From the NCBI GenBank assembly GCA_001312405.1, contig BBDR01000014.1:65933-129932 (forward strand): a stretch of 64,000 nucleotides of DNA, written 5' to 3'. The DNA is from Clostridium sp. NkU-1. GTDB lineage: Bacteria > Bacillota_A > Clostridia > Lachnospirales > Lachnospiraceae. The stretch's first letter is position 1. Each line of letters begins with the position of its first letter. A model generated the notes under the pieces. It was not told where the DNA came from and ran no database searches. It was given only the letters and a program-made list of their open reading frames with translations. Below are positions 1 to 64,000 of this stretch, in pieces. The position numbers and the translations under genes are program-made.

Positions 1-2
1 TA

Positions 3-134
3 AACGGAAAGGTATTGTTGATTGAAGGAGGCGAATATCGGCTTTGTGACGGTATGGGAAATGGCTGTGGCCGTGGCTGCCGTAGATATGAGCGAAGCCG
101 GAGGTGCCCAGATAATGAGGATCAAGATGATTGA
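3..134 (+). CDS. C-terminal end of a small Cys/Gly-rich protein (5' partial)
   Basis: The window opens inside an open frame of 43 codons ending in TGA. The readable tail contains a glycine/cysteine cluster (DGMGNGCGRGCRRYE) and an acidic end. I do not recognise the family. Small Cys-rich proteins often sit beside MinD/Mrp-type ATPases and NifX-like proteins in clostridia, which is the context here. The start lies outside the window, so domain content upstream is unknown. Confidence 0.35.
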   Translation, partial: NGKVLLIEGGEYRLCDGMGNGCGRGCRRYERSRRCPDNEDQDD

Positions 135-151
135 TTATATATGCGGAAAAA

Positions 152-778
152 GTAATTGACCCCTTTGTGTGTCCTCAAAATGTTCATAGTATGCAGGCTG
201 TGGGGTTTGTGAAGCCATTTGCCCTGCAGGCGCTGTATCTTTAAAGCCGGCTGCAGCCGGAGCGTTTATGTTGTATGCGAATGAAGAAAAAGTTTTTTTC
301 AACAGCAGAACTTAAAATGGGCAGCGGTACTTCTGGCAAGCTGGTCACTGAAGTGAAAAAACAGATGAAGTCGGCATCAGCGAATATCCAACTTGCTATT
401 GTTGATAGTTCTCCTGGTATAGGCTGTCCTGTCATTGCCTCCCTTAACGGAGTGGATATGGTATTAATTGTGGCTGAACCTACCATATCAGGCATGAGTG
501 ATATGGAGCGAATTGTAAAAACTGCGGCAAAGTTTGGAACGAAAACAGCAATTTGTGTTAATAAATTTAATACCAATTATGAAAATACAGATAAAATCCA
601 GCCGTTTTGCAAGAAACAAGGCCTGCCCTTTGTCGGTAAGATACCTTTTGATCCGGAAGCAGTCAAAGCCATCAATCGAGGGCAGACCATTGCGGATAGT
701 AATTGTGCATCGGGGATGGCAGTAAAAGATACCTATAATAAGACCATGCAACTGCTGTTTAAAGAAGGCGGTGGCTAA
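152..778 (+). pseudogene. MinD-superfamily P-loop ATPase with inserted ferredoxin domain, N-terminus missing
   Basis: Reading across frames gives VIDPFVC, then a [4Fe-4S] motif AGCGVCEAICPAGAV, then a long intact stretch from about 275 with KMGSGTSGKLVTEVKKQ, DSSPGIGCPVIASL and CVNKFNTN. These are the conserved middle and C-terminal parts of the ferredoxin-containing MinD-like ATPases (about 280-290 residues), which are thought to act in Fe-S or cofactor assembly. The Walker A loop and the first ferredoxin half, roughly 120 residues, are absent: the preceding sequence belongs to a different small protein. One further frame change lies in the T-run near 293. The missing P-loop would abolish ATP binding, so I call it a remnant; a local assembly collapse is the alternative. 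Confidence 0.7.
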
Positions 779-861
779 GCGCATGATGATCATGGTGGTG
801 AACTAAGAACGTTTAAAAAAAGAAACTCAAAATATTAATCAAAAATAAAGGAGCTGATATT

Positions 862-1707
862 ATGAGCAATAATTGCAACCAAAGCTGCAGCAGCTGTTCG
901 GAAGACTGTGCAGAAAGACAAGAACAAAAAAACAATTTCTCCGAGAAGCCGCACACAATGAGCAGCATCAAAAGGGTGATTGGTGTTGTCAGTGGTAAAG
1001 GAGGTGTCGGAAAGTCACTCGTTACTTCCATGCTGGCGGTTACAATGAACAGAATGGGTTTTCATTCCGCCATTCTTGATGCGGACATTACTGGGCCGTC
1101 TATTCCTAAAACCTTTGGTATTAAGGAAAAAGCTACGGGCAGCGAATTTGGATTATTTCCCGTCAAAACCAAGACTGGCATTGACATTATGTCTGTCAAT
1201 TTACTTTTGGAAAACGATACCGATCCGGTTGTCTGGAGAGGACCGATTATTGCCGGTACGGTCAAGCAATTCTGGACTGATGTTATCTGGAGCGATGTGG
1301 ATTTCATGTTCATCGATATGCCGCCGGGCACCGGTGATGTTCCTCTTACGGTATTTCAATCCATTGCTGTTGATGGGATTATAATAGTCACATCTCCGCA
1401 GGAGCTGGTATCGATGATTGTATCGAAAGCGGTCAAAATGGCTGAGATGATGAAGATACCCATCATTGGTCTGGTAGAAAATATGTCATATTTTAAATGT
1501 CCTGATAACGGCAAAGATTATAAAATATTTGGTGATAGCCATATTGAGGAAATTGCTGAGAAGCATAACTTAAAGGTTCTTGCAAAATTGCCCATTGATC
1601 CGAAAATTTCAGCTGCATGCGATAAGGGTATGATAGAACTTTTTGACGGAAACTGGTTTGATTCAGTTGCAAAAATACTAGAAAAAAATGGAGGAGAAAG
1701 AAAATGA
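862..1707 (+). CDS. Mrp/NBP35-family P-loop ATPase (Fe-S carrier)
   Basis: Intact 281-residue protein. The N-terminus carries a cysteine cluster (CNQSCSSCSEDC), as in NBP35/Mrp-type Fe-S scaffold proteins. It is followed by the deviant Walker A GVVSGKGGVGKS, the switch motif DADITGPSIP, and Walker B MFIDMPPGTGD. A CPDN segment near residue 215 sits where the family has its CxxC bridging-cluster motif, but here only one Cys is evident. The expected role is ATP-dependent assembly or transfer of [4Fe-4S] clusters to cytosolic apoproteins. The start is set by an AAGGAG box about 10 bases upstream. The stop overlaps the next ATG by 4 bases, so it is translationally coupled to the NifX-like gene. 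Confidence 0.92.
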   Translation: MSNNCNQSCSSCSEDCAERQEQKNNFSEKPHTMSSIKRVIGVVSGKGGVGKSLVTSMLAVTMNRMGFHSAILDADITGPSIPKTFGIKEKATGSEFGLFPVKTKTGIDIMSVNLLLENDTDPVVWRGPIIAGTVKQFWTDVIWSDVDFMFIDMPPGTGDVPLTVFQSIAVDGIIIVTSPQELVSMIVSKAVKMAEMMKIPIIGLVENMSYFKCPDNGKDYKIFGDSHIEEIAEKHNLKVLAKLPIDPKISAACDKGMIELFDGNWFDSVAKILEKNGGERK

Positions 1708-2063
1708 TTAAAATTGCTGTGGCAAGTGAAAACGAAAAAGTAACCGAGCATTTTGGGCATTGCATCAACTTCAATATCTTTGAAGCTTCAAACAATCAGA
1801 TTGTTAAGAGTGAGTCTATACCAAATCCAGGGCATAAGCCTGGATTTCTTCCTAACTTTCTAAATGACAGAGGGGTTAATGTAGTTATCTCAGGAGGAAT
1901 GGGCGGCGGTGCCGTTGATATCTTTAATGAAAAAGGCATAGAGGTGATCGTCGGGGCAAGGGGGAATGCGAAAGCAGCAGCGGAAGTTTATCTGCAAGGT
2001 ACCCTGAAATCTACAGGTTCTGTTTGTCATGAGCACCAACATCACAATGAATGCGGAGAATAG
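1704..2063 (+). CDS. NifX/NifB-C-like (dinitrogenase Fe-Mo cofactor family) protein
   Basis: 119-residue protein starting IKIAVASENEKVTEHFGHC. The HFGHC motif and the GGMGGGAVDIFNEKGIEVIVG core are typical of the NifX/NafY/NifB C-terminal fold, which binds Fe-S or metal cofactors. The C-terminal tail HEHQHHNECGE is rich in His and could bind metal. No nitrogenase gene is nearby, so a role in nitrogen fixation is not implied: such proteins are common in Mrp/MinD clusters of non-diazotrophic anaerobes. The ATG overlaps the TGA of the Mrp gene, and a strong hairpin follows 60 bases downstream. Confidence 0.88.
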   Translation: MIKIAVASENEKVTEHFGHCINFNIFEASNNQIVKSESIPNPGHKPGFLPNFLNDRGVNVVISGGMGGGAVDIFNEKGIEVIVGARGNAKAAAEVYLQGTLKSTGSVCHEHQHHNECGE

Positions 2064-2125
2064 TTGAGGATTTATATAGGAAGACTGTACTTTATTCTAT
2101 TACAATAGCAGCCCCTGGTGTCTGC

Positions 2126-2165
2126 TTTCTAAGAGCAAGGAAAAGGAGCTCCTTGCTCTTAGAAA
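2126..2165 (+). terminator. Hairpin after NifX-like gene
   Basis: Perfect 15-bp inverted repeat (TTTCTAAGAGCAAGG and its complement) around a 10-base loop. There is no clear T-tract, so it may act as an mRNA-stabilising or factor-dependent end rather than a classical intrinsic terminator. Confidence 0.6.
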
Positions 2166-2483
2166 AGCGTAGAAGTCAAGTCATTGTAAATATTTAGCCT
2201 GCAGCCTTGTTAAGAAACGGAACGATCCAGGCAGCTACATGAATAATAATGATAATACTCCAAAAGCAGTAAATGTAATCCATTTCAATAGCAACTCAAT
2301 TAATCTCAATAATCTGTGCATGCCGCACACAAATTTTCACCAAAGACAAGTATCAGAAGCCGTAATCTATGGTGATATGATAGTTATAAGACCAGCTCTA
2401 TAACCAGAAAATCTTGAAACTAAATAATAAATATAATCACTCTATAAAAAAAGAGGCAGGACATTTATGCCTTTCCTAATACT
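2166..2483. other. Intergenic, nothing recognised
   Basis: AT-rich stretch between the hairpin after the NifX-like gene and the end of the minus-strand zinc-ribbon gene. I see no open frame with family signal. A short repeat CTCTAT...AAAAAAAGAG near 2440-2457 may serve as the 3' end of the minus-strand gene. Confidence 0.4.
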
Positions 2484-2700
2484 TTATCCATGAACAAGCA
2501 TTCCGCATTCTTCACAATATAACCAGGTTGACTTATTACGAACTTTATTAGGTGTTTTAATCCTTTTAGCGTTGGCATTATTATATCCGCACAGAGGACA
2601 TACAAATTTTGTTTCGCCATACCAGCCTATTTCTTCCAACGCATTTAACCCATATTCAATAAAAACGAAACATTCATCTTTTTTTAAATTGTTTTTCCAT
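2484..2700 (-). CDS. Small two-CxxC zinc-ribbon protein (one frameshift)
   Basis: Minus-strand gene of about 71 residues. It starts MEKQFKK and, after one surplus A in a 7-base A-run (forward T-run about 2680-2686), continues DECFVFIEYGLNALEEIGW and then a zinc-ribbon-like core FVCPLCGYNN ... WLYCEECGMLVHG before TAA. The CPLC/CEEC pair, 30-odd residues apart, is the classical four-Cys zinc knuckle. The start is supported by TAAGGAG 7 bases upstream and by a -35/-10 pair. Function unknown; a nucleic-acid-binding or regulatory role is inference only. Confidence 0.6.
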
Positions 2701-2732
2701 TATAATTGCTCCTTATGTATCTTTTCATAAAT

Positions 2733-2776
2733 AGTATAACATATACAGAATTAAAAAGCAAACATATGTTCTGCTT
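2733..2776 (-). promoter_or_regulatory. Promoter of zinc-ribbon gene with palindromic operator over the -35
   Basis: On the minus strand TTGCTT (2756-2761) and TATACT (2733-2738) are separated by exactly 17 bases. The -35 is embedded in an interrupted palindrome AAGCA-AACATATGTT-C-TGCTT (2756-2776), whose core AACATATGTT is a perfect 10-mer. The position suggests repressor binding; the factor is unknown. Confidence 0.55.
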
Positions 2777-2844
2777 TGTTCTAAATTACGAGTTAAAACA
2801 GCAATTTAACTACTCTGAATAATAAATTTACGGTAAATATGTGA

Positions 2845-2991
2845 TTGGCATTACCGATTACTATACCGCTTAAAATCATAATAGGGAAGATTACACCAGA
2901 TGACTGGCCCCTTAACATGCAGGAATCAAAACCATGGGAATTACCCTATTCACCCCCATTGTTTTATCTGATCCAAAAATTCTGGAAGTAA
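2845..2991 (+). other. Short open frame of unknown origin
   Basis: A 48-codon open stretch without a start codon, ending in a Trp/Pro-rich tail (PDDWPLNMQESKPWELPYSP). It may be the 3' relic of a degraded gene. I do not recognise it, and it has no ribosome site. The rest of 2777-3035 holds nothing I can name. Confidence 0.2.
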
Positions 2992-3035
2992 TATAAAGAT
3001 AGCATAAAGAAAACATTTGACCTCTTAACTGTCAT

Positions 3036-3062
3036 TAAATCCGATGTTTAATCAACCGATAT
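3036..3062 (+). promoter_or_regulatory. Sigma-28 (sigma-D/FliA) type promoter of motAB
   Basis: TAAA (3036-3039), a 15-base spacer and ACCGATAT (3055-3062) match the flagellar sigma consensus TAAA-N15-GCCGATAA/T at all but one or two positions. It lies 64 bases upstream of the motA start, the correct orientation and distance for class III flagellar genes. Confidence 0.75.
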
Positions 3063-3126
3063 AGAATTGTCATGCAAAATACATAAGAGGTTTACGCTTC
3101 TGAAAATTACTGTTAGGAGGTTTTCA

Positions 3127-3939
3127 ATGTTTAAATTTACAAACTCAACATTGATCGGACTTGTATTTGGTGCATCTCTGATTGTCGGATCTGTATTTGT
3201 ATCTGGTCATGCAGAACTATTCTGGAATGTGCCCTCGGCATTTATTATTTTCGGTGGAACCATAGGAGCCACTATAATGGCTTTTCCTCCTCAAAGGCTT
3301 AAAACCATAGGCACCGTAACTAAAAAGGCATTTTCAAAAGCAGATTTTGACTTAAAAAAAGGATATTGTTTCTTTAGTCAGATGTGCTGAAATATCACGG
3401 AGGGATGGGCTTCTGGCTCTTGAAAACCACCTTAATGATTTAACGGATGATGCATTCCTGAAAATGGGAATTCAATATATTGTTGATGGTGCGGATGAAG
3501 ATCAGTTGAGAAATTTATTGGAAGGTTCAACCTATTTCATGAAACAGCGGCATCAAAAGGGCGCCGCAATGCTGGATATGATAGCGGCTACGGCTCCTGC
3601 GCTGGGGGTTCTCGGAACCTATGTAGGCCTTATTCCCATGCTGAATAATCTGGATGATGCAAGTACGCTGGCCCAATGATGGCGCTTGAACTGGTTTCTT
3701 CTTTTTACGGAGCTTTTGTCGCTTACGTCATCTTTTCTCCCCTGGCTAAAAGGCTGAAATTTATGAATAAAGAAGAAGAAACAAGGAGAGAACTGCTGAT
3801 TGAGGGATTGGCAGGCATACAGCAGGGAAAAAATCCAAGGCTTATCAGAGAAGAATTGCAGGCGTTTGCAAATATAACTCTGGATACGGAAGGGGAAAAG
3901 GCTGAAAAACCGAAATCTCGTTTTAAATTAGGGAGGTGA
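3127..3939 (+). CDS. motA: Flagellar motor stator protein MotA (two frameshifts)
   Basis: Proton/sodium-channel half of the flagellar stator. The pieces join as residues 1-80 (first two membrane helices, LIGLVFGASLIVGSVF and FIIFGGTIGATIMAF), a cytoplasmic loop with DIVSLVRCAEISRRDGLLAL, and the second helix pair with ATAPALGVLGTYVGLIPML and FYGAFVAYVIFSPLAKRL. About 270 residues, normal for MotA. Frame breaks sit in a 7-A run near 3355-3361 and at a C-run near 3675, where restoring one C gives LAPMMAL. The AGGAGG box at 3115-3120 fixes the ATG at 3127. It overlaps no neighbour, and motB follows after 10 bases. Confidence 0.9.
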
Positions 3940-3949
3940 CTGATTAGTT

Positions 3950-4626
3950 ATGGGCAGATTCCATAGGAACGAAGAGGAATATGAGGAGGAAGAGGCAAGC
4001 TGGCAAGACAGCTACAGTGATTTAATGACTGATTTGCTTGCTATTTTCGTAATTTTGTTTGCCTTTGCCATGATGAATCAAGCACTTACGATTCAGGAAA
4101 ATAAAAGAGAAAAAGAGGCTGTAGCAGTCCAGCAGCAAAACAACTTCGTATCGGATGCAGAAGAGTTTAACAAGCTCTATGAATACATTAAAACATATAT
4201 AGAGGAAGAGCAGCTGACAGATGAACTAAGTGTTACAAAGCTGGGGAACGACCGGATTCTGTTACGTGTTGCGGCTTCCGTATTTTTGAATCGGGAAGAG
4301 CCGAAATCGATGAGGCTGCGGAACCTGTACTTCAGAAAATTACTGAAATATTAGTAACATACCAGGACTCCTTTAAAATGGTCAGGATAGAAGGCCATAC
4401 GGATAACCGTCCAATCAATACTCGTATCTATGACAGCAACTGGGAGCTTTCAACAAGCCGTGCCGTTAACGTTCTCAGGTGGCTTCTGGATACGTCTGGA
4501 ATTGAAGCGAAAAAGTTTTCTGCCATAGGCTACAGCGAATATTATCCTGTCGAAGATAACTCTACCAGTGAAGGCAAAAGAAAGAACAGGCGGGTGGATT
4601 TTTTTATAGAGGGAACAAACGAATAA
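3950..4626 (+). CDS. motB: Flagellar motor stator protein MotB, OmpA-like (one frameshift)
   Basis: Stator partner of MotA. The N-terminus WQDSYSDLMTDLLAIFVILFAF is the single membrane helix, with the plug-side Asp (YSDLMT) needed for ion conduction. Residues 40-120 are a linker. The C-terminal half has the OmpA/MotB peptidoglycan-binding motif EGHTDNRPIN...LSTSRAVNVLRWLL and GYSEYYPVEDN...KNRRVDF. One missing T near 4287 splits the gene; restoring it gives ASVFFESGRAEIDEAAEPVL. The context with motA and the sigma-28 promoter supports a flagellar rather than another ExbB/TolQ-like role. Confidence 0.9.
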
Positions 4627-4738
4627 ACGCAGATTTAAGATACATTTGTAAGCAGTGTCATTAAATTAATAAAGCAATTACCAAGAGGCAGCAAATATAC
4701 AAGATAATACGAAATAAATGATCTTAAATCATCTTAAA

Positions 4739-4894
4739 TCATTGTATCAAAACGTCCTGGGAAAATCCTGTGCCCTTGGTATACATTCCTGTAAAGTCAG
4801 GATCAGCCAACTGGGCAAAGAATATTTTCTGTGACCAGCATTTTCCTGTCTCCCCATAAATCGCTGTTTCGTATAACAATAATGTTGTACTCAT
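4739..4894 (-). CDS. Possible 51-residue hypothetical protein
   Basis: Minus-strand open frame, 51 codons plus stop, beginning MSTTLLLYETAIYGETGKCW and ending in a TGA within a direct repeat (ATCTTAAATC occurs twice at 4722-4741). No ribosome site is visible upstream and I do not recognise the family, so it may be a relic. The remainder of the 4627-4971 gap holds only AT-rich sequence and the VOC promoter region. Confidence 0.2.
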   Translation of the reverse strand: MSTTLLLYETAIYGETGKCWSQKIFFAQLADPDFTGMYTKGTGFSQDVLIQ

Positions 4895-4971
4895 AGTTAT
4901 TTATTAATTATTATTGAGGTTTTAAGTAATAATCTCCTTTGTTACAATAAAGAAAAGCAAAGGAGGTTTAT

Positions 4972-5358
4972 ATGGCAATTAAGTTAAAAACAGTAATTTT
5001 GGAATGCAACGATATACCGCAGCTGCTGTCTTTTTACACAGGCCTTTTGCATTGGCCAGTGGTATTTGAACTAGATACGTTTGTGGGGATACACTCGGAT
5101 GAAGAAGAAATGGGAATAGCTTTTCAATATGATGAAAATTACATTCCTCCAACATGGCCATCACAACCGGGGCAACAGCAAATGATGGCGCATTTGGACT
5201 TTGCAGTAGCCGATAAGAACGAACTAAAGGAAGCAATTGGAAAAGCAATTAAATTAGGTGCCAAAATTGCAAATGAACAATATGGTGGTGAAGAGTGGGT
5301 TACTATGCTCGATCCTGCCGGGCACCCGTTTTGCTTTGTAGTATGGAATCATTCATAA
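4972..5358 (+). CDS. VOC-superfamily (glyoxalase/bleomycin-resistance-like) protein
   Basis: Intact 128-residue protein with paired beta-alpha-beta-beta-beta modules. Module one starts KTVILECNDIPQLLSFYTGLLHWPVVFE. Module two carries HLDFAVADKNELKEAIGKAIKLGAKIA and ends with EEWVTMLDPAGHPFCFVVW. The His in HLDF, the Glu in GGEEW and the terminal DPAGHPF strand correspond to the usual metal-site region of VOC enzymes. Specific substrate unknown. The AAAGGAGG box 6 bases upstream fixes the start. Monocistronic: a terminator follows directly. Confidence 0.85.
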   Translation: MAIKLKTVILECNDIPQLLSFYTGLLHWPVVFELDTFVGIHSDEEEMGIAFQYDENYIPPTWPSQPGQQQMMAHLDFAVADKNELKEAIGKAIKLGAKIANEQYGGEEWVTMLDPAGHPFCFVVWNHS

Positions 5359-5382
5359 TAAAAGCTGATCTCAAGCTAAAAG

Positions 5383-5412
5383 CAGTATTCTGTAAATTCA
5401 GGATACTGTTTT
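5383..5412 (+). terminator. Intrinsic terminator of VOC gene
   Basis: 10-bp stem CAGTATTCTG/CAGGATACTG with one G-T pair, a 6-base loop and a TTTT tail. Confidence 0.75.
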
Positions 5413-5509
5413 CGCTATATATTTAACAAAACAAAACAAAATAAAATAAAGAATTAACTGGCCCTTTTATCGGCTTATTTTTATGCCTTTAAGGGCAGAA
5501 TGGAATTAA

Positions 5510-5683
5510 TTCGGGTATCAAGTCTTTTCCTGGGCCGCTGCAGGAGCAAACCAGGGAGAATCAGGAGCGAAGATTATTTTTCAGAAAAGAAGATTGACTT
5601 TTGAGGAGATCGAAGCAGTTTTTAAGGCCAACTGCAGCATTAAGCCGGCCAGATTATCTGGGGAACCAGAAGAAACCGCTTGA
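5510..5683 (+). pseudogene. Gene relic, 57-codon open stretch without start
   Basis: Open frame reading FGYQVFSWAAAGANQGESGA and ending LTFEEIEAVFKANCS...GEPEETA, then TGA. It lacks a start codon and a ribosome site, and the codon use is gene-like. I cannot assign it. The rest of the 5413-5809 gap is AT-rich and includes the probable promoter of the following membrane protein. Confidence 0.25.
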
Positions 5684-5809
5684 ATAAGATTTAAAAACAG
5701 AAGAACAAAAAGGTGATTTGTTAGAAAATATTTATGATTTAGTTTTTCTTTGATTCATTTTTGTGCTATCATTAAATTTATTCTATATATTTTTTGCAGG
5801 GGTGGAAGA

Positions 5810-8079
5810 ATGGATAAAAAAGTTGGAGTAAAGTTAAGCAAAGTGCGGTTCTTATATTATGGGTTGGGCATCTTGATGGGTTGCTTTGTACTGTGGATTT
5901 CTCTGAGTGAAGGAAAGCAGATGCATTTTTTTAGATATGGAAATTATGCCGTCAGAGCAGAGATTTATAATCAATGTTGGGACAAATGGCGAGGATGCCG
6001 ATGTTTTTACTGCGGTAAAAGGCGTTCATGTTTCGGTCAGCAATACAGGAAAATTGGAAGAGCAGCAGACGAGGCTGACAGTAGAGGGAAATATCAGGAA
6101 AAAGACATCAGATAGCACGCCAATCCATCTTTTGCTGCTTGGCCTTGACAATACAGAAAAGTGGCAATGGAAAGTATTAAATTCTGAGGGGCTGTCTTTG
6201 ATTCACTGTAGTGACGGTGAGATGGCAAATATTCGGGCGTACCTTTACCCGTATGTTGTTGCCATATTTGGGATACTGGGTGCTTTTCTGCTTTTTAAGA
6301 ATAATAAAAAAGAGAGAAACCATGCAAAAGAAATACTGTTGGAATTTATGGAAGACCCAGAGAATCAGGCAGCATTTGAAGCCGGGAAACTGTGGTTTCT
6401 GATTCATGACAGGAGACGATACTGGAACCGATGCCTGATAGTATTTTTTATCTGTGGATTAGGTCTTTACATTCTTCAGAAATATTTATATAAGTGGGTT
6501 TTTCTGAATTCAACAGACCACATAGGAGCTGTTTTAATTTTAACTTTGGTGATTGTAAGTTTAGGCGTTGTTTTAGAAGCTTATTGGGTAATAAAGCATA
6601 TGGAGGTACTTACAAGAGAGAACCGGCCCCTTACGGCTGCTGCAGCTTTTTTGATGGAGGCAGCATATGGTTCTTATCGGTATCAGTCTTACTATAAGAA
6701 GCAAGTACATAATGCTGCCGTTGGACTTGCCAGGGCCGGAAGATATGATCAGGCATTGAAACTGGCAGATGATGGATGGGAAGGCGTTCAGGAAAAGAAG
6801 ATGATGCAGCTGCTTCACAGTAATATTCGTCAGGCATGCTTCCTGGGTCTGGGAAGGAAAGAAGAGGCCGAAGCAGAATTTGCGTACCAGAAGCAGATTG
6901 TAATAAATTATCCCAAATTAAAAAAGATGGGAGAGGCAGCGCTTCTGTTAACTGAAATCAGGAAGGCTTATACGGAACGGAAATTTGGACAAGTAGAAGC
7001 CTATGTGAACGTGTATTGTGATCGTTATCCAGATGCATTTCATCGTATCCCGCTTATGCCCATTCAGATGAAAATTCATGTACAGGCAGGTGAAACTGAG
7101 AAGGCAAAAAAATATCTGCACTAATCTGCTTTCGTACAGCCCTGAAAATGTAGCAGTCAGGGAGGCAATGAGATATGGAGCCTGTACTTATGTGGAATCT
7201 CCGGATTTTCTCAAAGATAAGACCGGGCTTGTGTGCCGGATTATTATAACCGGAGTGCTTGGTATTTTCACAGTGGTGTTTGGAGGCGATATGTTAATGG
7301 GGACATATCATTCGGGAGTAAGTGAAACGAGAGTATATGAAGAGACTGAAGCCGAAAAACTCCTATCGCAAACAATGGATACAGAGAAGGCAGAAGATGA
7401 GTTAACGGAGACAGAGGTGTCTGAAACAGAGCAGGAGCCGGCTTTTCAGGTTTCTGATTCTCAGGCGCCAGGCTTTGAAATGGATTTGCCGGAAGATTGG
7501 AATGGCCTTGTAGTTAGAAATGAGTTTAAGGGAGGGTGCAGCTACCATCAGAAAAAATCCTATGATTTGATGGGCGATGGAGTTTTATTCTATATTCAGG
7601 CGTATTCGGACTGCAGCTATGTGAATCTGCCGGATTATGAAGTTTGGGGATATGATGGTCCCTATGTTTACGTAATGTCACGGCCTACTGATGTAACATT
7701 TTATATAGAAGACAGTGCAATAGGAGAGGAATACCATAAGATGCAAAGTGAAATCAGTCAAATCCGGGATGCTTTCCGGATTCAGTCTGATACGGCAAAA
7801 TATGACGGGTATGAATTTGTATTTCCTAACAGCAGCGATAGCCTGTTGCAGGAGCAGGATTTATGGAATCTTTCAGCCGGCCAGCTGCGGATTGCCAAAA
7901 ACGAGATTTATGCAAGACATGGCAGGCGATTTGCTGATCAGGAATTGCAGAGATATTTTAATCAATGCAGGTGGTATGAAGGAAGGATTGCTCCAGAAGA
8001 TTTTGAAGAAAATATGCTGAATGAAACAGAGCGGTTCAATATCTCTTTGATTCAGAAACAGCAGCAAAATGTGGAGTAA
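5810..8079 (+). CDS. Multi-pass membrane protein with TPR-like region and C-terminal YARHG domain (two frameshifts)
   Basis: Three overlapping frames read as one protein of about 755 residues. After MDKKVGVKLSK comes a membrane helix (FLYYGLGILMGCFVLWISL), an extracellular segment, then helices around PYVVAIFGILGAFLLF, CLIVFFICGLGLYIL and LILTLVIVSLGVVLEAYWVI. A helical repeat region follows (AAVGLARAGRYDQALKLADDGW and similar, tetratricopeptide-like). A further helix (IIITGVLGIFTVVFGG) and a Glu/Thr-rich linker lead to the YARHG domain (LRIAKNEIYARHGRRF...YFNQCRWYEG). YARHG domains occur in cell-envelope proteins and their ligand is unknown. Frame changes lie near 5965-5985 and near 7118. 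Start chosen at ATG 5810 behind GGGGTGGA. Confidence 0.7.
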
Positions 8080-8130
8080 AAATTTGAAGCGTATATCACA
8101 TCCAAAAGAATAAAGGGAGATAAAAAGGCA

Positions 8131-8170
8131 AGTGGTGGCTTTGAATTGAGTATTTTTCAAAGCCACCACT
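8131..8170. terminator. Hairpin between convergent genes
   Basis: Perfect 14-bp stem AGTGGTGGCTTTGA with its complement around a 12-base loop, placed between the ends of the YARHG gene and the minus-strand permease. It can serve both strands. Confidence 0.6.
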
Positions 8171-8208
8171 AGTCGAAGAAATTATTTTATTTCTTTTTCA
8201 TGTCCGGA

Positions 8209-9614
8209 TTATGGATTTCTTCCGAAAATTCCGTCAAAATACGGCGATGTTCCGGTGTTCCAACTGTATATTGTTTCTTTTGGAGCATCTTTTGTTTGCC
8301 TGTTACCTTTATAATTGCATAGCAGACCGTAAAAAAAAGCAACAAGTGCGATGCCTGCAAGGAAACCTAAGGTCTGTCCTTTTAAAAATGGCATGCTGAA
8401 CATGGCTATGATCAGTCCAGCCATGGTAAACAGGGAACTATACGGAAATCCGCACAGACGGCAGTTTCCTTCCGGTTTCCCGTTCTTTTTCCGGAATCGG
8501 ATATGGGTATACATGAGCACGATATAAGTGAAAAGCAACGCGAATCCCCCGGAGCTGATCAAAAACAGATAGACTTCGGGAAAAAAACAATCCGACATAC
8601 AGAAACATCATCATGGACAAACCGGAAAATAAGATTCCCCGGTAGGGTACATCAGTTTTGTCCCTTAAAAATGCAGGACCAAGCCGGTCATCCACAAGAG
8701 AACGGAGCATTCTTCCGATCCCAAACATCGCAGCTACCATAGTAGACAAAATTGCGCTGATCAATATAACTGTCATGGCAGTTCCGGCCCAGGTCATTTG
8801 ATAGAGGTTTAAGGCCGTAACCATAGGGCTGACGTTTTCACTTAAGGATTCACTGGGGACCAGCAGCAAAAGAATTGAAATACACAGAATATAAAGTGTC
8901 ACGAGCCAGAAAACCGTCAGGTGGATGGCACGGGGCACATTTTTTTGCTTGTTTTCTGTTTCACTGGCAGCCAGTCCAATGATTTCAAAACCTGCATAGG
9001 TGAATAAAACGATCAGCATGCTTCCTGCCAGGCTTTTTAGGCCGCCGGGGAGAAATGGCTCCGATCGCAATATGCTGATTCCTAAGGGACGGGAGCCTGG
9101 TAAGATACCCAAAACGATCAAAGAACCCAAAAGAATAAATCCGATAATAGCTATAATCTTTATAGCTGACAAAATGCTTTCCAGATGGCTTAGCTGTTTT
9201 GCCCCCAAAAGGTTTAATAACGTTACCCCGACGATCAGGCAGTACCAGGATCGGGATTGAAACGGACGGAAACCATGTCCGGAACAATATAGAAACTGCG
9301 GTAGCCTCACTGGACATGGAGATGACCATTCCGGTCCAATAGACCCAGCCCACCACAAAGCCTGTGCCATTGTTTATATACTGAGACGCAAATGTTCGGA
9401 AAGAAGCGGAATCCGGATTGGATACCGTCATTTCCGAAAGTGCAAATAGAATGAAATAAACCATAACAGCGCAAATCAGATAAGATAGAATGATTGCCGG
9501 GCCGGCAGCCTTAATGGCAACCGATGAGCCTAAAAAAAAGGAACCGCCGATCACGGTTCCAAGAGCCATCATCGTTAAGCGTCCTGCAGTAAGACCATTC
9601 GCTTTATTTTTCAT
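8209..9614 (-). CDS. APC-superfamily amino acid permease (two frameshifts)
   Basis: Minus-strand permease of about 465 residues assembled from three pieces. The first helix GRLTMMALGTVIGGSFFLGSS carries the conserved GxxIGGG-like motif of APC transporters. Further helices include VGWVYWTGMVISMSSEATAV, AIKIIAIIGFILLGSL, the signature FTYAGFEIIGLAASETENKQKNVPRA (YxGFE...E), and MVAAMFGIGRMLRSLVDDRLGP. It resembles the GabP/AnsP/lysine-permease branch; the substrate cannot be told. Frame changes lie near 9255 and near 8590. The ATG at 9614 is preceded by GTGAGGA; a GTG 12 bases further up is less likely. It is flanked by unrelated operons. Confidence 0.8.
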
Positions 9615-9828
9615 AGGATTCCTCACTTTGCTTTTTGTATTATTATTTCAGATAACAGAAAAGTTATTCGAAACATTGAAAACACAACGCCTTTTTGCCA
9701 TAAAACAATAAAAATGTGCAAAATGTATAAATAAAGTGGAAATATATCTTGAAAATTATAGAAAAGTAAGAAGCTATACAAGAACTTGTCAACGGAAAAC
9801 TAACAAAATACCAAAATAAAGCTTGCTA

Positions 9829-9856
9829 TTAGACAAAAAAAATAAGGTAATATAAT
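9829..9856 (+). promoter_or_regulatory. Sigma-A promoter of the oligosaccharide ABC operon
   Basis: TTAGAC and a perfect TATAAT are separated by 16 bases, 77 bases upstream of the first permease. The surrounding 9660-9932 stretch is very AT-rich and holds nothing else recognised. A catabolite or LacI operator is expected here, but I cannot place one. Confidence 0.6.
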
Positions 9857-9932
9857 GAACATAAATTAAGTATATATTAAGTAACAATAGCTAACAAGTA
9901 AAGGGAGGGTATTCGTTGAGAGGAGGTATTAT

Positions 9933-10884
9933 GTGAAAAAAAGGACAAAAAAAAGCAGACAAAAGAAAACAGGCCCAGCATGAGTGTGGGGAAGAGATTG
10001 AAAAAGAATTGGCAGCTATATATATTTTTGCTGCCTTCATTGGCTGGATTGATTTTATTTTCCTATGTTCCCATGTATGGAATCCAGCTTGCATTTCGGG
10101 ATTATAATCCTTTAAGAGGAATTATAGGAAGCCCATGGGTGGGCTTTGAAAATTTTACCAGATTTTTTTTAATTCACCACAGTTTCAGAATCTTTTGATC
10201 AATACGCTGGCCATCAGCTTTTATTCTTTGATTGTGGGGTTTCCCATTCCCATTATCCTGGCATTGGGATTAAATTATGTGGCGGATTTAAGATTTAAAA
10301 AGGCAGTACAATCCATTACATATGCACCGTATTTTATTTCCACCGTAGTTCTGGTCGGTATTTTAAATATCTTTCTTTCCACGGACGGCGGTTTGATCAA
10401 TCAGCTGGTGAAGCTCTTTGGCCGGGATCCTATATTATTCATGGGTCAGTCAAGGTTCTGGCGTCATATTTATGTCTGGTCCGGCGTCTGGCAGAGCATG
10501 GGCTGGAACGCAGTTATTTATATCGCAACACTTGCCGGGGTAAGCGCTGAGATGCATGAAGCTGCGACCATAGACGGTGCAACCAAGTTCCAGAGAGTTT
10601 TTTGGATCGACCTGCCTATGATTTTACCTACAATAGTTATTACCTTAATTTTAAGCTGCGGTTCGATAATGGGGATTGGATTTGAAAAAGCTTATCTGAT
10701 GCAGAATCCTTTGAACCTGGGAGTATCAGAAATTATATCTACTTATATCTATAAGATCGGTCTGGTAAACAGTGAGTATGGTTTTTCTACGGCGGTTGGT
10801 CTTTTTAACTCTGTGGTAAATTGCATTGTACTGCTTACGGTAAATCAAGTTGCAAAACGTATGTCAAAAACGTCGTTATGGTAG
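9933..10884 (+). CDS. LplB-type carbohydrate ABC permease (two frameshifts)
   Basis: First inner-membrane subunit of a CUT1-family polysaccharide/oligosaccharide importer. The N-terminus KKNWQLYIFLLPSLAGLILF and VPMYGIQLAFRDYNPLRGI are typical of LplB (YtcP/YteP partner). Later comes the EAA loop EMHEAATIDGATKFQRVFWIDLP, which contacts the ATPase. Frame breaks sit in an 8-T run near 10171, where a ninth T restores FFFNSPQFQNLLINTL, and in the extreme N-terminus near 9969 (GGCCCAGC). I chose GTG 9933 behind GAGAGGAGG; ATG 9980 would truncate the N-terminus. No ATPase gene is present: such importers often share a multi-sugar ATPase such as MsmX. Confidence 0.82.
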
Positions 10885-10893
10885 GGGGCAGAG

Positions 10894-11808
10894 ATGGTAG
10901 AAAAAGTATTTGGAAAACAATTTGTAAATCAAAGCCTGGCAAATAAGGTCTTTGATGTTGTGAACCATATCATATTATTTACGCTGATGATGGTTGTGCT
11001 GTATCCCCTGTATTTTATCGTAATCGCCTCGTTTAGTTCACCGGTTGCCGTTGCCGGCGGCGAAGTGATTCTGTTTCCGAAAGGTTTTAATATGGACGGA
11101 TATAAGGAGATTTTTAAATATAAAGACATTTGGACAGGGTATGGCAATTCCATTATTTACACGGCTGTAGGTACATCAATAAACCTGATTTCTACAATCC
11201 CTGCCGCATTTGCTTTCTCCAGAAGGGATTTGCCGGGAATCAAACCCCTCATGCTGCTATTTGTCTTTACCATGTTCTTTGGGGGAGGCCTGATTCCTAC
11301 TTACCTTTTGGTACAGTCCCTTCATATGGATAATACCATATGGGCTCTGGTGCTTCCGGGGGCTGTCGGAGTATATAACCTGATTGTGGCAAGAACCTTC
11401 TTTGAACAGAGCATTCCGGAAGAACTGTATGAAGCTTCCGTTGTGGATGGATGTGATTATTTTAGATACTTCTTCCGCATTGTGCTTCCAATTTCCAAGC
11501 CCATTATTGCAGTAATGATGCTGATTTATGCAGTGGGACACTGGAATTCCTATTTCAGTGCGTTGATTTACCTGGTGGACAGAAGCAAGTTTCCTCTGCA
11601 GGTGATTCTCCGTGAAATATTGATTCAGCAGCAGCAGGTGGCAGGGAACAACGCTATGACTTTAGATGCATTGGAGCAGCAGCGTCATCTGGCAGAGATG
11701 ATAAAATATGGTGTGATTGTAGTGGCTTCTTTGCCGGCGCTGTGTATGTACCCCTTTGTTCAGAAACATTTTGTCAAAGGAATGATGATAGGGGCTGTAA
11801 AAGGATAA
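10894..11808 (+). CDS. Carbohydrate ABC permease, YtcP/CUT1 type
   Basis: Intact 304-residue second permease. Six helices are visible, starting VVNHIILFTLMMVVLYPLYFIV. The EAA loop reads ELYEASVVDGCDYFRYFFRIVLPISKP with the conserved G of EAA-x3-G. The C-terminus LPALCMYPFVQKHFVKGMMIGAVKG is the hallmark of the YtcP/LplC subgroup. It lies 9 bases after the LplB stop with GGGGGCAGAG as ribosome site, and is followed by the solute-binding lipoprotein, so the three genes form one transporter. Confidence 0.92.
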   Translation: MVEKVFGKQFVNQSLANKVFDVVNHIILFTLMMVVLYPLYFIVIASFSSPVAVAGGEVILFPKGFNMDGYKEIFKYKDIWTGYGNSIIYTAVGTSINLISTIPAAFAFSRRDLPGIKPLMLLFVFTMFFGGGLIPTYLLVQSLHMDNTIWALVLPGAVGVYNLIVARTFFEQSIPEELYEASVVDGCDYFRYFFRIVLPISKPIIAVMMLIYAVGHWNSYFSALIYLVDRSKFPLQVILREILIQQQQVAGNNAMTLDALEQQRHLAEMIKYGVIVVASLPALCMYPFVQKHFVKGMMIGAVKG

Positions 11809-11848
11809 GGGATAAATTTGAATGAAGATGATGAAAGGATGGGAAAAA

Positions 11849-13400
11849 ATGAAAAAAAGCAGAATCATTGCCTCCGCTTTACTTGTTGTCATGGCATCTG
11901 TTGCAGTGTCAGGGTGTGGGAAGCAGGCAGAGGAAACCGGCGCAACAACGGTAGAAGTGAAGAAAACAGGGTATCCCGTTGTGGATGAACCAGTTTACAT
12001 CAAAGCAATTGGTTTTGGAAAACCAGGCAACGGAGAGTGGAATGATTATCCCATTTTCCAGGATATTTCCAGGCAGACAAATGTATTCGTAGATTACCAG
12101 ACCATAAGCGGCGACGGAGCGGATGAAAAGTTGAATCTGGCGCTTGCATCAAAAAAATTACCGGATGCCGTTTTCTCAGGTTTGTCTTCCCAAAAGATTC
12201 TTTCTTATGCGGAAAAAGGAATCCTTCGTCCGCTGGAGGACTTGATTGAAGATTATGCACCCAATATTAAGGGTGTGCTGGATGAAAATCCGGAGATCCG
12301 GAAAGCAATTACCTTCCCGGATGGCCATATTTATGCAATTCCCTCAATCAATGAAGACCGGAAGCCAGTGCAGTCTACCACGTTAAATATTAACAAGACC
12401 TGGCTGGATCAGCTAGGGCTGGAGACTCCAAAGACAACGGATGAATTTGAAGAGGTGCTTCGTGCATTTAAAACCATGGACCTTGACGGAGATGGGAAAA
12501 ATAACGTGATTCCATTTACCTATGAGCCAAAGACGCCTTATAACATCTGGAATGGCGACGCGGGATTTTCCGGAGCATTTGGTATTACAGACAGTTCTTC
12601 CTATTTGATGAGATCGGGAGATGCATTTTTATTTACCCCTGTCCAGGAAGGTTATAAGGAGTATGTCAAGTGGACGGCCAGGCTCTATGAAGAGGGATTA
12701 ATTGATGTGGAACTATTTACTCAGGACCATAACCAGTACATGTCGAAAATCGGTTCCAGCCGCGTAGGGGCCTACCTTACCAACGGGCCGTTGGAAACAG
12801 AGGGGACAGAATATATTGCCATTGAACCATTAAAAGGGCCCAATGGGGATCAGGTCTGGGGCTCTCTTGATTTCAGTATTGATAAGAACAGAGGTGTGAT
12901 CACTACTTCCAACCAGTATCCGGAAGCCACCATGAGATATATGGACTCCTTCTTTGAGACAGAAAACTCGCTGTACTTAAGATTTGGAAACTCTTTAAAG
13001 CCGGTTGGAGATCAGTATGAGCTGATGCCATCCATTCCCGGAAAGAATTCCGAAGCACCGGAATCCTATGTGGCTACAAATTTATGTTCCGAAATTATGG
13101 ATACATATATTATTGAAACAAAAAGTATAAAAGAGAAAAAAAGAAAGAATAGAGCTTTATTCTAAGTATCTGGCTCTTCCGGTTCCGTTAATTAACTTAA
13201 CAATAGAAGAATCAAAGCAGATTTCCTCCCTATTTGTGGACATTCAAAAGATTGTAGATGAAAATAAGGCAAGATGGACCACCAATCAGTCTGACATTGA
13301 CAAGGATTGGGAAGGCTACCTGGAGTCTTTAAATAATGTAGGGCTGGAAAAGTACATGGAAATTTATAATGCAGCCTTAGGACGGTACTTAAGCAATTAA
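11849..13400 (+). CDS. LplA-type oligosaccharide-binding lipoprotein (one frameshift)
   Basis: Extracellular solute-binding subunit, about 516 residues. A short lipoprotein signal (KKSRIIASALLVVMASVAV then lipobox VSGC) is followed by the large bilobed SBP fold, with ALASKKLPDAVFSGL, TWLDQLGLETPKTTDEFEEV and DLDGDGKNNVIPFTYE. The DxDGDGxxN loop is a calcium-site-like motif common in this family. A frame change in the A-rich tract near 13135-13147 separates the last ~85 residues, which carry the conserved ending DKDWEGYLESLNNVGLEKYM. The start is ATG 11849 behind AAAGGATGGG rather than the upstream ATGs. Confidence 0.88.
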
Positions 13401-13423
13401 TAATCAGTTGTTGGAGAAAATAA

Positions 13424-14461
13424 ATGAAACAGAAAAACCTGGTGATCGGATATATAAAAACTAAAAATCTTTTCCTGTTAAGAGACAGGGACATTTATTG
13501 TCTGGATGTTATAAATCTGGCGTTCGCCGCAGTCAAAGATGATGTGGTAACATGGAATCCCATGGGGCAGCTGGACATACTAAAAAGGGCAAAGTCTTTA
13601 AAGCCGGATTTGAAAATTGTATTGTCCATAGGGGGCTGGGGAAGTGGTGGTTTTTCCGAAGCAGCTTCCACAAAAGAGGGCAGAGAGGTGTTTGCTGAAT
13701 CAGCGGTAGCACTTATGAAAGAATATGGCTTAGACGGTCTTGACATTGACTGGGAGTATCCTTGTGTGGGAATTGCAGGGATTGACTGTTCTGCAAATGA
13801 TAAGGAAAATTTTACCCTGCTTATAAAAAAAGCTGAGGGAGGAACTGGATGCCATTACAGACAGGTTTGTACGTTATCCATTGCGGCAGGCGGAGATTCT
13901 TATTATCTCCGCTGTACCCAGATGGATCAGGTTGCAGAGTATCTGGATTATGTGATGCTGATGACCTATGATTTAAGAGGCGGTTTTTCGGTCCAGACAG
14001 GACATCATACGAATCTTTATACGAACAATGCAGACTTATCCGCAGCCAGTACGGATTATGCGGTAAGCATATTTGAACAGGCGGGGGTTGTGAAAGAGAA
14101 GCTTGTTATCGGCGCCGCCTTTTATTCCAGGATTTGGAAAGGCGTACCTGACAGGAACAGGGGACTTGTGCAGATGGCAGAAACCACCGGAGGGTATGGA
14201 CCGGATTATGGCGTGCTGGTTACAGACTATATTGATAAAAACGGATACAAAAGGTATTGGGATGAGGAAGCAAAGGCACCTTATTTATTTAACGGCTGTA
14301 ACTTTATCAGCTACGATGATAAAGAGTCGATCCAATGTAAAATCAATTATATTAAGGACCGGAAACTGGCGGGTATCATGTTCTGGGAGTACAGTCAGGA
14401 CGGCACTCATACATTGATTCCACTAATAGCTGAAAAATTAAAGGCGGATGAACATGAATAA
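13424..14461 (+). CDS. Cytosolic glycoside hydrolase family 18 enzyme
   Basis: Intact 345-residue GH18 TIM barrel. The substrate-binding strand IVLSIGGWG and catalytic motif DGLDIDWEYP (DxxDxDxE, Glu the acid/base) are complete. Strand six MLMTYDLRGG and the ending GIMFWEYSQD fit chitinase-type GH18. There is no signal peptide, so it acts inside the cell on imported oligosaccharides, presumably beta-1,4-GlcNAc-containing; an endo-beta-N-acetylglucosaminidase activity is an alternative. It sits between the importer and an alpha-fucosidase, with a 14-base overlap with the latter. Confidence 0.9.
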   Translation: MKQKNLVIGYIKTKNLFLLRDRDIYCLDVINLAFAAVKDDVVTWNPMGQLDILKRAKSLKPDLKIVLSIGGWGSGGFSEAASTKEGREVFAESAVALMKEYGLDGLDIDWEYPCVGIAGIDCSANDKENFTLLIKKAEGGTGCHYRQVCTLSIAAGGDSYYLRCTQMDQVAEYLDYVMLMTYDLRGGFSVQTGHHTNLYTNNADLSAASTDYAVSIFEQAGVVKEKLVIGAAFYSRIWKGVPDRNRGLVQMAETTGGYGPDYGVLVTDYIDKNGYKRYWDEEAKAPYLFNGCNFISYDDKESIQCKINYIKDRKLAGIMFWEYSQDGTHTLIPLIAEKLKADEHE

Positions 14462-15741
14462 TTGTTGGTTTCATAATGCAAAGCTTGGAATATTTATACA
14501 CTACGGAATATATGCAGTCAACGGAATTGCGGAATCCTGGTCCTTTTACAATGGGTCCATCAGCTATGAAAACTATATGAAACAGCTGGATGGATTTTAT
14601 GCGGATAAATTCGATGCGTCAGCCTGGGCAGATTTGATTGAGCGCTCAGGAGCGAAATACGCTGTCCTGACTGCAAAGCATCATGATGGCGTGGCATTGT
14701 TTGATACCAGGTTCAGTGATTTAAGCGTGGTAAAAAAGACCCCTGCAAAGCGGGATATTGTAAAAGAATATGCGGAGGAAATGAGAAAGCGGGGCATTCA
14801 TCTGGGATATATTATTCGCTGATTGACTGGTCCCATAAGGATTACGCCAGCGTATATACAGATGGGAAGATTCCTGATAATCCAAAGGAAATAAACCCCT
14901 TTACGTCTCCTGTTGACGGAAAAGAAGACCCGGAAAAATGGCAGCGCTTTTTAGAATTTAATAACAACCAGTTAAAGGAGCTGCTTACCAATTACGGAAA
15001 GATGGATTTACTCTGGTTTGACGGAGACTGGGAACGCAGCGCCAGCCAATGGGGACTGCCGGGGTTTAAGGATTATTTAAAATCATTGAATCCGGATCTG
15101 ATCATCAACTCCAGACTGCAAGGCTATGGGATTATAAGACGCCGGAACAGGGAATCCCCATTACAAGGCCAAAGGGAGACTGGGAATTTTGTACTACGAT
15201 TAACAGTTCCTGGGGATACCAGCCAAAGGACAATGAATACAAATCTTTAAACCAGATCATTCGTATGTTTTGTGATTGCATTTCCATGGGTGGAAATATG
15301 CTGCTTGATATCGGACCACGCCAGGACGGGACCATTGATTCCCGCCAGGAGGCAATTTTAACAGGGCTTGGCTCCTGGATACGGGAGCATGAGGAGGCTG
15401 TTTACCATACCAATGAAGGGATTATGACCTGCTATTATCTGGGCGGAAGTACCATATCTTATGACAGGGAAACTTTATATTTGTTTGTGTATGATAATCC
15501 AAAGGAATCCATCTGTTTAAAGGGATTGTGCAGCCCCATAAAGAAAATAACTGTTCTGCATTCAGGCAAAGAGCTGCATTATGAAATCCATGGAGGAGTT
15601 CCCTGGTTTCAGATTCCGGGAACCACATGGATTAAGATGACAGCAGATGACTGCCACGATCTGGTGACTGTAGTAAAAGTTGAGCTGGAAGGAGAAATTA
15701 AGATGTATGGCAGTTTTTGGGAACTGGTGAATTATTCCTGA
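14448..15741 (+). CDS. GH29 alpha-L-fucosidase-like enzyme (two frameshifts)
   Basis: About 430 residues. The N-terminus WFHNAKLGIFIHYGIYAVNG and AKYAVLTAKHHDGVALFDT are GH29 landmarks, and the nucleophile motif MDLLWFDGDW is present (Asp in WFDGDW). A C-terminal beta-sandwich follows. Frame breaks near 14812 (one T lost, restoring GYYYSLIDWS) and near 15128 (one G lost, restoring YGDYKTPEQGIPI). No signal peptide. With the GH18 enzyme this implies import of fucosylated, GlcNAc-containing glycans such as N-glycan or mucin fragments; that substrate is inference. Confidence 0.85.
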
Positions 15742-15841
15742 AAAGCGTAGAATAATCTAGCAATATATATTATAATGAGTGAAATAAAAAAAGTAATAAC
15801 AGCGCAGAGGTAGAGAAGGTGAAACGAAAAAAAATGTAACA

Positions 15842-16834
15842 ATGCAGGATATTGCAGATTATTTGTCAATCAGTAAAGTAACCGTATCCAAGGCTTTAAA
15901 TGGAAAGGACGGAGTTGGCAGGGAATTAAAAGAAAAAATCATAGCTGTCAGCAAAGAGTTGAATTATAAACTTCCGGAAAGTTCAAAGGCATGTTCCGGA
16001 AATTCAAAAAATATTGCCATTTTTATGAAGGAAAAGTTTGCTTATGGAGAAGCCGGGTTTTATTTAAAGTTTTATCAGAGGATATCCGTGGAATTAAACG
16101 AACGGGGTTACCTGGCTCACTTGTTTCCCATTAATTCCAAAGAAGACAGGAAGGGAAAGCTGCTGCCACTGCTGGAAAAGCATGACATAGCCGGAGTTAT
16201 TTTTCTTGGTGATATTGAAAAGATATTTCTGTCTGAGGTGAAACAGACACAGCTTCCCTGCGTTTTAGCGGATACGTATGATAATGATTTTGATATGGAC
16301 TGCGTGATTACAGAAAGTATGTACAGCATGTGTGAATTGACAACGTATTTGATGAAGTGCGGCCATAAAAGTATTGGATTTGTGGGGACAATCACTGCCA
16401 CGAACAGTATCATGGACCGGTATCTTGCTATTGCCGTGCACATTTGAAAGCGGGACTTCCTATTCGCGATGAGTGGATCATTGGAGACCGGAATATGGAG
16501 GGCGAAAATGTGGAGTTTATGCTGCCAGAGCATATGCCTACTGCTTTTGTCTGCAACTGTGATGATACAGCCTACCGGTTTGTCCGTATGTTAACGGAGA
16601 AGGGGTACCGGGTGCCGGAGGATATTTCCATTGTAAGCTTTGATAATGATATTTATGCGGAGCTTTGTGTTCCTAAGCTTACCACGGCGGAGGTGGATAT
16701 TAATCAGATGGCATGTAAATCCGTTGAGTTAATTTGTGAAAAAAACAGACCAGGATAATGTCCGCAGAAGAGGGGTTACCTTTGTAAATACGGCGATTAT
16801 TTATAGAGATTCCGTAAGGAATATGGAAACATAA
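15842..16834 (+). CDS. LacI-family transcriptional regulator (frameshifted)
   Basis: About 330 residues. The N-terminal helix-turn-helix MQDIADYLSISKVTVSKALNG is the LacI headpiece, followed by the hinge and a periplasmic-binding-like effector domain (GVIFLGDIEK, GFVGTITATNSIMDRYL, AFVCNCDDTAYRFVRML, ISIVSFDND). Frame changes near 16430 (one G lost) and in the A-run near 16739. The start is uncertain: a GTG at 15819 would add about seven residues if one A is missing from the 8-A run at 15827-15834. Probably the local repressor of the importer/GH18/GH29 operon, though its operator was not identified. A TATAAT at 15771-15776 is the likely -10. Confidence 0.82.
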
Positions 16835-16869
16835 TGAGCAGAAAAAGGAATTTCATTATCCAATAATAG

Positions 16870-16911
16870 AAAACAAGGGACAGGAATCATAATCTGTGCC
16901 TTGTTTTTGTT
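16870..16911 (+). terminator. Intrinsic terminator of LacI gene
   Basis: 14-bp stem AAAACAAGGGACAG with its near-complement (one mismatch), a 10-base loop and a T-rich end. Confidence 0.75.
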
Positions 16912-17215
16912 GTCTGCAGTTTAAAAACAATCTAAAAAAATACCTCAAAATGAGGGCGGGTGGTGAGATGTTTAGTTGATAGAATGAAAGAAATACATTG
17001 CCCAATATACACCTTTGTTCCCGGTATGAACGCTTGTCGTGTATAGCTTGTTATACCATGGATTGAGGACAAAGAAGAAAAAGAATAAAATTGAAAATAG
17101 GGATTTTAAGAAACCTATATTTTTATAAATTTAATGAGTTTTAAACAATATAAAACAAAAGCTTACAGAGTTAATAATATATTATAATTAATCGAATGTG
17201 GAGAAAATATAGAAT
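16912..17215. other. Intergenic, nothing recognised
   Basis: AT-rich region upstream of the EIIC-EAL remnant. Apart from a TATAAT near 17182 that could be its -10, I see no gene, repeat or RNA structure. Confidence 0.4.
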
Positions 17216-18401
17216 ATGGAAGCGCAAAATAAAGGAAAGGTTCAGAGAACTGATATGCCAAAAAGATTATATTCGCTTTTTCAGTGTTTATATCAGCAAC
17301 GGTATTTATCTTCCATACGGCTGGCATTTGTATCAATGATTCCAATGATGGTTATAGGAGCATATGCAGTTGCAATTAACAATTTGCCAATTCCAGCATA
17401 TCGGCAGTTAATGATACAGATATTTGGTGATTCCTGGACATATTTTGGTGTACTTGTTTATAATATAACGGTTCAGCTCTCGGCAATTATATTAGTATTT
17501 TCTATTTGTTATTATTTAGCTGAGTGGTATAACATTTTTAAGAAAAAGCAAATACATACCAATATCTGCGGCATGGTAGGAGTGGCCTGCTATCTTGCAA
17601 TGTCAATTCCGGTTCAAAATGCGGATTCTATTCCCTTTGCAGCAACAGGAATTACTGGTTTAGTGGGAGCTATAATAGTCAGTGTTCTATCCAGTGAACT
17701 ATTTATTTGCTGGTATGCTAAAATAAAACAATCAAATAAGATTCCCGATGCACTGGTGTCTCAAGCTTTTGACTCATTGATGCCTGCAATTGTTTTGATT
17801 TTTGGTTTTGCAGCAATCCGCATGGGATTGTATTTTTGCGGTATCGGCAATAGTCTGAATGACATCATTAATGATGTCTTGCAATTACCATTTCAATATA
17901 ATAAAGGCTTGTTTCGTACTGCTTTTATATAAAGTATTTCCTCACATTTTATGTGGCTGTTAGGCATTCATGGCAATAATGTATTGGAAACCGTTGTAAT
18001 AAATGTATTTCCACAAACAGGTTCCTCAATCATATCAAAATCATTCTTTGATGTTTTTGTATATATGGGAGGATGTGGAACAACCTTAGCATTGCTCTTA
18101 GCTTTTATATTTATATTTCATACCCATTCATGCCGTAAAAATTGATGGTTCTTTATCTCGCAGTATAGTAAACTATCCGATTAATCTGAATATCATATCA
18201 ACTATTTATGATTTGTGTCAATTGCTGCATATAAATACAAAAGTGGAATATGTAGAGAATCAGGAACAACTGGATAAATTAATGCAAGTGGGGGACTTTT
18301 TGATTCAAGGATATTTATTCTCTCAGCCTATAGAGGGTGATATGATTCCTTCATTTATAAGAGATTTGAAATCACCAATATATGAAAGAAAACATAAGTG
18401 A
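17216..18401 (+). pseudogene. PTS EIIC-like / EAL-domain fusion with internal deletion
   Basis: The first 300 residues are EIIC-like membrane sequence: LAFVSMIPMMVIGAYAVAIN, ITGLVGAIIVSVLSSELF and the active-loop motif LLGIHGNNVLE. An in-frame TAA at 17930 interrupts it. At about 18135 the frame changes, and what follows is only the last third of an EAL domain: VKIDGSLSRSIV, TKVEYVENQEQLDKL and DFLIQGYLFSQP. The end of EIIC and the EAL front half, including the E-A-L motif and metal ligands, are missing. Full-length EIIC-EAL fusions are thought to tie a sugar-like sensor to c-di-GMP hydrolysis; this copy cannot be active. A real deletion is favoured over a sequencing slip because several hundred bases are absent. 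Confidence 0.7.
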
Positions 18402-18621
18402 GCAAACATCTCCTGTTAGCGTCAACATTTATGCCAAGGGTTGAGCTGGAACATGAAGGGCTCCTGAGCTTAACGACATTGCCGCTCCTGATACATTGTG
18501 GTAGAATAAAATACAATAGATAAAATCATTCTTGCCGGCATAAGACGTGTCATGAACCAGACACAGATTTTGTCAAAAGATTAACAAAAAAATCCAGCAG
18601 CAGGACAGGAGAAGGTGCAAA

Positions 18622-19580
18622 ATGAAGATCGTAATATTAGACGGGTATACAGAAAATCCGGGAGATTTATCCTGGAGCGGAATGGAAGAATTGGGAGAGG
18701 TTACGGTATATGACAGGACGCCGGCGGAGCTGATCGTGGAGAGGATCGGTGATGCGGAGATAGTCTATACCAACAAGACGCCTGTCAGCAAATCCACATT
18801 AGAGGCATGCCCTGCTATAAAATACATTGGTGTGCTGGCAACCGGCTACAATGTTGTGGATGTAGAGGCAGCAAAGGAAAAGGGTATTTTGGTGTCAAGT
18901 ATCCCTGCATATGGGACAGAAGCTGTTGCCCAGTTTACCATTGCCCTTTTATTGGAGCTGTGTCACCACATTGGAGCACATTCCCAATGTGTTATGGAGG
19001 GGGAATGGACCAGAAGTGAAGATTTTTGCTTTTGGAATTACCCTTAACAGAACTGACGGGAAAAACCATGGGAATTATTGGATTTGGAAGAATCGGGCAG
19101 GCCACGGCTAAAATTGCCCAGGCTTTTGGTATGAACATTTTAGCCTGTTCCAGAAATAGGAATGTAAGCCTGGAATCGGAAACCTGCCATTATGGGGATC
19201 TGGATGAGCTGCTTGCAAATTCAGATGTAATTTCCCTCCATTGTCCCCTTCTTCCTGAGACTCAGGGAATGATCAATAAAGAGACCATAGCCAAAATGAA
19301 AGACAATGTTATGATTCTCAACAGCTCCAGAGGTCCCCTTATTGTGGAAGAGGATTTAATGGAAGCATTAAACAGCGGCAAAGTCGGTGGCGCAGCGGTT
19401 GACGTTGTATCTGCGGAACCTATGAAGGCAGATAATCCGCTGCTGAAAGCAAAAAACTGTATCATTACCCCTCATATTGCCTGGGCTCCGAAAGAAACGA
19501 GACAGAGACTGATGGATATTGCTGTGGATAATCTAAAGTCTTATGTGAAGGGACAGCCAAGGAATGTTGTAAATCAATGA
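18622..19580 (+). CDS. D-2-hydroxyacid dehydrogenase, glycerate/hydroxypyruvate type (one frameshift)
   Basis: NAD(P)-dependent dehydrogenase of about 318 residues. The substrate domain has YTNKTPVSKSTL and GVLATGYNVVDVEAAKEKGI. The Rossmann motif is GIIGFGRIGQATAKIA. The catalytic Arg lies in LNSSRGPLI, Glu in DVVSAEPM and His in ITPHIAWAP, completing the R-E-H triad. The sequence is closest in feel to glycerate dehydrogenase/hydroxypyruvate reductase; substrate is inferred. One lost C near 19043 splits the gene (restoring NYPLTELTGK). Start ATG behind AGGAGAAGG. It appears monocistronic. Confidence 0.88.
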
Positions 19581-19669
19581 TCGGATCTGAAAAGAACGCG
19601 ATGTACCATGCAGATGGTTTATTGCAGCGTTGGAATAAAAACAGGATTCTTTTAATCTGTTAAATAAGA

Positions 19670-20682
19670 TTATATTTCCATATCCAGGGTTTTTCCTGAC
19701 AGGGTACTTCCCTTACGCAGCTCCTGACGTGCAGTTTGTATCAGGGAATCCATTTTTTCAAGCTCCACTAACAAAAGCTTTTCTTCCTCATTGGTATCTA
19801 AAACTTTGCTGATTCCGCCGTTTTTAATGATGATCCGCTTGTCTGCCATAAGCGCCAGAAGAGGGTCGTGAGTTGCCATTAACACGATCTTATCCGAGGA
19901 GATCAACAGCTCAAGCGCTTTTTTGCGGTCGATCCCGGCATTTTCGATTTCATCGATGAGAACAATGGGAGAAGAGCTTAAAATAGCGGTATCTGCGATC
20001 ATCAGGCTCTGGACTGCCCTCCGCTTAAGCTGGTGACAGGAGTGGTTAAGTCGAATTTTTCTCCTGCCAGATGATTGGCAGCCAGGATGATCTGTTCAAT
20101 TACAGTCTGGGGGTTCTCCACCAGACGGCTTACGGCGTGCATCCTTAAAAATTCCTCTACCGTAAGGTCCATGACAAAATTCATGTTCTGGGACAGCTGT
20201 GCTACCAGCCGGTTGTTGGAGGAAAAACGCCATTTATTATCCGGCTTCTTTCCATTGATCAAGATGCTGCGGCCTGTAGGCGTATCCCCTTGTGCTGCCC
20301 ATTCGATATCCGCCAAAAGGCGGCTTTTGCCGGACCCCGTAGGTCCTACGATAGAAATGATCTGAGAGGTTTCCACCGTAAGCTCTGAAAAGCCTTCCGG
20401 ATTGCCGGATTTGTCATATCCTGCCAGGATTGTCATGGAAAGGACCCGGCTGCTCTTTTCAAGCCCCAGAAATGCACTCATCTGTTCTAAGTAGACCGGA
20501 AGATCGGACAGGAGCTTTTCCCTGTCAATGGCCTGATCCTCTAATTCCTCCTCTGTAAAATGATCTAAAAACTCCCGAAAGGTCCTATCCCCGTACCCGG
20601 CAATATCCAGCTTATTCTGTTCAAAATATGCGCTTACAAAGGGATACTCCTTAAGAAGCTGGTCTAAGCTTAATTCCATCAT
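19670..20682 (-). CDS. ABC-type ATPase with N-terminal DUF1858/ScdA_N-like domain (one frameshift)
   Basis: About 337 residues. Residues 1-70 (SLDQLLKEYPFVSAYFEQNK) resemble the small helical DUF1858/ScdA_N domain. The ATPase core has Walker A IVGPTGSGKS, signature LSGGQSRA and Walker B IVLIDEIENAG, followed by the H-loop MATHDP. One lost C near 20001 separates the signature and Walker B halves. No permease gene accompanies it, so it is unlikely to be a conventional transporter ATPase. The start overlaps the stop of the upstream GTPase by 4 bases, and it is the last of three coupled genes. Function unknown; energising a metal or cofactor hand-over is one guess. Confidence 0.72.
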
Positions 20683-21380
20683 GTCTTATCTGCCCCCAAA
20701 TTAATTTTTTTAACGTTTCCCATCTGAAATGCCTCTCCGATCCTTGTTTCTCCAAGACAATAGGAGCAAAGGGCGGAAGGCATGGGAAAGCGAAGTTGCA
20801 TGCCCTGGACGGACTCGATGTTCTGGTTTTCATCATAGAGAAGGCTTCCCAGCTCGTAGGCACCTGCCCGGTCAGGCCATTTACATGCATGGTGACGGCT
20901 CGGGGATTTACGGAGCTTACACAGGAAGCGAAAACCTCACGCTCCGCCTGGGAGACAATATCCCCTTTTGTAATCACCACAAAATCAGCAGATTTTAACA
21001 TGGGACCGATTTTTTTCGGGGTATTGATGCCGGAAAGATTGTCAATGACACAGACTCCCTTGATTTCTTTTAAATAGGGAGAACAGCGGTTGCAAAGACC
21101 GGCGGATTCGGTGATGAGCAAGTCCAGTTTTTCCTCATTGCCCCAATTTACCACCTCTTCAATATTGGAAGCAAAGAAATGGTCGGGACATAAGGCACCG
21201 GAAAGTCCCTTTTTTTACCGGTATACCGGCTTTTTCATAAGCAGCATCGTCATCGGTATAAAGACAGTCAAATTTGACAACGCCCACCTTTATATTCCTG
21301 TTCTGAAAAGAAGCAATGGTTTTTAAGATCACAGACGTCTTCCCGGAGGAAGGGGGGCCTGATACAATAATCAGATTCAT
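20679..21380 (-). CDS. HypB/CobW-like SIMIBI GTPase with two CxxC motifs (two frameshifts)
   Basis: About 233 residues after joining frames. Walker A VSGPPSSGKTS, a VGVVKFD switch strand, the second metal-type motif TESAGLCNRCSPYL, and the guanine-specificity motif ITKGDIVSQAE (TKxD) are visible. Near the C-terminus a second Cys pair, ALCSYCLGE, occurs. The fold and motif set match the UreG/HypB/CobW metallochaperone GTPases, but the CxxC pair in the switch region is distinctive. Frame breaks near 21205 and near 20870. Both ends overlap neighbours by 4 bases (ATGA), implying a fixed complex with the SBP-like and ATPase proteins. Confidence 0.75.
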
Positions 21381-22630
21381 AAAGCCTCCTTTTCTGCTGC
21401 CTGATAAAACAGCTGTTCTGTAGTTTTGATCAGCTCTCCAATATCATGGCTGTGAATATAATCCCAGCCAAGCCACATGAATTTCTGATCCGGTTTTAAG
21501 TGGTTGTTTACCAGCGGATTGGTAGAAGGAAATTTTCCGTTAGAGGAGAGGATTTCACCTATTTCTTTGGAATACAGGAAGTCCACAAATGGCTTGACCT
21601 TTTCCCTGTTCTTTGATCTTGCTAAAAGGAAAATCGGCTAATGATCGCGCCATCCTTTGGCCATACGGGACGGAGAGGACTTTTCTCATCTGCCATGCTG
21701 GCAAAAAAGTAAGGGGAAATCGTAACGGCAGGAACCTTATTTCCTTCCTTTGAAATATGGGATTTTACCATCTGGGCCGGATGCATGCTGCGCAAAAGAG
21801 CTTTTCCCATTTTTTTCAATGCCCTCATCTCCGTAATACCGGTGGATGTGCAGCAAAAATGCGTTGAACATGTCCAAGTCCTTCATAGGCATGCTGACGC
21901 TGTTTTCAAATTCCGGTTTCATTAAATCCGCCCAGCTTTCAGGAAAAGGACGGTCTCCTAAAACAGCGGTATTTACCATTATAACCGCCGGAACAATGCC
22001 GATGATGGCATATTGGTTCTTTGGGTCCTTTAAGGAAATGGCTTCATTGTTAAAATCAGGATTTATCTGCTCAATATCTGAAATATCTTCAAATGTACCG
22101 GAATCCCGGTAGCGTCCCATAAGGCTTTTATCAAAGAACAAGTCAAAGCCGGCCGAAAGATAAAGATCTGATAAGGCATCTGCATTGCCGTCTGCGGCGA
22201 TGATCCGTTCCTTTACATCATCCAGTCCCAGGTTGGCGGATTTTAAATTGTAGTCTACCTTATAGTCCATGGAATCCTTTTGGGAAGCCATCCAGGCTTC
22301 AAATTTTTCCAGAAGGGGAAGACGGATGGGGCAGGGGAGTACGCCTTCTATGCGGATATCGCCTCCTTCTTCCTTTCTCGTAGGTGCAAGCCCGGAAGTG
22401 AGGTCCGGGAGATTTTGCTTAATGGTTTCTTCCAGCTTTTCCATGAAAAGCTCCTGATTGAGCTTTCGCATGGATAAAGCCATTTCCAGAGTGACCGTCT
22501 TTCCAAGGGTGTTTCGCATGATTGGATTGTTTAATTGTTCAAAACCATTTGTAACAAACAGTCCGATTGTTTCAGGGTATTTTTCAGTGATATCGTAAAT
22601 GGTGTCCGTAGCTTTTATATAATGTTCCAT
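21377..22630 (-). CDS. Leaderless solute-binding-like protein with N-terminal DUF1858-like domain (two frameshifts)
   Basis: About 417 residues, the first of a three-gene minus-strand unit. Residues 1-70 (IKATDTIYDITEKYPETIGL, then LGKTVTLEMALSMRKLNQEL) look like DUF1858 without its usual Cys pair. The rest is a periplasmic-binding-protein fold (VDYNLKSANLGLDDVKERII, IVPAVIMVNTAVLG, FPESWADLMKPEF, ending FVDFLYSKEIGEILSSNGKF). There is no signal peptide or lipobox, so it should stay in the cytosol. Frame breaks near 21820 (A/T-run) and near 21640. Start ATG 22630 behind AGAAAGGAC. Ligand unknown; a chelated metal or tetrapyrrole is inference from the divergent operon. Confidence 0.7.
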
Positions 22631-22706
22631 TTTTTGTCCTTTCTATATGTGATAAAGTCTGGGTTATTCGATATATATATCATAGCATGTGATTTCCTGT
22701 TTGGTT

Positions 22707-22738
22707 GTTGTAATTACAACGCATATGGGATTGTAATT
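22707..22738. promoter_or_regulatory. Palindromic operator candidate between divergent operons
   Basis: Perfect 14-bp palindrome GTTGTAATTACAAC (22707-22720), with an additional half-site TTGTAATT at 22731-22738. It lies 77 bases upstream of the minus-strand SBP gene and about 290 upstream of the radical SAM gene. No regulator gene is adjacent. Confidence 0.45.
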
Positions 22739-23010
22739 GATAATATTTATTAGATTGTGTAAAATTATGCCTGTTTTCCTTGAAAGGTTAAAAAAATCAT
22801 CTGTATTTCTGCAGGTTTTACAGCTGGAATGTTGGAATTTATGATGGATACAGATTCCCAGAAGCTGTTTTATCAATTAATTATAGAAGGTACTGGAAAG
22901 ATCGTTTTTTTATAATGCCGATAAAAAAAATCAAAAATTTATGGAATGAAAAAGGGCTGATGCAATTAAGATGAATTAAATGGTTTAAGTATAGTACAAG
23001 GAGAAGGCAT
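22739..23010 (+). other. Leader of radical SAM gene with a short relic frame
   Basis: Contains an open stretch around 22815-22914 reading AGMLEFMMDTDSQKLFYQ and ending in TAA, without start or ribosome site. It may be a degraded gene end (weakly like the C-terminus of a V4R-type domain, uncertain). The AAGGAGAAGG box for the next gene is at 22998-23007. Confidence 0.3.
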
Positions 23011-24024
23011 ATGATTGTTTCATGGATGACAACAAACCAGTGTAATCTTAAATGCAGGCATTGTTACCAGGATGCCGGCAGTAAAAAAAGCGGATGAATT
23101 AACAACGGAGGAAGCCAAAAAGCTGATCGATGAAATAGCCGGGGCTGGTTTTCGCATTATGATATTCAGCGGAGGAGAACCGCTGATGCGCCCGGATATT
23201 TATACTCTGGTATCCTACGCGGCCGGTGCGGGCCTTCGGCCTGTTTTTGGCACCAATGGAATGCTGATTACGGAAGCGGCGGCTAAAAAGCTGAAGAAGT
23301 GCGGAGCAGCAGTTATGGGGATCAGCCTTGACAGTCTGGATGAACAAAAGCATAACAGGTTCAGGGGAGATGAGAATGCATACCGGCTGACCTTAGAAGG
23401 GATCGGGAATTGTAAAAAAGCCGGCCTGCCCTTTCAGATACATACGACGGTCATGGACTGGAACCAGGAAGAGGTGGAAGATATCATTGATTTCAGCGTG
23501 AAATCAGGTGCTGCAGCCAATTACCTGTTTTTCCTGATTCCGGTTGGCAGAGGGAGATATCTGGAAGAAACTTCGCTGAAAGTCATGGAGTATGAAAGGC
23601 TTCTTAAGACCATTATGAAGAAGCAGAAGGAGGTTCCCATTGATATAAAGCCTACCTGCGCCCCTCAATTTACCAGAGTGGCAAAGGAATTGGAGGTGGA
23701 TACCCGCTTTACCAGAGGATGTCTGGCCGGGCTATCCTATTGCGTGGTAAGCCCCGTTGGAAAGGTCCGTCCCTGTGCCTATATGATTGAGGAAGCAGGA
23801 GATATCCGCAAAGAGCCCTTTGATGAGATATGGAAAAACAGCAGCCTGTTTAAAACCCTGCGCACCCGGGATTACAAGGGGACATGCCGTGACTGCAAAT
23901 ACGGGAAAGAGTGCGGAGGCTGCCGCGCCCGGCAGGATACTATAATGACGGTGATTATATGGCGGAAGACAGCTATTGCGCTTACGGAAAACAATTATGC
24001 AAAGAAGGTGCCTTGATAAATTGA
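23011..24024 (+). CDS. NirJ2/AhbD-like radical SAM/SPASM protein (two frameshifts)
   Basis: About 337 residues. The N-terminus IVSWMTTNQCNLKCRHCYQD has the radical SAM CxxxCxxC cluster, followed by IMIFSGGEPLMRPDI, FGTNGMLI and GISLDSLDEQKHNRFRG. The C-terminal SPASM-type region has CLAGLSYC, RPCAY and CRDCKYGKECGGCRAR. This pattern matches the NirJ2/AhbD group, which removes propionate or otherwise modifies tetrapyrroles in anaerobic haem or haem-d1-like synthesis. Frame breaks: one extra A near 23083 and one lost base near 23932, after which YYNDGDYMAEDSYCAYG is restored. The stop overlaps the TTG start of the next gene. Confidence 0.8.
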
Positions 24025-24967
24025 AGAAAATAACCATGGTTTATGCAGTGATACTTTTTGTGATAGTAAATATGCTTGCCGGATGCGGCGGCAGGACTGG
24101 GAAACCGGTTGATGTGATACCGGAGGGGTACTGCTTTACCGATGCCCTCGGCCAGGAGGTGTCGGTGAGGAATCCGGAGCGTGTGGTGGCTTTAATGGGG
24201 AGCTTTGCAGAGGTCTGGCAGGCAGCCGGAGGCAGGCTTTCCGGTGTTACGGACGATGCATTTGATGAAAGAGGGCTGGAACTTTCGGAAAAAACTGTTT
24301 CTGTAGGGAAATATAACAGTCCCAATGTAGAAAAAAAATCATAGCTTTAAATCCGGATCTGGTTCTATTGTCATCAGAAACCAAGGAGCATACAGCGCTC
24401 AAGGAGGTTTTGAAACAGGCGGGCATTACGGCTGCTTATTTTAAAGTGACATATTTTGAAGACTATTTGTCCATGCTTAAAACCTGTACGGAAATAACCG
24501 GGAGAAAAGAGATGTATCAGAAAAAAGGTTTGGATATAAAAACAGAGATTGAGGAAATCCTTTCCGGCACAAAGAATCAGGAGCCGCCTTCTGTTTTACT
24601 TCTCATTACCTACTCCGGCGGAGCGGTGGCACAGAATTCCAGGACCATGACAGGAAAAATGTTAAATGACCTGGGCTGTAAAAATATAGCCGATGAGAAT
24701 CAGAGCCTGTTAAAAGAGTTCAGCATGGAAAGCATTGTAAAAGAAGACCCGGATTATATTTTTGTGATCCCCATGGGAAATGACGATGCACTTGCAAAGA
24801 AAAATCTAGAAGAAAGCGTTGAAAAAAATCCGGCATGGAATGGCCTTGCAGCCGTTAAAAATAACCGGTACATTCTTCTGCCAAAGGAAAAGTTCCTTTA
24901 TAAGCCCAATGAAAAATGGGGAGAAAGCTATCAATACCTTTCGGAGATTCTTTATGGAAAGAAATAA
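24021..24967 (+). CDS. FecB/BtuF-type metal-chelate-binding lipoprotein (one frameshift)
   Basis: About 314 residues. A lipoprotein signal (VYAVILFVIVNMLAGC, Cys the lipidated residue) precedes a type III solute-binding fold: DALGQEVSVRNPERVVALMG, LNPDLVLLSS, ending NNRYILLPKEKFLYKPNEKW. Ligands of this family are siderophores, haem or cobalamin. The frame change is in the A-run near 24334, restoring EKIIALNPD. The TTG start at 24021 overlaps the radical SAM stop; ATG 24036 is the alternative. The gene fusion-like packing argues that the transported compound is linked to the radical SAM chemistry. Confidence 0.83.
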
Positions 24968-25943
24968 AAAGGCGCGGCTGTTTATCCTTTTGTCGGCTGC
25001 AGGACTTGTGGTTTCAATTTTGTTGGGATTGTGCCTTGGAACCAGTAATATCAGGCCGTCTGATCTCATTGCAACCCTGACCGCTGGGGAGGCTGATGAT
25101 TTTTATACCGGATCCTCCTTACGATCCGTCTGCCGAGAGTTACAGCCGCCCTTCTTGCAGGAAGCGCCCTTTCGGTATCCGGTGCGATCATTCAGTCCGT
25201 GTTAAACAATCCTCTGGCAAGTCCAAATATCATAGGAGTAAATGCAGGAGCAGGGCTTTTTGTTCTGCTGGCATCTGCATTTCTGCCGCCAGACCCGCTT
25301 TTCCTGCCTTTATCGGCATTTTCCGGTGCCCTCCTTGCCTGTATGCTGGTTCTTGCCATTACCATGACCGGCAGATTGTCAAGAGTCCTTCTGGTTTTAA
25401 CAGGCTTTGCAGTCAACAGTATTTTCAGTGCGGGAATGAATACGGTTATGATTTTATACCCGGATGCTTATCTAGGTGCGGGAAATTTTCTGGTGGGAGG
25501 GCTATCCTCTGTTACTTCAAATGTTCTTGTCTATCCTTCGGCTTTTATTATTGCAGGCTTTGTTCTGGCGATGCTCTGTTCCAGGGGTCTTAATATTTTA
25601 AATCTTGGCGGGGACAGCGCAAAAGCCTGGGCATGAATGTAAATGCCTGCCGGTGCGCCTGCCTGGCCATTGCAGCCATCCTTGCCGGTGCGGCCGTCAG
25701 CTTTGCCGGTATGATCGGCTTTGTAGGCCTTCTGGTTCCCCATGGGGTTAAATTAATGATCGGCCAGGACAACCGGTTCGTCCTCCCTGCCAGCGCCTGA
25801 CAGGGGGATGTTCGTTATTTTATGTGATTTGCTGGCAAGGACTTTATTTCTGCCTTATGAGCTGCCAGTTGGTATTTTGATGTCCTTTATGGGAGGGCCG
25901 TTTTTTTCTTTATCTGATTCTTAAAAAGAGGCGGAAGGAATGA
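24952..25943 (+). CDS. FecCD/BtuC-type ABC permease (three frameshifts)
   Basis: About 330 residues when joined. Signatures are IRLPRVTAALLAGSALSVSG, QSVLNNPLASPNIIGVNAGAG, LVLTGFAVNSIF, VSFAGMIGFVGLLVPHGVKL and, at the end, LPVGILMSFMGGPFFLYLILK. These are the conserved landmarks of ten-helix type II importers. Breaks lie near 25107, 25625 and 25797. Start ATG 24952 overlaps the end of the binding-protein gene; its TGA overlaps the start of the ATPase gene. Partner of the flanking FecB- and FecE-like proteins. Confidence 0.82.
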
Positions 25944-26716
25944 TGGAAATTATGATCAGACTTGAGGATGTGACTTATTCTTATAACAGGCAGCCGCTGA
26001 TCCGTGAGATGGACTTGAATTTTGAAAAAGGAAAGATAACCACCATCGTCGGACCCAATGGCTGCGGAAAAAGCACGGTGCTAAAGCTGGCTTCCCGGCT
26101 TTTGCAGCCGGATAAGGGGAAGGTATTTTTAGAGAATAAAGAGATCAGAGGCATGAAACGGAAGGAATTTGCCAGGAACGTATCCGTGCTGCTTCAAGGC
26201 AGCCACATCCCGGATATGGCAGTGGAAGATGCGGTGATGTCGGGAAGATTTCCCCATCAGTCCCCGGTCAGCTTCTCTTCTGCAGAGGATAAGTGGCTGG
26301 CGGAATATGCCATGAAAATGACATGCTGTGAGTCTCTTCGAAACAAAAATGTGCGCCAGCTTTCAGGGGGAGAGCGTCAGCGTGTATTTCTTGCCATGGT
26401 ACTGGCTCAGGATACGCCGGTCATTTTTCTGGATGAACCGACAACCTATCTTGATATTAATGTTTCCTATGAAATTATGGAGCTTATCAGCAGCTTAAAC
26501 AGGAAGCTTGGAAAGACCATTGTTCTGGTTTTGCATGATCTCAATCTGGCTCTTAATTATTCAGACCGGCTGGCTGTGATGGAAAAGGGAAAGGTGGCCG
26601 CTTATGAGGAGGCCTCCGATCACAGGGTTCATAGCTGTATCAGTGATATCTTTAAGGTAGATATCCGGCGGCTGACGGAAAAGGGGAAGTCTTATTATTA
26701 TTGCTTTAAATTATAA
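25940..26716 (+). CDS. FecE/BtuD-type ABC ATPase
   Basis: Intact 258-residue ATPase: Walker A VGPNGCGKST, Q-loop VLLQGSHIPDMAVEDAV, signature QLSGGERQR, Walker B VIFLDEPTTYLD and H-loop VLHDLNLAL. The YLD after Walker B and the LLQ...PDM loop are typical of siderophore/haem/cobalamin importers. It completes a FecBCD-type transporter. The start may be either of two adjacent ATGs (25940 or 25943), and the gene overlaps the permease stop. An intrinsic terminator follows. Confidence 0.93.
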   Translation: MMEIMIRLEDVTYSYNRQPLIREMDLNFEKGKITTIVGPNGCGKSTVLKLASRLLQPDKGKVFLENKEIRGMKRKEFARNVSVLLQGSHIPDMAVEDAVMSGRFPHQSPVSFSSAEDKWLAEYAMKMTCCESLRNKNVRQLSGGERQRVFLAMVLAQDTPVIFLDEPTTYLDINVSYEIMELISSLNRKLGKTIVLVLHDLNLALNYSDRLAVMEKGKVAAYEEASDHRVHSCISDIFKVDIRRLTEKGKSYYYCFKL

Positions 26717-26785
26717 CCTATAAAAAGCGGGTCTGAAAAGCCGGCCGCAGATTCAATGACTATCTGTTTCAGACGGAAATGATCT

Positions 26786-26811
26786 GCAGGTATATCTTTA
26801 CCTGCTTTTTT
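26786..26811 (+). terminator. Intrinsic terminator of radical SAM/FecBCD operon
   Basis: Perfect 7-bp stem GCAGGTA/TACCTGC, a 6-base loop and a run of six T. Confidence 0.9.
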
Positions 26812-26892
26812 GCTATGTTATACTAGAGGTAACTGAAGTAAGAGAAGCGTGGAATGATGTTGGAGGTTTATATTGTTACAGGAAGGTAAAGC

Positions 26893-28975
26893 ATGAAAAA
26901 GAGAATTGCGGTTATTGCATTAGACCCATTTGCGGGAAAAGCATATGCCGGACAGGTTCGGTCGGTATTTGGGGAACGAGTTGTTGTACGAAACTACAGC
27001 ATGATGGATGGAACGGCAGCTAATATGGAACCCAGCGATTTGTATATGGGTTCAACGGATGCTTTTGATGCCATGGGGGATCCGGACCGGTATATTCCGG
27101 CTGATGCACAGCGGATGGAAATTCAGGTTACGTATTTCAAGGAAGCAGTGCGCCGTTTGGTAGAGATTCCAAAGGGAACGAAGGTTATTTTCGTTAATAT
27201 CACCGAGGTAATGGCAAGAGAAGCAGTGACACAGCTGGAACAGCTTGGGATTACCCATTTAAAGTTTATACTCTATGCACCGGGAAGCAAGCTGACTGAT
27301 ATGGCAGAGATTGCTGTTACTCCCGATGAAGAGCGTTATGTGCCAGGTGGAATTCCCACAATTATAAATCTGGGACAGAGAACCTGCTCTGCCGATACCA
27401 TGATTGAAGCCGCGTTCAGGCTGGGGTTTGACGATTTGCTGGAAGAAGCTGAGTTTAAACAGTATCAGGAGTCGGTGTGCACCAATACCTATTATTTTGA
27501 TCAGATGTTTAACCGTTCCAGAAGGTTGGAAAGTCAGTTTGATATTCTTATGGAAGTACTTGATCAGGGCGTAATCGCGGTAAATGAACATGGAGAAATC
27601 TATGCAATCAACAAAAATGCTGTGGACATCACCTGTGTTCCTGAAAATCACAGTCTTTTAACCATGGGGGAAGAAGTATTTCCCTATATACCATTCCGGA
27701 AATGCCTGGAGGAGAAAAAGGAGACAAATCCGCAAGTTGTGAGAGTTGCAGGTAATCTGGTAAGCCTTTACGTGCGTCCGGTGTTAAGGCGGGAGACTTG
27801 TGTTGGTGCATTTGCCATTTTACAGAAATTTAATGACATGGAGCGCCGTCAAAATGAGCTGCGGGTTCAATTGATGAAAAAGGGCCAGGGGCATAGGGCC
27901 AAATATTGTTTTGATGATGTAATTGGAGAGTCAGAGCCCATATTAAAGACGAAATTTATTTTAAATAAAATGGCGTGCACAGAATCTCCGGTCTTGCTAA
28001 TCGGGGAAACTGGAACCGGTAAGGAGCTGTTTGCACATTCGGTTCATAATGCGTCAAAGCGCAGGGATCAGCTTTGTGGCAATCAACTGTGCAGCCATGC
28101 CGGAAAATTTATTGGAGAGTGAGCTGTTTGGTTATGAAGAAGGTGCCTTTACCGGCGCAAAAAAGGGAGGCCGTCCGGGATTATTTGAATTCGCCCATCA
28201 GGGGACTCTGTTCTTAGACGAAGTGGAGGGCATGAGTCCGGCGCTGCAGGTAAAGCTGCTGCGCGTTTTGCAGGAACGTGAGATCATGCGGGTCGGCGGA
28301 AATCAAATCATTCATGTTGATGTGCGGATTGTTGCCGCAACCAATGAAGAGCTTGAGGAAAAAGTAGCGGAAGGCACATTCCGCCAGGATCTTTATTACA
28401 GACTGAATGCCTTGCCGGTGCTGATTCCGCCGCTTCGGAAGAGAGAGGAAGATGTATTCTTAATTCTGGAAAGTTTTCGAAAGGAACTTGGGGGAAATTT
28501 CCGGTTAAGTGATGATATCAAAGCGCTGTTTCGTAAATACCAGTGGCCGGGGAATATACGGGAACTGCGTAATGTCGTAGATTATCTGTGTTTTACTGGC
28601 CATACCGTAATAACAATTGATGATTTGCCTCCGGTTTTCCGAATAAGCAAATATAGAGAAGAGGCCAATGGAATAAAAGGTGCTGAGCGGAATATCTATG
28701 CCGCAGATAAGCCGCCTCAGTACCAAAACACATCCCATATGCCAACCGAACAGGAGCGGGTGATTCTGGAAATTCTTTACGATGCAGAACGTACAGGACA
28801 ATCCATTGGACGGGATAAAATCCTGTTGGAGGCACAGATGCGCAGGATAAAGTTAACTCAGCCTCAGGTGCGTAAAATATTAGGCAGATTAGAGGAAATG
28901 GGCTACGTAATTGTTTCAAGAGGCAGAGGCGGAAGCAGCATTACCAAAAAAGGAGTCGATTGGATAACGAATTAA
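26893..28975 (+). CDS. Sigma-54 enhancer-binding regulator, CdsR/PrpR-like (one frameshift)
   Basis: About 693 residues. Residues 1-190 form a PrpR-N-like sensory domain, 200-310 a PAS-like segment ([20 protein letters not shown]), and 330-590 the AAA+ domain with Walker [10 protein letters not shown], the sigma-54-contact loop [14 protein letters not shown], Walker [12 protein letters not shown] and the R-finger region [10 protein letters not shown]. The C-terminus is not a Fis helix-turn-helix but a winged-helix-like region ([20 protein letters not shown]). A frame change near 28067 restores [14 protein letters not shown]. It sits directly upstream of a consensus -24/-12 promoter and the cysteine-degradation genes, so it is the presumed activator of that operon, probably responding to cysteine or a product. 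Confidence 0.88.
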
Positions 28976-29014
28976 TAGGCTAAGAAAATCCGGTACACGA
29001 CCATATAGCAATGG

Positions 29015-29058
29015 ATTAACAAACCATTAACAACCTATTTATAACCAATTAACGACCA
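29015..29058 (+). repeat. Four 11-bp direct repeats, putative activator-binding array
   Basis: Units start at 29015, 29026, 29037 and 29048: ATTAACAAACC, ATTAACAACCT, ATTTATAACCA, ATTAACGACCA. The period is one helical turn, and the array lies 126-169 bases upstream of the -24/-12 promoter, the usual distance for an enhancer of a sigma-54 activator. Confidence 0.7.
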
Positions 29059-29112
29059 AAAAGAAAAGTTTTTCATTTCCCGTCAAAATTCTACAAGATG
29101 TAACAAAAGGAT

Positions 29113-29155
29113 AAACGTAGAAAAGGCAGCATTTGCAGGCTTTTTCTACGTTTTT
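29113..29155 (+). terminator. Intrinsic terminator of sigma-54 activator gene
   Basis: 12-bp perfect stem AAACGTAGAAAA/TTTTCTACGTTT with a 17-base loop and T-rich tail. It lies between the repeat array and the next promoter, separating the two transcripts. Confidence 0.8.
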
Positions 29156-29183
29156 ATTTATATTTTTCCTTATTGATAAAAAG

Positions 29184-29200
29184 TTGGCACGTGTATTGCT
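29184..29200 (+). promoter_or_regulatory. Consensus sigma-54 (-24/-12) promoter
   Basis: TTGGCAC-GTGTA-TTGCT. The GG and GC elements have the required 10-base separation, and every consensus position of TTGGCAC-N5-TTGCW is matched. It drives the C-S lyase gene that starts 34 bases downstream. Confidence 0.92.
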
Positions 29201-29234
29201 CTATATAAAAGTATAAAACTGAAAGGAGTTATAT

Positions 29235-30410
29235 ATGAAGTATAATTTTGACATCGTAGTTGACCGGAACAATAACCGCGCAGGAAAATACGATGAAAGG
29301 CAGAAAAAGTTTGGCACAACGGATGTTATTCCGCTTTGGATCGCAGATATGGATTTCCAGACTGCACAGCCAATCATTAATGCATGCGTGGAAAAAGCAA
29401 TGGAAGGGATATGGGGATATACTTGCCGGCCTGACTCCTATTTTGATGCTATACTTGGCTGGCAGTACCGCAGGCATGGCTGGAAGATTGACAAGGAAAA
29501 AGTAAGCTGGAGCCTGGGAGTTGTACCGGCACTGTCTTCCATTGTCAAGGTGTTTACCAAGGAAGGGGACTCCATTATGATTCAGACTCCTGTGTATTCT
29601 GAATTCTATGATGTTACAGAAGCATGGGAAAGAAAGGTGGTTGAAAACCAGCTGGTTGAAGAGGATGGAAAATGGACAGTTGATTTTGCAGATTTCGAGA
29701 AGAAAGCAAAAGATCCGAAGGTAAAAATCTTTCTTTTATGCAATCCTCATAATCCTCTTGGGATTGTCTGGACAAAAGAACAGCTTCAGAAGATGTTTGA
29801 AATTTGTTATGCCAATGATGTGCTGATGGTTTCTGATGAAATACATTCTGATCTGGTGTTTCATGGCAAAAAAACATACTCCAACAGCTATGATATCAGA
29901 AAAGGCAAAGGATCATGTCATAAGCTGCATTTCAGGTACCAAGACATTTAATCTTGCAGGATTACAGGCATCAACCACTGTTTTTCCCAGCTTGGAAATG
30001 AAGGCTGCTTTTGATAAGTTCTGGATGAATTTAGACATTCACAGGAATAATGCATTTAGCTCAGTTGCTATGGAAGCGGCATTTAATGAGGGGGAAGAGT
30101 GGTTAGAGCAGTTGCTTCCATATATTTCTGAAAACTTTGATTTTATCAAGGATTATTGTGAGAAGTACATTCCAAAAATCAAACCTAATGTACCGGATGC
30201 TACTTATCTGGTATGGCTGGATTGCCGGGAATTGGGAATGAATAATGAAAGATTAAGAAAATTTATGATTGAAGAAGCAAAGCTGGGATTAAATGAAGGC
30301 TATACCTTTGGCCGCAGTCTTTCCGGTTATATGAGACTCAATGCAGCATGTCCGCGAAGCTGCTTGCAAAAGCCATGAAACAGCTGGAGGATGCAGTAAA
30401 TAGTCTGTGA
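29235..30410 (+). CDS. PatB/MalY-like PLP-dependent C-S beta-lyase (two frameshifts)
   Basis: About 391 residues, class I/II aminotransferase fold. Landmarks are IPLWIADMDFQTAQPI, the phosphate-binding loop region SLGVVPALSSIVKVF, LLCNPHNPLGIVWTKEQL, the Asp in VLMVSDEIHSDL, and the PLP lysine in SGTKTFNLAGLQ. MalY/PatB enzymes cleave cystathionine, cysteine or cystine to pyruvate, ammonia and thiol. Breaks lie in an A-run near 29870 and near 30357. Start ATG behind AAAGGAG. First gene after the sigma-54 promoter, followed by transport and cysteine-degrading genes. Confidence 0.88.
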
Positions 30411-30472
30411 GATAAATACTTATAAAAGTCACTTAAATTCAAAATTTTGGGGTGAAAAGGAGAAGTGTACTT

Positions 30473-31730
30473 ATGAATAAAAAAAGATATCTGGAAAAGC
30501 TATCGGTTCCCGATCCTGTTGGTATTGGGTATCCTGATCGGATCAGGTTTTGGCCTGATTGCAGGAGAGAAGGCTATAATTGTTAAGCCGCTTGGCGATA
30601 TTTTCCTTAACTTAATGTTCACAATCGTTGTGCCAATGGTCATGGTTTCTATCTCCAGTGCTGTCGGAAGCATGGTAAATATGAAACGTCTTGGAAGTAT
30701 TTTAGTAAATCTTATTGTTGTTTTTATCGGAACCGGTGCTGTCGCAGCTGTACTTGTCCTGTTTGCAGTGAATATTTTCCCGCCTGCAGCAAGTACCTCA
30801 ATTGCTATGGGTTCGGCGGAAGTTGGAGAAGCGACTGCTGTTGGTGACATGATTGTGGGAGCTCTTACTGTTTCTGACTTTCCCGATCTTTTAAGCCGCC
30901 AGAACATGCTTCCATTGATTATTTTTTTTCTGTCATGTTCGGATTCTGTGTCAGTGCATGCGGCGGTGACGAAAGCCCTGTTGGTAAAATGCTTATAAAC
31001 TTAAATGATGTTATCATGAAAATGGTTAATTTAATCATGAAGTTTGCTCCCATTGGTCTGGGTGCATATTTTGCCAACTTAATAGGTGAGTTCGGACCAA
31101 GCCTGATTGGCGATTACGGCCGTTCCATGATCTTGTATTATCCGCTCTGTTTGATTTATGTGGTAATATTCTTTCCATTGTATTCCTATATGGCAGGTGG
31201 AAAAGAAGCGGTCCGCCGTATGATGAAATTTGTACCCACTCCTGCACTGACGGCTTTTGCAACCCAAAGCTCAATGGCTGCTCTGCCGGTAAACTTAGAT
31301 GCCTGCGACAAAATGGGAGTTCCAAAAGATATTAGGGAAATTGTACTTCCAATGGGAGCAACCATGCATATGGATGGTTCGGTATTATCTTCGATTGTTA
31401 AAATTGCATTTTTGTTTGGAGTGTTTCATCAGCTTTACAGGCGTTGGAACTTATGCCATGTCAATTGTTGTAGCTATTTTGTCTGCATTTGTATTATCCG
31501 GAGCACCGGGCGGCGGCCTGGTAGGTGAAATGCTGATTGTGGGTCTTTTTGGATTTCCGCCAGAGGCATTTCCTTTAATCGCAACCTTAGGTTTTCTGTT
31601 TGACCCTGCAGCTACCTGCTTAAATTCTTCTGGTGATGCGATTGCTTCCATGATGGTAGCCAGAATGGTGGAAGGGAAAGAATGGATCAATAATCACTTA
31701 AAAGGCAACAACAAAGAATTAGCTGAATAA
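30473..31730 (+). CDS. DAACS-family Na+/solute symporter, probably cystine/cysteine or acidic amino acid (three frameshifts)
   Basis: About 420 residues. Characteristic segments are LNLMFTIVVPMVMVSISSAV, KFAPIGLGAYFANLIGEFG, the serine-rich re-entrant loop ALTAFATQSSMAALPVNLD, VLPMGATMHMDGSVLSSIVK (NMDGT-like motif with H in place of N) and FLFDPAATCLNSSGDAIAS. DAACS carriers import glutamate, dicarboxylates or cystine (TcyP/YhcL); the operon favours cystine/cysteine, an inference. Breaks near 30512, 30931 and 31423. The replacement of the usual NMDG Asn may be a substrate or ion signature. Start ATG behind AAAGGAG. Confidence 0.82.
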
Positions 31731-31766
31731 ACAGATATCACTGCATAAGAGAAAGGAAGAATAACT

Positions 31767-32024
31767 ATGAAAATAACAATTATTGGAAGCCACTTATGTC
31801 CAGACACACTGTATGCACTGCATAAGCTGATTGATAAGAAAGCCAGCGTGGATTTTAAAAATTTATCAGCAGATTTAAAGGATTTAAAAGCATATCTTGC
31901 TGCCCGTGAAACAGAACCGGCATATGAAGCGGTTAAAAGAAACGGTGGGATTGGAATTCCATTCTTTATACTTGAAGACGGGACCAAAACCTTGGATCTG
32001 GATGAGGTATTAGGAAAACTGTAA
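31767..32024 (+). CDS. Glutaredoxin-related small thiol protein
   Basis: Intact 85-residue thioredoxin-fold protein. The first strand and active site read ITIIGSHLCPDTLYAL, a CxxT monothiol arrangement in place of CPYC. The cis-proline loop GIGIPFF and the following ILEDGTKTLDLDEVLGKL are clear. A role in handling cysteine, sulfide or persulfide during cysteine breakdown is inferred from the operon. AAAGGAAG ribosome site. A terminator-like structure follows, so expression of the downstream genes may be partly uncoupled. Confidence 0.82.
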   Translation: MKITIIGSHLCPDTLYALHKLIDKKASVDFKNLSADLKDLKAYLAARETEPAYEAVKRNGGIGIPFFILEDGTKTLDLDEVLGKL

Positions 32025-32055
32025 TATCCATAAGGAGTGCGCAGGTTCTGAATTA

Positions 32056-32135
32056 AAAAAGCGGGGATATATAAGAACATTAGATTTCATAATCTGATGC
32101 TGCCAATAATCCTCCACAAATCCCCGCTTTTTAAA
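32056..32135 (+). terminator. Long-loop terminator within the cysteine gene cluster
   Basis: Outer stem AAAAAGCGGGGA (32056-32067) and TCCCCGCTTTTT (32121-32132), with an internal hairpin (ATTAGATT...AATCTGAT) in the 53-base loop. It splits the cluster between the glutaredoxin-like gene and the desulfidase. It could be a plain terminator or a conditional one. Confidence 0.65.
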
Positions 32136-32180
32136 TAACAGATATCAAACCGGAAGTCTGAGGTAATGGGGAGAATTGAT

Positions 32181-33492
32181 ATGGATACGAAAGATTTACG
32201 TTATACAACTTATGTGAAGATTTTAACAGAAGAGTTGGTGCCGGCGATGGGCTGTACGGAACCGATTGCCTTAGGATATGGTGCGGCAAAAGCGAGAGAA
32301 GTGCTTGGCAGTCTGCCCGATAAAGTAGAAGTAAATGTAAGCTATAATATTATTAAAAATGTAAAGAGCGTTGTAGTGCCCAATACGGATGGCATGAAAG
32401 GAATTGAGGCAGCAGTAGCAGCAGGAATCGTTGCTGGTGACGCATCCAAGATTCTGGAGGTCATTTCGGTAGTCAGCAGCGAGAAAAAGTCAGAGATAAG
32501 AGACTATATTAAAAAAATGTGCCGATAACTGTAAAAGCCATTGACGGAGAACTGACATTTGACATTGTACTCATTTTATTTAAAGGGAATGAGTATGTAA
32601 AACTGAGAATTGCCCAATATCATACAAACATCATATTGATCGAGAAAAATGGAGAAATATTATTTGATTTGGAAGCCAGCAGTGAACCGGGCAGCGGAAA
32701 TGCCATGGAAAAGACTGAAGAGGTGGGCCTCACAGATAAAAGCCTGTTAAACTTAAAAGATATCATCGAATTTGCAGATACTTTGCAGGTTGATGATGTA
32801 AAAGACATTTTAGATCCTCAAATTGAGTACAACATGGCGATTGCTGAAGAGGGTTTAACGAATAATTATGGTGCAAACATTGGAAGCACCTGGATGGCCT
32901 CTTACGGAAAGGATGTCCGTAACCGCGCAATTGCCAAGGCAGCGGCCGGCAGTGATGCCAGAATGAGCGGATGTGAACTTCCGGTAATTATTAACTCCGG
33001 CAGCGGAAATCAGGGGATCACGGTTTCAGTGCCTGTCATTGAGTATGCAAATGATCTGGGTGTAACAAAGGATAAATTATATCGTGCTCTTGCCCTGGCA
33101 AACCTGGTATCCATTCATGAAAAGACTGGAATTGGCCGTTTATCAGCTTACTGCGGCGCTGTCAGTGCCGGATGTGCTGCCGCGTGCGGTATCGCCTATT
33201 TATTAGGCGGCGGATATGAGGAGATAGCACATACTCTTGTTAATTCTGTTGTAATTACCTCCGGCATGATCTGTGACGGGGCTAAGCCTTCCTGTGCAGG
33301 GAAAATAGCCACCAGTGTTATGGCAGGCTTTTAGGCCATGACATGTTTAAAAATGGTGAGCAGCAGTTCCGCTGTGGCGAAGGAATTATTAACCGTGATG
33401 TTGAAGAAACCATACGTAATGTGGGACGGCTTGGTAAGGATGGAATGCGTGAAACGGACCGTGAAATTGTAAAGATAATGATTGGTGAGTAA
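32181..33492 (+). CDS. L-cysteine desulfidase, CyuA/CdsB (UPF0597) family (two frameshifts)
   Basis: About 436 residues. Fe-S-dependent enzyme converting L-cysteine to pyruvate, ammonia and sulfide (related to L-serine dehydratase alpha chains). Visible signatures: ELVPAMGCTEPIALGYGAAK (first cluster Cys), STWMASYGKDVRNRAIAKAA, ARMSGCELPVIINSGSGNQG, SAYCGAVSAGCAAACGIAYL and MICDGAKPSCAGKIA, with the cysteines that bind the [4Fe-4S] cluster. Breaks near 32518 and near 33331; the last 50 residues (LGHDMFKNGEQQFRCGEGI) follow in another frame. I set the start at ATG 32181 behind GGGGAGA; ATG 32166 is in frame but lacks a site. Confidence 0.9.
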
Positions 33493-33525
33493 TCATAAAG
33501 AATAGATAATTTTTTAGAATATATA

Positions 33526-33568
33526 CAGCCAGGGGCACATGTAATATACATGAGCCCGATATTGGCTG
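33526..33568 (+). promoter_or_regulatory. Structured hairpin in the leader of the D-cysteine desulfhydrase gene
   Basis: Nested inverted repeats: outer CAGCCA/TGGCTG, inner GGGGCACATGTA pairing with TACATGAGCCC. There is no T-tract, so it is likelier an mRNA-processing or leader element than a terminator. Confidence 0.4.
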
Positions 33569-33610
33569 GTATTGGTGTATTATTAACAGCATCTATAAGG
33601 AGGCATTATT

Positions 33611-34641
33611 ATGGTTTTAGGTCAGGAGAAAGTCTCATTTTTGAATTTACCCACTCCCTTGGAGTATCTTAAAAATATCTCAGAAGAGTTAGGAATCCAA
33701 TTGTATCTTAAACGTGATGATATGACTGGTCTGGGAATGGGAGGCAATAAGCTTAGAAAGCTGGAATATATTTTAAAGGAGGCGCAGGACAAAGGGGCAA
33801 CCATGCTTGTTACTGAGGGCGGAGTTCAAACAAATCATGGCCGGTTAACAGCTGCCGTGGCAGCTAAATACAATATGAGATGTGCGATTGTTGCAATAGG
33901 AGATTATCCGGGAGAATTGTCGGCCAACTTACTGCTTGACCGGTTAATGGGGGCTGAAGTGATCATAAAAAAAGGAGGATGGCCGTCCGTCTCCTGAGCA
34001 GTATAAGGAGTTGGTTAAGGATACAATCAAAAAAATATGAGGCTCAGGGAGAAACCGTTTATTACATACCCCTTGGCGGTTCCGATGATGTTGGCATTCT
34101 GGGATACTATGAATGCGCGGTCGAGGTTACAAAGCAGGCGGCTGCCATGGGAATCGATGATGCACGGGTTATTTCTGCAGTGGGCAGCTTAGGGACCTAT
34201 ATGGGCCTGTATTGCGGATTCCATAATGAAGACTCCAGCTTAAAATTAACAGGTATTGCGATCTCTCCGTTTGATGATCACAAGGAGCATGGCATTGTTG
34301 AACTGTTTGACGGCGTAAAAGAAAAATATGGAATGAAAATAAGCGCTGGGCTGAAAGATTTTGATATTGAAAAAGATTATGTGCGGGGCGGATATAATCT
34401 TCCTTCAAAAGAGGTAAGGGATGCTGTTTGCCTTATGGCAGGAAAAGAAGCCATCCTGCTTGATCCCTGTTACACTGGAAAATGCTTTGCCGCGATCCTT
34501 GATATGGTTAAGGAAGGGAAAATCAAAAAAGGTGAGAAGATCATCATGATTCACACAGGCGGTGCGCCAGGATTATACACAAAGCATCACAGGGTGGAAT
34601 TTGAAAAGGAATTAATTGATGGGGTTACAATTCTTGAATGA
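33611..34641 (+). CDS. D-cysteine desulfhydrase / ACC-deaminase family PLP enzyme (one frameshift)
   Basis: About 343 residues, tryptophan-synthase-beta fold. PTPLEYLKNISEELG, KRDDMTGLGMGGNKLRKLEY (PLP lysine in GGNKLRKLEY), TEGGVQTNHGRLTAAVAA and the phosphate-binding region SAVGSLGTYMGL are present, as is MIHTGGAPGLY. These match DcyD-type enzymes, which degrade D-cysteine to pyruvate, sulfide and ammonia; ACC deaminase is the alternative. One base is missing near 33975 (restoring DGRPPEQYKELV). The location after the L-cysteine desulfidase makes a D/L-cysteine catabolic pair. Confidence 0.85.
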
Positions 34642-34695
34642 ATAAAGTGACATTATAAAAAGTCCTTTGTGCAGAATGTTCTCCGTGAAAAAAAT

Positions 34696-34725
34696 GAGCG
34701 GGGCCATATGCAGCTTCGCTCTTTT
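34696..34725 (+). terminator. Intrinsic terminator after D-cysteine desulfhydrase
   Basis: Stem GAGCG/CGCTC extended by G-T pairs to 8 bp, 10-base loop, then TTTTT. Confidence 0.6.
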
Positions 34726-34863
34726 TGCCTGGACAATGCAGAAAATAATAAAAAAATATTAATGCTGGTATGGATTTTGTTATATAATATAATCGGACGG
34801 TATCATATCTGTAATGCAATGAATGTAATTTGATACATCGGGTAAATAAGGAGGGAGGTTGCT

Positions 34864-36233
34864 ATGAAACATAAATTAACGGTTGAACAACGTCAGTTAC
34901 TGTCTCAAAACCAGATATCTTCTCTGGAATTACTTGCATTATGTAATTGTGAGCTGAACCGGTATATGGAAAATGAATATATGGAAAATCCTTTGCTGGA
35001 GCTGACAAATACCGGAGCTGAATCTTATACTCAGGAAGACTATCAAGCGTGGTATCATTCGAATTACTGCAAACCTTTAAAGAATACCGCCGGGTTTTAT
35101 GAAGAAGGCAGTGAGGGAAGCGAACAGGCCCTTGGCACTTCTAATACGAAAAATATTTATACCTATATTTATGAGCAGCTGGAGTTAGACCGTTACTCAG
35201 ATAAACAATTAAAGGTTATTGATTTTTTAATTCAGAGCCTTGACAGTAATGGGTTTATAGATTTGGAGATTCCAGAGATTGCCCAGTTGACCGGCGTAGA
35301 TGAGCGGGTAACTGAAAGCTGTTTATTAGATTTAAAAAAAGCTGGAACCAAAGGGTATTTTTGCAAAAAATCTGGCAGAATGCTTATTGCTTCAGATTGA
35401 AACACTGGGACTGGATGATGAAAATCTAAAACACATTATTTCCCATCATTTAACGGACATATCCCAGGGGAGGATAAGTTCAATCACCCGTGCATTGGAT
35501 ATCTCATCGGCACAGGCAAGGAGATATGTTGCTCTTATCAGTACATTAAATCCAAGACCCCTGCAAGTTTGGAGAGAACGAAAAGCAATACATTATTCCG
35601 GATGTTATCGTTGCAATGGACCCGGATGGTAAATGGAATATAGAAATCAATGACAATTGGTGCGGAAACTATCAGTTAAACGATTATTATCTCCAGATGA
35701 TGGCAGAAGTAAAAGAGCAAGAGCTTTTTGAATATTTTAAGAAAAAGTTAGAGCGGGCAAGATTTCTCATTCATGCAGTTGAACAGAGGCGCAAGACCAT
35801 TATTCAAATAACAAATGCAATACTGGAAGAGCAGGATGAGTTTTTTCGGTATTCAGGCAAACTAAAACCATGTACCATGACACAAATGTCAGAAAAGCTG
35901 TCGGTCAGTACCTCGACCATAAGCCGTGCTGTAAAAGACAAATATCTTCAGCATCCCTCAGGCTGTATTCTGATGAAAAACCTGTTTTCTGCATCGGTTC
36001 CTGCAGGTGACGGCTGCTTGATTAATTCGGAGGGCGTCAAACAAATAATACGTGAACTGGTGAATGAAGAGAATAAAGAAAAGCCGTATAGTGATTCAAA
36101 ACTTGCAGAATTACTTAGTAAGAAGGGGTATGGCCTTTCTCGCAGAGTGATCGCCAAATATCGTGAAGAGATGGGGATCCCTGGCAGCTTTGAAAGGAAA
36201 ATGAAAAATGACATCAACAAAAAAGTCAACTAA
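34864..36233 (+). CDS. rpoN: RNA polymerase sigma-54 factor RpoN (two frameshifts)
   Basis: About 456 residues in three pieces. Region I is Gln/Leu-rich (LTVEQRQLLSQNQISSLELL, with the repeated YMENEYMENPLLE). The core-binding region has KQLKVIDFLIQSLDSNGFID. The DNA-binding region includes the HTH TMTQMSEKLSVSTSTISRAV, and the RpoN box reads LSRRVIAKYREEMGIP (consensus ARRTVAKYRE). It directs transcription from -24/-12 promoters with an AAA+ activator, both of which are present upstream. Breaks near 35350 and near 35570. The ribosome site GGAGGGAGG is strong. A convergent terminator closes the gene. Confidence 0.9.
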
Positions 36234-36257
36234 ATAATGTTTTTAGCTGACTCTTTT
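36219..36257. terminator. Bidirectional terminator between rpoN and PNPOx-like gene
   Basis: 16-bp imperfect inverted repeat (AAAAAAGTCAACTAAA and its partner, two mismatches), with A-rich and T-rich flanks. It overlaps both stop codons. Confidence 0.75.
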
Positions 36258-36662
36258 TAGCGTTATTTCCTCTGCTTCATTGACAGCTGTCTGAGCGGTG
36301 AATTTCAGCACACAATAATCCGGATCCGTAACGCCTTGAGGATAATACAAGGTATCGCCATCCTGCCAGATCATTTCCTTGCTTTCCGGATCTTCTAAGA
36401 CCTCCATTGTACCTTTTAGCATAACTCCCCGAAAAAACCGTTTGTCGCAAAAGTAGATACATGCTTTTGGGTTACTGCGAAATTGCCTGACACGCATGGA
36501 GGATGTATTTGTAGTAAAATAAAAGGTCTTAATCCCCTCACGTTTTCTTGGCGGCAGCATTGCTTTCGTATTGGGGAACCCTTCATCATCCAATGAGCTT
36601 ATAAAAGAGACTCCCTGCTTGTCAATTAAATTGCTGATGGTTTTCTCTGCATCCCTCATCAT
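36243..36662 (-). CDS. Pyridoxamine-5'-phosphate-oxidase-like flavin-binding protein
   Basis: Intact 139-residue split-barrel protein. SFISSLDDEGFPNTKAML, TFYFTTNTSSMRVRQFRSNPKACIYF and FFRGVMLKGTMEVLED are typical of the general-stress/PNPOx-like family that binds FMN, haem or F420; exact cofactor unknown. Start behind AGGAGGAATTTAAA. The HxlR regulator lies upstream on the same strand, 85 bases away, and may regulate it. Confidence 0.88.
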   Translation of the reverse strand: MMRDAEKTISNLIDKQGVSFISSLDDEGFPNTKAMLPPRKREGIKTFYFTTNTSSMRVRQFRSNPKACIYFCDKRFFRGVMLKGTMEVLEDPESKEMIWQDGDTLYYPQGVTDPDYCVLKFTAQTAVNEAEEITLKRVS

Positions 36663-36747
36663 TTTAAATTCCTCCTGAATCTGTTTATGGAAAAACTATA
36701 GCACAAAAGAAGGGGGCAGTAAATTACTCACATTTTTGTGGGTATGC

Positions 36748-37107
36748 TCAGTCTATAAAACCGTTTTCCTTTAAAAAGTCAGTCATATTATTTTCCTTCA
36801 TAATGTCAATGCCTATGCTTTGCATAATTGTAACGGCATCCAATAACCTTTTGCCGCGTTCCGTCAAATAATATTCAACCTTCAGCGGATATCCTTCAAA
36901 AGAATGCTTGCCGATCATTCCATAAACCAGCAGCTCTTTAAGCTGTTCAAGAAGCATTTTTTGATTGATGCCTTTAATGTCCTTTTCAAGCTGGGACAAA
37001 GACATAGCACCCTTGCCCAGCTGCCATAAAATGATTGGTTTCCATTTGCCTTTTGTAATATCATGTGTCAATTCCAGAGGGCAAGTGTACTCATCGCGTA
37101 TTTTCAT
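36748..37107 (-). CDS. HxlR-family winged-helix transcriptional regulator
   Basis: Intact 119-residue protein. The family start YTCPLELTHDITKGKWKPII with its conserved Cys and the GKW motif, then LSQLEKDIKGINQKMLLEQL (recognition helix) and VEYYLTERGKRLLDAV, are diagnostic. HxlR proteins often sense reactive electrophiles or redox state through that Cys. Ribosome site GGTGAAGAG. Likely controls itself and the downstream flavin-binding gene. Confidence 0.9.
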   Translation of the reverse strand: MKIRDEYTCPLELTHDITKGKWKPIILWQLGKGAMSLSQLEKDIKGINQKMLLEQLKELLVYGMIGKHSFEGYPLKVEYYLTERGKRLLDAVTIMQSIGIDIMKENNMTDFLKENGFID

Positions 37108-37362
37108 CTCTTCACCTGCTATATATTCATTTATTTGTATCTCGCTGTTTTCTTATTTTCCTGTGCCAAACCTTCCTGCCAAATGATTTGATGAGCAGCG
37201 GCTACACAGTTCATACGAATTCCGGTCACTCACAATTACAAACATCTTAATTCTTCCTATGTTTTTTTGTCAACGAAGAAGTCAGCACAAGAGATATTGC
37301 AAAAGGAAGGCGAAAAACGATCAAGGAGATTTGTTTGAAAAGTTCATAGAAAACAGAGAAAG

Positions 37363-37393
37363 AGATTGCAAAAATTCCACAAAATTGTATAAT
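37363..37393 (+). promoter_or_regulatory. Sigma-A-like promoter
   Basis: TTGCAA and TATAAT spaced by 16 bases in the otherwise gene-poor 37108-37716 stretch. It precedes a small open frame and deoB. The exact positions of the -35 could shift by a base or two. Confidence 0.45.
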
Positions 37394-37406
37394 GAAGGTG
37401 AAAGAT

Positions 37407-37571
37407 ATGTTCAAAAGATCCTATGCCAGGTGCAATGCCGGCGGTATGGGAAATATGACTGAATTTTTAGCAGCAGGGCCTGCAATAGCGTCCTTAGAAG
37501 CGTTTTTGTATGGTATGAAGATGATCTGTATCCTAATTTTAAATATCATGAGTCATACAGGGAATGATTGA
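37407..37571 (+). CDS. Small 54-residue hypothetical open frame
   Basis: ATG behind GAAGGTGAAAG; sequence starts MFKRSYARCNAGGMGNMTEF and ends in a hydrophobic stretch (MICILILNIM). I do not recognise it. It could be a short membrane peptide or a relic; the start lies very close to the predicted promoter, which is a reason for doubt. The remaining gap up to deoB contains only an upstream in-frame extension of deoB without a ribosome site. Confidence 0.25.
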   Translation: MFKRSYARCNAGGMGNMTEFLAAGPAIASLEAFLYGMKMICILILNIMSHTGND

Positions 37572-37716
37572 ATAAAATAATAGCAACAGACGAGCTTCCA
37601 TAATGTCATTAAGATTGCTCCGGGAGCCTGTTTATAAAGGGATCCTGGAAGGTAACTATTTGCGGACTGTATTAAAACTTATGCTGCGATTAACGATTAA
37701 TGTGCAGGGAGGGAAT

Positions 37717-38904
37717 ATGAAACGATTTAAACGTGTTTTTGTAGTTGTAATTGATTCTTTAGGAATAGGTGCTATGGATAATGCCGCCGAGTACGGCGAT
37801 GAAGGCAGTGATACCCTGGGCCATATTGATGCCACAGTGGATCATCTTAATCTGCCTAATTTAGAAAAGCTTGGTCTGGGGAATCTGCGTTCCTTAAGCC
37901 ATGTAAAGCCTGTGGCTGAGCCTATGGCGTATTATGGAAAGCTTAATGAAGCCAGTGTTGGAAAAGACACCATGACAGGCCATTGGGAAATGATGGGGCT
38001 TTACATTACAAAGCCTTTCCAGACATTTACGGAGACAGGTTTTCCAAAGGAATTGTTAGATGAATTGGAAAAACGCACCGGACACAAGATTGTAGGAAAT
38101 AAATCCGCCAGCGGTACGGAAATCATGGATGAACTGGGAGAGCATCAGATTGCTACCGGGGACATGATCGTTTACACTTCTGCGGATTCGGTTTTACAAA
38201 TCTGTGCCAATGAAGATACCTTTGGCTTGCAGGAACTTTACCGCTGCTGTGAGATTGCAAGAGAGCTTACCTTAAAGGATGAATGGAAGGTGGGAAGGGT
38301 CATTGCAAGACCTTATGTCGGCATGAAGAAAGGCGAGTTTAAAAGAACTCCAAACCGCCATGATTATGCCTTAAAGCCTTTTGGAACCACTGCTCTCAAC
38401 ATATTAAAGGATGCAGGCCTGGATGTGATCAGTGTAGGCAAAATCTTTGATATTTTCGATGGCGAAGGGCTCACCGAAGGCAATAAATCCCAAAGCAGTG
38501 TTCATGGCATGGAACAGACCATAGAGATTGCAAAAAGGGAATTTGACGGGCTGTGCTTTGTGAACCTGGTAGATTTTGACGCCCTGTGGGGACACCGCCG
38601 GGATCCAATTGGCTACGGAGCAGAGCTGGAACGGTTCGATGAAAAGCTGGGAGAGCTTTTACCGCTTTTAAAAGAGGATGATCTGCTTCTCATTACGGCG
38701 GACCATGGCAATGATCCCACCTTTAAGGGAAGCGACCATACAAAGGAAAAGGTGCCTTTCCTGGCCTATTCGCCCTCTTATGGCCACTGCGGAGAATTAA
38801 AGGAACAGAATTCATTTGCAGTGATCGGGGCAACGGTATTGGATAATTTCGGTTTGAATAAAGCTCAGGATATGATTGGAGAGCCAATAGAGGAATTGCT
38901 TTAA
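37717..38904 (+). CDS. deoB: Phosphopentomutase
   Basis: Intact 395-residue alkaline-phosphatase-superfamily enzyme interconverting (deoxy)ribose-1-phosphate and -5-phosphate in nucleoside salvage. Metal-binding motifs: [15 protein letters not shown] (Asp), [13 protein letters not shown] (catalytic Thr), [14 protein letters not shown] and [19 protein letters not shown]. Length is standard. An open frame extends upstream to 37603, but the CAGGGAGGG box fixes ATG 37717. Monocistronic, ended by a very stable hairpin. Confidence 0.96.
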
Positions 38905-38911
38905 GATTATT

Positions 38912-38976
38912 AAAAGCACCGCTTTGTCTATGATGATTTTCATATAATTTATCATAGACAAAGCAGGTGCTTTTTT
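38912..38976 (+). terminator. Strong intrinsic terminator of deoB
   Basis: Stem of about 22 bp (AAAAGCACC, one offset base, GCTTTGTCTATGAT) closing on its complement at 38951-38974, followed by six T. Confidence 0.9.
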
Positions 38977-39015
38977 AGATGCTCTTCATCAGGAAATATG
39001 TTTGTTCCATTTTTC

Positions 39016-40565
39016 CTACACAAAGTAATCTCCGTAATTTTCTTTCAAATAAGCTTCCAGCTCAGGTTCGCTTTTCCCGCCGATTTCCGATACAAAGCTG
39101 GTGGTCAGGAAGCGGTGCTTCCGTGTGGAAAAGCCGTTTGCCAGAAGAGTTTTCATATCATTGCTGTCCACAAAGAAATTCATCCGGATGACAGGAAGGC
39201 TATGAGCGTGAAGGATATTAAAAATCCGGGATGAGAAACAGAAGATATAGTCATAATCCAGGTCTTTCAGCTTATGGATTTCGTTAATGTTCAGGGTGCC
39301 CATCCACTGCAGTTCCACGTATTCCTTTATCTGTTCCAGAAAAAAGCTGACCCGTTCAAAGTTGATGCTGGTCATAACAACGATTTTCTTATACTGGCGG
39401 TTTACGGTGCGGTTGCGGAGGATGTGCTTTTGCACCAGCAGGGTCAGGGTGGAAAGGTGTTCATCCATGAAAGAAAAATTATAGGAAGCTTTAAAATACA
39501 CTTCGTATTTCCCTATGGTATCATATAGGTCTGAAAACTGTTCTTTCGTATTTTCTACGGTCTTGTCCACAAAGGTGCAATGAAAGTGGTCCAGGGTGAT
39601 TTCCCGGTAGAAATAGCTGTAAAGCTCATTGATGAATTCTTCCTGGATGGTAAAGGGGTTTTTTTTAAATGACTCACCACCTGCTCTGTAAACTGCTCAG
39701 TGGTATACCACAGACGCTTGTCAAAGGGGAAATACAGGCTTCGGGAAAAGTTCATCATGCTGAATGCCACATTGTACAGCCTGTTTTCCCGGATATCGTC
39801 AACAAAGCGGATATTTAAGGGTGCCAGCGGCAGCCGGTAACAAAAATTCATGGATTCATCAACAGGCCGGATCTCCATGATACAGATAAACAGCAAAAGA
39901 AACTTTTTGGAAGGATAGTTTATGGACAGATTGAATTTTGTCAAAAAGAAGTTAAGCCGTTCCACTGCCTGACTGGAGACAGGCTGGAGGTAGGCATTGG
40001 CCAGATCATAGCTTTGTTTTTCCAGGGGAGTGTTGGCATAACGGGCTTCGATCCGGTTTTCCGACGTAAACTCCAGCAGGGGATGAAGGATGTCAATGAC
40101 GAGAAACCGAAGCTGTAATTCATCGCCTTCAATGGTAAGCCCCTTTTTCTTTAAGGTCACAAGGAACAGACCGTGACCGGCCAGGAATTGCCTGAGATGG
40201 GCGGTATCCTGTTTTTTTGTGGTCAGGGACAGCCCCCAGTGTTCGTATAAGGAAGAGGCATTGACATAACCGTGGAAAAAAATGGTCACGATCATAATCC
40301 GGATCCGTTCGATGTATGAACTGGTATAGTCGGTCATGGTGATCTGCTGGATGAAATCCACAAACTCCTTATAGCTTAATGGGCTTAGGCAGAAGCCCTT
40401 TTGTATTTCCACCAGGGGCTTGTGGGAGAAAAGGTTGATCCGCTCAATCGTCCGGCGTATGGATATTTCATCTTTTTGAAACTGCAGGGCAACCTTTGAA
40501 AGGGAAATGCGCTGCCTTTTTTGTATAAACCGCAGCAGGCTTAAATCATTGTAGCTTAATCCCAT
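39016..40565 (-). CDS. Mga/BglG-type transcriptional regulator with EIIB-like C-terminus (one frameshift)
   Basis: About 516 residues. N-terminal HTH segments (LSLLRFIQKRQRISLSKVAL and ISIRRTIERINLF) are followed by PRD-like helical domains (YIERIRIMIVTIFFHGYVNA, EKQSYDLANAYLQPV). The C-terminal part has an EIIB-like alpha/beta unit (KKIVVMTSINFERVSFFLEQ and LDYDYIFCFSS). The domain order is that of Mga/MtlR-type PTS-linked regulators. Break near 39664, where SHLKKNPFTIQEEFINEL is restored. Divergent from the PTS operon, which it presumably activates on signals from the PTS. Start ATG 40565 behind AGGAGGAATG. Confidence 0.78.
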
Positions 40566-40619
40566 AATACATTCCTCCTGTACTGTTGTGATAATAATGG
40601 TTTCATTATAAAATTAAGG

Positions 40620-40685
40620 GCAACTAAACGCAACAATAAAATGTAAATTTTCTGCCTTGAAGCAACTAATAGAATCTGCCATAAT
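40620..40685 (+). promoter_or_regulatory. PTS operon promoter with two GCAACTAA repeats
   Basis: TTGAAG (40657-40662) and CATAAT (40680-40685) with a 17-base spacer. GCAACTAA occurs at 40620-40627 and again at 40662-40669, 42 bases apart (four helical turns), the second overlapping the edge of the -35. Candidate sites for the divergent regulator. Confidence 0.55.
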
Positions 40686-40746
40686 GTACACAGTTCCAAA
40701 GGCGCCTTTATAACCACAATGACATAACAAAGGAAGGGAAAAAAAT

Positions 40747-42321
40747 ATGAGCAATAAAAAGTCAAGCTGGAAAGACGGCATCCAAACGTTTGGGCGGTCT
40801 CTCCTTCTGCCAATCGCGCTTCTGGCCCCTATTGGTATGGTTATGGGTATCTGCAGTGCGTTAGGGCAGTCCTACATGATAGAGAAATTCCCGTTTTTGG
40901 GAAACCAGGTACTGAAGCTGTTTTTATCCAGCTTACAGACCATTACAAGTATTATTTTTAACAATATCCCATTGCTGTTTGCCATGGGCGTTGCTCAGGG
41001 CATGGCAAAGAATGAAAAAGGAATTGCGGTCTTTTCAGCGGTTGTGGGCTATTTGACGCTGAATGTGGTAATGAGCATTTACCTGAAACAGACGGGAACC
41101 CTGGCTGACCCGGAGGTCGCGGCTCAGGTGGGGCAGGGGACGGTTCTTGGCATTCAGACCTTAAAGATTGAGGCGCTGGGGGGCCTGATCGCAGGTTTGG
41201 CGGCTGCCAAGGTAGCGGACCGGTTTTACCGGCTGGAGCTTCCTCTTGCCTTTGCCTTCTTTGGAGGGAAGAAATCCATTCCGATCATTACCTTTGCATT
41301 GATCATCCCCATCGGACTGATCATTCCGGTGTTCTGGAATCTGCTGACCAATTTCCTTATCAGCATTTCCTTTATCTTTACAACACCGTACATAGGAAAC
41401 GCCATTTACTATGCGCTGAACCGTGCACTGATTCCTTTTGGATTGCATCATGTTCTCTCCTCAATGGTCCGCTTTACTGAGGCCGGAGGAACCTACATGA
41501 TTAACGGAACTGAATATGTGGGAATCCTGAATGCCACCAATGAAGTCCTTTTTAACTTGGGGCCCAGCAGCGAATACTGGGGCCAGCTCATGCCCACCCT
41601 TACCAGTTACCTGGGAGGTGCCCAGATGCTGACAACCTTATTCCGTGTACCGGCTGTTGGTCTGGCAATGTACCGCACCTCTTATTTGAAAAACAGAAAG
41701 ATCGCAAAAGGTGTAATCCTTACCTGCTGTCTGACCGCATTTTTAGGTAATATCACAGAGCCGCTGGAATTCTCATTCCTGTTTATTTCACCGCCTTTGT
41801 TTATTCTGTACTGCATTATGAGCGGTATTGGTTCGATTCCTTACCAGATGCTTCATATCTCTATTGGCTATATCCGCGGTACGATTTTTGACTTTGGAAT
41901 TTTTGGACTTTTGTATGAAAATACTCATTGGTTTAACCTTATCCTGTTAGGTATTGGAAACTTTATTGCGTTCTACTTTGTATTCAAATGGTTTATTGTA
42001 AAATTCAATTTGGAAACACCGGGACGGGAAGGGTTTGAAATCGAAGAATCAGCAAGCATTCTTTTAAAAGAAAAGAACTGGCCGGCAATCGCTGAAGTTG
42101 TTATTAAAGGACTGGGCGGTAAGGACAATATCCTGAGTGTGGAAAACTGTATTTCCCGCCTGCGTGTGGACTTAAAGGACCCGGCAAAGGTAGATCAGAT
42201 TAAAATTAAGGATTCCGGCTGTGCAGGTATCTTCTTCCCATCAGCGGATCACATTCACGTTGTATTTGGACCTCATGTGGAATTTGTCCGTCATGCGGTA
42301 GACGATGCTATGAAAAAATAA
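40747..42321 (+). CDS. PTS transporter subunit EIICB, glucose/maltose family
   Basis: Intact 524-residue protein. EIIC spans residues 1-430 with about ten helices; landmarks are FGRSLLLPIALLAPIGMVMG, LFAMGVAQGMAKNEKGIAVF, FGLHHVLSSMVRFTEAGG and the active-site region GNITEPLEFSFLF. A linker leads to EIIB with the phosphocysteine motif NCISRLRVDL at about residue 468. No EIIA domain is present, so phosphate must come from an EIIA encoded elsewhere. It imports and phosphorylates a sugar at O6. First gene of a five-gene operon whose GH4 and NagA members suggest a phosphorylated, N-acetylated glycoside. Confidence 0.92.
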   Translation: MSNKKSSWKDGIQTFGRSLLLPIALLAPIGMVMGICSALGQSYMIEKFPFLGNQVLKLFLSSLQTITSIIFNNIPLLFAMGVAQGMAKNEKGIAVFSAVVGYLTLNVVMSIYLKQTGTLADPEVAAQVGQGTVLGIQTLKIEALGGLIAGLAAAKVADRFYRLELPLAFAFFGGKKSIPIITFALIIPIGLIIPVFWNLLTNFLISISFIFTTPYIGNAIYYALNRALIPFGLHHVLSSMVRFTEAGGTYMINGTEYVGILNATNEVLFNLGPSSEYWGQLMPTLTSYLGGAQMLTTLFRVPAVGLAMYRTSYLKNRKIAKGVILTCCLTAFLGNITEPLEFSFLFISPPLFILYCIMSGIGSIPYQMLHISIGYIRGTIFDFGIFGLLYENTHWFNLILLGIGNFIAFYFVFKWFIVKFNLETPGREGFEIEESASILLKEKNWPAIAEVVIKGLGGKDNILSVENCISRLRVDLKDPAKVDQIKIKDSGCAGIFFPSADHIHVVFGPHVEFVRHAVDDAMKK

Positions 42322-42331
42322 GAGGTGTACG

Positions 42332-43735
42332 ATGAGAGCTTTCTATGATTCTAAAAGTAGACTGGATGACAGAGGGATTAAAAGGCTGTTAAGTGAAAAA
42401 TCCAAATATGAGACGTGGCTGAAGGTGGAGGCTGCCCTGGCTCTTTCCCAGGCAGAGGAAGGCTTTATCCCAATGGAAGCTGCCAGAGATATTGGTGCGG
42501 TTCGCTTTGAGGACCTGGATCTTGATGAAATGGAACGAATCAAGGCAAAGGTAGGCCATGGGTTCGTCCCCTTTGTAAAGGTGCTGGTGAAGGCCTGCAG
42601 TGAAGAGGGAGGAAAATATGTCCACTACGGGGTAACGACCCAGAATATCCAGCAGACTTCCCAGCTTTATATCGCAAAGCAGGTAAATTCTGTTTTCAAA
42701 AGCTTTCTTGCAGATATCCTGGAAAACTTAGGCAGGCTGGCCCATGACCATGCAGATACGGTTATGGCCGGGAGAACCCATGGCAGGCATGCCATACCCA
42801 TCACCTATGGCTATAAGGTATCTGTCTGGATCAGCGAGCTGATGAACACTTTGGAACGGTTGGAGGAAAGCGAGAAGCGGGTGTTTGTGGCAATGATGGG
42901 GGGAGCCGCAGGAGGCTTTCATACCACAGGTCTTGCAGGCCGCAGGATCCAGAAACGGGTTGCCTGTAAGTTGGGCATGGGATCCATGGAGGTGCCCAGC
43001 CGGAACATGAGCCAGATGAAGCTGGAGTATCTGATGAACCTGTCTCTTCTATGTAATACATTTCACAAAATGGCGGAAGAGGTTTATTATACCGGTGTTG
43101 AAGAATTTTCAGAGGTCAGCGAATCCTTTACTCCCGGAACCATCGGCAGCTCCACCATGCCCCAGAAGATCAATCCCAAGCTGGCCAAGGGGATTATCGC
43201 CAATTCCCAGAAGCTTTACTCCCTTCCCTCAGTGGGTCTTTATTCTGCTGTGCGGATGTTTGAAGGAGACAGCAGCTCCTATATGCTGTTTGAAGGCATT
43301 ATGGAGGAAGGGCTCCAGCTGACTACCGAGGTGCTTATCAGGCTGAAGAGCTGAGCCGTACCTTAAGGATCAATAAAGAGCAGATGCTTAAAAATGTAAA
43401 TTTAAATCAGGGACTTGATAACAGCGAGCTGGTAATGATGAATGCGGCAGAAAAAATCGGCAAGGACAGCTCATGCACTGATGTATGAGAAAGCCATGAA
43501 GGCAGAACTGGAGGGAAAGGATTATTATCAGGTGCTGACAGAGGATGAAATACTTGCTTCCATGTTTACGGCAGATGAATTAAAATCCATGATCGACCCT
43601 GCAAACTATACAGGACTTTGCAGCGTACTTGCAGAGGAAATGGCGCTGAAGGCGATGGAAGGAGCAAAAAGGCTGAAAGAAAGACCGGAGTCAGAAAAGA
43701 AAAACGGCATTACAGAAACTGCGGCTGGCGAATAA
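42332..43735 (+). CDS. Fumarase/adenylosuccinate-lyase superfamily lyase (two frameshifts)
   Basis: About 467 residues. MRAFYDSKSRLDDRGIKRLL, KYVHYGVTTQNIQQTS, AGRTHGRHAIPITYGYKVS and the superfamily signature GSSTMPQKINPKLAKGI (flexible catalytic Ser loop SS) are clear. Members eliminate fumarate from succinyl-N or malyl-type substrates or run the CMLE reaction. It is not a housekeeping PurB by context: it lies 10 bases after a PTS gene and before GH4 and NagA. Breaks near 43342 and 43458. The true substrate is unknown; see findings. Confidence 0.82.
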
Positions 43736-43756
43736 AGGAGCAGTATTTATTCAAAC

Positions 43757-43793
43757 AAGGGGATGCAGCGGTGTTTTGCGGCATTCCCTTTTA
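43757..43793 (+). terminator. Hairpin between lyase and GH4 genes
   Basis: 10-bp stem AAGGGGATGC/GCATTCCCTT with one G-T pair, 14-base loop and short T-tail. May cause partial termination within the operon. Confidence 0.5.
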
Positions 43794-43818
43794 TAATTAA
43801 GAATGCAAGGAGAGTAAC

Positions 43819-45141
43819 ATGAGAAAACAACATGTGATTACAATTTCCGGAGCCGGGAGCGCCCGCGTTCCTGCGCTTGTGGGTACCCTGGTCAATTATA
43901 AGGAACGTTTTCCCCTTTCAAAAATTATCTTTTTTGATATAGATAAAGAGCGTATGGGATTAATGGAGGCTTATGACCGCCTGGTATTAAAATCCTATTA
44001 CCCGGAATGCCAGGTGGTATTTACTACGGATGAAGATGAAGCATACAGGGGTGTTGATTTTATCTTCTGCCAGATGCGGGTGGGAAAGACAGAGATGCGT
44101 TCCTTGGATGAAAAGATTCCCCTGCGCTATGGACTGGTGGGACAGGAGACCTGCGGCCCTGGCGGATTTGCTTATGGGATGCGTTCCCTGGGCGCTATGA
44201 AGCAGATGGTGGAAAAGGTCCGTTCCTATTCTAAGGATACCTGGATTTTAAACTATACCAATCCTGCCGCCATCGTGGCATTGGGACTTGATAAGCTGTT
44301 CCCTGATGATAAGCGTATTTTAAACCTGTGCGACCAGCCTTTTTCCCTGATGAAGAGCTACTCCAAAATTCTTGGAGTTCCCCAGGAAAATCTTCGCGCA
44401 CGCTACTTTGGACTGAATCATTTTGGGTGGTTTACGGAGCTTAAGGACACGCAGGGAAATGACTACTTTGATACTTTGCGTTTATATTTAAAAAACCATG
44501 ACTTCAAGCCCTTTAATGCGGAGCAGCGTTCAAAATCATGGCTGGATACCTATGTAAGGGTGAACAAATACATGAGATTAATGGATGAATACATCCCTAC
44601 CACCTATATGCAGTATTATATGTTTCCGGATGAAATCGTGGCGGAAAGCGACCCGGATTACACCCGTGCCGATGAATCCCGGGATTCCAGGGAAAAGGAA
44701 GTATTTGAATTATGCGCCAGGGCTGTTGGGAAAGACCATATGGATGGGCTTGAGATGCTTACCAACAGCGTGTTTGGAAGCCTGATGGTGGAGGTTGCGG
44801 AATCCATTGCCTATGACTTAAACAATGAATTTATTGTGATGGTGAAAAACCAGGGCATCATTGATAATTTTGAACCGGAGGCAATTGTAGAGGTGGCGGG
44901 AACCATTGGAAGGGAAGGGGCAAAAGGCTATCCATTTGGTACCATAAAGCCTTATTACAAGGGACTGATGGAAGGGCAGTATGCCTATGAACTGCTGACT
45001 GTGGAATCATTTTTAGAAAAAGACTATACAAAGGCATTAATGGCGCTGACCCTGAACCGGACGGTAGTGGATCCTTCCAAGGCGAAAGCGGTGTTAGATG
45101 ACCTGATGGCTGCAAATAAAGATTATTGGACGTTAAGGTAG
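43819..45141 (+). CDS. GH4 6-phospho-alpha-glycosidase
   Basis: Intact 440-residue NAD- and Mn-dependent glycosidase. The Rossmann start ITISGAGSARVPALVGTLVN, ILNYTNPAAIVALGLDKL, the metal-site motif NLCDQPFSLM (Cys plus acidic Asp, the alpha-type pattern) and GLNHFGWFTEL are present. GH4 enzymes oxidise C3 of the glycosyl unit, eliminate at C1-C2 and release the aglycone. Substrate is a 6-phospho glycoside delivered by the EIICB; alpha configuration is inferred from the CDxP motif. Start ATG behind AAGGAGAG. Confidence 0.9.
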   Translation: MRKQHVITISGAGSARVPALVGTLVNYKERFPLSKIIFFDIDKERMGLMEAYDRLVLKSYYPECQVVFTTDEDEAYRGVDFIFCQMRVGKTEMRSLDEKIPLRYGLVGQETCGPGGFAYGMRSLGAMKQMVEKVRSYSKDTWILNYTNPAAIVALGLDKLFPDDKRILNLCDQPFSLMKSYSKILGVPQENLRARYFGLNHFGWFTELKDTQGNDYFDTLRLYLKNHDFKPFNAEQRSKSWLDTYVRVNKYMRLMDEYIPTTYMQYYMFPDEIVAESDPDYTRADESRDSREKEVFELCARAVGKDHMDGLEMLTNSVFGSLMVEVAESIAYDLNNEFIVMVKNQGIIDNFEPEAIVEVAGTIGREGAKGYPFGTIKPYYKGLMEGQYAYELLTVESFLEKDYTKALMALTLNRTVVDPSKAKAVLDDLMAANKDYWTLR

Positions 45142-45148
45142 GTGGATT

Positions 45149-46352
45149 ATGGTACTTTATTCAAAACATATAATTCTTGAAAACCAGGAATTTGACGGAT
45201 TTTTAGAAATGGAGCATGGGAAAATAAAGGCGCTGCATAAGGATTATAAAGGGCAATATGAGGACTTTTCCGATTTTGTCATCCTGCCTGGATTTATTGA
45301 TATCCATATTCACGGCTGGGCTACCGGCTCTTTCTGGTTTGAGAAAAGTGCCGGCGCATTAAAAGAAATGTGCCGCACCCTTCCCTACGCAGGAGTTACT
45401 TCCTATTTGGCCACCTCGGGAGCGGATACCATTCCGGAGATCAAGCGCTGCATCAACGCTGCCGACGATGCCTGTGAGGCGGATTACCCGGGGTCCGAGA
45501 TGCTGGGAGTTCATTTAGAGGGACCTTTTATCAACCCTCTTTACCGGGGCATGCAGCGAGGAGTGCTGCATTCTGCCAAGTCTTAAGGTGATGGAGGATA
45601 TTTATAACAGCTTCCGGAACAAAGAGCTTTGCCGGTATATGACCATTGCAGTGGAACAGGAGGGAGCAAGGGAGGTGCTGGAATTCTGCAGAGAGCATGG
45701 AATACAGACCTCTGTCGGTCACAGCGGGGCCACCTTTTCCCAGATCAAAGAGATAAAGGATGCCGGTGTCGGCGGTTTTACCCACACCTTCAGCGGAATG
45801 AGGGGATTTCATCACCGGGAGCCGGGAGTGGCGGGAGCTGCCCTGTATTTTGACGATATGATGTGTGAATTTGCCAAGCAGACAGGTATGACCGTGTCAC
45901 ATGAGGCTTTTGACATCGCTTACCGGATCAAAGGCAGTGAACGCATCATCATGACCACGGATTGCAGCGGCCTTGCCCAGACCCAGACGGAATTTGACCA
46001 TTATGTGAGGAAAATGAAATTTGTAAAAGAGGGAGACAGGGTACGGATCGCCCATTATGACGGCAGGGAGGAATGGATGGACCCTAAGAATTACCAGGCG
46101 GTCAGGGAAATCGAGCTAAGCTACATAGGCTCCATTCAGAACATGGCCAGACATACTTCTGTGGATTGGTTTGATATCATGAGGATGACCAGCTTAAATC
46201 CTGCCCGTTATATCCATGCAGACCACAGGAAAGGCAGCATAGCGCCCGGAAAGGATGCAGACCTTACGGTAGTGGATTCGGATTTAAATCTGGTCAGCGT
46301 ATTTTGCCGCGGAAAGGAGATACGGGAAAGGGATGAAATGTGCTGTAAGTGA
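45149..46352 (+). CDS. nagA: N-acetylglucosamine-6-phosphate deacetylase-like amidohydrolase (one frameshift)
   Basis: About 400 residues, amidohydrolase fold. Metal site LPGFIDIHIHGW, LGVHLEGPFINPLYRGMQ (Glu ligand), TSVGHSGATFSQI, GGFTHTFSGMRGFHHREPG and the catalytic Asp in IIMTTDCSGLA are all present. Ends with LNPARYIHADHRKGSIAPGKDADLTVVD. One break near 45582. NagA removes acetate from GlcNAc-6-P; here the neighbouring genes mean that a GlcNAc-6-P-containing product is expected from GH4 or the lyase. Seven bases after the GH4 gene; its end overlaps the HAD gene by 20 bases. Confidence 0.85.
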
Positions 46353-47079
46353 CTTTGACAGGACTCTGTATATAGACGGCTGCATCAGCCTTGAAAACTT
46401 AAATGCAATTGGCAATTGGCAGGCGGCCGGAAACCGGTTTGTCATTGCCACAGGACGCAATGAATCTTCTGTCCGCGTGTTTTTGGAGAAGTATTCGATA
46501 AAACCTGACGCCCTTATACTTAACAACGGCGCCCTTCTCTTAGACGGAGCAGGAAAGGAATTATATTGCAGGACCATAGACGATCACACGGCCATGGAGG
46601 TACTTTGGTATCTTCATGGTCTTGGCGATGAAGGAAGCGGCGTATCCATGCGCAGCGGAAAGGTGAATGTGCTCTCAGGTTCCGGCGCCACTACCCAAAA
46701 GCCATGTGACGGGCAGCTTTCCATAGATCAGATCCATTGCCTTAAGGAAATCGTCCAGATTCACAGGCGCAGGCAGGATGTGCAGTGGATCCGAAAATTG
46801 TGTGCCCGGCTGAATGACCGCTTTCCCTTAATATCCGCTTATGCAAATGTGTGGAATGGGGATATTGTGGCAAAGGGCGTAAATAAGTCGGCTGCTGTGG
46901 ATTGGATCTCCAAGTATTGGGGCGGATTTGATGAAATCAGGGTAATTGGCGACAGCTTCAATGACCTGGAAATGATAAAGGACTATGGAGGTGCAGCGAT
47001 GCGGAGCGGGGATCTTAAAGTCCGGGAGGCGGCCGCAATGATTGTAGAAGATGTGGCGGAATATTTATCAATGCAATAA
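46333..47079 (+). CDS. HAD-superfamily Cof-type phosphatase
   Basis: Intact 248-residue IIB-type HAD hydrolase. Motif I VSDFDRTLYIDG (nucleophile and acid/base Asp), motif II VIATGRNESSV, the lysine in VAKGVNKSAAV and motif IV VIGDSFNDLEMI are complete, with an alpha/beta cap between. Substrate probably a sugar phosphate. Last gene of the PTS operon; ATG behind AAAGGAGATACGGGAAAGG within the nagA end. Confidence 0.9.
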   Translation: MKCAVSDFDRTLYIDGCISLENLNAIGNWQAAGNRFVIATGRNESSVRVFLEKYSIKPDALILNNGALLLDGAGKELYCRTIDDHTAMEVLWYLHGLGDEGSGVSMRSGKVNVLSGSGATTQKPCDGQLSIDQIHCLKEIVQIHRRRQDVQWIRKLCARLNDRFPLISAYANVWNGDIVAKGVNKSAAVDWISKYWGGFDEIRVIGDSFNDLEMIKDYGGAAMRSGDLKVREAAAMIVEDVAEYLSMQ

Positions 47080-47132
47080 GACAGCCGGTGTGGCTGCTGG
47101 TATTTTTCTGAAGGTTTTCATAAAGAATGATG

Positions 47133-47212
47133 AAAGGGGAAACGGTACCCTGCTGGTTAGGAACAGTTTTTTACTGGATCCGGCTTGCAGGCTGCCGTTT
47201 CCCTTTTCCTTG
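47133..47212 (+). terminator. Terminator of PTS operon
   Basis: AAAGGGGAAACGG (47133-47145) pairs with CCGTTTCCCTTTT (47195-47207), one mismatch, with a 49-base loop. Confidence 0.55.
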
Positions 47213-47387
47213 CAATTAGCTGTGAAAGAATCATGTGTGGTAAAAAAAACAACGAATACATCACTTTAAACATAAGTAAAACATGGATTTATTTGATTGC
47301 AAATGATTCTTATTAAGTTAATGCTATTTTTGATGGAAAAAGATGGAAGGATATATATAATAGTGAAAATAACGACTGAAACAGGAC

Positions 47388-47485
47388 ATAAAACAACACA
47401 AATAACAATCGAATACAATATAAAACAAAATAAATAAATAAAAACAAATAAAAATATTGCAAAACCGGATACAATATGCTACAAT
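47388..47485 (+). promoter_or_regulatory. Promoter and ATAAAACAA operator-like repeats of the sugar ABC/mtn operon
   Basis: TTGCAA (47457-47462) and TACAAT (47480-47485) with a 17-base spacer. ATAAAACAA occurs at 47388-47396 and 47420-47428 in a very AT-rich tract; the same motif recurs at the metabolosome promoter. Candidate DeoR sites. Confidence 0.6.
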
Positions 47486-47560
47486 TTCTACAGGAAGGAC
47501 AGGTTGGGTGTGTCCGGAATAGAAAACTATATTTTATATTTTTTTAAGGAGGTTTACTTT

Positions 47561-48747
47561 ATGAAAAAGAAGTTAGCAATGGTGCTTGCAGCGGCAGCGG
47601 CAATGGTAATGTCAATGACCGCATGCGGCAGCAGCGGCACAGCCGCAACAACAGCTGCTCCGGCAACCACAGAAGCAAAGACGGAAGCTGCGGGGACTGA
47701 TCAGACGACTGCAGCGGAGAAGGTAGAAAACGCCCAGGCAACAGGCTCTTTGGAAGGAAAGAAGATTGCCGTTGTGCGGAACCTGGCAGCAGGAGATCAT
47801 ACCCAGCAGTTTTTAGACGGCTGTGTATCCGAGGGGAAGAAGTTTGGCTGGACCGTAGACACCTTTGTAACGGACGGCGATGATGCAAAGGCTCAGGAGA
47901 CTGTAGCTCAGGTCATTGCAAAGGATTATCAGGGAATTATCCTATCTCATGGACAGCTTTCTTATTCTTACGATATGTTAAAACCTGCCAGAGACAAAGG
48001 CATGGAGGTTGTCACCTTTGATACCATGCCATTTAAGGGCGGCGATGCAAGCGGCGAGCTTTTAGAAGGAGTAACTTCTACCGCTCAGAACGATCAGGCC
48101 CTTGCTGAACTTTCTCTTGGCTACATGATGAAAGAATTTGAAGCAAAAGGCGGAAAATACCCGATGAAAGTTTTAAAGACCTTCATGGGCCCTGGAATCC
48201 CGCCGCTTGACAGACGTAACGAAATCTATACCAAGCTGGAAGCAGAAGGCAAGATCCAGACTCTGGAAGTGATTGCACCATCTGATTCAGCCAATGCCCG
48301 CGGCGATATGACTAACAAGACAGCGGCTATTCTTCCAAAGTATCCGGAAGGTTCCGTAGATGCCATCTGGGGCTGCTACGATGAGCTGGCTAAGGGTGTA
48401 TTACAGGCATTAAACGATGCAGGACGTACCGATATCCCGATGTACACCATTGACGTGTCCAATGATGACATTCAGTTGATGGTAAAGAATCCTGATGTTT
48501 GGAAATCCACTGCAGCCGTTGATCCCAAACTGATCGGGATTGTAGATGCCCGTCTTCTGGCCCTGAAATTTATGGGAGAAGAGACACCGGATTACTTTAA
48601 CTTAAATGCATGCAACATCGAAACAACCCAGCTCACAGATCAGACCACCATGAATGATTTAGGAACATCATTGATGGATGGGGCGATGCCGAAGATCCTA
48701 AGGGCGCTTTATATACTGATGCAATCAAGAACAAATATGTAAATTAA
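47561..48747 (+). CDS. Ribose-type ABC sugar-binding lipoprotein (one frameshift)
   Basis: About 395 residues. Lipoprotein signal KKKLAMVLAAAAAMVMSMTAC with lipobox Cys, an Ala/Thr-rich linker, then a type I periplasmic-binding fold: GKKIAVVRNLAAGDHTQQFL, IIAKDYQGIILSHG-like strand, EVVTFDTMPF, DAIWGCYDELAKGVLQAL and MYTIDVSNDD. The frame change near 48675-48690 separates the last ~22 residues (DAEDPKGALYTDAIKNKY). Strong AAGGAGGT ribosome site. Likely ligand 5-methylthioribose or 5-deoxyribose, inferred from the mtnK/mtnA genes of the same operon. Confidence 0.88.
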
Positions 48748-48840
48748 GAAACGTTCTTCGGGCACACCATTATGCCCGGAAAACATGGGAAAGAGCAAGG
48801 AAACGCTCTGTATTCATTACATAATTAAGGAAGAGATGCC

Positions 48841-50352
48841 ATGACCGAAGTAAAACTTGAAATGAAAGATATATCCATCGAATTTCCTGGAGTAAAGGCT
48901 TTGGATGGAGTTGATTTTGGTCTGAAAAGTGGTACGATTCATGCGCTTGTGGGTGCTAATGGCGCAGGTAAGTCCACCTTGATGAAAGTGCTTGCCGGTG
49001 TCAATACGCATTACACAGGACAAATTTACGTTGGAGGGGAACCGGTGGAAATCCGGTGCCCCAAAGACGCAAAAAATCTTGGGATAGAAATCGTATTTCA
49101 GGAAGTTGACACCGCGTTGATCCCCTATCTGTCCGTGGCTGAGAATGTAATGTTCAACACGCTGGTCAATAAAATGGGGCGAAAACAAATCGTGCACTGG
49201 AAAGAGATCAGGCAGGCAGCAGAAACGGTATTAAAGAAATTAAATGTGGATGTGGATATTAACAAACAGGTATCAGGACTTACGCTGGCACAAAAGCAGA
49301 TGGTTCTCATAGCCAGATGCGTGGCGGAAAAGTGCCGGTTCCTTATTTTAGATGAGCCAACGGCCCCTCTTTCCAATTCCGAGACACTGGAATTGTTCCG
49401 GGTGGTGCGTGAACTGGCAAAAGAGAATGTGGGAGTCGTGTTTATTTCCCACCGCTTAAGTGAGCTTTATGAGATTTGTGAAACGATTACCATTATGAGA
49501 GACGGCAAGCTGGTAACTGAACTGCCGCTTTCTAGGGAACTGGAAGTAAATACTCTTGTCGAATATATGTTAGGCCGTAGCTATGAGGATAATTACATCA
49601 AGAAAAAGTGCGAGATCGGCGGGCCGTTGCTTGAGATAGAAAACCTTTCTGAAAGGGAAGGGAAAGTAAAAAATATCAACATGACCGTTTGCAAAGGGGA
49701 AATTATCGGTGTGGCAGGATTAGTGGGCGCAGGCAAGACAGAGCTTTGCAAGACCCTGTTTTCCGCTTACCAGCAGGCAGGCGGCATCATGAAGCTGAAC
49801 GGAAACGTGATCAAGGCAAAAGGTCCTACCCAGGCTGTTAAAAATGGGCTTGCACTGGTTCCGGAGGAACGGAGAAAAGAAGGCGTCCTGATTTCGGACC
49901 CGGTTGTCTCCAATATCTCTGTGGCAGCCATGGAAAAATATACGAACCGGCTTTCTGTGGTAAACAAGAAGCGGGAAAAAGAGGACGCCAAAAGTATGAT
50001 AAGCGGCCTTGGAATCAAGACGCCATCCGAGAACCAGATCGTTGCCCTGTTGTCCGGCGGAAACCAGCAGAAGGTGGTCGTTGGAAAATGGCTGAACAAG
50101 GATTCAGAGGTTTATATTTTCGACGAGCCGACCAAGGGAATCGACGTGGGGGCCAAGCAGGATATGTATGAGTTAATCGAAGGCTTGGCAGCCAGGGGAA
50201 AAGGCATCATTTATGCCACCTGCGAATTCCAGGAAATATTAAGTATCTGCGACCGCATTTATGTGATGTATGACGGAGAGATCATTAAAGAATTAAACGC
50301 AGCGGATACCAACGAAAAAGAACTGCTTTACTATTCGACAGGAGGTAAATGA
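48841..50352 (+). CDS. RbsA-type duplicated ABC ATPase
   Basis: Intact 503-residue protein with two ATPase halves. Half one: VGANGAGKST, SGLTLAQKQMV in the signature position, FLILDEPTAPLS and ISHRLSELYEI. Half two: VAGLVGAGKTEL, LLSGGNQQKVVVGKWL, VYIFDEPTKGIDVGAKQD. As in RbsA/MglA the second Walker region is degenerate (GAGKTE). It powers the adjacent permease and binding protein. ATG behind TTAAGGAAGAG; only one base separates its stop from the permease start. Confidence 0.95.
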   Translation: MTEVKLEMKDISIEFPGVKALDGVDFGLKSGTIHALVGANGAGKSTLMKVLAGVNTHYTGQIYVGGEPVEIRCPKDAKNLGIEIVFQEVDTALIPYLSVAENVMFNTLVNKMGRKQIVHWKEIRQAAETVLKKLNVDVDINKQVSGLTLAQKQMVLIARCVAEKCRFLILDEPTAPLSNSETLELFRVVRELAKENVGVVFISHRLSELYEICETITIMRDGKLVTELPLSRELEVNTLVEYMLGRSYEDNYIKKKCEIGGPLLEIENLSEREGKVKNINMTVCKGEIIGVAGLVGAGKTELCKTLFSAYQQAGGIMKLNGNVIKAKGPTQAVKNGLALVPEERRKEGVLISDPVVSNISVAAMEKYTNRLSVVNKKREKEDAKSMISGLGIKTPSENQIVALLSGGNQQKVVVGKWLNKDSEVYIFDEPTKGIDVGAKQDMYELIEGLAARGKGIIYATCEFQEILSICDRIYVMYDGEIIKELNAADTNEKELLYYSTGGK

Positions 50353-50353
50353 T

Positions 50354-51372
50354 ATGTCTGGGGCAGAGAAGGTAAAAAAGAAAAGGAACATTGGGGATTT
50401 TGTGACAAAATGGGGTACCATCGCAACAATGCTCATCATGTTCATCCTGTTCACATTTGGAAACTGGAGTAAGGATACGGGATCGAGCATGTTTCTGACC
50501 CAGTCTAATATGATCACGATCCTTCGTGCAGTATCCATTACTACCATTATTGCAATTGGTCTTACGTTTGCCCTGGCGGTAAACGGCATGGATCTTTCCA
50601 TTGGAGCTACGGCCCAGTTTGCTAATGTTTTTGTTATGACGTGTTTTGTATGGCACAACATCAATATAGGTGTTTCCATCATTCTTACGGTGGTCATTTG
50701 CTTAAGCGTTGCGGTGATCAACAGCATTTTGATCGTTAAATTCAAGATACCCGATATGGTTGCGGCACTTTCCGTAATGTTTATGTATCAGGGAGTTTCC
50801 ATGACTTATTCAAAGGGCGGCGCCATCACAGAGCGCATGACCCGTGCCGATGGGACCCAGGCTCCCGGTCTTGTTCCAGAAGCCTTCCGGGCCCTTGGAA
50901 AGGAGCATGGTTGATCATCATCATGATCTGTGTGGTGCTGTTCGCATACTTTTTCTTAAATTATACCAAACACGGCAGATACATGTATGCGGTGGGCGGA
51001 AATCCTGAGGCAGCCCAGCTTTCCGGAATTCCGGTGGCAAAGTATAAGATCCTTGCATACTTTCTGTCAGCCACCTTTGCGGCAATCGGCGGAATCTGTC
51101 TGGCTGCCCGTGTGGGAACGGCGCAGATTTCAGCAGGTGATGCGTACCTGATGCCATCCGTATGTGCGGCTTATATCGGGTTTTCTGTATTGGGCGCAGG
51201 AAAAGCCAATGCATTCGGCACCTTTGCGGGAGCAGTGCTTGTGGGTATGCTGGAAAACGGTCTTATCATGATGTCCGTGCCTTATTATGCCATGAACATC
51301 ATAAAGGGTGCAGTCCTTGCCATTGCGCTTGCCATGACCTATGCAAGCGGCAAGACTAAAAATGTAAACTAA
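50354..51372 (+). CDS. RbsC-type ABC sugar permease (one frameshift)
   Basis: About 339 residues. Helices include LRAVSITTIIAIGLTFALAV followed by the hallmark NGMDLSIGATAQFANV, VVICLSVAVINSILIVKF, and the loop GGNPEAAQLSGIPVAKYKIL of the BPD_transp_2 family. Later helices: VCAAYIGFSVLGAGKANAFG. Break near 50908 (restoring KEPWLIIIMI). Membrane partner of the RbsA-type ATPase. Confidence 0.9.
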
Positions 51373-51411
51373 AAACAGAGACGTTATATTGATCAGGGGA
51401 AGGTGACAGGA

Positions 51412-52636
51412 ATGTCTAAATACGACAGTTATTTTTTGATGAAAGCGGAAGAGGTACCGGATTATGTTCAGGAGAAGCTCTCTTATTTTGATAAGGATGC
51501 CAGTCTGGAATGCAGGGAAATCGGAGACGGAAACTTAAACTACGTGTTCCGTGTAAAGGATCCTGCAAGCGGGAAATCCATTATCGTAAAGCAGGCAGGA
51601 GAAGCGCTTCGCATTTCAGCAGAAATGCATGTTTCCACCGACCGGGGAAGAATTGAAGCAAAGATCCTGGGAATTCAGGATTCCTTTGCACCGGGGCTGG
51701 TTCCAAAGGTTTATCTGTATGACGGAACCATGTGTGCCATGGCAATGGAGGATATGACTGGCCATACCATGATGCGTACCGGTCTGTTAAAGCATGAGAC
51801 CTATCCTGAATTTGCAGACCATGTGACTACTTTTATGGTAAATTCCCTTCTGCGCACAACGGATGTTGTCATGGGACACAAGGAGAAGAAGGAGCTGGTT
51901 AAAAGCTTTATCAATCCGGACTTATGCGAGATTTCAGAGGATCTGGTATACAGCGAGCCCTTTATTGATTACAACCACAGGAACAATGTATTTCCTCCCA
52001 ATGAGGATTTTGTGAAAAAGGAACTGTATGAGGATCAGGCCCTGCATCTGGAGGCTGCCAAACTGAAATTTGAGTTTATGAACAATGCCCAATCCTTAAT
52101 TCACGGGGATTTACATACTGGCTCTGTGTTTATCAACAAGGAGCATACCTATATCTTTGACCCGGAATTCGCCTTCTTTGGGCCTATGGGCTATGATATC
52201 GGCAATGTCATTGCAAACATGTTTTTTGCGTGGTGCAACGGTGACGCTACCATAGAGGATGAAAAGGAAAAAGAAGAGTTTTGCGGCTGGTGCTTAAACA
52301 CCATCTCTGATATCGTGGATCTGTTCGTTGAAAAATATAATAAGGTATTTGACGAGTATGTGACGGAAACCATGGCAAAGGTTCCGGGATTCAAAGAATG
52401 GTATCTGGAAGGAATCCTTTCCGACACTGCCGGAGTGGCAGGACTTGAATCCATCCGCCGGACCGTGGGAATGGCCAATGTTATTGATATTACCACCATT
52501 CCTGATGAGAAAAAAACGGGCGAGAGCCGAAAAGATCGTCATTACTCTGGCAAAGAATTATATCATGAACCGCCGCAGTTTCCGCTGCGGAGCGGATTAC
52601 ATAAACGCGATAAAAGAAGCAGTAAGCAAATTTTGA
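51412..52636 (+). CDS. mtnK: S-methyl-5-thioribose kinase (one frameshift)
   Basis: About 407 residues, aminoglycoside-phosphotransferase-like fold. REIGDGNLNYVFRVKD (glycine loop), IIVKQAGEALRIS, MAMEDMTGHTMMR, the catalytic loop SLIHGDLHTGSVF and the metal motif DPEFAFFGPMGYDIGN are exact MtnK landmarks. It phosphorylates 5-methylthioribose, and in some bacteria 5-deoxyribose, at C1. Break near 52514. ATG 51412 behind GGGGAAGG is preferred to GTG 51403. Operon with the importer and MtnA. Confidence 0.93.
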
Positions 52637-52681
52637 GGCCGGCAACAGGATTGAAAGCCGGTAAAAAAGAAAGGGATAACA

Positions 52682-53787
52682 ATGAGCGAAGAAACAAAAA
52701 AATCCATCATGGACTATGATACCGTGGCACTTGACGAGGAGAACAATGCCTGGTGATCATAGACCAGACACAGCTTCCGTATCATACGGAAATTCTTTCC
52801 CTGACAAAACAGGAGGATATCTGGAATGCAATCTATCTTCTCCAGGTAAGAGGGGCGCCTGCCATCGGAGTGGCGGCAGCCATCGGCATCTATCTGGCCG
52901 CAAGAGAGATCAAGGCAGATGGTTATGATGATTTTTATGCAGAATTTCAAAAAGCAAAGGACTATCTTGATTCCGCACGTCCCACTGCTGTCAATTTATC
53001 ATGGGCGCTGAAGCGGATGGAACAGGTGGTTTTGAAAAACAAAGAGAAGTCTGTTCCTGAAATCGTAGAGTTTCTCCATAAAGAGGCAATAGAGATCCGG
53101 GAAGAGGATATCTGGGTTTGCAAAATGATTGGAGAATACGGCCTTTCTCTCGTAAAGCCGGGTGACGGCCTTTTAACCCACTGCAATGCCGGGCAGCTGG
53201 CAACGGTGAAATACGGAACCGCTACGGCTCCTATGTACCTTGGACACGAAAAAGGCTATGGCTTCCGCATCTTTTCCGATGAGACCAGACCCCTTCTTCA
53301 GGGGGCCAGACTGACTTCCTTCGAATTAAAGGAATCAGGTCTTGATGTCACTGTGATCTGCGACAATATGTCGGCCACAGTCATGAGAAATGGCTGGGTG
53401 GATGCCGTATTTGTAGGCTGTGACCGGGTGGCGGCCAATGGGGATACCGCAAACAAGATCGGTACATCCATGGTTGCTCTGGCAGCCAAACGCTATGGTG
53501 TGCCCATGTATATCTGCGCGCCCACATCCACCATTGATATGAACACCCCTACCGGCAAGGAGATCCACATTGAGGAGCGTCCGGCAGAGGAAGTGGTGGA
53601 AATGTGGTATAAAAAGCGGATGGCACCGAAAGGCGTAAAGGTATTTAATCCCGCATTCGATGTGACGGACAATGATCTGATCGCAGGAATCGTGACAGAG
53701 TATGGGATTGCCAAAGCGCCTTATACAGAATCATTAAAAGAAATATTCAGGAAAAAGGAAGAGGCCCTGAAAGCGAAAGAAATGTAA
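52682..53787 (+). CDS. mtnA: S-methyl-5-thioribose-1-phosphate isomerase (one frameshift)
   Basis: About 368 residues, eIF2B-like fold. LQVRGAPAIGVAAAIGIYLA, LLTHCNAGQLATVKYGTA (catalytic Cys), the metal/acid motif FVGCDRVAANGDTANKIGTS (catalytic Asp) and YICAPTSTIDMNTPTG are diagnostic. Converts MTR-1-P to methylthioribulose-1-phosphate (or the 5-deoxy analogue). One lost C near 52752 restores EENNALVIIDQTQLP. ATG 52682 with a GGGATAAC site. No mtnB/C/D/E/X dehydratase pathway genes are visible; the next enzyme is the aldolase in the divergent-side operon. Confidence 0.94.
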
Positions 53788-53805
53788 GTTTTTTGGCATA
53801 AGAAA

Positions 53806-53843
53806 AAGAGGATGTCTCAAAGGTACTGGGACATCCTCTTGCC
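53806..53843. terminator. Bidirectional terminator between mtnA and deoR-type gene
   Basis: 13-bp stem AAGAGGATGTCTC with GGGACATCCTCTT (one offset), A-rich on one side and TT on the other, between convergent stops. Confidence 0.75.
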
Positions 53844-53853
53844 GAAATCAGGC

Positions 53854-54621
53854 TCAGCTTTCCGCTGCTTCATAAAGTTCTACATTATTTTTGAAAAGGT
53901 ATTCTCTCCACTGGCCGTTCATCTGTTTGTCAGTGACCAGTCCTGTGATGGTTTCAAAACCGGATATCCGGATAAATGAGGTCTTATCAAATTTGGAATG
54001 GTCTGCAATGAGATAAACGTGATTGCTCCTGGTCATCAGCATCTGGCGTATGGCGGCAATGGCTTCATTGGAATCGGTGATTCCGTGTTCCATGGAAACG
54101 CTCCGGCAGGACATAAAGGTTTTATCCAGGTAAAAGGATTCCAGATTCTTAAGGGCCGTATTGCCTACAAAAGCTTTGTCCCTGGGAGTATAGGAGCCTC
54201 CGATGGAAATGAGGCGGATATCCTCTTTGTCATACAGTTCATTGATGATCAGCAGGGAATTTGTTACCACGGTAAGGCGCATTCCCTGTAAGGTCTTTGC
54301 CAGCTGAAGGGCCGTGGTAGAAGCATCCAGGAAAATAGAGTCCCCGTTGTGAATGATTGACAGGCACTTTTTCGCGATGGCCTGCTTGCTTTCCATATAT
54401 GCGGTTTCCCGGATCGTTAAATCTACGTTATTCTCAACCCCGTCTTGTATGAATGCACCGCCATATGTTCTGGTCAGGAACCCGTCATCCTCCAATTGCT
54501 TTAAGTCCCTCCGGATGGTTTCCTCGGTCACGGAGAAGATTTTGGAAAGTTCGGTCACCGTAACGCTTTTCTTTTCTAAAATAATATCTTTGATCTTGGC
54601 TTTCCTCGTTACTGCTAACAT
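53854..54621 (-). CDS. DeoR-family sugar-phosphate-responsive repressor
   Basis: Intact protein of about 255 residues. The N-terminal winged helix KIKDIILEKKSVTVTELSKI, then FSVTEETIRRDLKQLE (recognition helix, DeoR signature) and TRTYGGAF. The sugar-phosphate-binding domain has IFLDASTTALQLAKTL, VVTNSLLIINEL and the conserved Lys/Asp in HVYLIADHSKFDKTSF. The effector is likely a ribulose- or ribose-1-phosphate analogue. ATG 54621 chosen with AAAGGA about 8 bases upstream; ATG 54627 is too close to it. Placed between the uptake/mtn operon and the metabolosome operon, whose promoters share a repeat. Confidence 0.9.
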   Translation of the reverse strand: MLAVTRKAKIKDIILEKKSVTVTELSKIFSVTEETIRRDLKQLEDDGFLTRTYGGAFIQDGVENNVDLTIRETAYMESKQAIAKKCLSIIHNGDSIFLDASTTALQLAKTLQGMRLTVVTNSLLIINELYDKEDIRLISIGGSYTPRDKAFVGNTALKNLESFYLDKTFMSCRSVSMEHGITDSNEAIAAIRQMLMTRSNHVYLIADHSKFDKTSFIRISGFETITGLVTDKQMNGQWREYLFKNNVELYEAAES

Positions 54622-54778
54622 AGGCATGTTCCTTTCTTTGTGACAACAGATGTTTGTTTGAAATAAAATGCAATATAAAACCATAAGAATCAGGTGGCAT
54701 ATAAGTATATTGTATAATTATTTTGATTAAATGTAAAGGAAAAATGGACAAAATAGAAATAAAAGAGTAAAATCAGAA

Positions 54779-54825
54779 ATAAAACAACATGAAACATTGA
54801 CAATAAAACACAAAAGTGGTAAAAA
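54779..54825 (+). promoter_or_regulatory. Metabolosome promoter with ATAAAACAA-type repeats
   Basis: TTGACA (54797-54802), 17-base spacer, TAAAAA (54820-54825). ATAAAACAA at 54779-54787 and ATAAAACAC at 54803-54811 flank and fill the -35/-10 spacer, so a bound repressor would block polymerase. Confidence 0.6.
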
Positions 54826-54892
54826 TACAGTATAAAAGATTAGAGTTCGGACAGAAAGAACATGTAGTTGTTTGGACTTTGGAGGTAAAGAT

Positions 54893-55852
54893 ATGATGAC
54901 AGTTCAAGGCGTAAAGTACATGTCTGATTTTGAAGCCAAAAAGGCGATTTTGGACATCGGCAGGCGCATGTACAACAAAGGCTTTGTGGCCTCGAATGAT
55001 GGAAACATCAGTTGTAAGGTAGGGCCGAACACCATCTGGACGACGCCGACCGGGGTATCAAAGGGATTTATGACACAGGATATGCTGGTGAAAATGGATT
55101 TAAACGGAAAGGTGCTGATGGGAAGATATAAGCCCTCCTCAGAAGTAAAAATGCATTTAAGGGTTTATAAGGAAAATCCGGATGTGCAGGCAGTTACCCA
55201 TGCCCACCCGCTGGTTGCAACCAGCTTTGCCATTGCCGGGATCAGTCTGGATGCTGCGATCCTTACGGAAGCGGTGCTGGGGCTTGGATCCATCCCGGTT
55301 GCAAAATACGCAACACCGGGCACGGATGAAGTTCCTGATTCCATCGCGCCCTTTGTAAACACCCACAATGGCGTGCTTCTTGCAAACCATGGGGCCCTGA
55401 CTTGGGGAAAAGACATTTACCAGGCATTTTTCAGGCTGGAATCCATTGAGTATTATGCCACCATATTGATGTATACAGGCAATATCATCGGACGCCAGAA
55501 TGTGCTTTCCTGCGATCAGGTAAATAAGCTGCTGGATATCCGGCATAAGCTTGGCATCACAGCAGGCGGGATTCCGCCATGCTCCGCAGAAGAGACGAAC
55601 ATGAAGGATGTGGTTTCGGCATCAGATGTCCGGCCGGCAGGGCAGAACGTTCCAGGGCCTGCATTAAAAGGGGTAACTTCCATTGTAAGGCCGGGAGAGG
55701 GGCTGCCGGACTCTGGCTGCGGCTGTACCGGTGTGACACAGAAGGCGCCGTCCTCAGAGAAACAAAAGCCTGTGCAGGCGGAAGCATTAGGTAAGGCAAA
55801 GGAGGAAATCATAGCCGAAGTAGTGAGAAGAGTGACAGAGCAGCTATGCTAG
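54893..55852 (+). CDS. Class II aldolase (fuculose/5-deoxyribulose-1-P aldolase type) with encapsulation-peptide tail
   Basis: Intact, about 319 residues. Residues 1-215 form the class II aldolase/adducin fold: GFVASNDGNISCKVGP, SSEVKMHLRVY (catalytic Glu), VTHAHPLVATSFA (zinc His pair), and LLANHGALTWGKDIY (third His). A Pro/Ser/Gly-rich linker of about 75 residues follows, and the end is an amphipathic helix ALGKAKEEIIAEVVRRVTEQ, typical of peptides that target enzymes into bacterial microcompartments. Expected reaction: ketose-1-phosphate to DHAP plus aldehyde. RBS GGAGGT favours ATG 54893 over the TTG at 54872. Next to PduP and shell genes; mtnK/mtnA across the regulator predict MTRu-1-P or 5-deoxyribulose-1-P as substrate. 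Confidence 0.9.
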   Translation: MMTVQGVKYMSDFEAKKAILDIGRRMYNKGFVASNDGNISCKVGPNTIWTTPTGVSKGFMTQDMLVKMDLNGKVLMGRYKPSSEVKMHLRVYKENPDVQAVTHAHPLVATSFAIAGISLDAAILTEAVLGLGSIPVAKYATPGTDEVPDSIAPFVNTHNGVLLANHGALTWGKDIYQAFFRLESIEYYATILMYTGNIIGRQNVLSCDQVNKLLDIRHKLGITAGGIPPCSAEETNMKDVVSASDVRPAGQNVPGPALKGVTSIVRPGEGLPDSGCGCTGVTQKAPSSEKQKPVQAEALGKAKEEIIAEVVRRVTEQLC

Positions 55853-55862
55853 GAGGCAGATC

Positions 55863-57282
55863 ATGGAAATTGGGGCGAAAGAGATAGAACTTATTGTAAG
55901 GGAAGTGCTTGCAGGCATAGAAAGCAGGGGCGTAAAGCCTTCCTATTTTCCCGCTCAAAGTGAAAACGGGGTATTTGAGCGGGTGGAGGATGCCATTGCG
56001 GCGGCCCACGCGGCCCAGCGTCAATGGGCAGAGAATTACAGGGTCGGGGACAGGCGGAGAATCATTGAGGCCATACGGCTGACGGCAAAAAGCCATGCAG
56101 AAACCCTGGCAAAAATGGTTTGGGAAGAAACCGGAATGGGGCGTTTTGAGGATAAGATCCAGAAGCATATGGCTGTGATTGAAAAAACTCCGGGTGTGGA
56201 ATGCCTGACCACGGACGCCATTTCAGGTGACGAAGGGCTGATGATAGAAGAGTATGCTCCCTTTGGAGTGATCGGAGCCATCACGCCCTCCACCAACCCA
56301 ACGGAAACTATAATAAACAATACCATCAGCATGATAGCCGGAGGAAATTCCGTTGTGTTTAACGTCCATCCGGGAGCGAAAAGATGCTGTGCCCACTGCC
56401 TGAAGCTTCTTCATCAGGCCATTGTGGAAAATGGAGGTCCGGCAAATTTAATCACCATGCAGAAAGAGCCTGACATGGAGGCGGTGAGCAAGATGACGGC
56501 TGATCCCAGAATCCGCCTTATGGTCGGTACAGGAGGCATGCCAATGGTAAATGCCCTGCTTCGTTCCGGAAAGAAGACCATCGGGGCAGGTGCAGGAAAC
56601 CCGCCGGTCATTGTAGACGATACAGCGGACATAAGTCTTGCTGCAAAAGAGATTTACCGTGGTGCTTCCTTTGATAACAACATTCTGTGTCTGGCGGAAA
56701 AGGAAGTCTTTGTCATGGAAAGGGCTGCGGATGAACTGGTGAATAAGCTGGTAACGGAAGGCGCTTACCTGCTTAGTTCCATGGAGTTAAATGAAATCTT
56801 AAAGTTTGCCATGGTTGAAAAAAACGGAAGCTATGAAGTGAATAAAAAGTGGGTTGGAAAGGATGCAGCCCGGTTTTTGGAAGAGATCGGGGTTTCCGGC
56901 CATAAGGATGTCCGCCTGCTCATCTGTGAGACAGACAGAAGCCATCCCTTTGTCATGGTAGAGCAGCTGATGCCCATACTTCCCATCGTGCGGTTAAGGA
57001 CCTTTGAGGAATGTGTGGAGTGTGCAGTGGCAGCAGAGTCAGGCAACAGGCATACGGCATCCATGTTTTCCAGAAATGTTGAGAACATGACCAAATTCGG
57101 AAAAGTGATTGAAACCACCATTTTTACGAAGAACGGTTCGACTAAAAGGGGTGGGGATCGGCGGAGAGGGCCATACGACCATGACCATTGCAGGCCCCAC
57201 CGGAGAGGGGCTTACCTGCGCGAGAAGCTTTACCAGAAGACGCAGATGCATGCTGGCAGAAGGAGGCCTGCGGATCATCTAG
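55863..57282 (+). CDS. CoA-acylating aldehyde dehydrogenase, PduP/EutE type (one frameshift)
   Basis: About 473 residues. The N-terminal amphipathic helix IGAKEIELIVREVLAGIES is a candidate encapsulation peptide. The dehydrogenase body has FGVIGAITPSTNPTETIINN, VVFNVHPGAKRCCAHCL, GTGGMPMVNALL, and the catalytic Cys in SFDNNILCLAEKEVF. Converts an aldehyde to acyl-CoA with NAD+. Break near 57142 in an A/G run; GVGIGGEGHTTMTIAGPTG is restored. RBS AGGAGG. Would handle the aldehyde formed by the aldolase inside the shell. Confidence 0.93.
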
Positions 57283-57298
57283 AGAAGGGAAGGTACAT

Positions 57299-57637
57299 AT
57301 GGCAATCGGCTTTTTGGAGTGTGCAGGATACGGGGCAGTTCTTTATGCCATGGATAAGGCCTGTAAGGCGGCAGATGTGAGGATTATCGGTATCGACACC
57401 ATCAATCCCAAAGATACGGCCGCGTTCATTCCCCTTACGGTCCAGGTGAAATTTGAAGGCGGAATTGATGACGTGAAAGAGGCCTGTGAGGCGGCAGAAC
57501 GGGCAGCCCTTAAATTTAACAGTCCGAATGAGGTTCTGACAGAGATCATTGAAAACCCATACGAGGGAACAAAGGCGCTGTCTCATATAACAAAGGTATC
57601 TTTCGGGGAAGAAAACATTATAAATTTCAGGAGGTAG
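57299..57637 (+). CDS. BMC-H shell protein, divergent pore
   Basis: Intact 112-residue single-BMC-domain protein starting AIGFLECAGYGAVLYAMDKA. The segment that normally reads KIGSG at the hexamer pore is replaced by a longer NPKDTAAFIPLTVQ loop, followed by GIDDVKEACEAAERAA. A C-terminal tail (FNSPNEVLTEIIENPYEG) extends the domain. The altered pore suggests a different permeability from the two canonical BMC-H proteins downstream. ATG 57299 behind GGGAAGGT, 16 bases after the PduP stop. Confidence 0.85.
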   Translation: MAIGFLECAGYGAVLYAMDKACKAADVRIIGIDTINPKDTAAFIPLTVQVKFEGGIDDVKEACEAAERAALKFNSPNEVLTEIIENPYEGTKALSHITKVSFGEENIINFRR

Positions 57638-57643
57638 CAAGAT

Positions 57644-57922
57644 ATGGCATCCACATCAATTGGTTTAGTTGAAACAAGGGGGCTGACTGCATCCATCGAA
57701 GCAGCAGATGCAATGTTAAAGGCGGCAGACGTTGAACTTGTGGGAACCGAGAAAATCGGTTCCGGTCTGGTAACCGTCATTGTAACCGGAGAGGTAGGCG
57801 CGGTAAAGGCAGCTACCGAGGCAGGAGAGGCGGCGGCTTCCAGAATTGGAGAGCTGGTAGCAGTCCATGTGATTCCCAGGCCGCATCAGGATATTGACAA
57901 AATTTTGCCAAGGATCAAATAG
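57644..57922 (+). CDS. BMC-H shell protein, PduA/EutM type
   Basis: Intact 92-residue canonical hexameric shell protein: [40 protein letters not shown] (pore KIGSG), [21 protein letters not shown] and the ending [18 protein letters not shown]. Forms flat hexagonal tiles of the microcompartment shell. Nearly duplicated by the gene at 58304. RBS AGGAGGTAGC. Confidence 0.96.
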
Positions 57923-57943
57923 GCAGCAGCAAAGGTGGGCGTC

Positions 57944-58303
57944 ATGAAAACAAACCGAAACGCCATAGGGGTTTTAGAAATTAATTATTATGCCAATACC
58001 GTAGTGGTGGTGGACCAGGCATTAAAGGCGGCTGAAGTGGAAATCGTAAGCTGCCATAAAAGGCTGGGAGGAAGGATGTGCCACACCGTATTAGCGGGCG
58101 AGACCTCGGCGGTTCGTGCAGCCGTGGAGGCGGCCAGAGAGGCCGGACGGATCGTGGGAGACGACAACGTTAAGGTGTCCGTATCCATCGAAAACCCTCA
58201 TCCAGAGGTAATAAAGCTTTTAAATATGATAGACAGGCATGAAAAGGAAAAGGATTGTGTAAAGCCAGAGGAAGAAGAGCACAAGATTAAGGAGGAAAAG
58301 TAA
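57944..58303 (+). CDS. BMC-H shell protein with charged C-terminal extension
   Basis: Intact BMC-domain protein of 119 residues: AIGVLEINYYANTVVVVDQA, a Cys-containing pore region CHKRLGGRMCHTVLAG, TSAVRAAVEAAREAGRIVG, and a highly charged tail (HEKEKDCVKPEEEEHKIKEE). The pore loop RLGGRMC differs from KIGSG. The tail could contact cargo or neighbouring shell proteins. ATG 57944 chosen with AAAGGTGG; GTG 57935 overlaps that site. Confidence 0.88.
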   Translation: MKTNRNAIGVLEINYYANTVVVVDQALKAAEVEIVSCHKRLGGRMCHTVLAGETSAVRAAVEAAREAGRIVGDDNVKVSVSIENPHPEVIKLLNMIDRHEKEKDCVKPEEEEHKIKEEK

Positions 58304-58603
58304 ATGGCAGAGACAGCAGTAAAAAGGGGAATGTTGGCATTAGGGATGATTGAGACAAGAGGCCTTACCGCATCAATTGAGGCAGCAGATGCCATGTTAA
58401 AGGCAGCAGACGTTGAAATGGTGGGAACCGAGAAAATCGGCTCCGGTCTGGTATCGGTCATGGTTCAGGGAGATGTGGGAGCTGTCAAGGCAGCAGTGGA
58501 AGCAGGAGAGGAAGCAGCCTCCAGAGTGGGAGAGGTAGTAGCAGTTCATGTAATTCCAAGACCCCATAATTCCATAGGCGGAATCCTTCCATTCCTTAAA
58601 TAA
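58304..58603 (+). CDS. BMC-H shell protein, PduA/EutM type (paralogue)
   Basis: Intact 99 residues: [60 protein letters not shown]. It differs from the 57644 gene at only a minority of positions, with high identity also at DNA level, so the two arose by recent duplication around the 57944 gene. The ATG immediately follows the previous TAA, with AAGGAGG inside the upstream gene. Confidence 0.96.
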
Positions 58604-58639
58604 AAAGAACAGGAAAGTGCTTAAGGGCGGAGGCTTACA

Positions 58640-59295
58640 ATGGAAAACAGGGAAGAACTGATTCAGAAGGTAACCGCACTGGTCCTGGATAACTGGAAGA
58701 GGCTGAGCACACAGCCTTACCAGGTTCCCGTAGGAATCTCGGCAAGGCATGTGCATCTGTCAAAGGAACATGTGGAAGTACTTTTTGGAGCCGGCTACCG
58801 GCTGACTCCCATGAAGGCTTTAAGCCAGCCGGGGCAGTTTGCCTGTGAGGAACAGGTTGCTGTCTCCGGCCCGGCAGGAACCTTGCCAGGGTACGGATTC
58901 TTGGACCGGAGAGAAAACAAAGCCAGGTGGAAATGGCCTCCGGTGACTTAAGGATACTGGGAATACAGCCACAGGTAAGATCATCAGGAGATTTAAAGGG
59001 AACTCCCGGGGTAATGCTGAAAGGACCAAAGGGAGAGGTCCTGCTGACAGAGGGAGTTATCATTGCGGACCGGCATATCCATATGACGCCGGAAGATGCG
59101 AAATGGTTCGGGGTATCGGATCAGGACCGGGTAAGCGTTGCGGTCGATGGGCCAAAGGGCGGTGTGCTCGGCCATGTACTGATTCGTGTTACCCGTGACA
59201 GCAGGCTGGATTTCCATGTGGATACGGACGATGCCAATGCATTCCAGTTGAAGCAGGGACAGTGGGTAACCATTAGAAAGGAAGAGACCAGGTGA
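58640..59295 (+). CDS. pduL: PduL-type phosphotransacylase (one frameshift)
   Basis: About 218 residues. The two zinc-binding His motifs GISARHVHLSKEHVEVLFG and IIADRHIHMTPEDAKWFGV are complete, with GVMLKGPKGEVLL between. The N-terminus ENREELIQKVTALVLDNWKR is amphipathic and may be an encapsulation peptide. Converts acyl-CoA to acyl-phosphate inside the shell, regenerating CoA. Break near 58888; VRILGPERKQSQVEMASGD is restored. RBS AAGGGCGGAGG. Confidence 0.92.
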
Positions 59296-59552
59296 TATTA
59301 GGAACAATAATGGGAACTGTGGTTTCCACGAGAAAATGCAGGAACTTAGTTGGGTTCAAGCTTCTTTTGGTAGAGCCTTATTATGGGGATAAGAACAATA
59401 TTTTTGTGGCTGCCGATACCATTGGTGCAGGAATTGGGGAACTGGTACTTGTAACCACTGACAATACCACTCAGTATGCCCTGGACCGTTCGGCACCGGT
59501 TGATGCCTACATCGTGGGCATCGTAGATGGGCCGCCGCAGCCGGGAAAGTAA
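59292..59552 (+). CDS. EutN/PduN/CcmL-type vertex (BMC-P) protein
   Basis: Intact 86-residue protein starting ILGTIMGTVVSTRKCRNLVG, with FKLLLVEPYY, VAADTIGAGIGELVLVTTD and APVDAYIVGIVD, all typical of the pentamer that caps shell vertices. GTG start overlapping the PduL stop by 4 bases. Its presence with four BMC-H proteins implies a closed shell; no trimeric BMC-T protein is in the window. Confidence 0.95.
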   Translation: MILGTIMGTVVSTRKCRNLVGFKLLLVEPYYGDKNNIFVAADTIGAGIGELVLVTTDNTTQYALDRSAPVDAYIVGIVDGPPQPGK

Positions 59553-59581
59553 GGTTAAAAGTAATAGAAGAGGTAGAGCTT

Positions 59582-60708
59582 ATGGAACAGGAAACGCTTA
59601 AGGTTTTGGCAGTGGCAGATCCGGCGGTGGAAGGGTATCTGGATAAAGAACTGGGGATTTTAGACGGATATGAAGGAAAGGTGGATTTTCATATGGTGCC
59701 CTGGGCGGATTACTATCCGATGATGATGAAAGCATTTGCCGGGGAAGCGGATTATGACATTGTCATGGTTGCAGGCCATTTATGGCTTCGTGACTTTATA
59801 GAAAAAGGATACCTTTTGGAAATTGAGCTTGAGGAGGAAGACATCCTTCCGGTAATTGCAGAAGAAATGAAGTACAAGGGAAAAGCATATTTGTCTCCCT
59901 CCTTCTGTGACGGACATATGATCCTTTACCGTAAAAGCCTGCTTTATCAGGTGCTGGGTAAGGAACCTGGAAGCGTCATCTCTCCCCAGGAATACATAGA
60001 AACGGCAAAAGCTTACAAGGCAGCCTGCGGGGAACAGGCAGTGGCATGAAGGCTGATAAGTCCGAGATATTTACCGATGCCCTTCCTTTTCTCCGCATGT
60101 ACGGGGGAGACGCTTATGACTCCGATGGATCTGCGGTCTGCGGAAAGGAAGAGGCAGTAAAAGGGCTTCAGTCCTATATAGAACTGAGATCCTGTGCAGT
60201 TGATGGTACGGAACGCTTCGGCAACGGGGAAATTGCAGAGGCTGTCCGGCAAAAAAAGAGCAGCAATGGCGGTTACCTGGAGCGGCCAGATGGGAGAAGT
60301 CTTTAAGGAAGGCTGTCTGGAACCAGAAGACCTGGGATTTTCCACGTTTTCCACGGCCTGGAACGTGACTTGGTCCTTTGGGATCTGTTCAAGCTGTAAG
60401 AAAAAGGAAGCTGCAGAGGAATTCCTTAAATACCTTCGTTCGCCTGGGGTAGATCAGAAGGTGGGAAAAAAGAGTGGTGCTCCTGTAAGAAGAGGAAGCT
60501 ATCTGGAAGGGGGAAGTGACTGCCCCTGGTTTCCAGTACAGCAAAAAAATGATGGAACTTGCAAGGCCTCTTCCCGATCTGTCAAAGGCTGGGGAGAAAA
60601 ACGGAGTCCTTTATGAGAAAATCTTTGAGGCATTTTCAGGAAAAAAAGACAGCAGAAGAAGCCATGAAGGAAGCCGGGAAAATGATAAATGGCATGACCC
60701 AGCTGTAA
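59582..60708 (+). CDS. Leaderless CUT1-type solute-binding-like protein (three frameshifts)
   Basis: About 373 residues. It resembles sugar-binding proteins: LKVLAVADPAVEGYLDKELG, WADYYPMMMKAFAGEADYDI, GKAYLSPSFCDGHMILYRKS, AAMAVTWSGQMGEVFKEG, GFSTFSTAWNVTWSFGICS and AAEEFLKYLRSPGVDQKV. No signal peptide or lipobox precedes it, and there is no companion permease, so it should be cytosolic. Breaks near 60046, 60257 and 60517. It sits inside the metabolosome operon, between the vertex protein and the flavoprotein. Role unknown. Confidence 0.7.
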
Positions 60709-60729
60709 CGATATGATCAGGGAGAAAAC

Positions 60730-62064
60730 ATGAAGATTATTATAATTGGAGGAGTAGCGGCAGGAATGAGCGCCGCTTCCAAGATCCGCAGGACCGATCC
60801 GGACGCTGAAGTAACGGTCTATGAAAAGGGAGGGTTTCTCTCTTATGGAGCCTGCGGACTTCCCTACTATGTGGGAGACTATAACGATGATTACCGCAAA
60901 ATGATCGCCCGCACACGGGAGGCCTTTACAAAGATGGGCATAGAAACCTTCCTCCGCCATGAGGTACGATCCGTTGACGTGGAAAAGAAAGAGGTTCTTG
61001 TAAAGAATCTTGAAAACGGCCGGGAATTTACGGATTCTTACGATAAATTAATGATAGCTGTGGGGGCATCGGCTGTGGTTCCTCCCTTTCCGGGCAAGGA
61101 GCTTATGGGAGTCCATGTACTGAAGTCCATGGAAGACGGGATCTTTTTAAAAGAATTCGCAAAAATGCCGGAAATCCGAAACATCGTCATCGTTGGAGGG
61201 GGATATATCGGGGTGGAATGTGCGGAAGCATTTTTGAGCCTTGGAAAGAATGTCCGCATGCTTGAGGCGGCTTCCAGAATTCTTATGCCCTTTGATGAGG
61301 AAATCGCTGCCCTGGCCCATGAAGAGCTGGTAAAGTCAGGGGTCCTGCTTCACACCGGAGAAAAGGTGGAAGGGTTTTATGGAGACGGTCTTTATGTGAA
61401 GAGTGTAAAAACAGATAAGGAAACCTATGAGGCAGATTTAGTGATCGTTGCTGTGGGTGTCCGTCCCTGTACGGAATTTTTGAAAAACACGGGAATTGCC
61501 ATGGGGAAGAACGGTGCTCTCATGGTGGACCGGGAAATGAGAACTTCTGTTCCGGATGTGTATGCAGCGGGAGACTGTATTCTTGTCCATCATGAAGTTT
61601 TAGAGGAAGACAGCTTTTTGGCACTAGGAACGGTTGCAAACAAATGCGGAAGGATCGCAGGTGCCAATATGGCAGGAGGCCATGAACAGTTTATAGGCGC
61701 TCTTGGGTCTGCAGCCATCAAGGTGTGCGGGCTGGAGCTTGGACGTACGGGTATGGGAGAAGGAGATGCCATACGTCTTTCAAAGGATTATAAGACGTTG
61801 GTTATCCAGGCAAATGACCATCCGGCATACTATCCTGATCCAACGCCCATTACCATTAAGCTGATTTATGAAAAAGGAACAAAAAGGCTGCTTGGCGCAC
61901 AGACCTGCGGACAAAAGGGAGCTGTTTTGCGGGCAGATGTGTTTGCTGTGGCAATTCATTGCAGGATGACAACGGCAGAGCTCGGAATGACGGATCTCAT
62001 TTATGCACCTCCCTTTTCCGGTGTATGGGATGCCATCCAGATTGCCTGCAATGCAGCGAAATAA
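60730..62064 (+). CDS. CoA-disulfide reductase / NADH oxidase family flavoprotein
   Basis: Intact 444-residue FAD/NAD(P) enzyme: FAD site IIIIGGVAAGMSAASKIRR, redox Cys in SYGACGLPYYVGD (CoADR-like rather than Nox SFLSC), NAD site IVIVGGGYIGVECAEAF, and second FAD motif VYAAGDCILVHHE. It ends with LIYAPPFSGVWDAIQIACNA, typical of the family. Could reduce CoA disulfide or persulfide, or recycle NADH. In the operon it may protect the CoA pool used by PduP/PduL; this is inferred. Confidence 0.88.
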   Translation: MKIIIIGGVAAGMSAASKIRRTDPDAEVTVYEKGGFLSYGACGLPYYVGDYNDDYRKMIARTREAFTKMGIETFLRHEVRSVDVEKKEVLVKNLENGREFTDSYDKLMIAVGASAVVPPFPGKELMGVHVLKSMEDGIFLKEFAKMPEIRNIVIVGGGYIGVECAEAFLSLGKNVRMLEAASRILMPFDEEIAALAHEELVKSGVLLHTGEKVEGFYGDGLYVKSVKTDKETYEADLVIVAVGVRPCTEFLKNTGIAMGKNGALMVDREMRTSVPDVYAAGDCILVHHEVLEEDSFLALGTVANKCGRIAGANMAGGHEQFIGALGSAAIKVCGLELGRTGMGEGDAIRLSKDYKTLVIQANDHPAYYPDPTPITIKLIYEKGTKRLLGAQTCGQKGAVLRADVFAVAIHCRMTTAELGMTDLIYAPPFSGVWDAIQIACNAAK

Positions 62065-62095
62065 GGCAGTGCAGGATAGAAAGTGAGGTCAGACC

Positions 62096-62907
62096 ATGAG
62101 CAAAATAATGACTTTGCAGGAGGCGGCAGCCGGATTCATGACGGGGATATCCTTGGTCTTGGGGGCAATGTGCTCCATCGGGCGCCCATGGCAATGGTAC
62201 GGGAACTGGTGAGACAGAAAAAAAGGGACTTAAAGCTGGTAAAGACTGCAGGAGCCATGGATGTGGACATGCTTTGCTTCGGAGGCTGCGTTTCCAGCGT
62301 GGATGCCGGCTTTATCAGCTATGAAAGTGAATATTCCCTTGCCGGACATTACCGCAGGGCTGTTGAAAGCGGAGCTGTGAAAGGAAATGAACATGCCTGT
62401 TATACGGTGATCTCCGCGCTCAGGGCCGCCAGCTGCGGAGTGGGCTTCATGCCTGTAAAAGGCTTGTGATCAGCGACCTGATCGATGCCAATGATTATTT
62501 TATACGGATCGAGGATCCGTTTACAAAGGAACCGGTGACAGTGGTAAAGGCCATAAGGCCGGATGTTGCTGTCATCCATGTGCAGGAGGCGGATGAAGAG
62601 GGTAATGCCAGGATCACAGGACCCTTATTTGAGGATGTTCTGTTTTCCAGGGCAGCGAAAAGGGTCTTCCTGACGGCAGAGAACATCGTCCATGGATCTG
62701 CGTTTACTGGCAGCTCAAAAAAAGGCGGATATTCCCCATTTTCTGGTGGAAGCAGTTGTCAGGGTACCGAAAGGGGCGGCTCCCTGTTCCTGTCCGGGAT
62801 CTTATGATATTGACGGAAAGAATTTAAAGGAATTTAAAAAGCTGAAGGATTTGGACGGCCTGGATGCCTATTTAAAGGCATTTGAAAAGTCCGACTACAA
62901 AGGATAA
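62096..62907 (+). CDS. CoA-transferase subunit A, GctA-like (three frameshifts)
   Basis: About 270 residues in four pieces: MSKIMTLQEAAAGFIHDGDI, LGLGGNVLHRAPMAMVRELV, LKLVKTAGAMDVDMLCFGGC, then DPFTKEPVTVVKAIRPDVAV and DEEGNARITGPLFED. These are family I CoA-transferase alpha-subunit features (glutaconate/acetate type). Breaks near 62133, 62466 and 62722. ATG 62096 behind GTGAGG. Pairs with the next gene; would swap CoA between the product acyl-CoA and a carboxylic acid. Confidence 0.82.
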
Positions 62908-62918
62908 GGGGGCATGGC

Positions 62919-63644
62919 ATGATGGAAGAAAAATACAGAGTCTGCGATATTATGGTCTGCGCTATGGCACGCCTCATACCTGATGGCAGCAAGGTGTTTC
63001 ACGGAGTGTCCTCCCATATGCCCATGATTGCGCTGCTGCTGGCAAAAGCGCTTCATGCGCCGGGGGCTGTGCATCTTAATATTCCGGGCGGAACAGACCC
63101 GGATCCGGTGCGGCTTAAAAAGTATACCAGCGCAGGCCCGGAGCTTTTGGAACGTGCCACAGCCTATTTTCCTTTAATGGAAGTATTTGACCTGGCCATG
63201 AGAGGAGAGCTGGATCTTGCATTTTTAAGCGGAATCCAGTTTGATTTCCATGGCAATGTCAACGCGTCAGTTATTGGAGATTATAAAAAACCAAAGGTGA
63301 GGATGCCGGGAGGAGCGGGCAGTGCCGTTCTCATTCCAACGGCAAAAAGGGCGATTCTTTGGAGGACAAAGCATGACAAGCGCACCTTTGTGAACCAGGT
63401 GGATTTTGTAACTACCAGGGGAAATGTGGAACGGATCATCACCCCTTTGTGCATCTTTAAAATGGAAAACGGGGAAATGGTCCTGGAAACCATCCACCCA
63501 GCTTCCAGTTTAGAAGAAGTCCAGGAAAATACCGGGTTTCCCATAAAATACTCCCATATCGCCTATACGCCCCTTCCCACAAAGGAAGAGCTGAGCGCGC
63601 TGAAACGGATCGATCCGGGAGATTTCAGAAATATAGAATTCTAA
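62919..63644 (+). CDS. CoA-transferase subunit B, GctB-like
   Basis: Intact 241 residues: RVCDIMVCAMARLIPDGSKV, FHGVSSHMPMIALLLAKAL, DLAFLSGIQFDFHGNVNASV and KVRMPGGAGSAVLIPTAKRA are beta-subunit landmarks; the catalytic Glu cannot be placed with confidence. The overall set matches GctB-type subunits rather than SCOT. RBS AAGGGGG, two possible adjacent ATGs. Eleven bases after subunit A and 11 before the alcohol dehydrogenase gene. Confidence 0.85.
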   Translation: MMEEKYRVCDIMVCAMARLIPDGSKVFHGVSSHMPMIALLLAKALHAPGAVHLNIPGGTDPDPVRLKKYTSAGPELLERATAYFPLMEVFDLAMRGELDLAFLSGIQFDFHGNVNASVIGDYKKPKVRMPGGAGSAVLIPTAKRAILWRTKHDKRTFVNQVDFVTTRGNVERIITPLCIFKMENGEMVLETIHPASSLEEVQENTGFPIKYSHIAYTPLPTKEELSALKRIDPGDFRNIEF

Positions 63645-63655
63645 GGAGGCCATTT

Positions 63656-64000
63656 ATGGCACTTGAGAGGATCAATGCAGTAGGAACCAGCTTTTTTTGG
63701 CCGCGGATCCATCGGACTGCTGCCGGATGAGTTTAAGAAACGGGGGTTTAAACGGGGACTCATTGTTACGGACCCCTTCCTGTATAAAAATGGCACCGGA
63801 GACAAAGTGGGAGCCTGTCTTTTAAAAGCAGGGGTGGAATATGCCATTTATTACCTGGTTGAGCCAAATCCCACCACCATGGTCGTGAATGACTGCCTGG
63901 AGGCTGCCAAGGCTTTGCAAGTGGATCTTTTGGTGGCTGTGGGCGGAGGCTCTGCCATAGACACGGCAAAGGCAGTCAGCATTGTGATGGCAAACGGGGG
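63656..64000 (+). CDS. Iron-type alcohol dehydrogenase, PduQ-like (3' partial, one frameshift)
   Basis: Only the first ~115 residues are in the window: MALERINAVGTSFF, GRGSIGLLPDEFKKRGFKRG, LIVTDPFLYKN and the NAD motif LLVAVGGGSAIDTAKAVSIV (GGGSxxD). One break in the T-run near 63692-63698. Iron-ADHs reduce aldehyde to alcohol while regenerating NAD+, the usual partner of PduP in metabolosomes. RBS AAGGAGG 7 bases upstream. The gene runs off the end. Confidence 0.85.

Follow-up and report, generated by a model that had tools for sequence, protein, structure and literature searches.

The reactions that we propose for this locus have a precedent in the DHAP shunt. DrdK, DrdI and DrdA of B. thuringiensis perform the same chemistry on 5-deoxyribose and, in tandem, on 5-methylthioribose (MTR), and a sugar transporter accompanies four of the six published shunt clusters (PMC6079011). 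Like those clusters (drdK-drdI-drdA; mtnK-mtnA-ald2), the locus groups a kinase, an isomerase and a class II aldolase of the same families. However, the portions of that description available to us include no shell (PMC6079011), whereas here a tailed aldolase lies in an operon with genes for shell proteins, PduP, PduL and an alcohol dehydrogenase (ADH). This aldolase also belongs to a clade different from those of DrdA and the E. coli shunt aldolase.

Tailed class II aldolases are described, in the accessible parts of the literature, for the PVM, PVM-like and GRM5 microcompartments (BMCs), together with an aldehyde dehydrogenase (AldDH), PduL, BMC-H, BMC-P and, in many cases, DeoR. Compared by description only, the gene content of the BMC type in PMC4207490 fits our locus, but the substrate assigned there, as far as the source could be consulted, is different. 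The SPU type is similar in that its aldolase is predicted to give acetaldehyde and a triose phosphate from a deoxypentose phosphate (PMC8217296, consulted in part). It differs in using a DeoC-type aldolase (PF01791) and RpiB (PF02502) on 2-deoxyribose phosphate, whereas this locus has PF00596, MtnA and MtnK. Neither PF01791 nor PF02502 had a match (E 1e-3) in the 20 ORFs scanned against Pfam, which were 19 from this locus, leaving aside CoA-disulfide reductase, BMC-H 4, DhaK and DhaL, and one from another locus, L016. The acetaldehyde core of the ethanolamine utilisation (EUT) BMC consists of a CoA-acylating aldehyde dehydrogenase, a phosphotransacylase and an ADH, and these enzymes are shared. 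Unlike in EUT, no ethanolamine ammonia-lyase model appeared among the family matches of the scanned ORFs, and the aldehyde would come from the aldolase.

The locus is very probably a metabolosome version of the DHAP shunt. Computation supports it with the gene content, unbroken frames in a near relative, linkage that recurs, the clade and the tail of the aldolase, and a fold match of the binding protein; from these we infer enzyme activities, in vivo substrate, encapsulation, regulation and shell assembly. The gene set was not described in the literature that could be searched.

Gene content of the locus

The window (the whole 64,000-nucleotide stretch analysed, from a Lacrimispora-like bacterium) contains the following features. 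G001 denotes a near relative with an unbroken copy.

47504..48742, +, sugar-binding lipoprotein of a ribose-type ABC importer
48841..50352, +, importer ATPase with two ABC_tran stretches (PF00005)
50354..51372, +, importer permease (PF02653), frameshift near 50906; a single 358-aa frame in G001
51403..52719, +, MtnK, 5-methylthioribose / 5-deoxyribose kinase (TIGR01767, 392.8 bits), C-terminus frameshifted in the window
52753..53787, +, MtnA, aldose-1-phosphate isomerase (TIGR00512, 404.9 bits); longer N-terminus in G001
53854..54684, -, DeoR-family repressor, divergent to the BMC operon (PF00455, PF08220)
54872..55852, +, class II aldolase, proposed signature enzyme (PF00596, 168 bits), with a linker and a C-terminal encapsulation-type helix (alignment)
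55863..57282, +, PduP/EutE-type CoA-acylating aldehyde dehydrogenase (PRK15398, 575.6 bits), frameshift near 57143; end from G001 comparison
57221..57637, +, BMC-H shell protein 1, divergent type (PF00936, 53.5 bits); start from G001 comparison
57644..57922, +, BMC-H shell protein 2 (PF00936, 105 bits)
57935..58303, +, BMC-H shell protein 3, divergent type (PF00936, 58.8 bits)
58304..58603, +, BMC-H shell protein 4, EutM-like (PRK15474, 111.9 bits, below the cut-off of 133); PF00936 in the G001 orthologue
58640..59295, +, PduL phosphotransacylase, frameshift-split (PRK15070 in both halves); one 218-aa frame in G001 (PF06130, 254 bits)
59292..59552, +, BMC-P vertex protein (CcmL/EutN models below cut-offs; PF03319, 86 bits, in G001)
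59582..60708, +, leaderless family-1 solute-binding-like protein, frameshifted (G001 orthologue PF01547, 55 bits); end approximate, from G001 comparison
60730..62064, +, CoA-disulfide reductase family flavoprotein (PRK09564, 557.7 bits, cut-off 458)
62096..62907, +, CoA-transferase subunit A, frameshifted (PF01144, 84.6 bits, in G001); ends from G001 comparison
62919..63644, +, CoA-transferase subunit B (98% identity to a G001 ORF that scores 69.6 bits on PF01144)
63656..64000, +, iron-containing ADH, start only, leaving the window (97% identity to the G001 ADH over 64 residues)

All genes named in a preliminary description of this DNA were recovered with Pfam and NCBIfam models, but the ADH proved to lie mostly beyond the window, which holds about its first tenth (64 residues matchable to G001), and two genes had been left unnamed, those for the CoA-disulfide reductase and the solute-binding-like protein. 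The latter lacks a signal peptide, judged by eye, in all 17 homologues found. Both MtnK and MtnA score well above their family cut-offs (275 and 279 bits), and the aldolase gene lies about 1.1 kb from mtnA, so that the kinase, the isomerase and the clustering of the DHAP shunt are all present. The top PDB matches of the G001 orthologues were methylthioribose kinase 2olc for MtnK (261 bits) and 2yrf for MtnA (339 bits); PduP matched 5jfl (429 bits) and 4c3s (402 bits), and its N-terminus has an encapsulation-like helix, judged by eye.

The shell set is that of a metabolosome, with four PF00936 genes and one PF03319 gene. The count of four BMC-H and one BMC-P given earlier was the same in G001, where no BMC-T was seen in the shell gene set. 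The core enzymes AldDH, PduL and ADH are also encoded, the ADH being complete in G001. There it matches PF00465 and PF25137, and scores 407 bits on the lactaldehyde reductase model TIGR02638, below the cut-off of 523.

An unbroken copy in a near relative

In G001 the locus ends with ADH-DhaK-DhaL. The window is 96% identical to it in DNA over 15.2 kb, with 22 indels between 47.2 and 63.7 kb. Twenty of these have lengths not divisible by three. The genes disrupted by the indels are those for the permease, MtnK and PduP (both at the C-terminus), PduL, CoA-transferase A and the solute-binding-like protein. So many frame-shifting indels in about 17 kb might mean that the window copy is decaying and non-functional. 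However, 16 of the 22 are single-base and they are scattered over many genes; the window ORFs at 29-38 kb are likewise split relative to G001, as expected from sequencing error. Because the frames of the broken genes are open in G001, sequencing error is the likelier cause, and we regard decay as unlikely.

Recurrence of the locus

The same gene set recurs in more than 20 other bacteria. Of 80 loci kept from an aldolase scan, 27 had BMC genes, and 25 of these fell in the aldolase clade of the window. Of those 25 loci, 21 had both MtnK and MtnA inside the stretch that was fetched; in another (L029) they lie about 1.6 kb beyond its end, giving 22, and the locus of Acetoanaerobium noterae (L113), added by name, also carries the set. 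In total, MtnK and MtnA accompany the aldolase and BMC genes in 23 of 26 in-clade BMC loci, a count that rests on loci chosen by aldolase similarity. The hosts include Lachnospiraceae, Clostridium, Acetoanaerobium, Bacillaceae, Paenibacillus and others, and carriers in culture include Clostridium homopropionicum DSM 5847, Anaerocolumna aminovalerica DSM 1283 and Proteocatella sphenisci DSM 23131. In an even sample of 393 genomes of the class, the BMC form was rare, G001 being its only carrier. PduS, a mark of another BMC type, was matched in four of the 26 loci (L024, L033, L034 and L038).

In the window, mtnKA and the BMC genes are probably transcribed separately, because DeoR lies between them on the opposite strand. 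This separation, with its inter-operon gap, would also suit a pair of independent modules, with the DHAP shunt running in the cytosol and the BMC serving some unspecified sugar phosphate through an aldolase that shares ancestry only. L016 could be read in the same way: it has an aldolase of 69% identity and the BMC set, MtnK and MtnA are absent from its MAG, and a nucleoside hydrolase takes the place of mtnKA. However, the two parts stay linked in no fewer than three further arrangements of the genes (L024/L033; L038; L113/L029). In addition, within the aldolase family that it covered throughout, the marker scan found one aldolase place per in-clade locus, so a separate shunt would miss its last enzyme there. 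We therefore consider independent modules highly improbable.

The aldolase clade and the search for another signature enzyme

The proposal that the aldolase is the signature enzyme gained support, since it falls in an MtnA-linked clade, distinct from its counterparts in other BMCs that contain a class II aldolase. Across the 393 genomes, ten had an aldolase scoring at least 400 bits and the remainder scored at most 333. In all ten, MtnA and the aldolase were no more than about 1.2 kb apart, whereas of 70 examined genomes of the lower group three had the two within about 2.3 kb. The tie to MtnA holds even in shell-less genomes. Comparatively, the 14 inspected BMC loci with other aldolases all had PduC, a glycyl radical enzyme (GRE), or PduS with Zn-ADH, and MtnK and MtnA had no match in their fetched stretches; the Planctomycetes PVM was known by description.

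Sequence alone leaves the sugar of the aldolase unfixed, because solved FucA and DrdA are about equally distant from it (76-87 bits). Shunt aldolases as a whole are not one clade: the E. coli enzyme groups with FucA, while L107, L115 and DrdA fall in the outgroup. L106 is MtnA-linked, but its very long branch attaches outside the clade.

A fucose/rhamnose BMC (PVM-like or GRM5-type) would have an aldolase making lactaldehyde from L-fuculose- or L-rhamnulose-1-phosphate, with mtnKA as mere neighbours. In the parts of the sources consulted, fucose and rhamnose are the substrates assigned to published BMC types that combine a class II aldolase with DeoR and AldDH (PMC4207490, PMC8156839, PMC8217296), class II aldolases are described as promiscuous (PMC4207490, in part), and FucI, RhaA or RhaB stands beside four of the 14 out-of-clade BMC loci, which are the nearest BMC homologues outside the clade. 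Against this, tblastn (E 1e-3) with GRE, PduC, PduS, Zn-ADH, FucI, FucK, RhaA and RhaB gave no match in the window or in 47 kb of G001 around the locus (L007-L009). In these stretches the locus thus differs from GRM5 and PDU-type loci, for want of a glycyl radical or B12 diol dehydratase match, and from GRM5 and PVM-like loci, for want of a fucose/rhamnose isomerase or kinase match. The sole match of those searches was the aldolase itself, found weakly by a RhaD query. Among the 26 in-clade loci there was one weak FucK match (L016), and both the aldolase and PduP form clades apart from those of other BMCs. A fucose or rhamnose function is therefore very improbable.

The earlier statement that the window has no diol dehydratase or GRE was borne out by the same searches. 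A GRE or B12 diol dehydratase further downstream had been named as an observation that would contradict the proposal, and none was matched nearby in the unbroken locus of G001. This genome does encode two GREs, about 1.6 and 2.2 Mb away. A PF02286 search of G001 also gave no match, but neither did its control searches.

Encapsulation and the proposed pathway

A tail, counted when at least 35 aa long, was present in all 42 BMC-linked aldolases and in 16 of 63 without BMC neighbours. An amphipathic score at 0.45 separated them less cleanly (34 of 42 against 15 of 63). In the low-confidence model of the G001 aldolase, residues 242-304 have pLDDT below 50 and are followed by a helix at 303-325. 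The aldolase is thus predicted to carry an encapsulation peptide. MtnK and MtnA showed no extra length in BMC loci (medians 411 against 408 and 362 against 365), which, together with the tail, fits an aldehyde made inside the shell by an aldolase whose kinase and isomerase stay outside.

In the pathway that we propose, the ABC importer would take up a 5-deoxypentose, 5-deoxyribose and/or MTR. MtnK would phosphorylate it at C1 in the cytosol, and MtnA would isomerise the product to the ribulose-1-phosphate. The C-terminal helix would carry the aldolase into the shell, where cleavage would give DHAP and acetaldehyde (or 2-methylthioacetaldehyde), and the shell would hold the aldehyde back. PduP may convert part of it to acyl-CoA, which PduL would turn into acyl-phosphate and then ATP, while the Fe-ADH would reduce the rest and recycle NADH. 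DeoR likely represses the BMC operon.

The substrate

As the main substrate we slightly favour 5-deoxyribose over MTR, since the acetaldehyde that it would yield is an ordinary metabolosome cargo and a commoner intermediate there. The importer points to MTR: for its binding protein, the solved 5-methylthioribose-binding protein 4ry8 was second-best by fold and by sequence. An organelle mainly for MTR, which would salvage or vent the methylthio group while the CoA-disulfide reductase counters thiol/disulfide stress from methylthioacetaldehyde, is a possibility that we hold only tentatively. Besides the importer match, the family models place MtnK and MtnA among the MTR enzymes, the reductase was marked in 20 of 25 in-clade loci, and G001 has a second cluster (MtnK, a divergent isomerase and a FucA-like aldolase) that may be its 5-deoxyribose route. 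However, no sulfur-salvage enzyme was recognised among the Pfam and NCBIfam family matches of the locus genes. The MtnK family cannot separate the two sugars, because DrdK accepts both, with similar kcat/Km in the consulted part of PMC6079011.

Biological significance

In almost all cells, 5'-deoxyadenosine and methylthioadenosine are set free as by-products of radical SAM enzymes and of polyamine synthesis. On balance, we favour the view that the locus represents a distinct class of organelle for the 5-deoxypentoses derived from this SAM waste, found in several bacterial classes and perhaps in more than one phylum. It would have arisen when a shell was built round an MtnA-linked aldolase, and would have been lost repeatedly, leaving tailed aldolases in shell-less genomes. 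It would also have cytosolic parts of its own that are as yet unexplained, the leaderless solute-binding-like protein and the CoA-disulfide reductase. It seems that bacteria feed on SAM-derived sugar waste by means of a dedicated organelle. This would name a chemistry for BMC loci whose nearest published types are those for fucose and rhamnose, and the volatile aldehyde product would explain why a shell surrounds the DHAP shunt.

Gene content and state of the sequence

Between 47.5 and 64 kb, the plus strand of the window encodes a solute-binding protein, an ATPase, a permease, MtnK and MtnA (5-methylthioribose/5-deoxyribose kinase and isomerase), and deoR follows on the minus strand. Past deoR, the plus strand carries the class II aldolase, PduP, four BMC-H, PduL, BMC-P, a solute-binding-like protein, a CoA-disulfide reductase, CoA-transferase A and B and the start of an alcohol dehydrogenase (ADH). 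The locus is shared with G001, a relative and the nearest genome compared, at 96% DNA identity. Many window genes were split relative to G001 at 29-38 kb and 47-64 kb, and the splits at 47-64 kb were caused by small indels in the part aligned to G001. The G001 frames were open at the places broken in the window (its PduP, which spans the border of two stretches, was not read through as one frame). The many splits indicate that the window assembly probably carries a raised indel error rate. Neither an Rfam scan at the gathering threshold nor a tRNA scan of the window gave a match.

Search for another signature enzyme

The preliminary description held that the window contains no diol dehydratase or glycyl radical enzyme (GRE). 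In agreement with this, tblastn at E 1e-3 gave no match to PduC (the diol dehydratase marker) or GRE in the window, nor in 47 kb of G001 around the locus (L007-L009). PduS, Zn-ADH, FucI, FucK, RhaA and RhaB were likewise without match in both. When the proposed extension past 64 kb was made through G001, it revealed a complete Fe-ADH, then DhaK and DhaL, then a beta-glucoside PTS region, with no GRE or PduC. Within these stretches, the idea that a diol dehydratase or GRE lies concealed further downstream was rejected. G001 does have a GRE about 2.2 Mb from the locus, within a separate BMC locus (L010) that we take to be of the choline type, and a further one about 1.6 Mb away. A search of G001 with PF02286 gave no match, and neither did its control queries, so the outcome carries no weight.

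Recurrence of the locus

An aldolase alignment scanned against one genome per species matched at least 592 stretches, 545 of which encoded a relative. The best 80 of these at least 545 relatives were kept and scanned with 22 G001 proteins, and a BMC locus was required to have at least two of PduP, BMC-H, BMC-P and PduL. By this rule, 27 of the 80 were BMC loci, two of them of another kind (L086 with RhaB, RhaA and PduC; L089 with PduS and Zn-ADH). MtnK and MtnA lay inside the fetched stretch in 21 of the remaining 25. At L029 the pair begins about 1.6 kb past the stretch end, and we took it to be on the same contig as the aldolase (number 14 in both numberings). The contig of L015 starts about 300 bases before the aldolase; a partial MtnK was found in that assembly and no MtnA. 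The pair of L022 sits on another contig, and neither gene was found in the assembly of L016. A 26th locus (L113, Acetoanaerobium noterae), reached through plasmid records, has the importer, mtnK, mtnA, DeoR, aldolase, shell and core genes on a single contig. The linkage that the preliminary description suggested seeking across genomes was therefore present at the locus in 23 of the 26 BMC loci whose aldolase groups with that of the window (in-clade loci), a fraction that applies only to this set, chosen by aldolase similarity.

L016, the sole in-clade BMC locus with no MtnK/MtnA in its assembly, has a nucleoside hydrolase gene (PF01156; L016:8904-9788) directly upstream of the aldolase.

Named hosts among the loci
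Lacrimispora celerecrescens, L. xylanisolvens, Anaerocolumna aminovalerica, Proteocatella sphenisci
Clostridium bovifaecis, C. homopropionicum
Bacillus, Paenibacillus, Gracilibacillus, Salipaludibacillus, Calidifontibacillus
MAGs labelled Treponema, Erysipelothrix, Oscillospiraceae (labels may be wrong, since two MAGs labelled 'Paenibacillaceae' resemble Lacrimispora)

The gene order of the window was found in many loci. In L113 and L029, the importer and mtnK-mtnA are placed after the CoA-transferase. L024 and L033 have the order aldolase, importer, mtnK, mtnA, PduL, BMC-P, PduP, and L038 has aldolase, CoA-disulfide reductase, CoA-transferase, mtnK, mtnA, PduL, PduP. Persistence of the linkage through such reshuffling argues for a shared function of the aldolase/BMC genes and mtnK-mtnA.

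Among 25 in-clade loci, the CoA-disulfide reductase was marked in 20 (the others being L013, a short contig, L016, L024, L033 and L034) and ADH in nine (L011, L012, L014-L019 and L087). The loci from Clostridium, Paenibacillus and the Bacillaceae had no marked ADH. Of the 25 BMC loci, 15 were marked for the solute-binding-like gene.

Solute-binding-like gene
window 59582-60708, plus strand: leaderless family-1 solute-binding-like protein
L007:15262-16386 (G001): the same gene; a related gene occurs in 17 loci

Its N-terminus has a conserved LKVLAVADPAV-type stretch, and by eye no signal peptide was seen in the 17 homologues. The protein in the BMC operon is a putative cytosolic binding protein. 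The gene also comes after the aldolase in two loci that gave no BMC match, L044 and L056.

Aldolase and PduP trees

In a tree of 84 aldolases (a quick method, with an outgroup of our choice), the window fell inside a 62-row clade with an SH-aLRT of 92. The tree left out 22 of 106 rows, mostly MtnA-only Lachnospiraceae, and L067, whose frame is a fragment, was unused. Every BMC locus with MtnKA is in this clade, as are those non-BMC loci among L011-L105 that have a linked MtnA; for eight of its rows, the stretch fetched contains no MtnA (L015, L016, L022, L026, L029, L037, L058, L090). Outside it fell the aldolases of 14 BMC loci of the other kind, the MtnA-linked L106 (branch 2.99) and the MtnK-linked L107, L114 and L115. 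The PduP tree agreed: the 27 in-clade rows formed one group (SH-aLRT 96) nested among other PduPs. Gene content and both trees argue strongly against a fucose/rhamnose BMC.

The 14 loci of the other kind were L086, L089 and 12 of 15 fetched regions with lower aldolase scores (L091-L098, L100, L101, L108, L109). All 14 have PduC, GRE, or PduS with Zn-ADH, and no MtnK/MtnA match was found within their fetched stretches. FucI, RhaA or RhaB matched in four (L086, L091, L097, L098); for the remaining ten, the fucose/rhamnose label is borrowed from published types.

Putative encapsulation tail

After its core, the aldolase continues with a variable linker and then a KxKEEIIAEVVRRV-type helix that is well conserved in closer relatives. 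All 42 BMC-linked aldolases extend 35 residues or more beyond the core (shortest tail 43), compared with 16 of the 63 remaining ones (Fisher p 2e-16, a value that ignores relatedness and uses a threshold of our choice). An amphipathic score of at least 0.45 separated them less cleanly than length (34/42 vs 15/63). In the predicted structure (mean pLDDT 63.9), residues 242-304 are below pLDDT 50 and a helix occupies 303-325; this low-confidence model was applied only to the tail and linker. By eye, PduP and PduL start with similar short helices in many loci. In length, MtnK and MtnA from BMC loci do not exceed those from other loci, which fits a position outside the shell.

Tailed aldolases near MtnA, and often MtnK, also occur in L031, L035, L039, L045, L050 and L102-L104, whose fetched stretches gave no BMC match. 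The first five, among the 16 tailed non-BMC aldolases, belong to MtnKA loci and are placed in the tree close to relatives that do have BMC genes. Such aldolases may be relics of lost shells, or cargo of a shell encoded elsewhere; G132 (the source of L104) and G379 have distant BMC matches.

Proposed pathway

In a BMC form of the DHAP shunt, the sugar would be imported, phosphorylated at C1 and isomerised; aldol cleavage would take place inside the shell, and PduP, PduL and ADH would act on the product. This scheme gives no clear role to DhaK/DhaL, the CoA-disulfide reductase, the CoA-transferase or the leaderless binding-like protein. E91 of the aldolase aligns with the PSSE glutamate of DrdA, the DHAP-shunt aldolase of B. 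thuringiensis (Glu76 in published numbering, by our reading of the alignment). This residue and the histidines H110, H112 and H173, to which we ascribe a metal role, were invariant in 18 of 18 aldolase rows. By sequence, the aldolase is about equally far from solved FucA (fuculose-phosphate aldolase) and DrdA, a comparison that does not separate substrates. Similarly, the best solved matches of PduP, 5jfl and 4c3s (presumably R. palustris PduP and a C. phytofermentans BMC enzyme), do not separate acetaldehyde from larger aldehydes.

In the available portions of open-licence PMC full texts, including PMC7593272 and PMC10986504, we found no paper joining a microcompartment with methylthioribose, 5-deoxyribose or the DHAP shunt, nor with methylthioadenosine or deoxyadenosine; publication elsewhere is possible. 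In BMC catalogues, as far as excerpted, types with a class II aldolase are either given fucose/rhamnose as substrate or left unassigned (PMC4207490, PMC8217296, PMC8156839), and the present loci may have been catalogued under PVM-like or MIC. The nearest case found was Acetobacterium woodii mtnK beside pduU/pduV, termed unrelated to BMC function (PMC7593272).

Neighbouring systems

Of the 11 genomes of family f50 with an MtnK match, 10 have, among the matches listed, an MtnK-like paralogue roughly 1 kb away from a BMC gene (for example G080 C1:3104059-3106172). These paralogues score below the MTR-kinase cut-off, and their neighbourhood resembles the pduU-pduV-mtnK group of A. woodii as excerpted from PMC7593272.

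G001 has a second cluster (L107:5312-9899, C1 about 4.39 Mb) of a transporter-like ORF, MtnK (44% to the first), a divergent MtnA-like isomerase (32%) and a FucA-like aldolase. MtnK, MtnA-like and FucA-like matches likewise lie together in Enterococcus raffinosus (L115). The second G001 cluster may provide a 5-deoxypentose route of its own in the cytosol.

At L088:5536-14303, MtnA and a clade aldolase are followed by two GRE-like genes and an activase-like ORF (by eye); the stretch fetched gave no BMC match.

Distribution of the BMC form

In the sample of 393 genomes of the class, 84 gave an aldolase-alignment match (E up to 1e-50), with a gap in the scores from 400 down to 333 bits. All ten genomes above the gap had MtnA no more than about 1.2 kb from the aldolase; of 70 examined below it, three had MtnA within about 2.3 kb (G248, G021, G156; 80 of the 84 genomes were taken into this test, some with fragmented assemblies). 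Among the ten, the aldolase sits inside a BMC locus only in G001; in G132 and G379 the BMC matches are away from the aldolase, and the other seven have no BMC match. An MtnK-first scan of the 393 genomes gave 27 with a match at E up to 1e-40, 22 of them over the cut-off. Among the matches listed, BMC genes lay within about 15 kb of an over-cut-off MtnK only in G001, and the BMC form of the locus is therefore rare. As BMC and non-BMC loci are intermingled within the aldolase clade, gain or loss of the shell probably occurred on more than one occasion.
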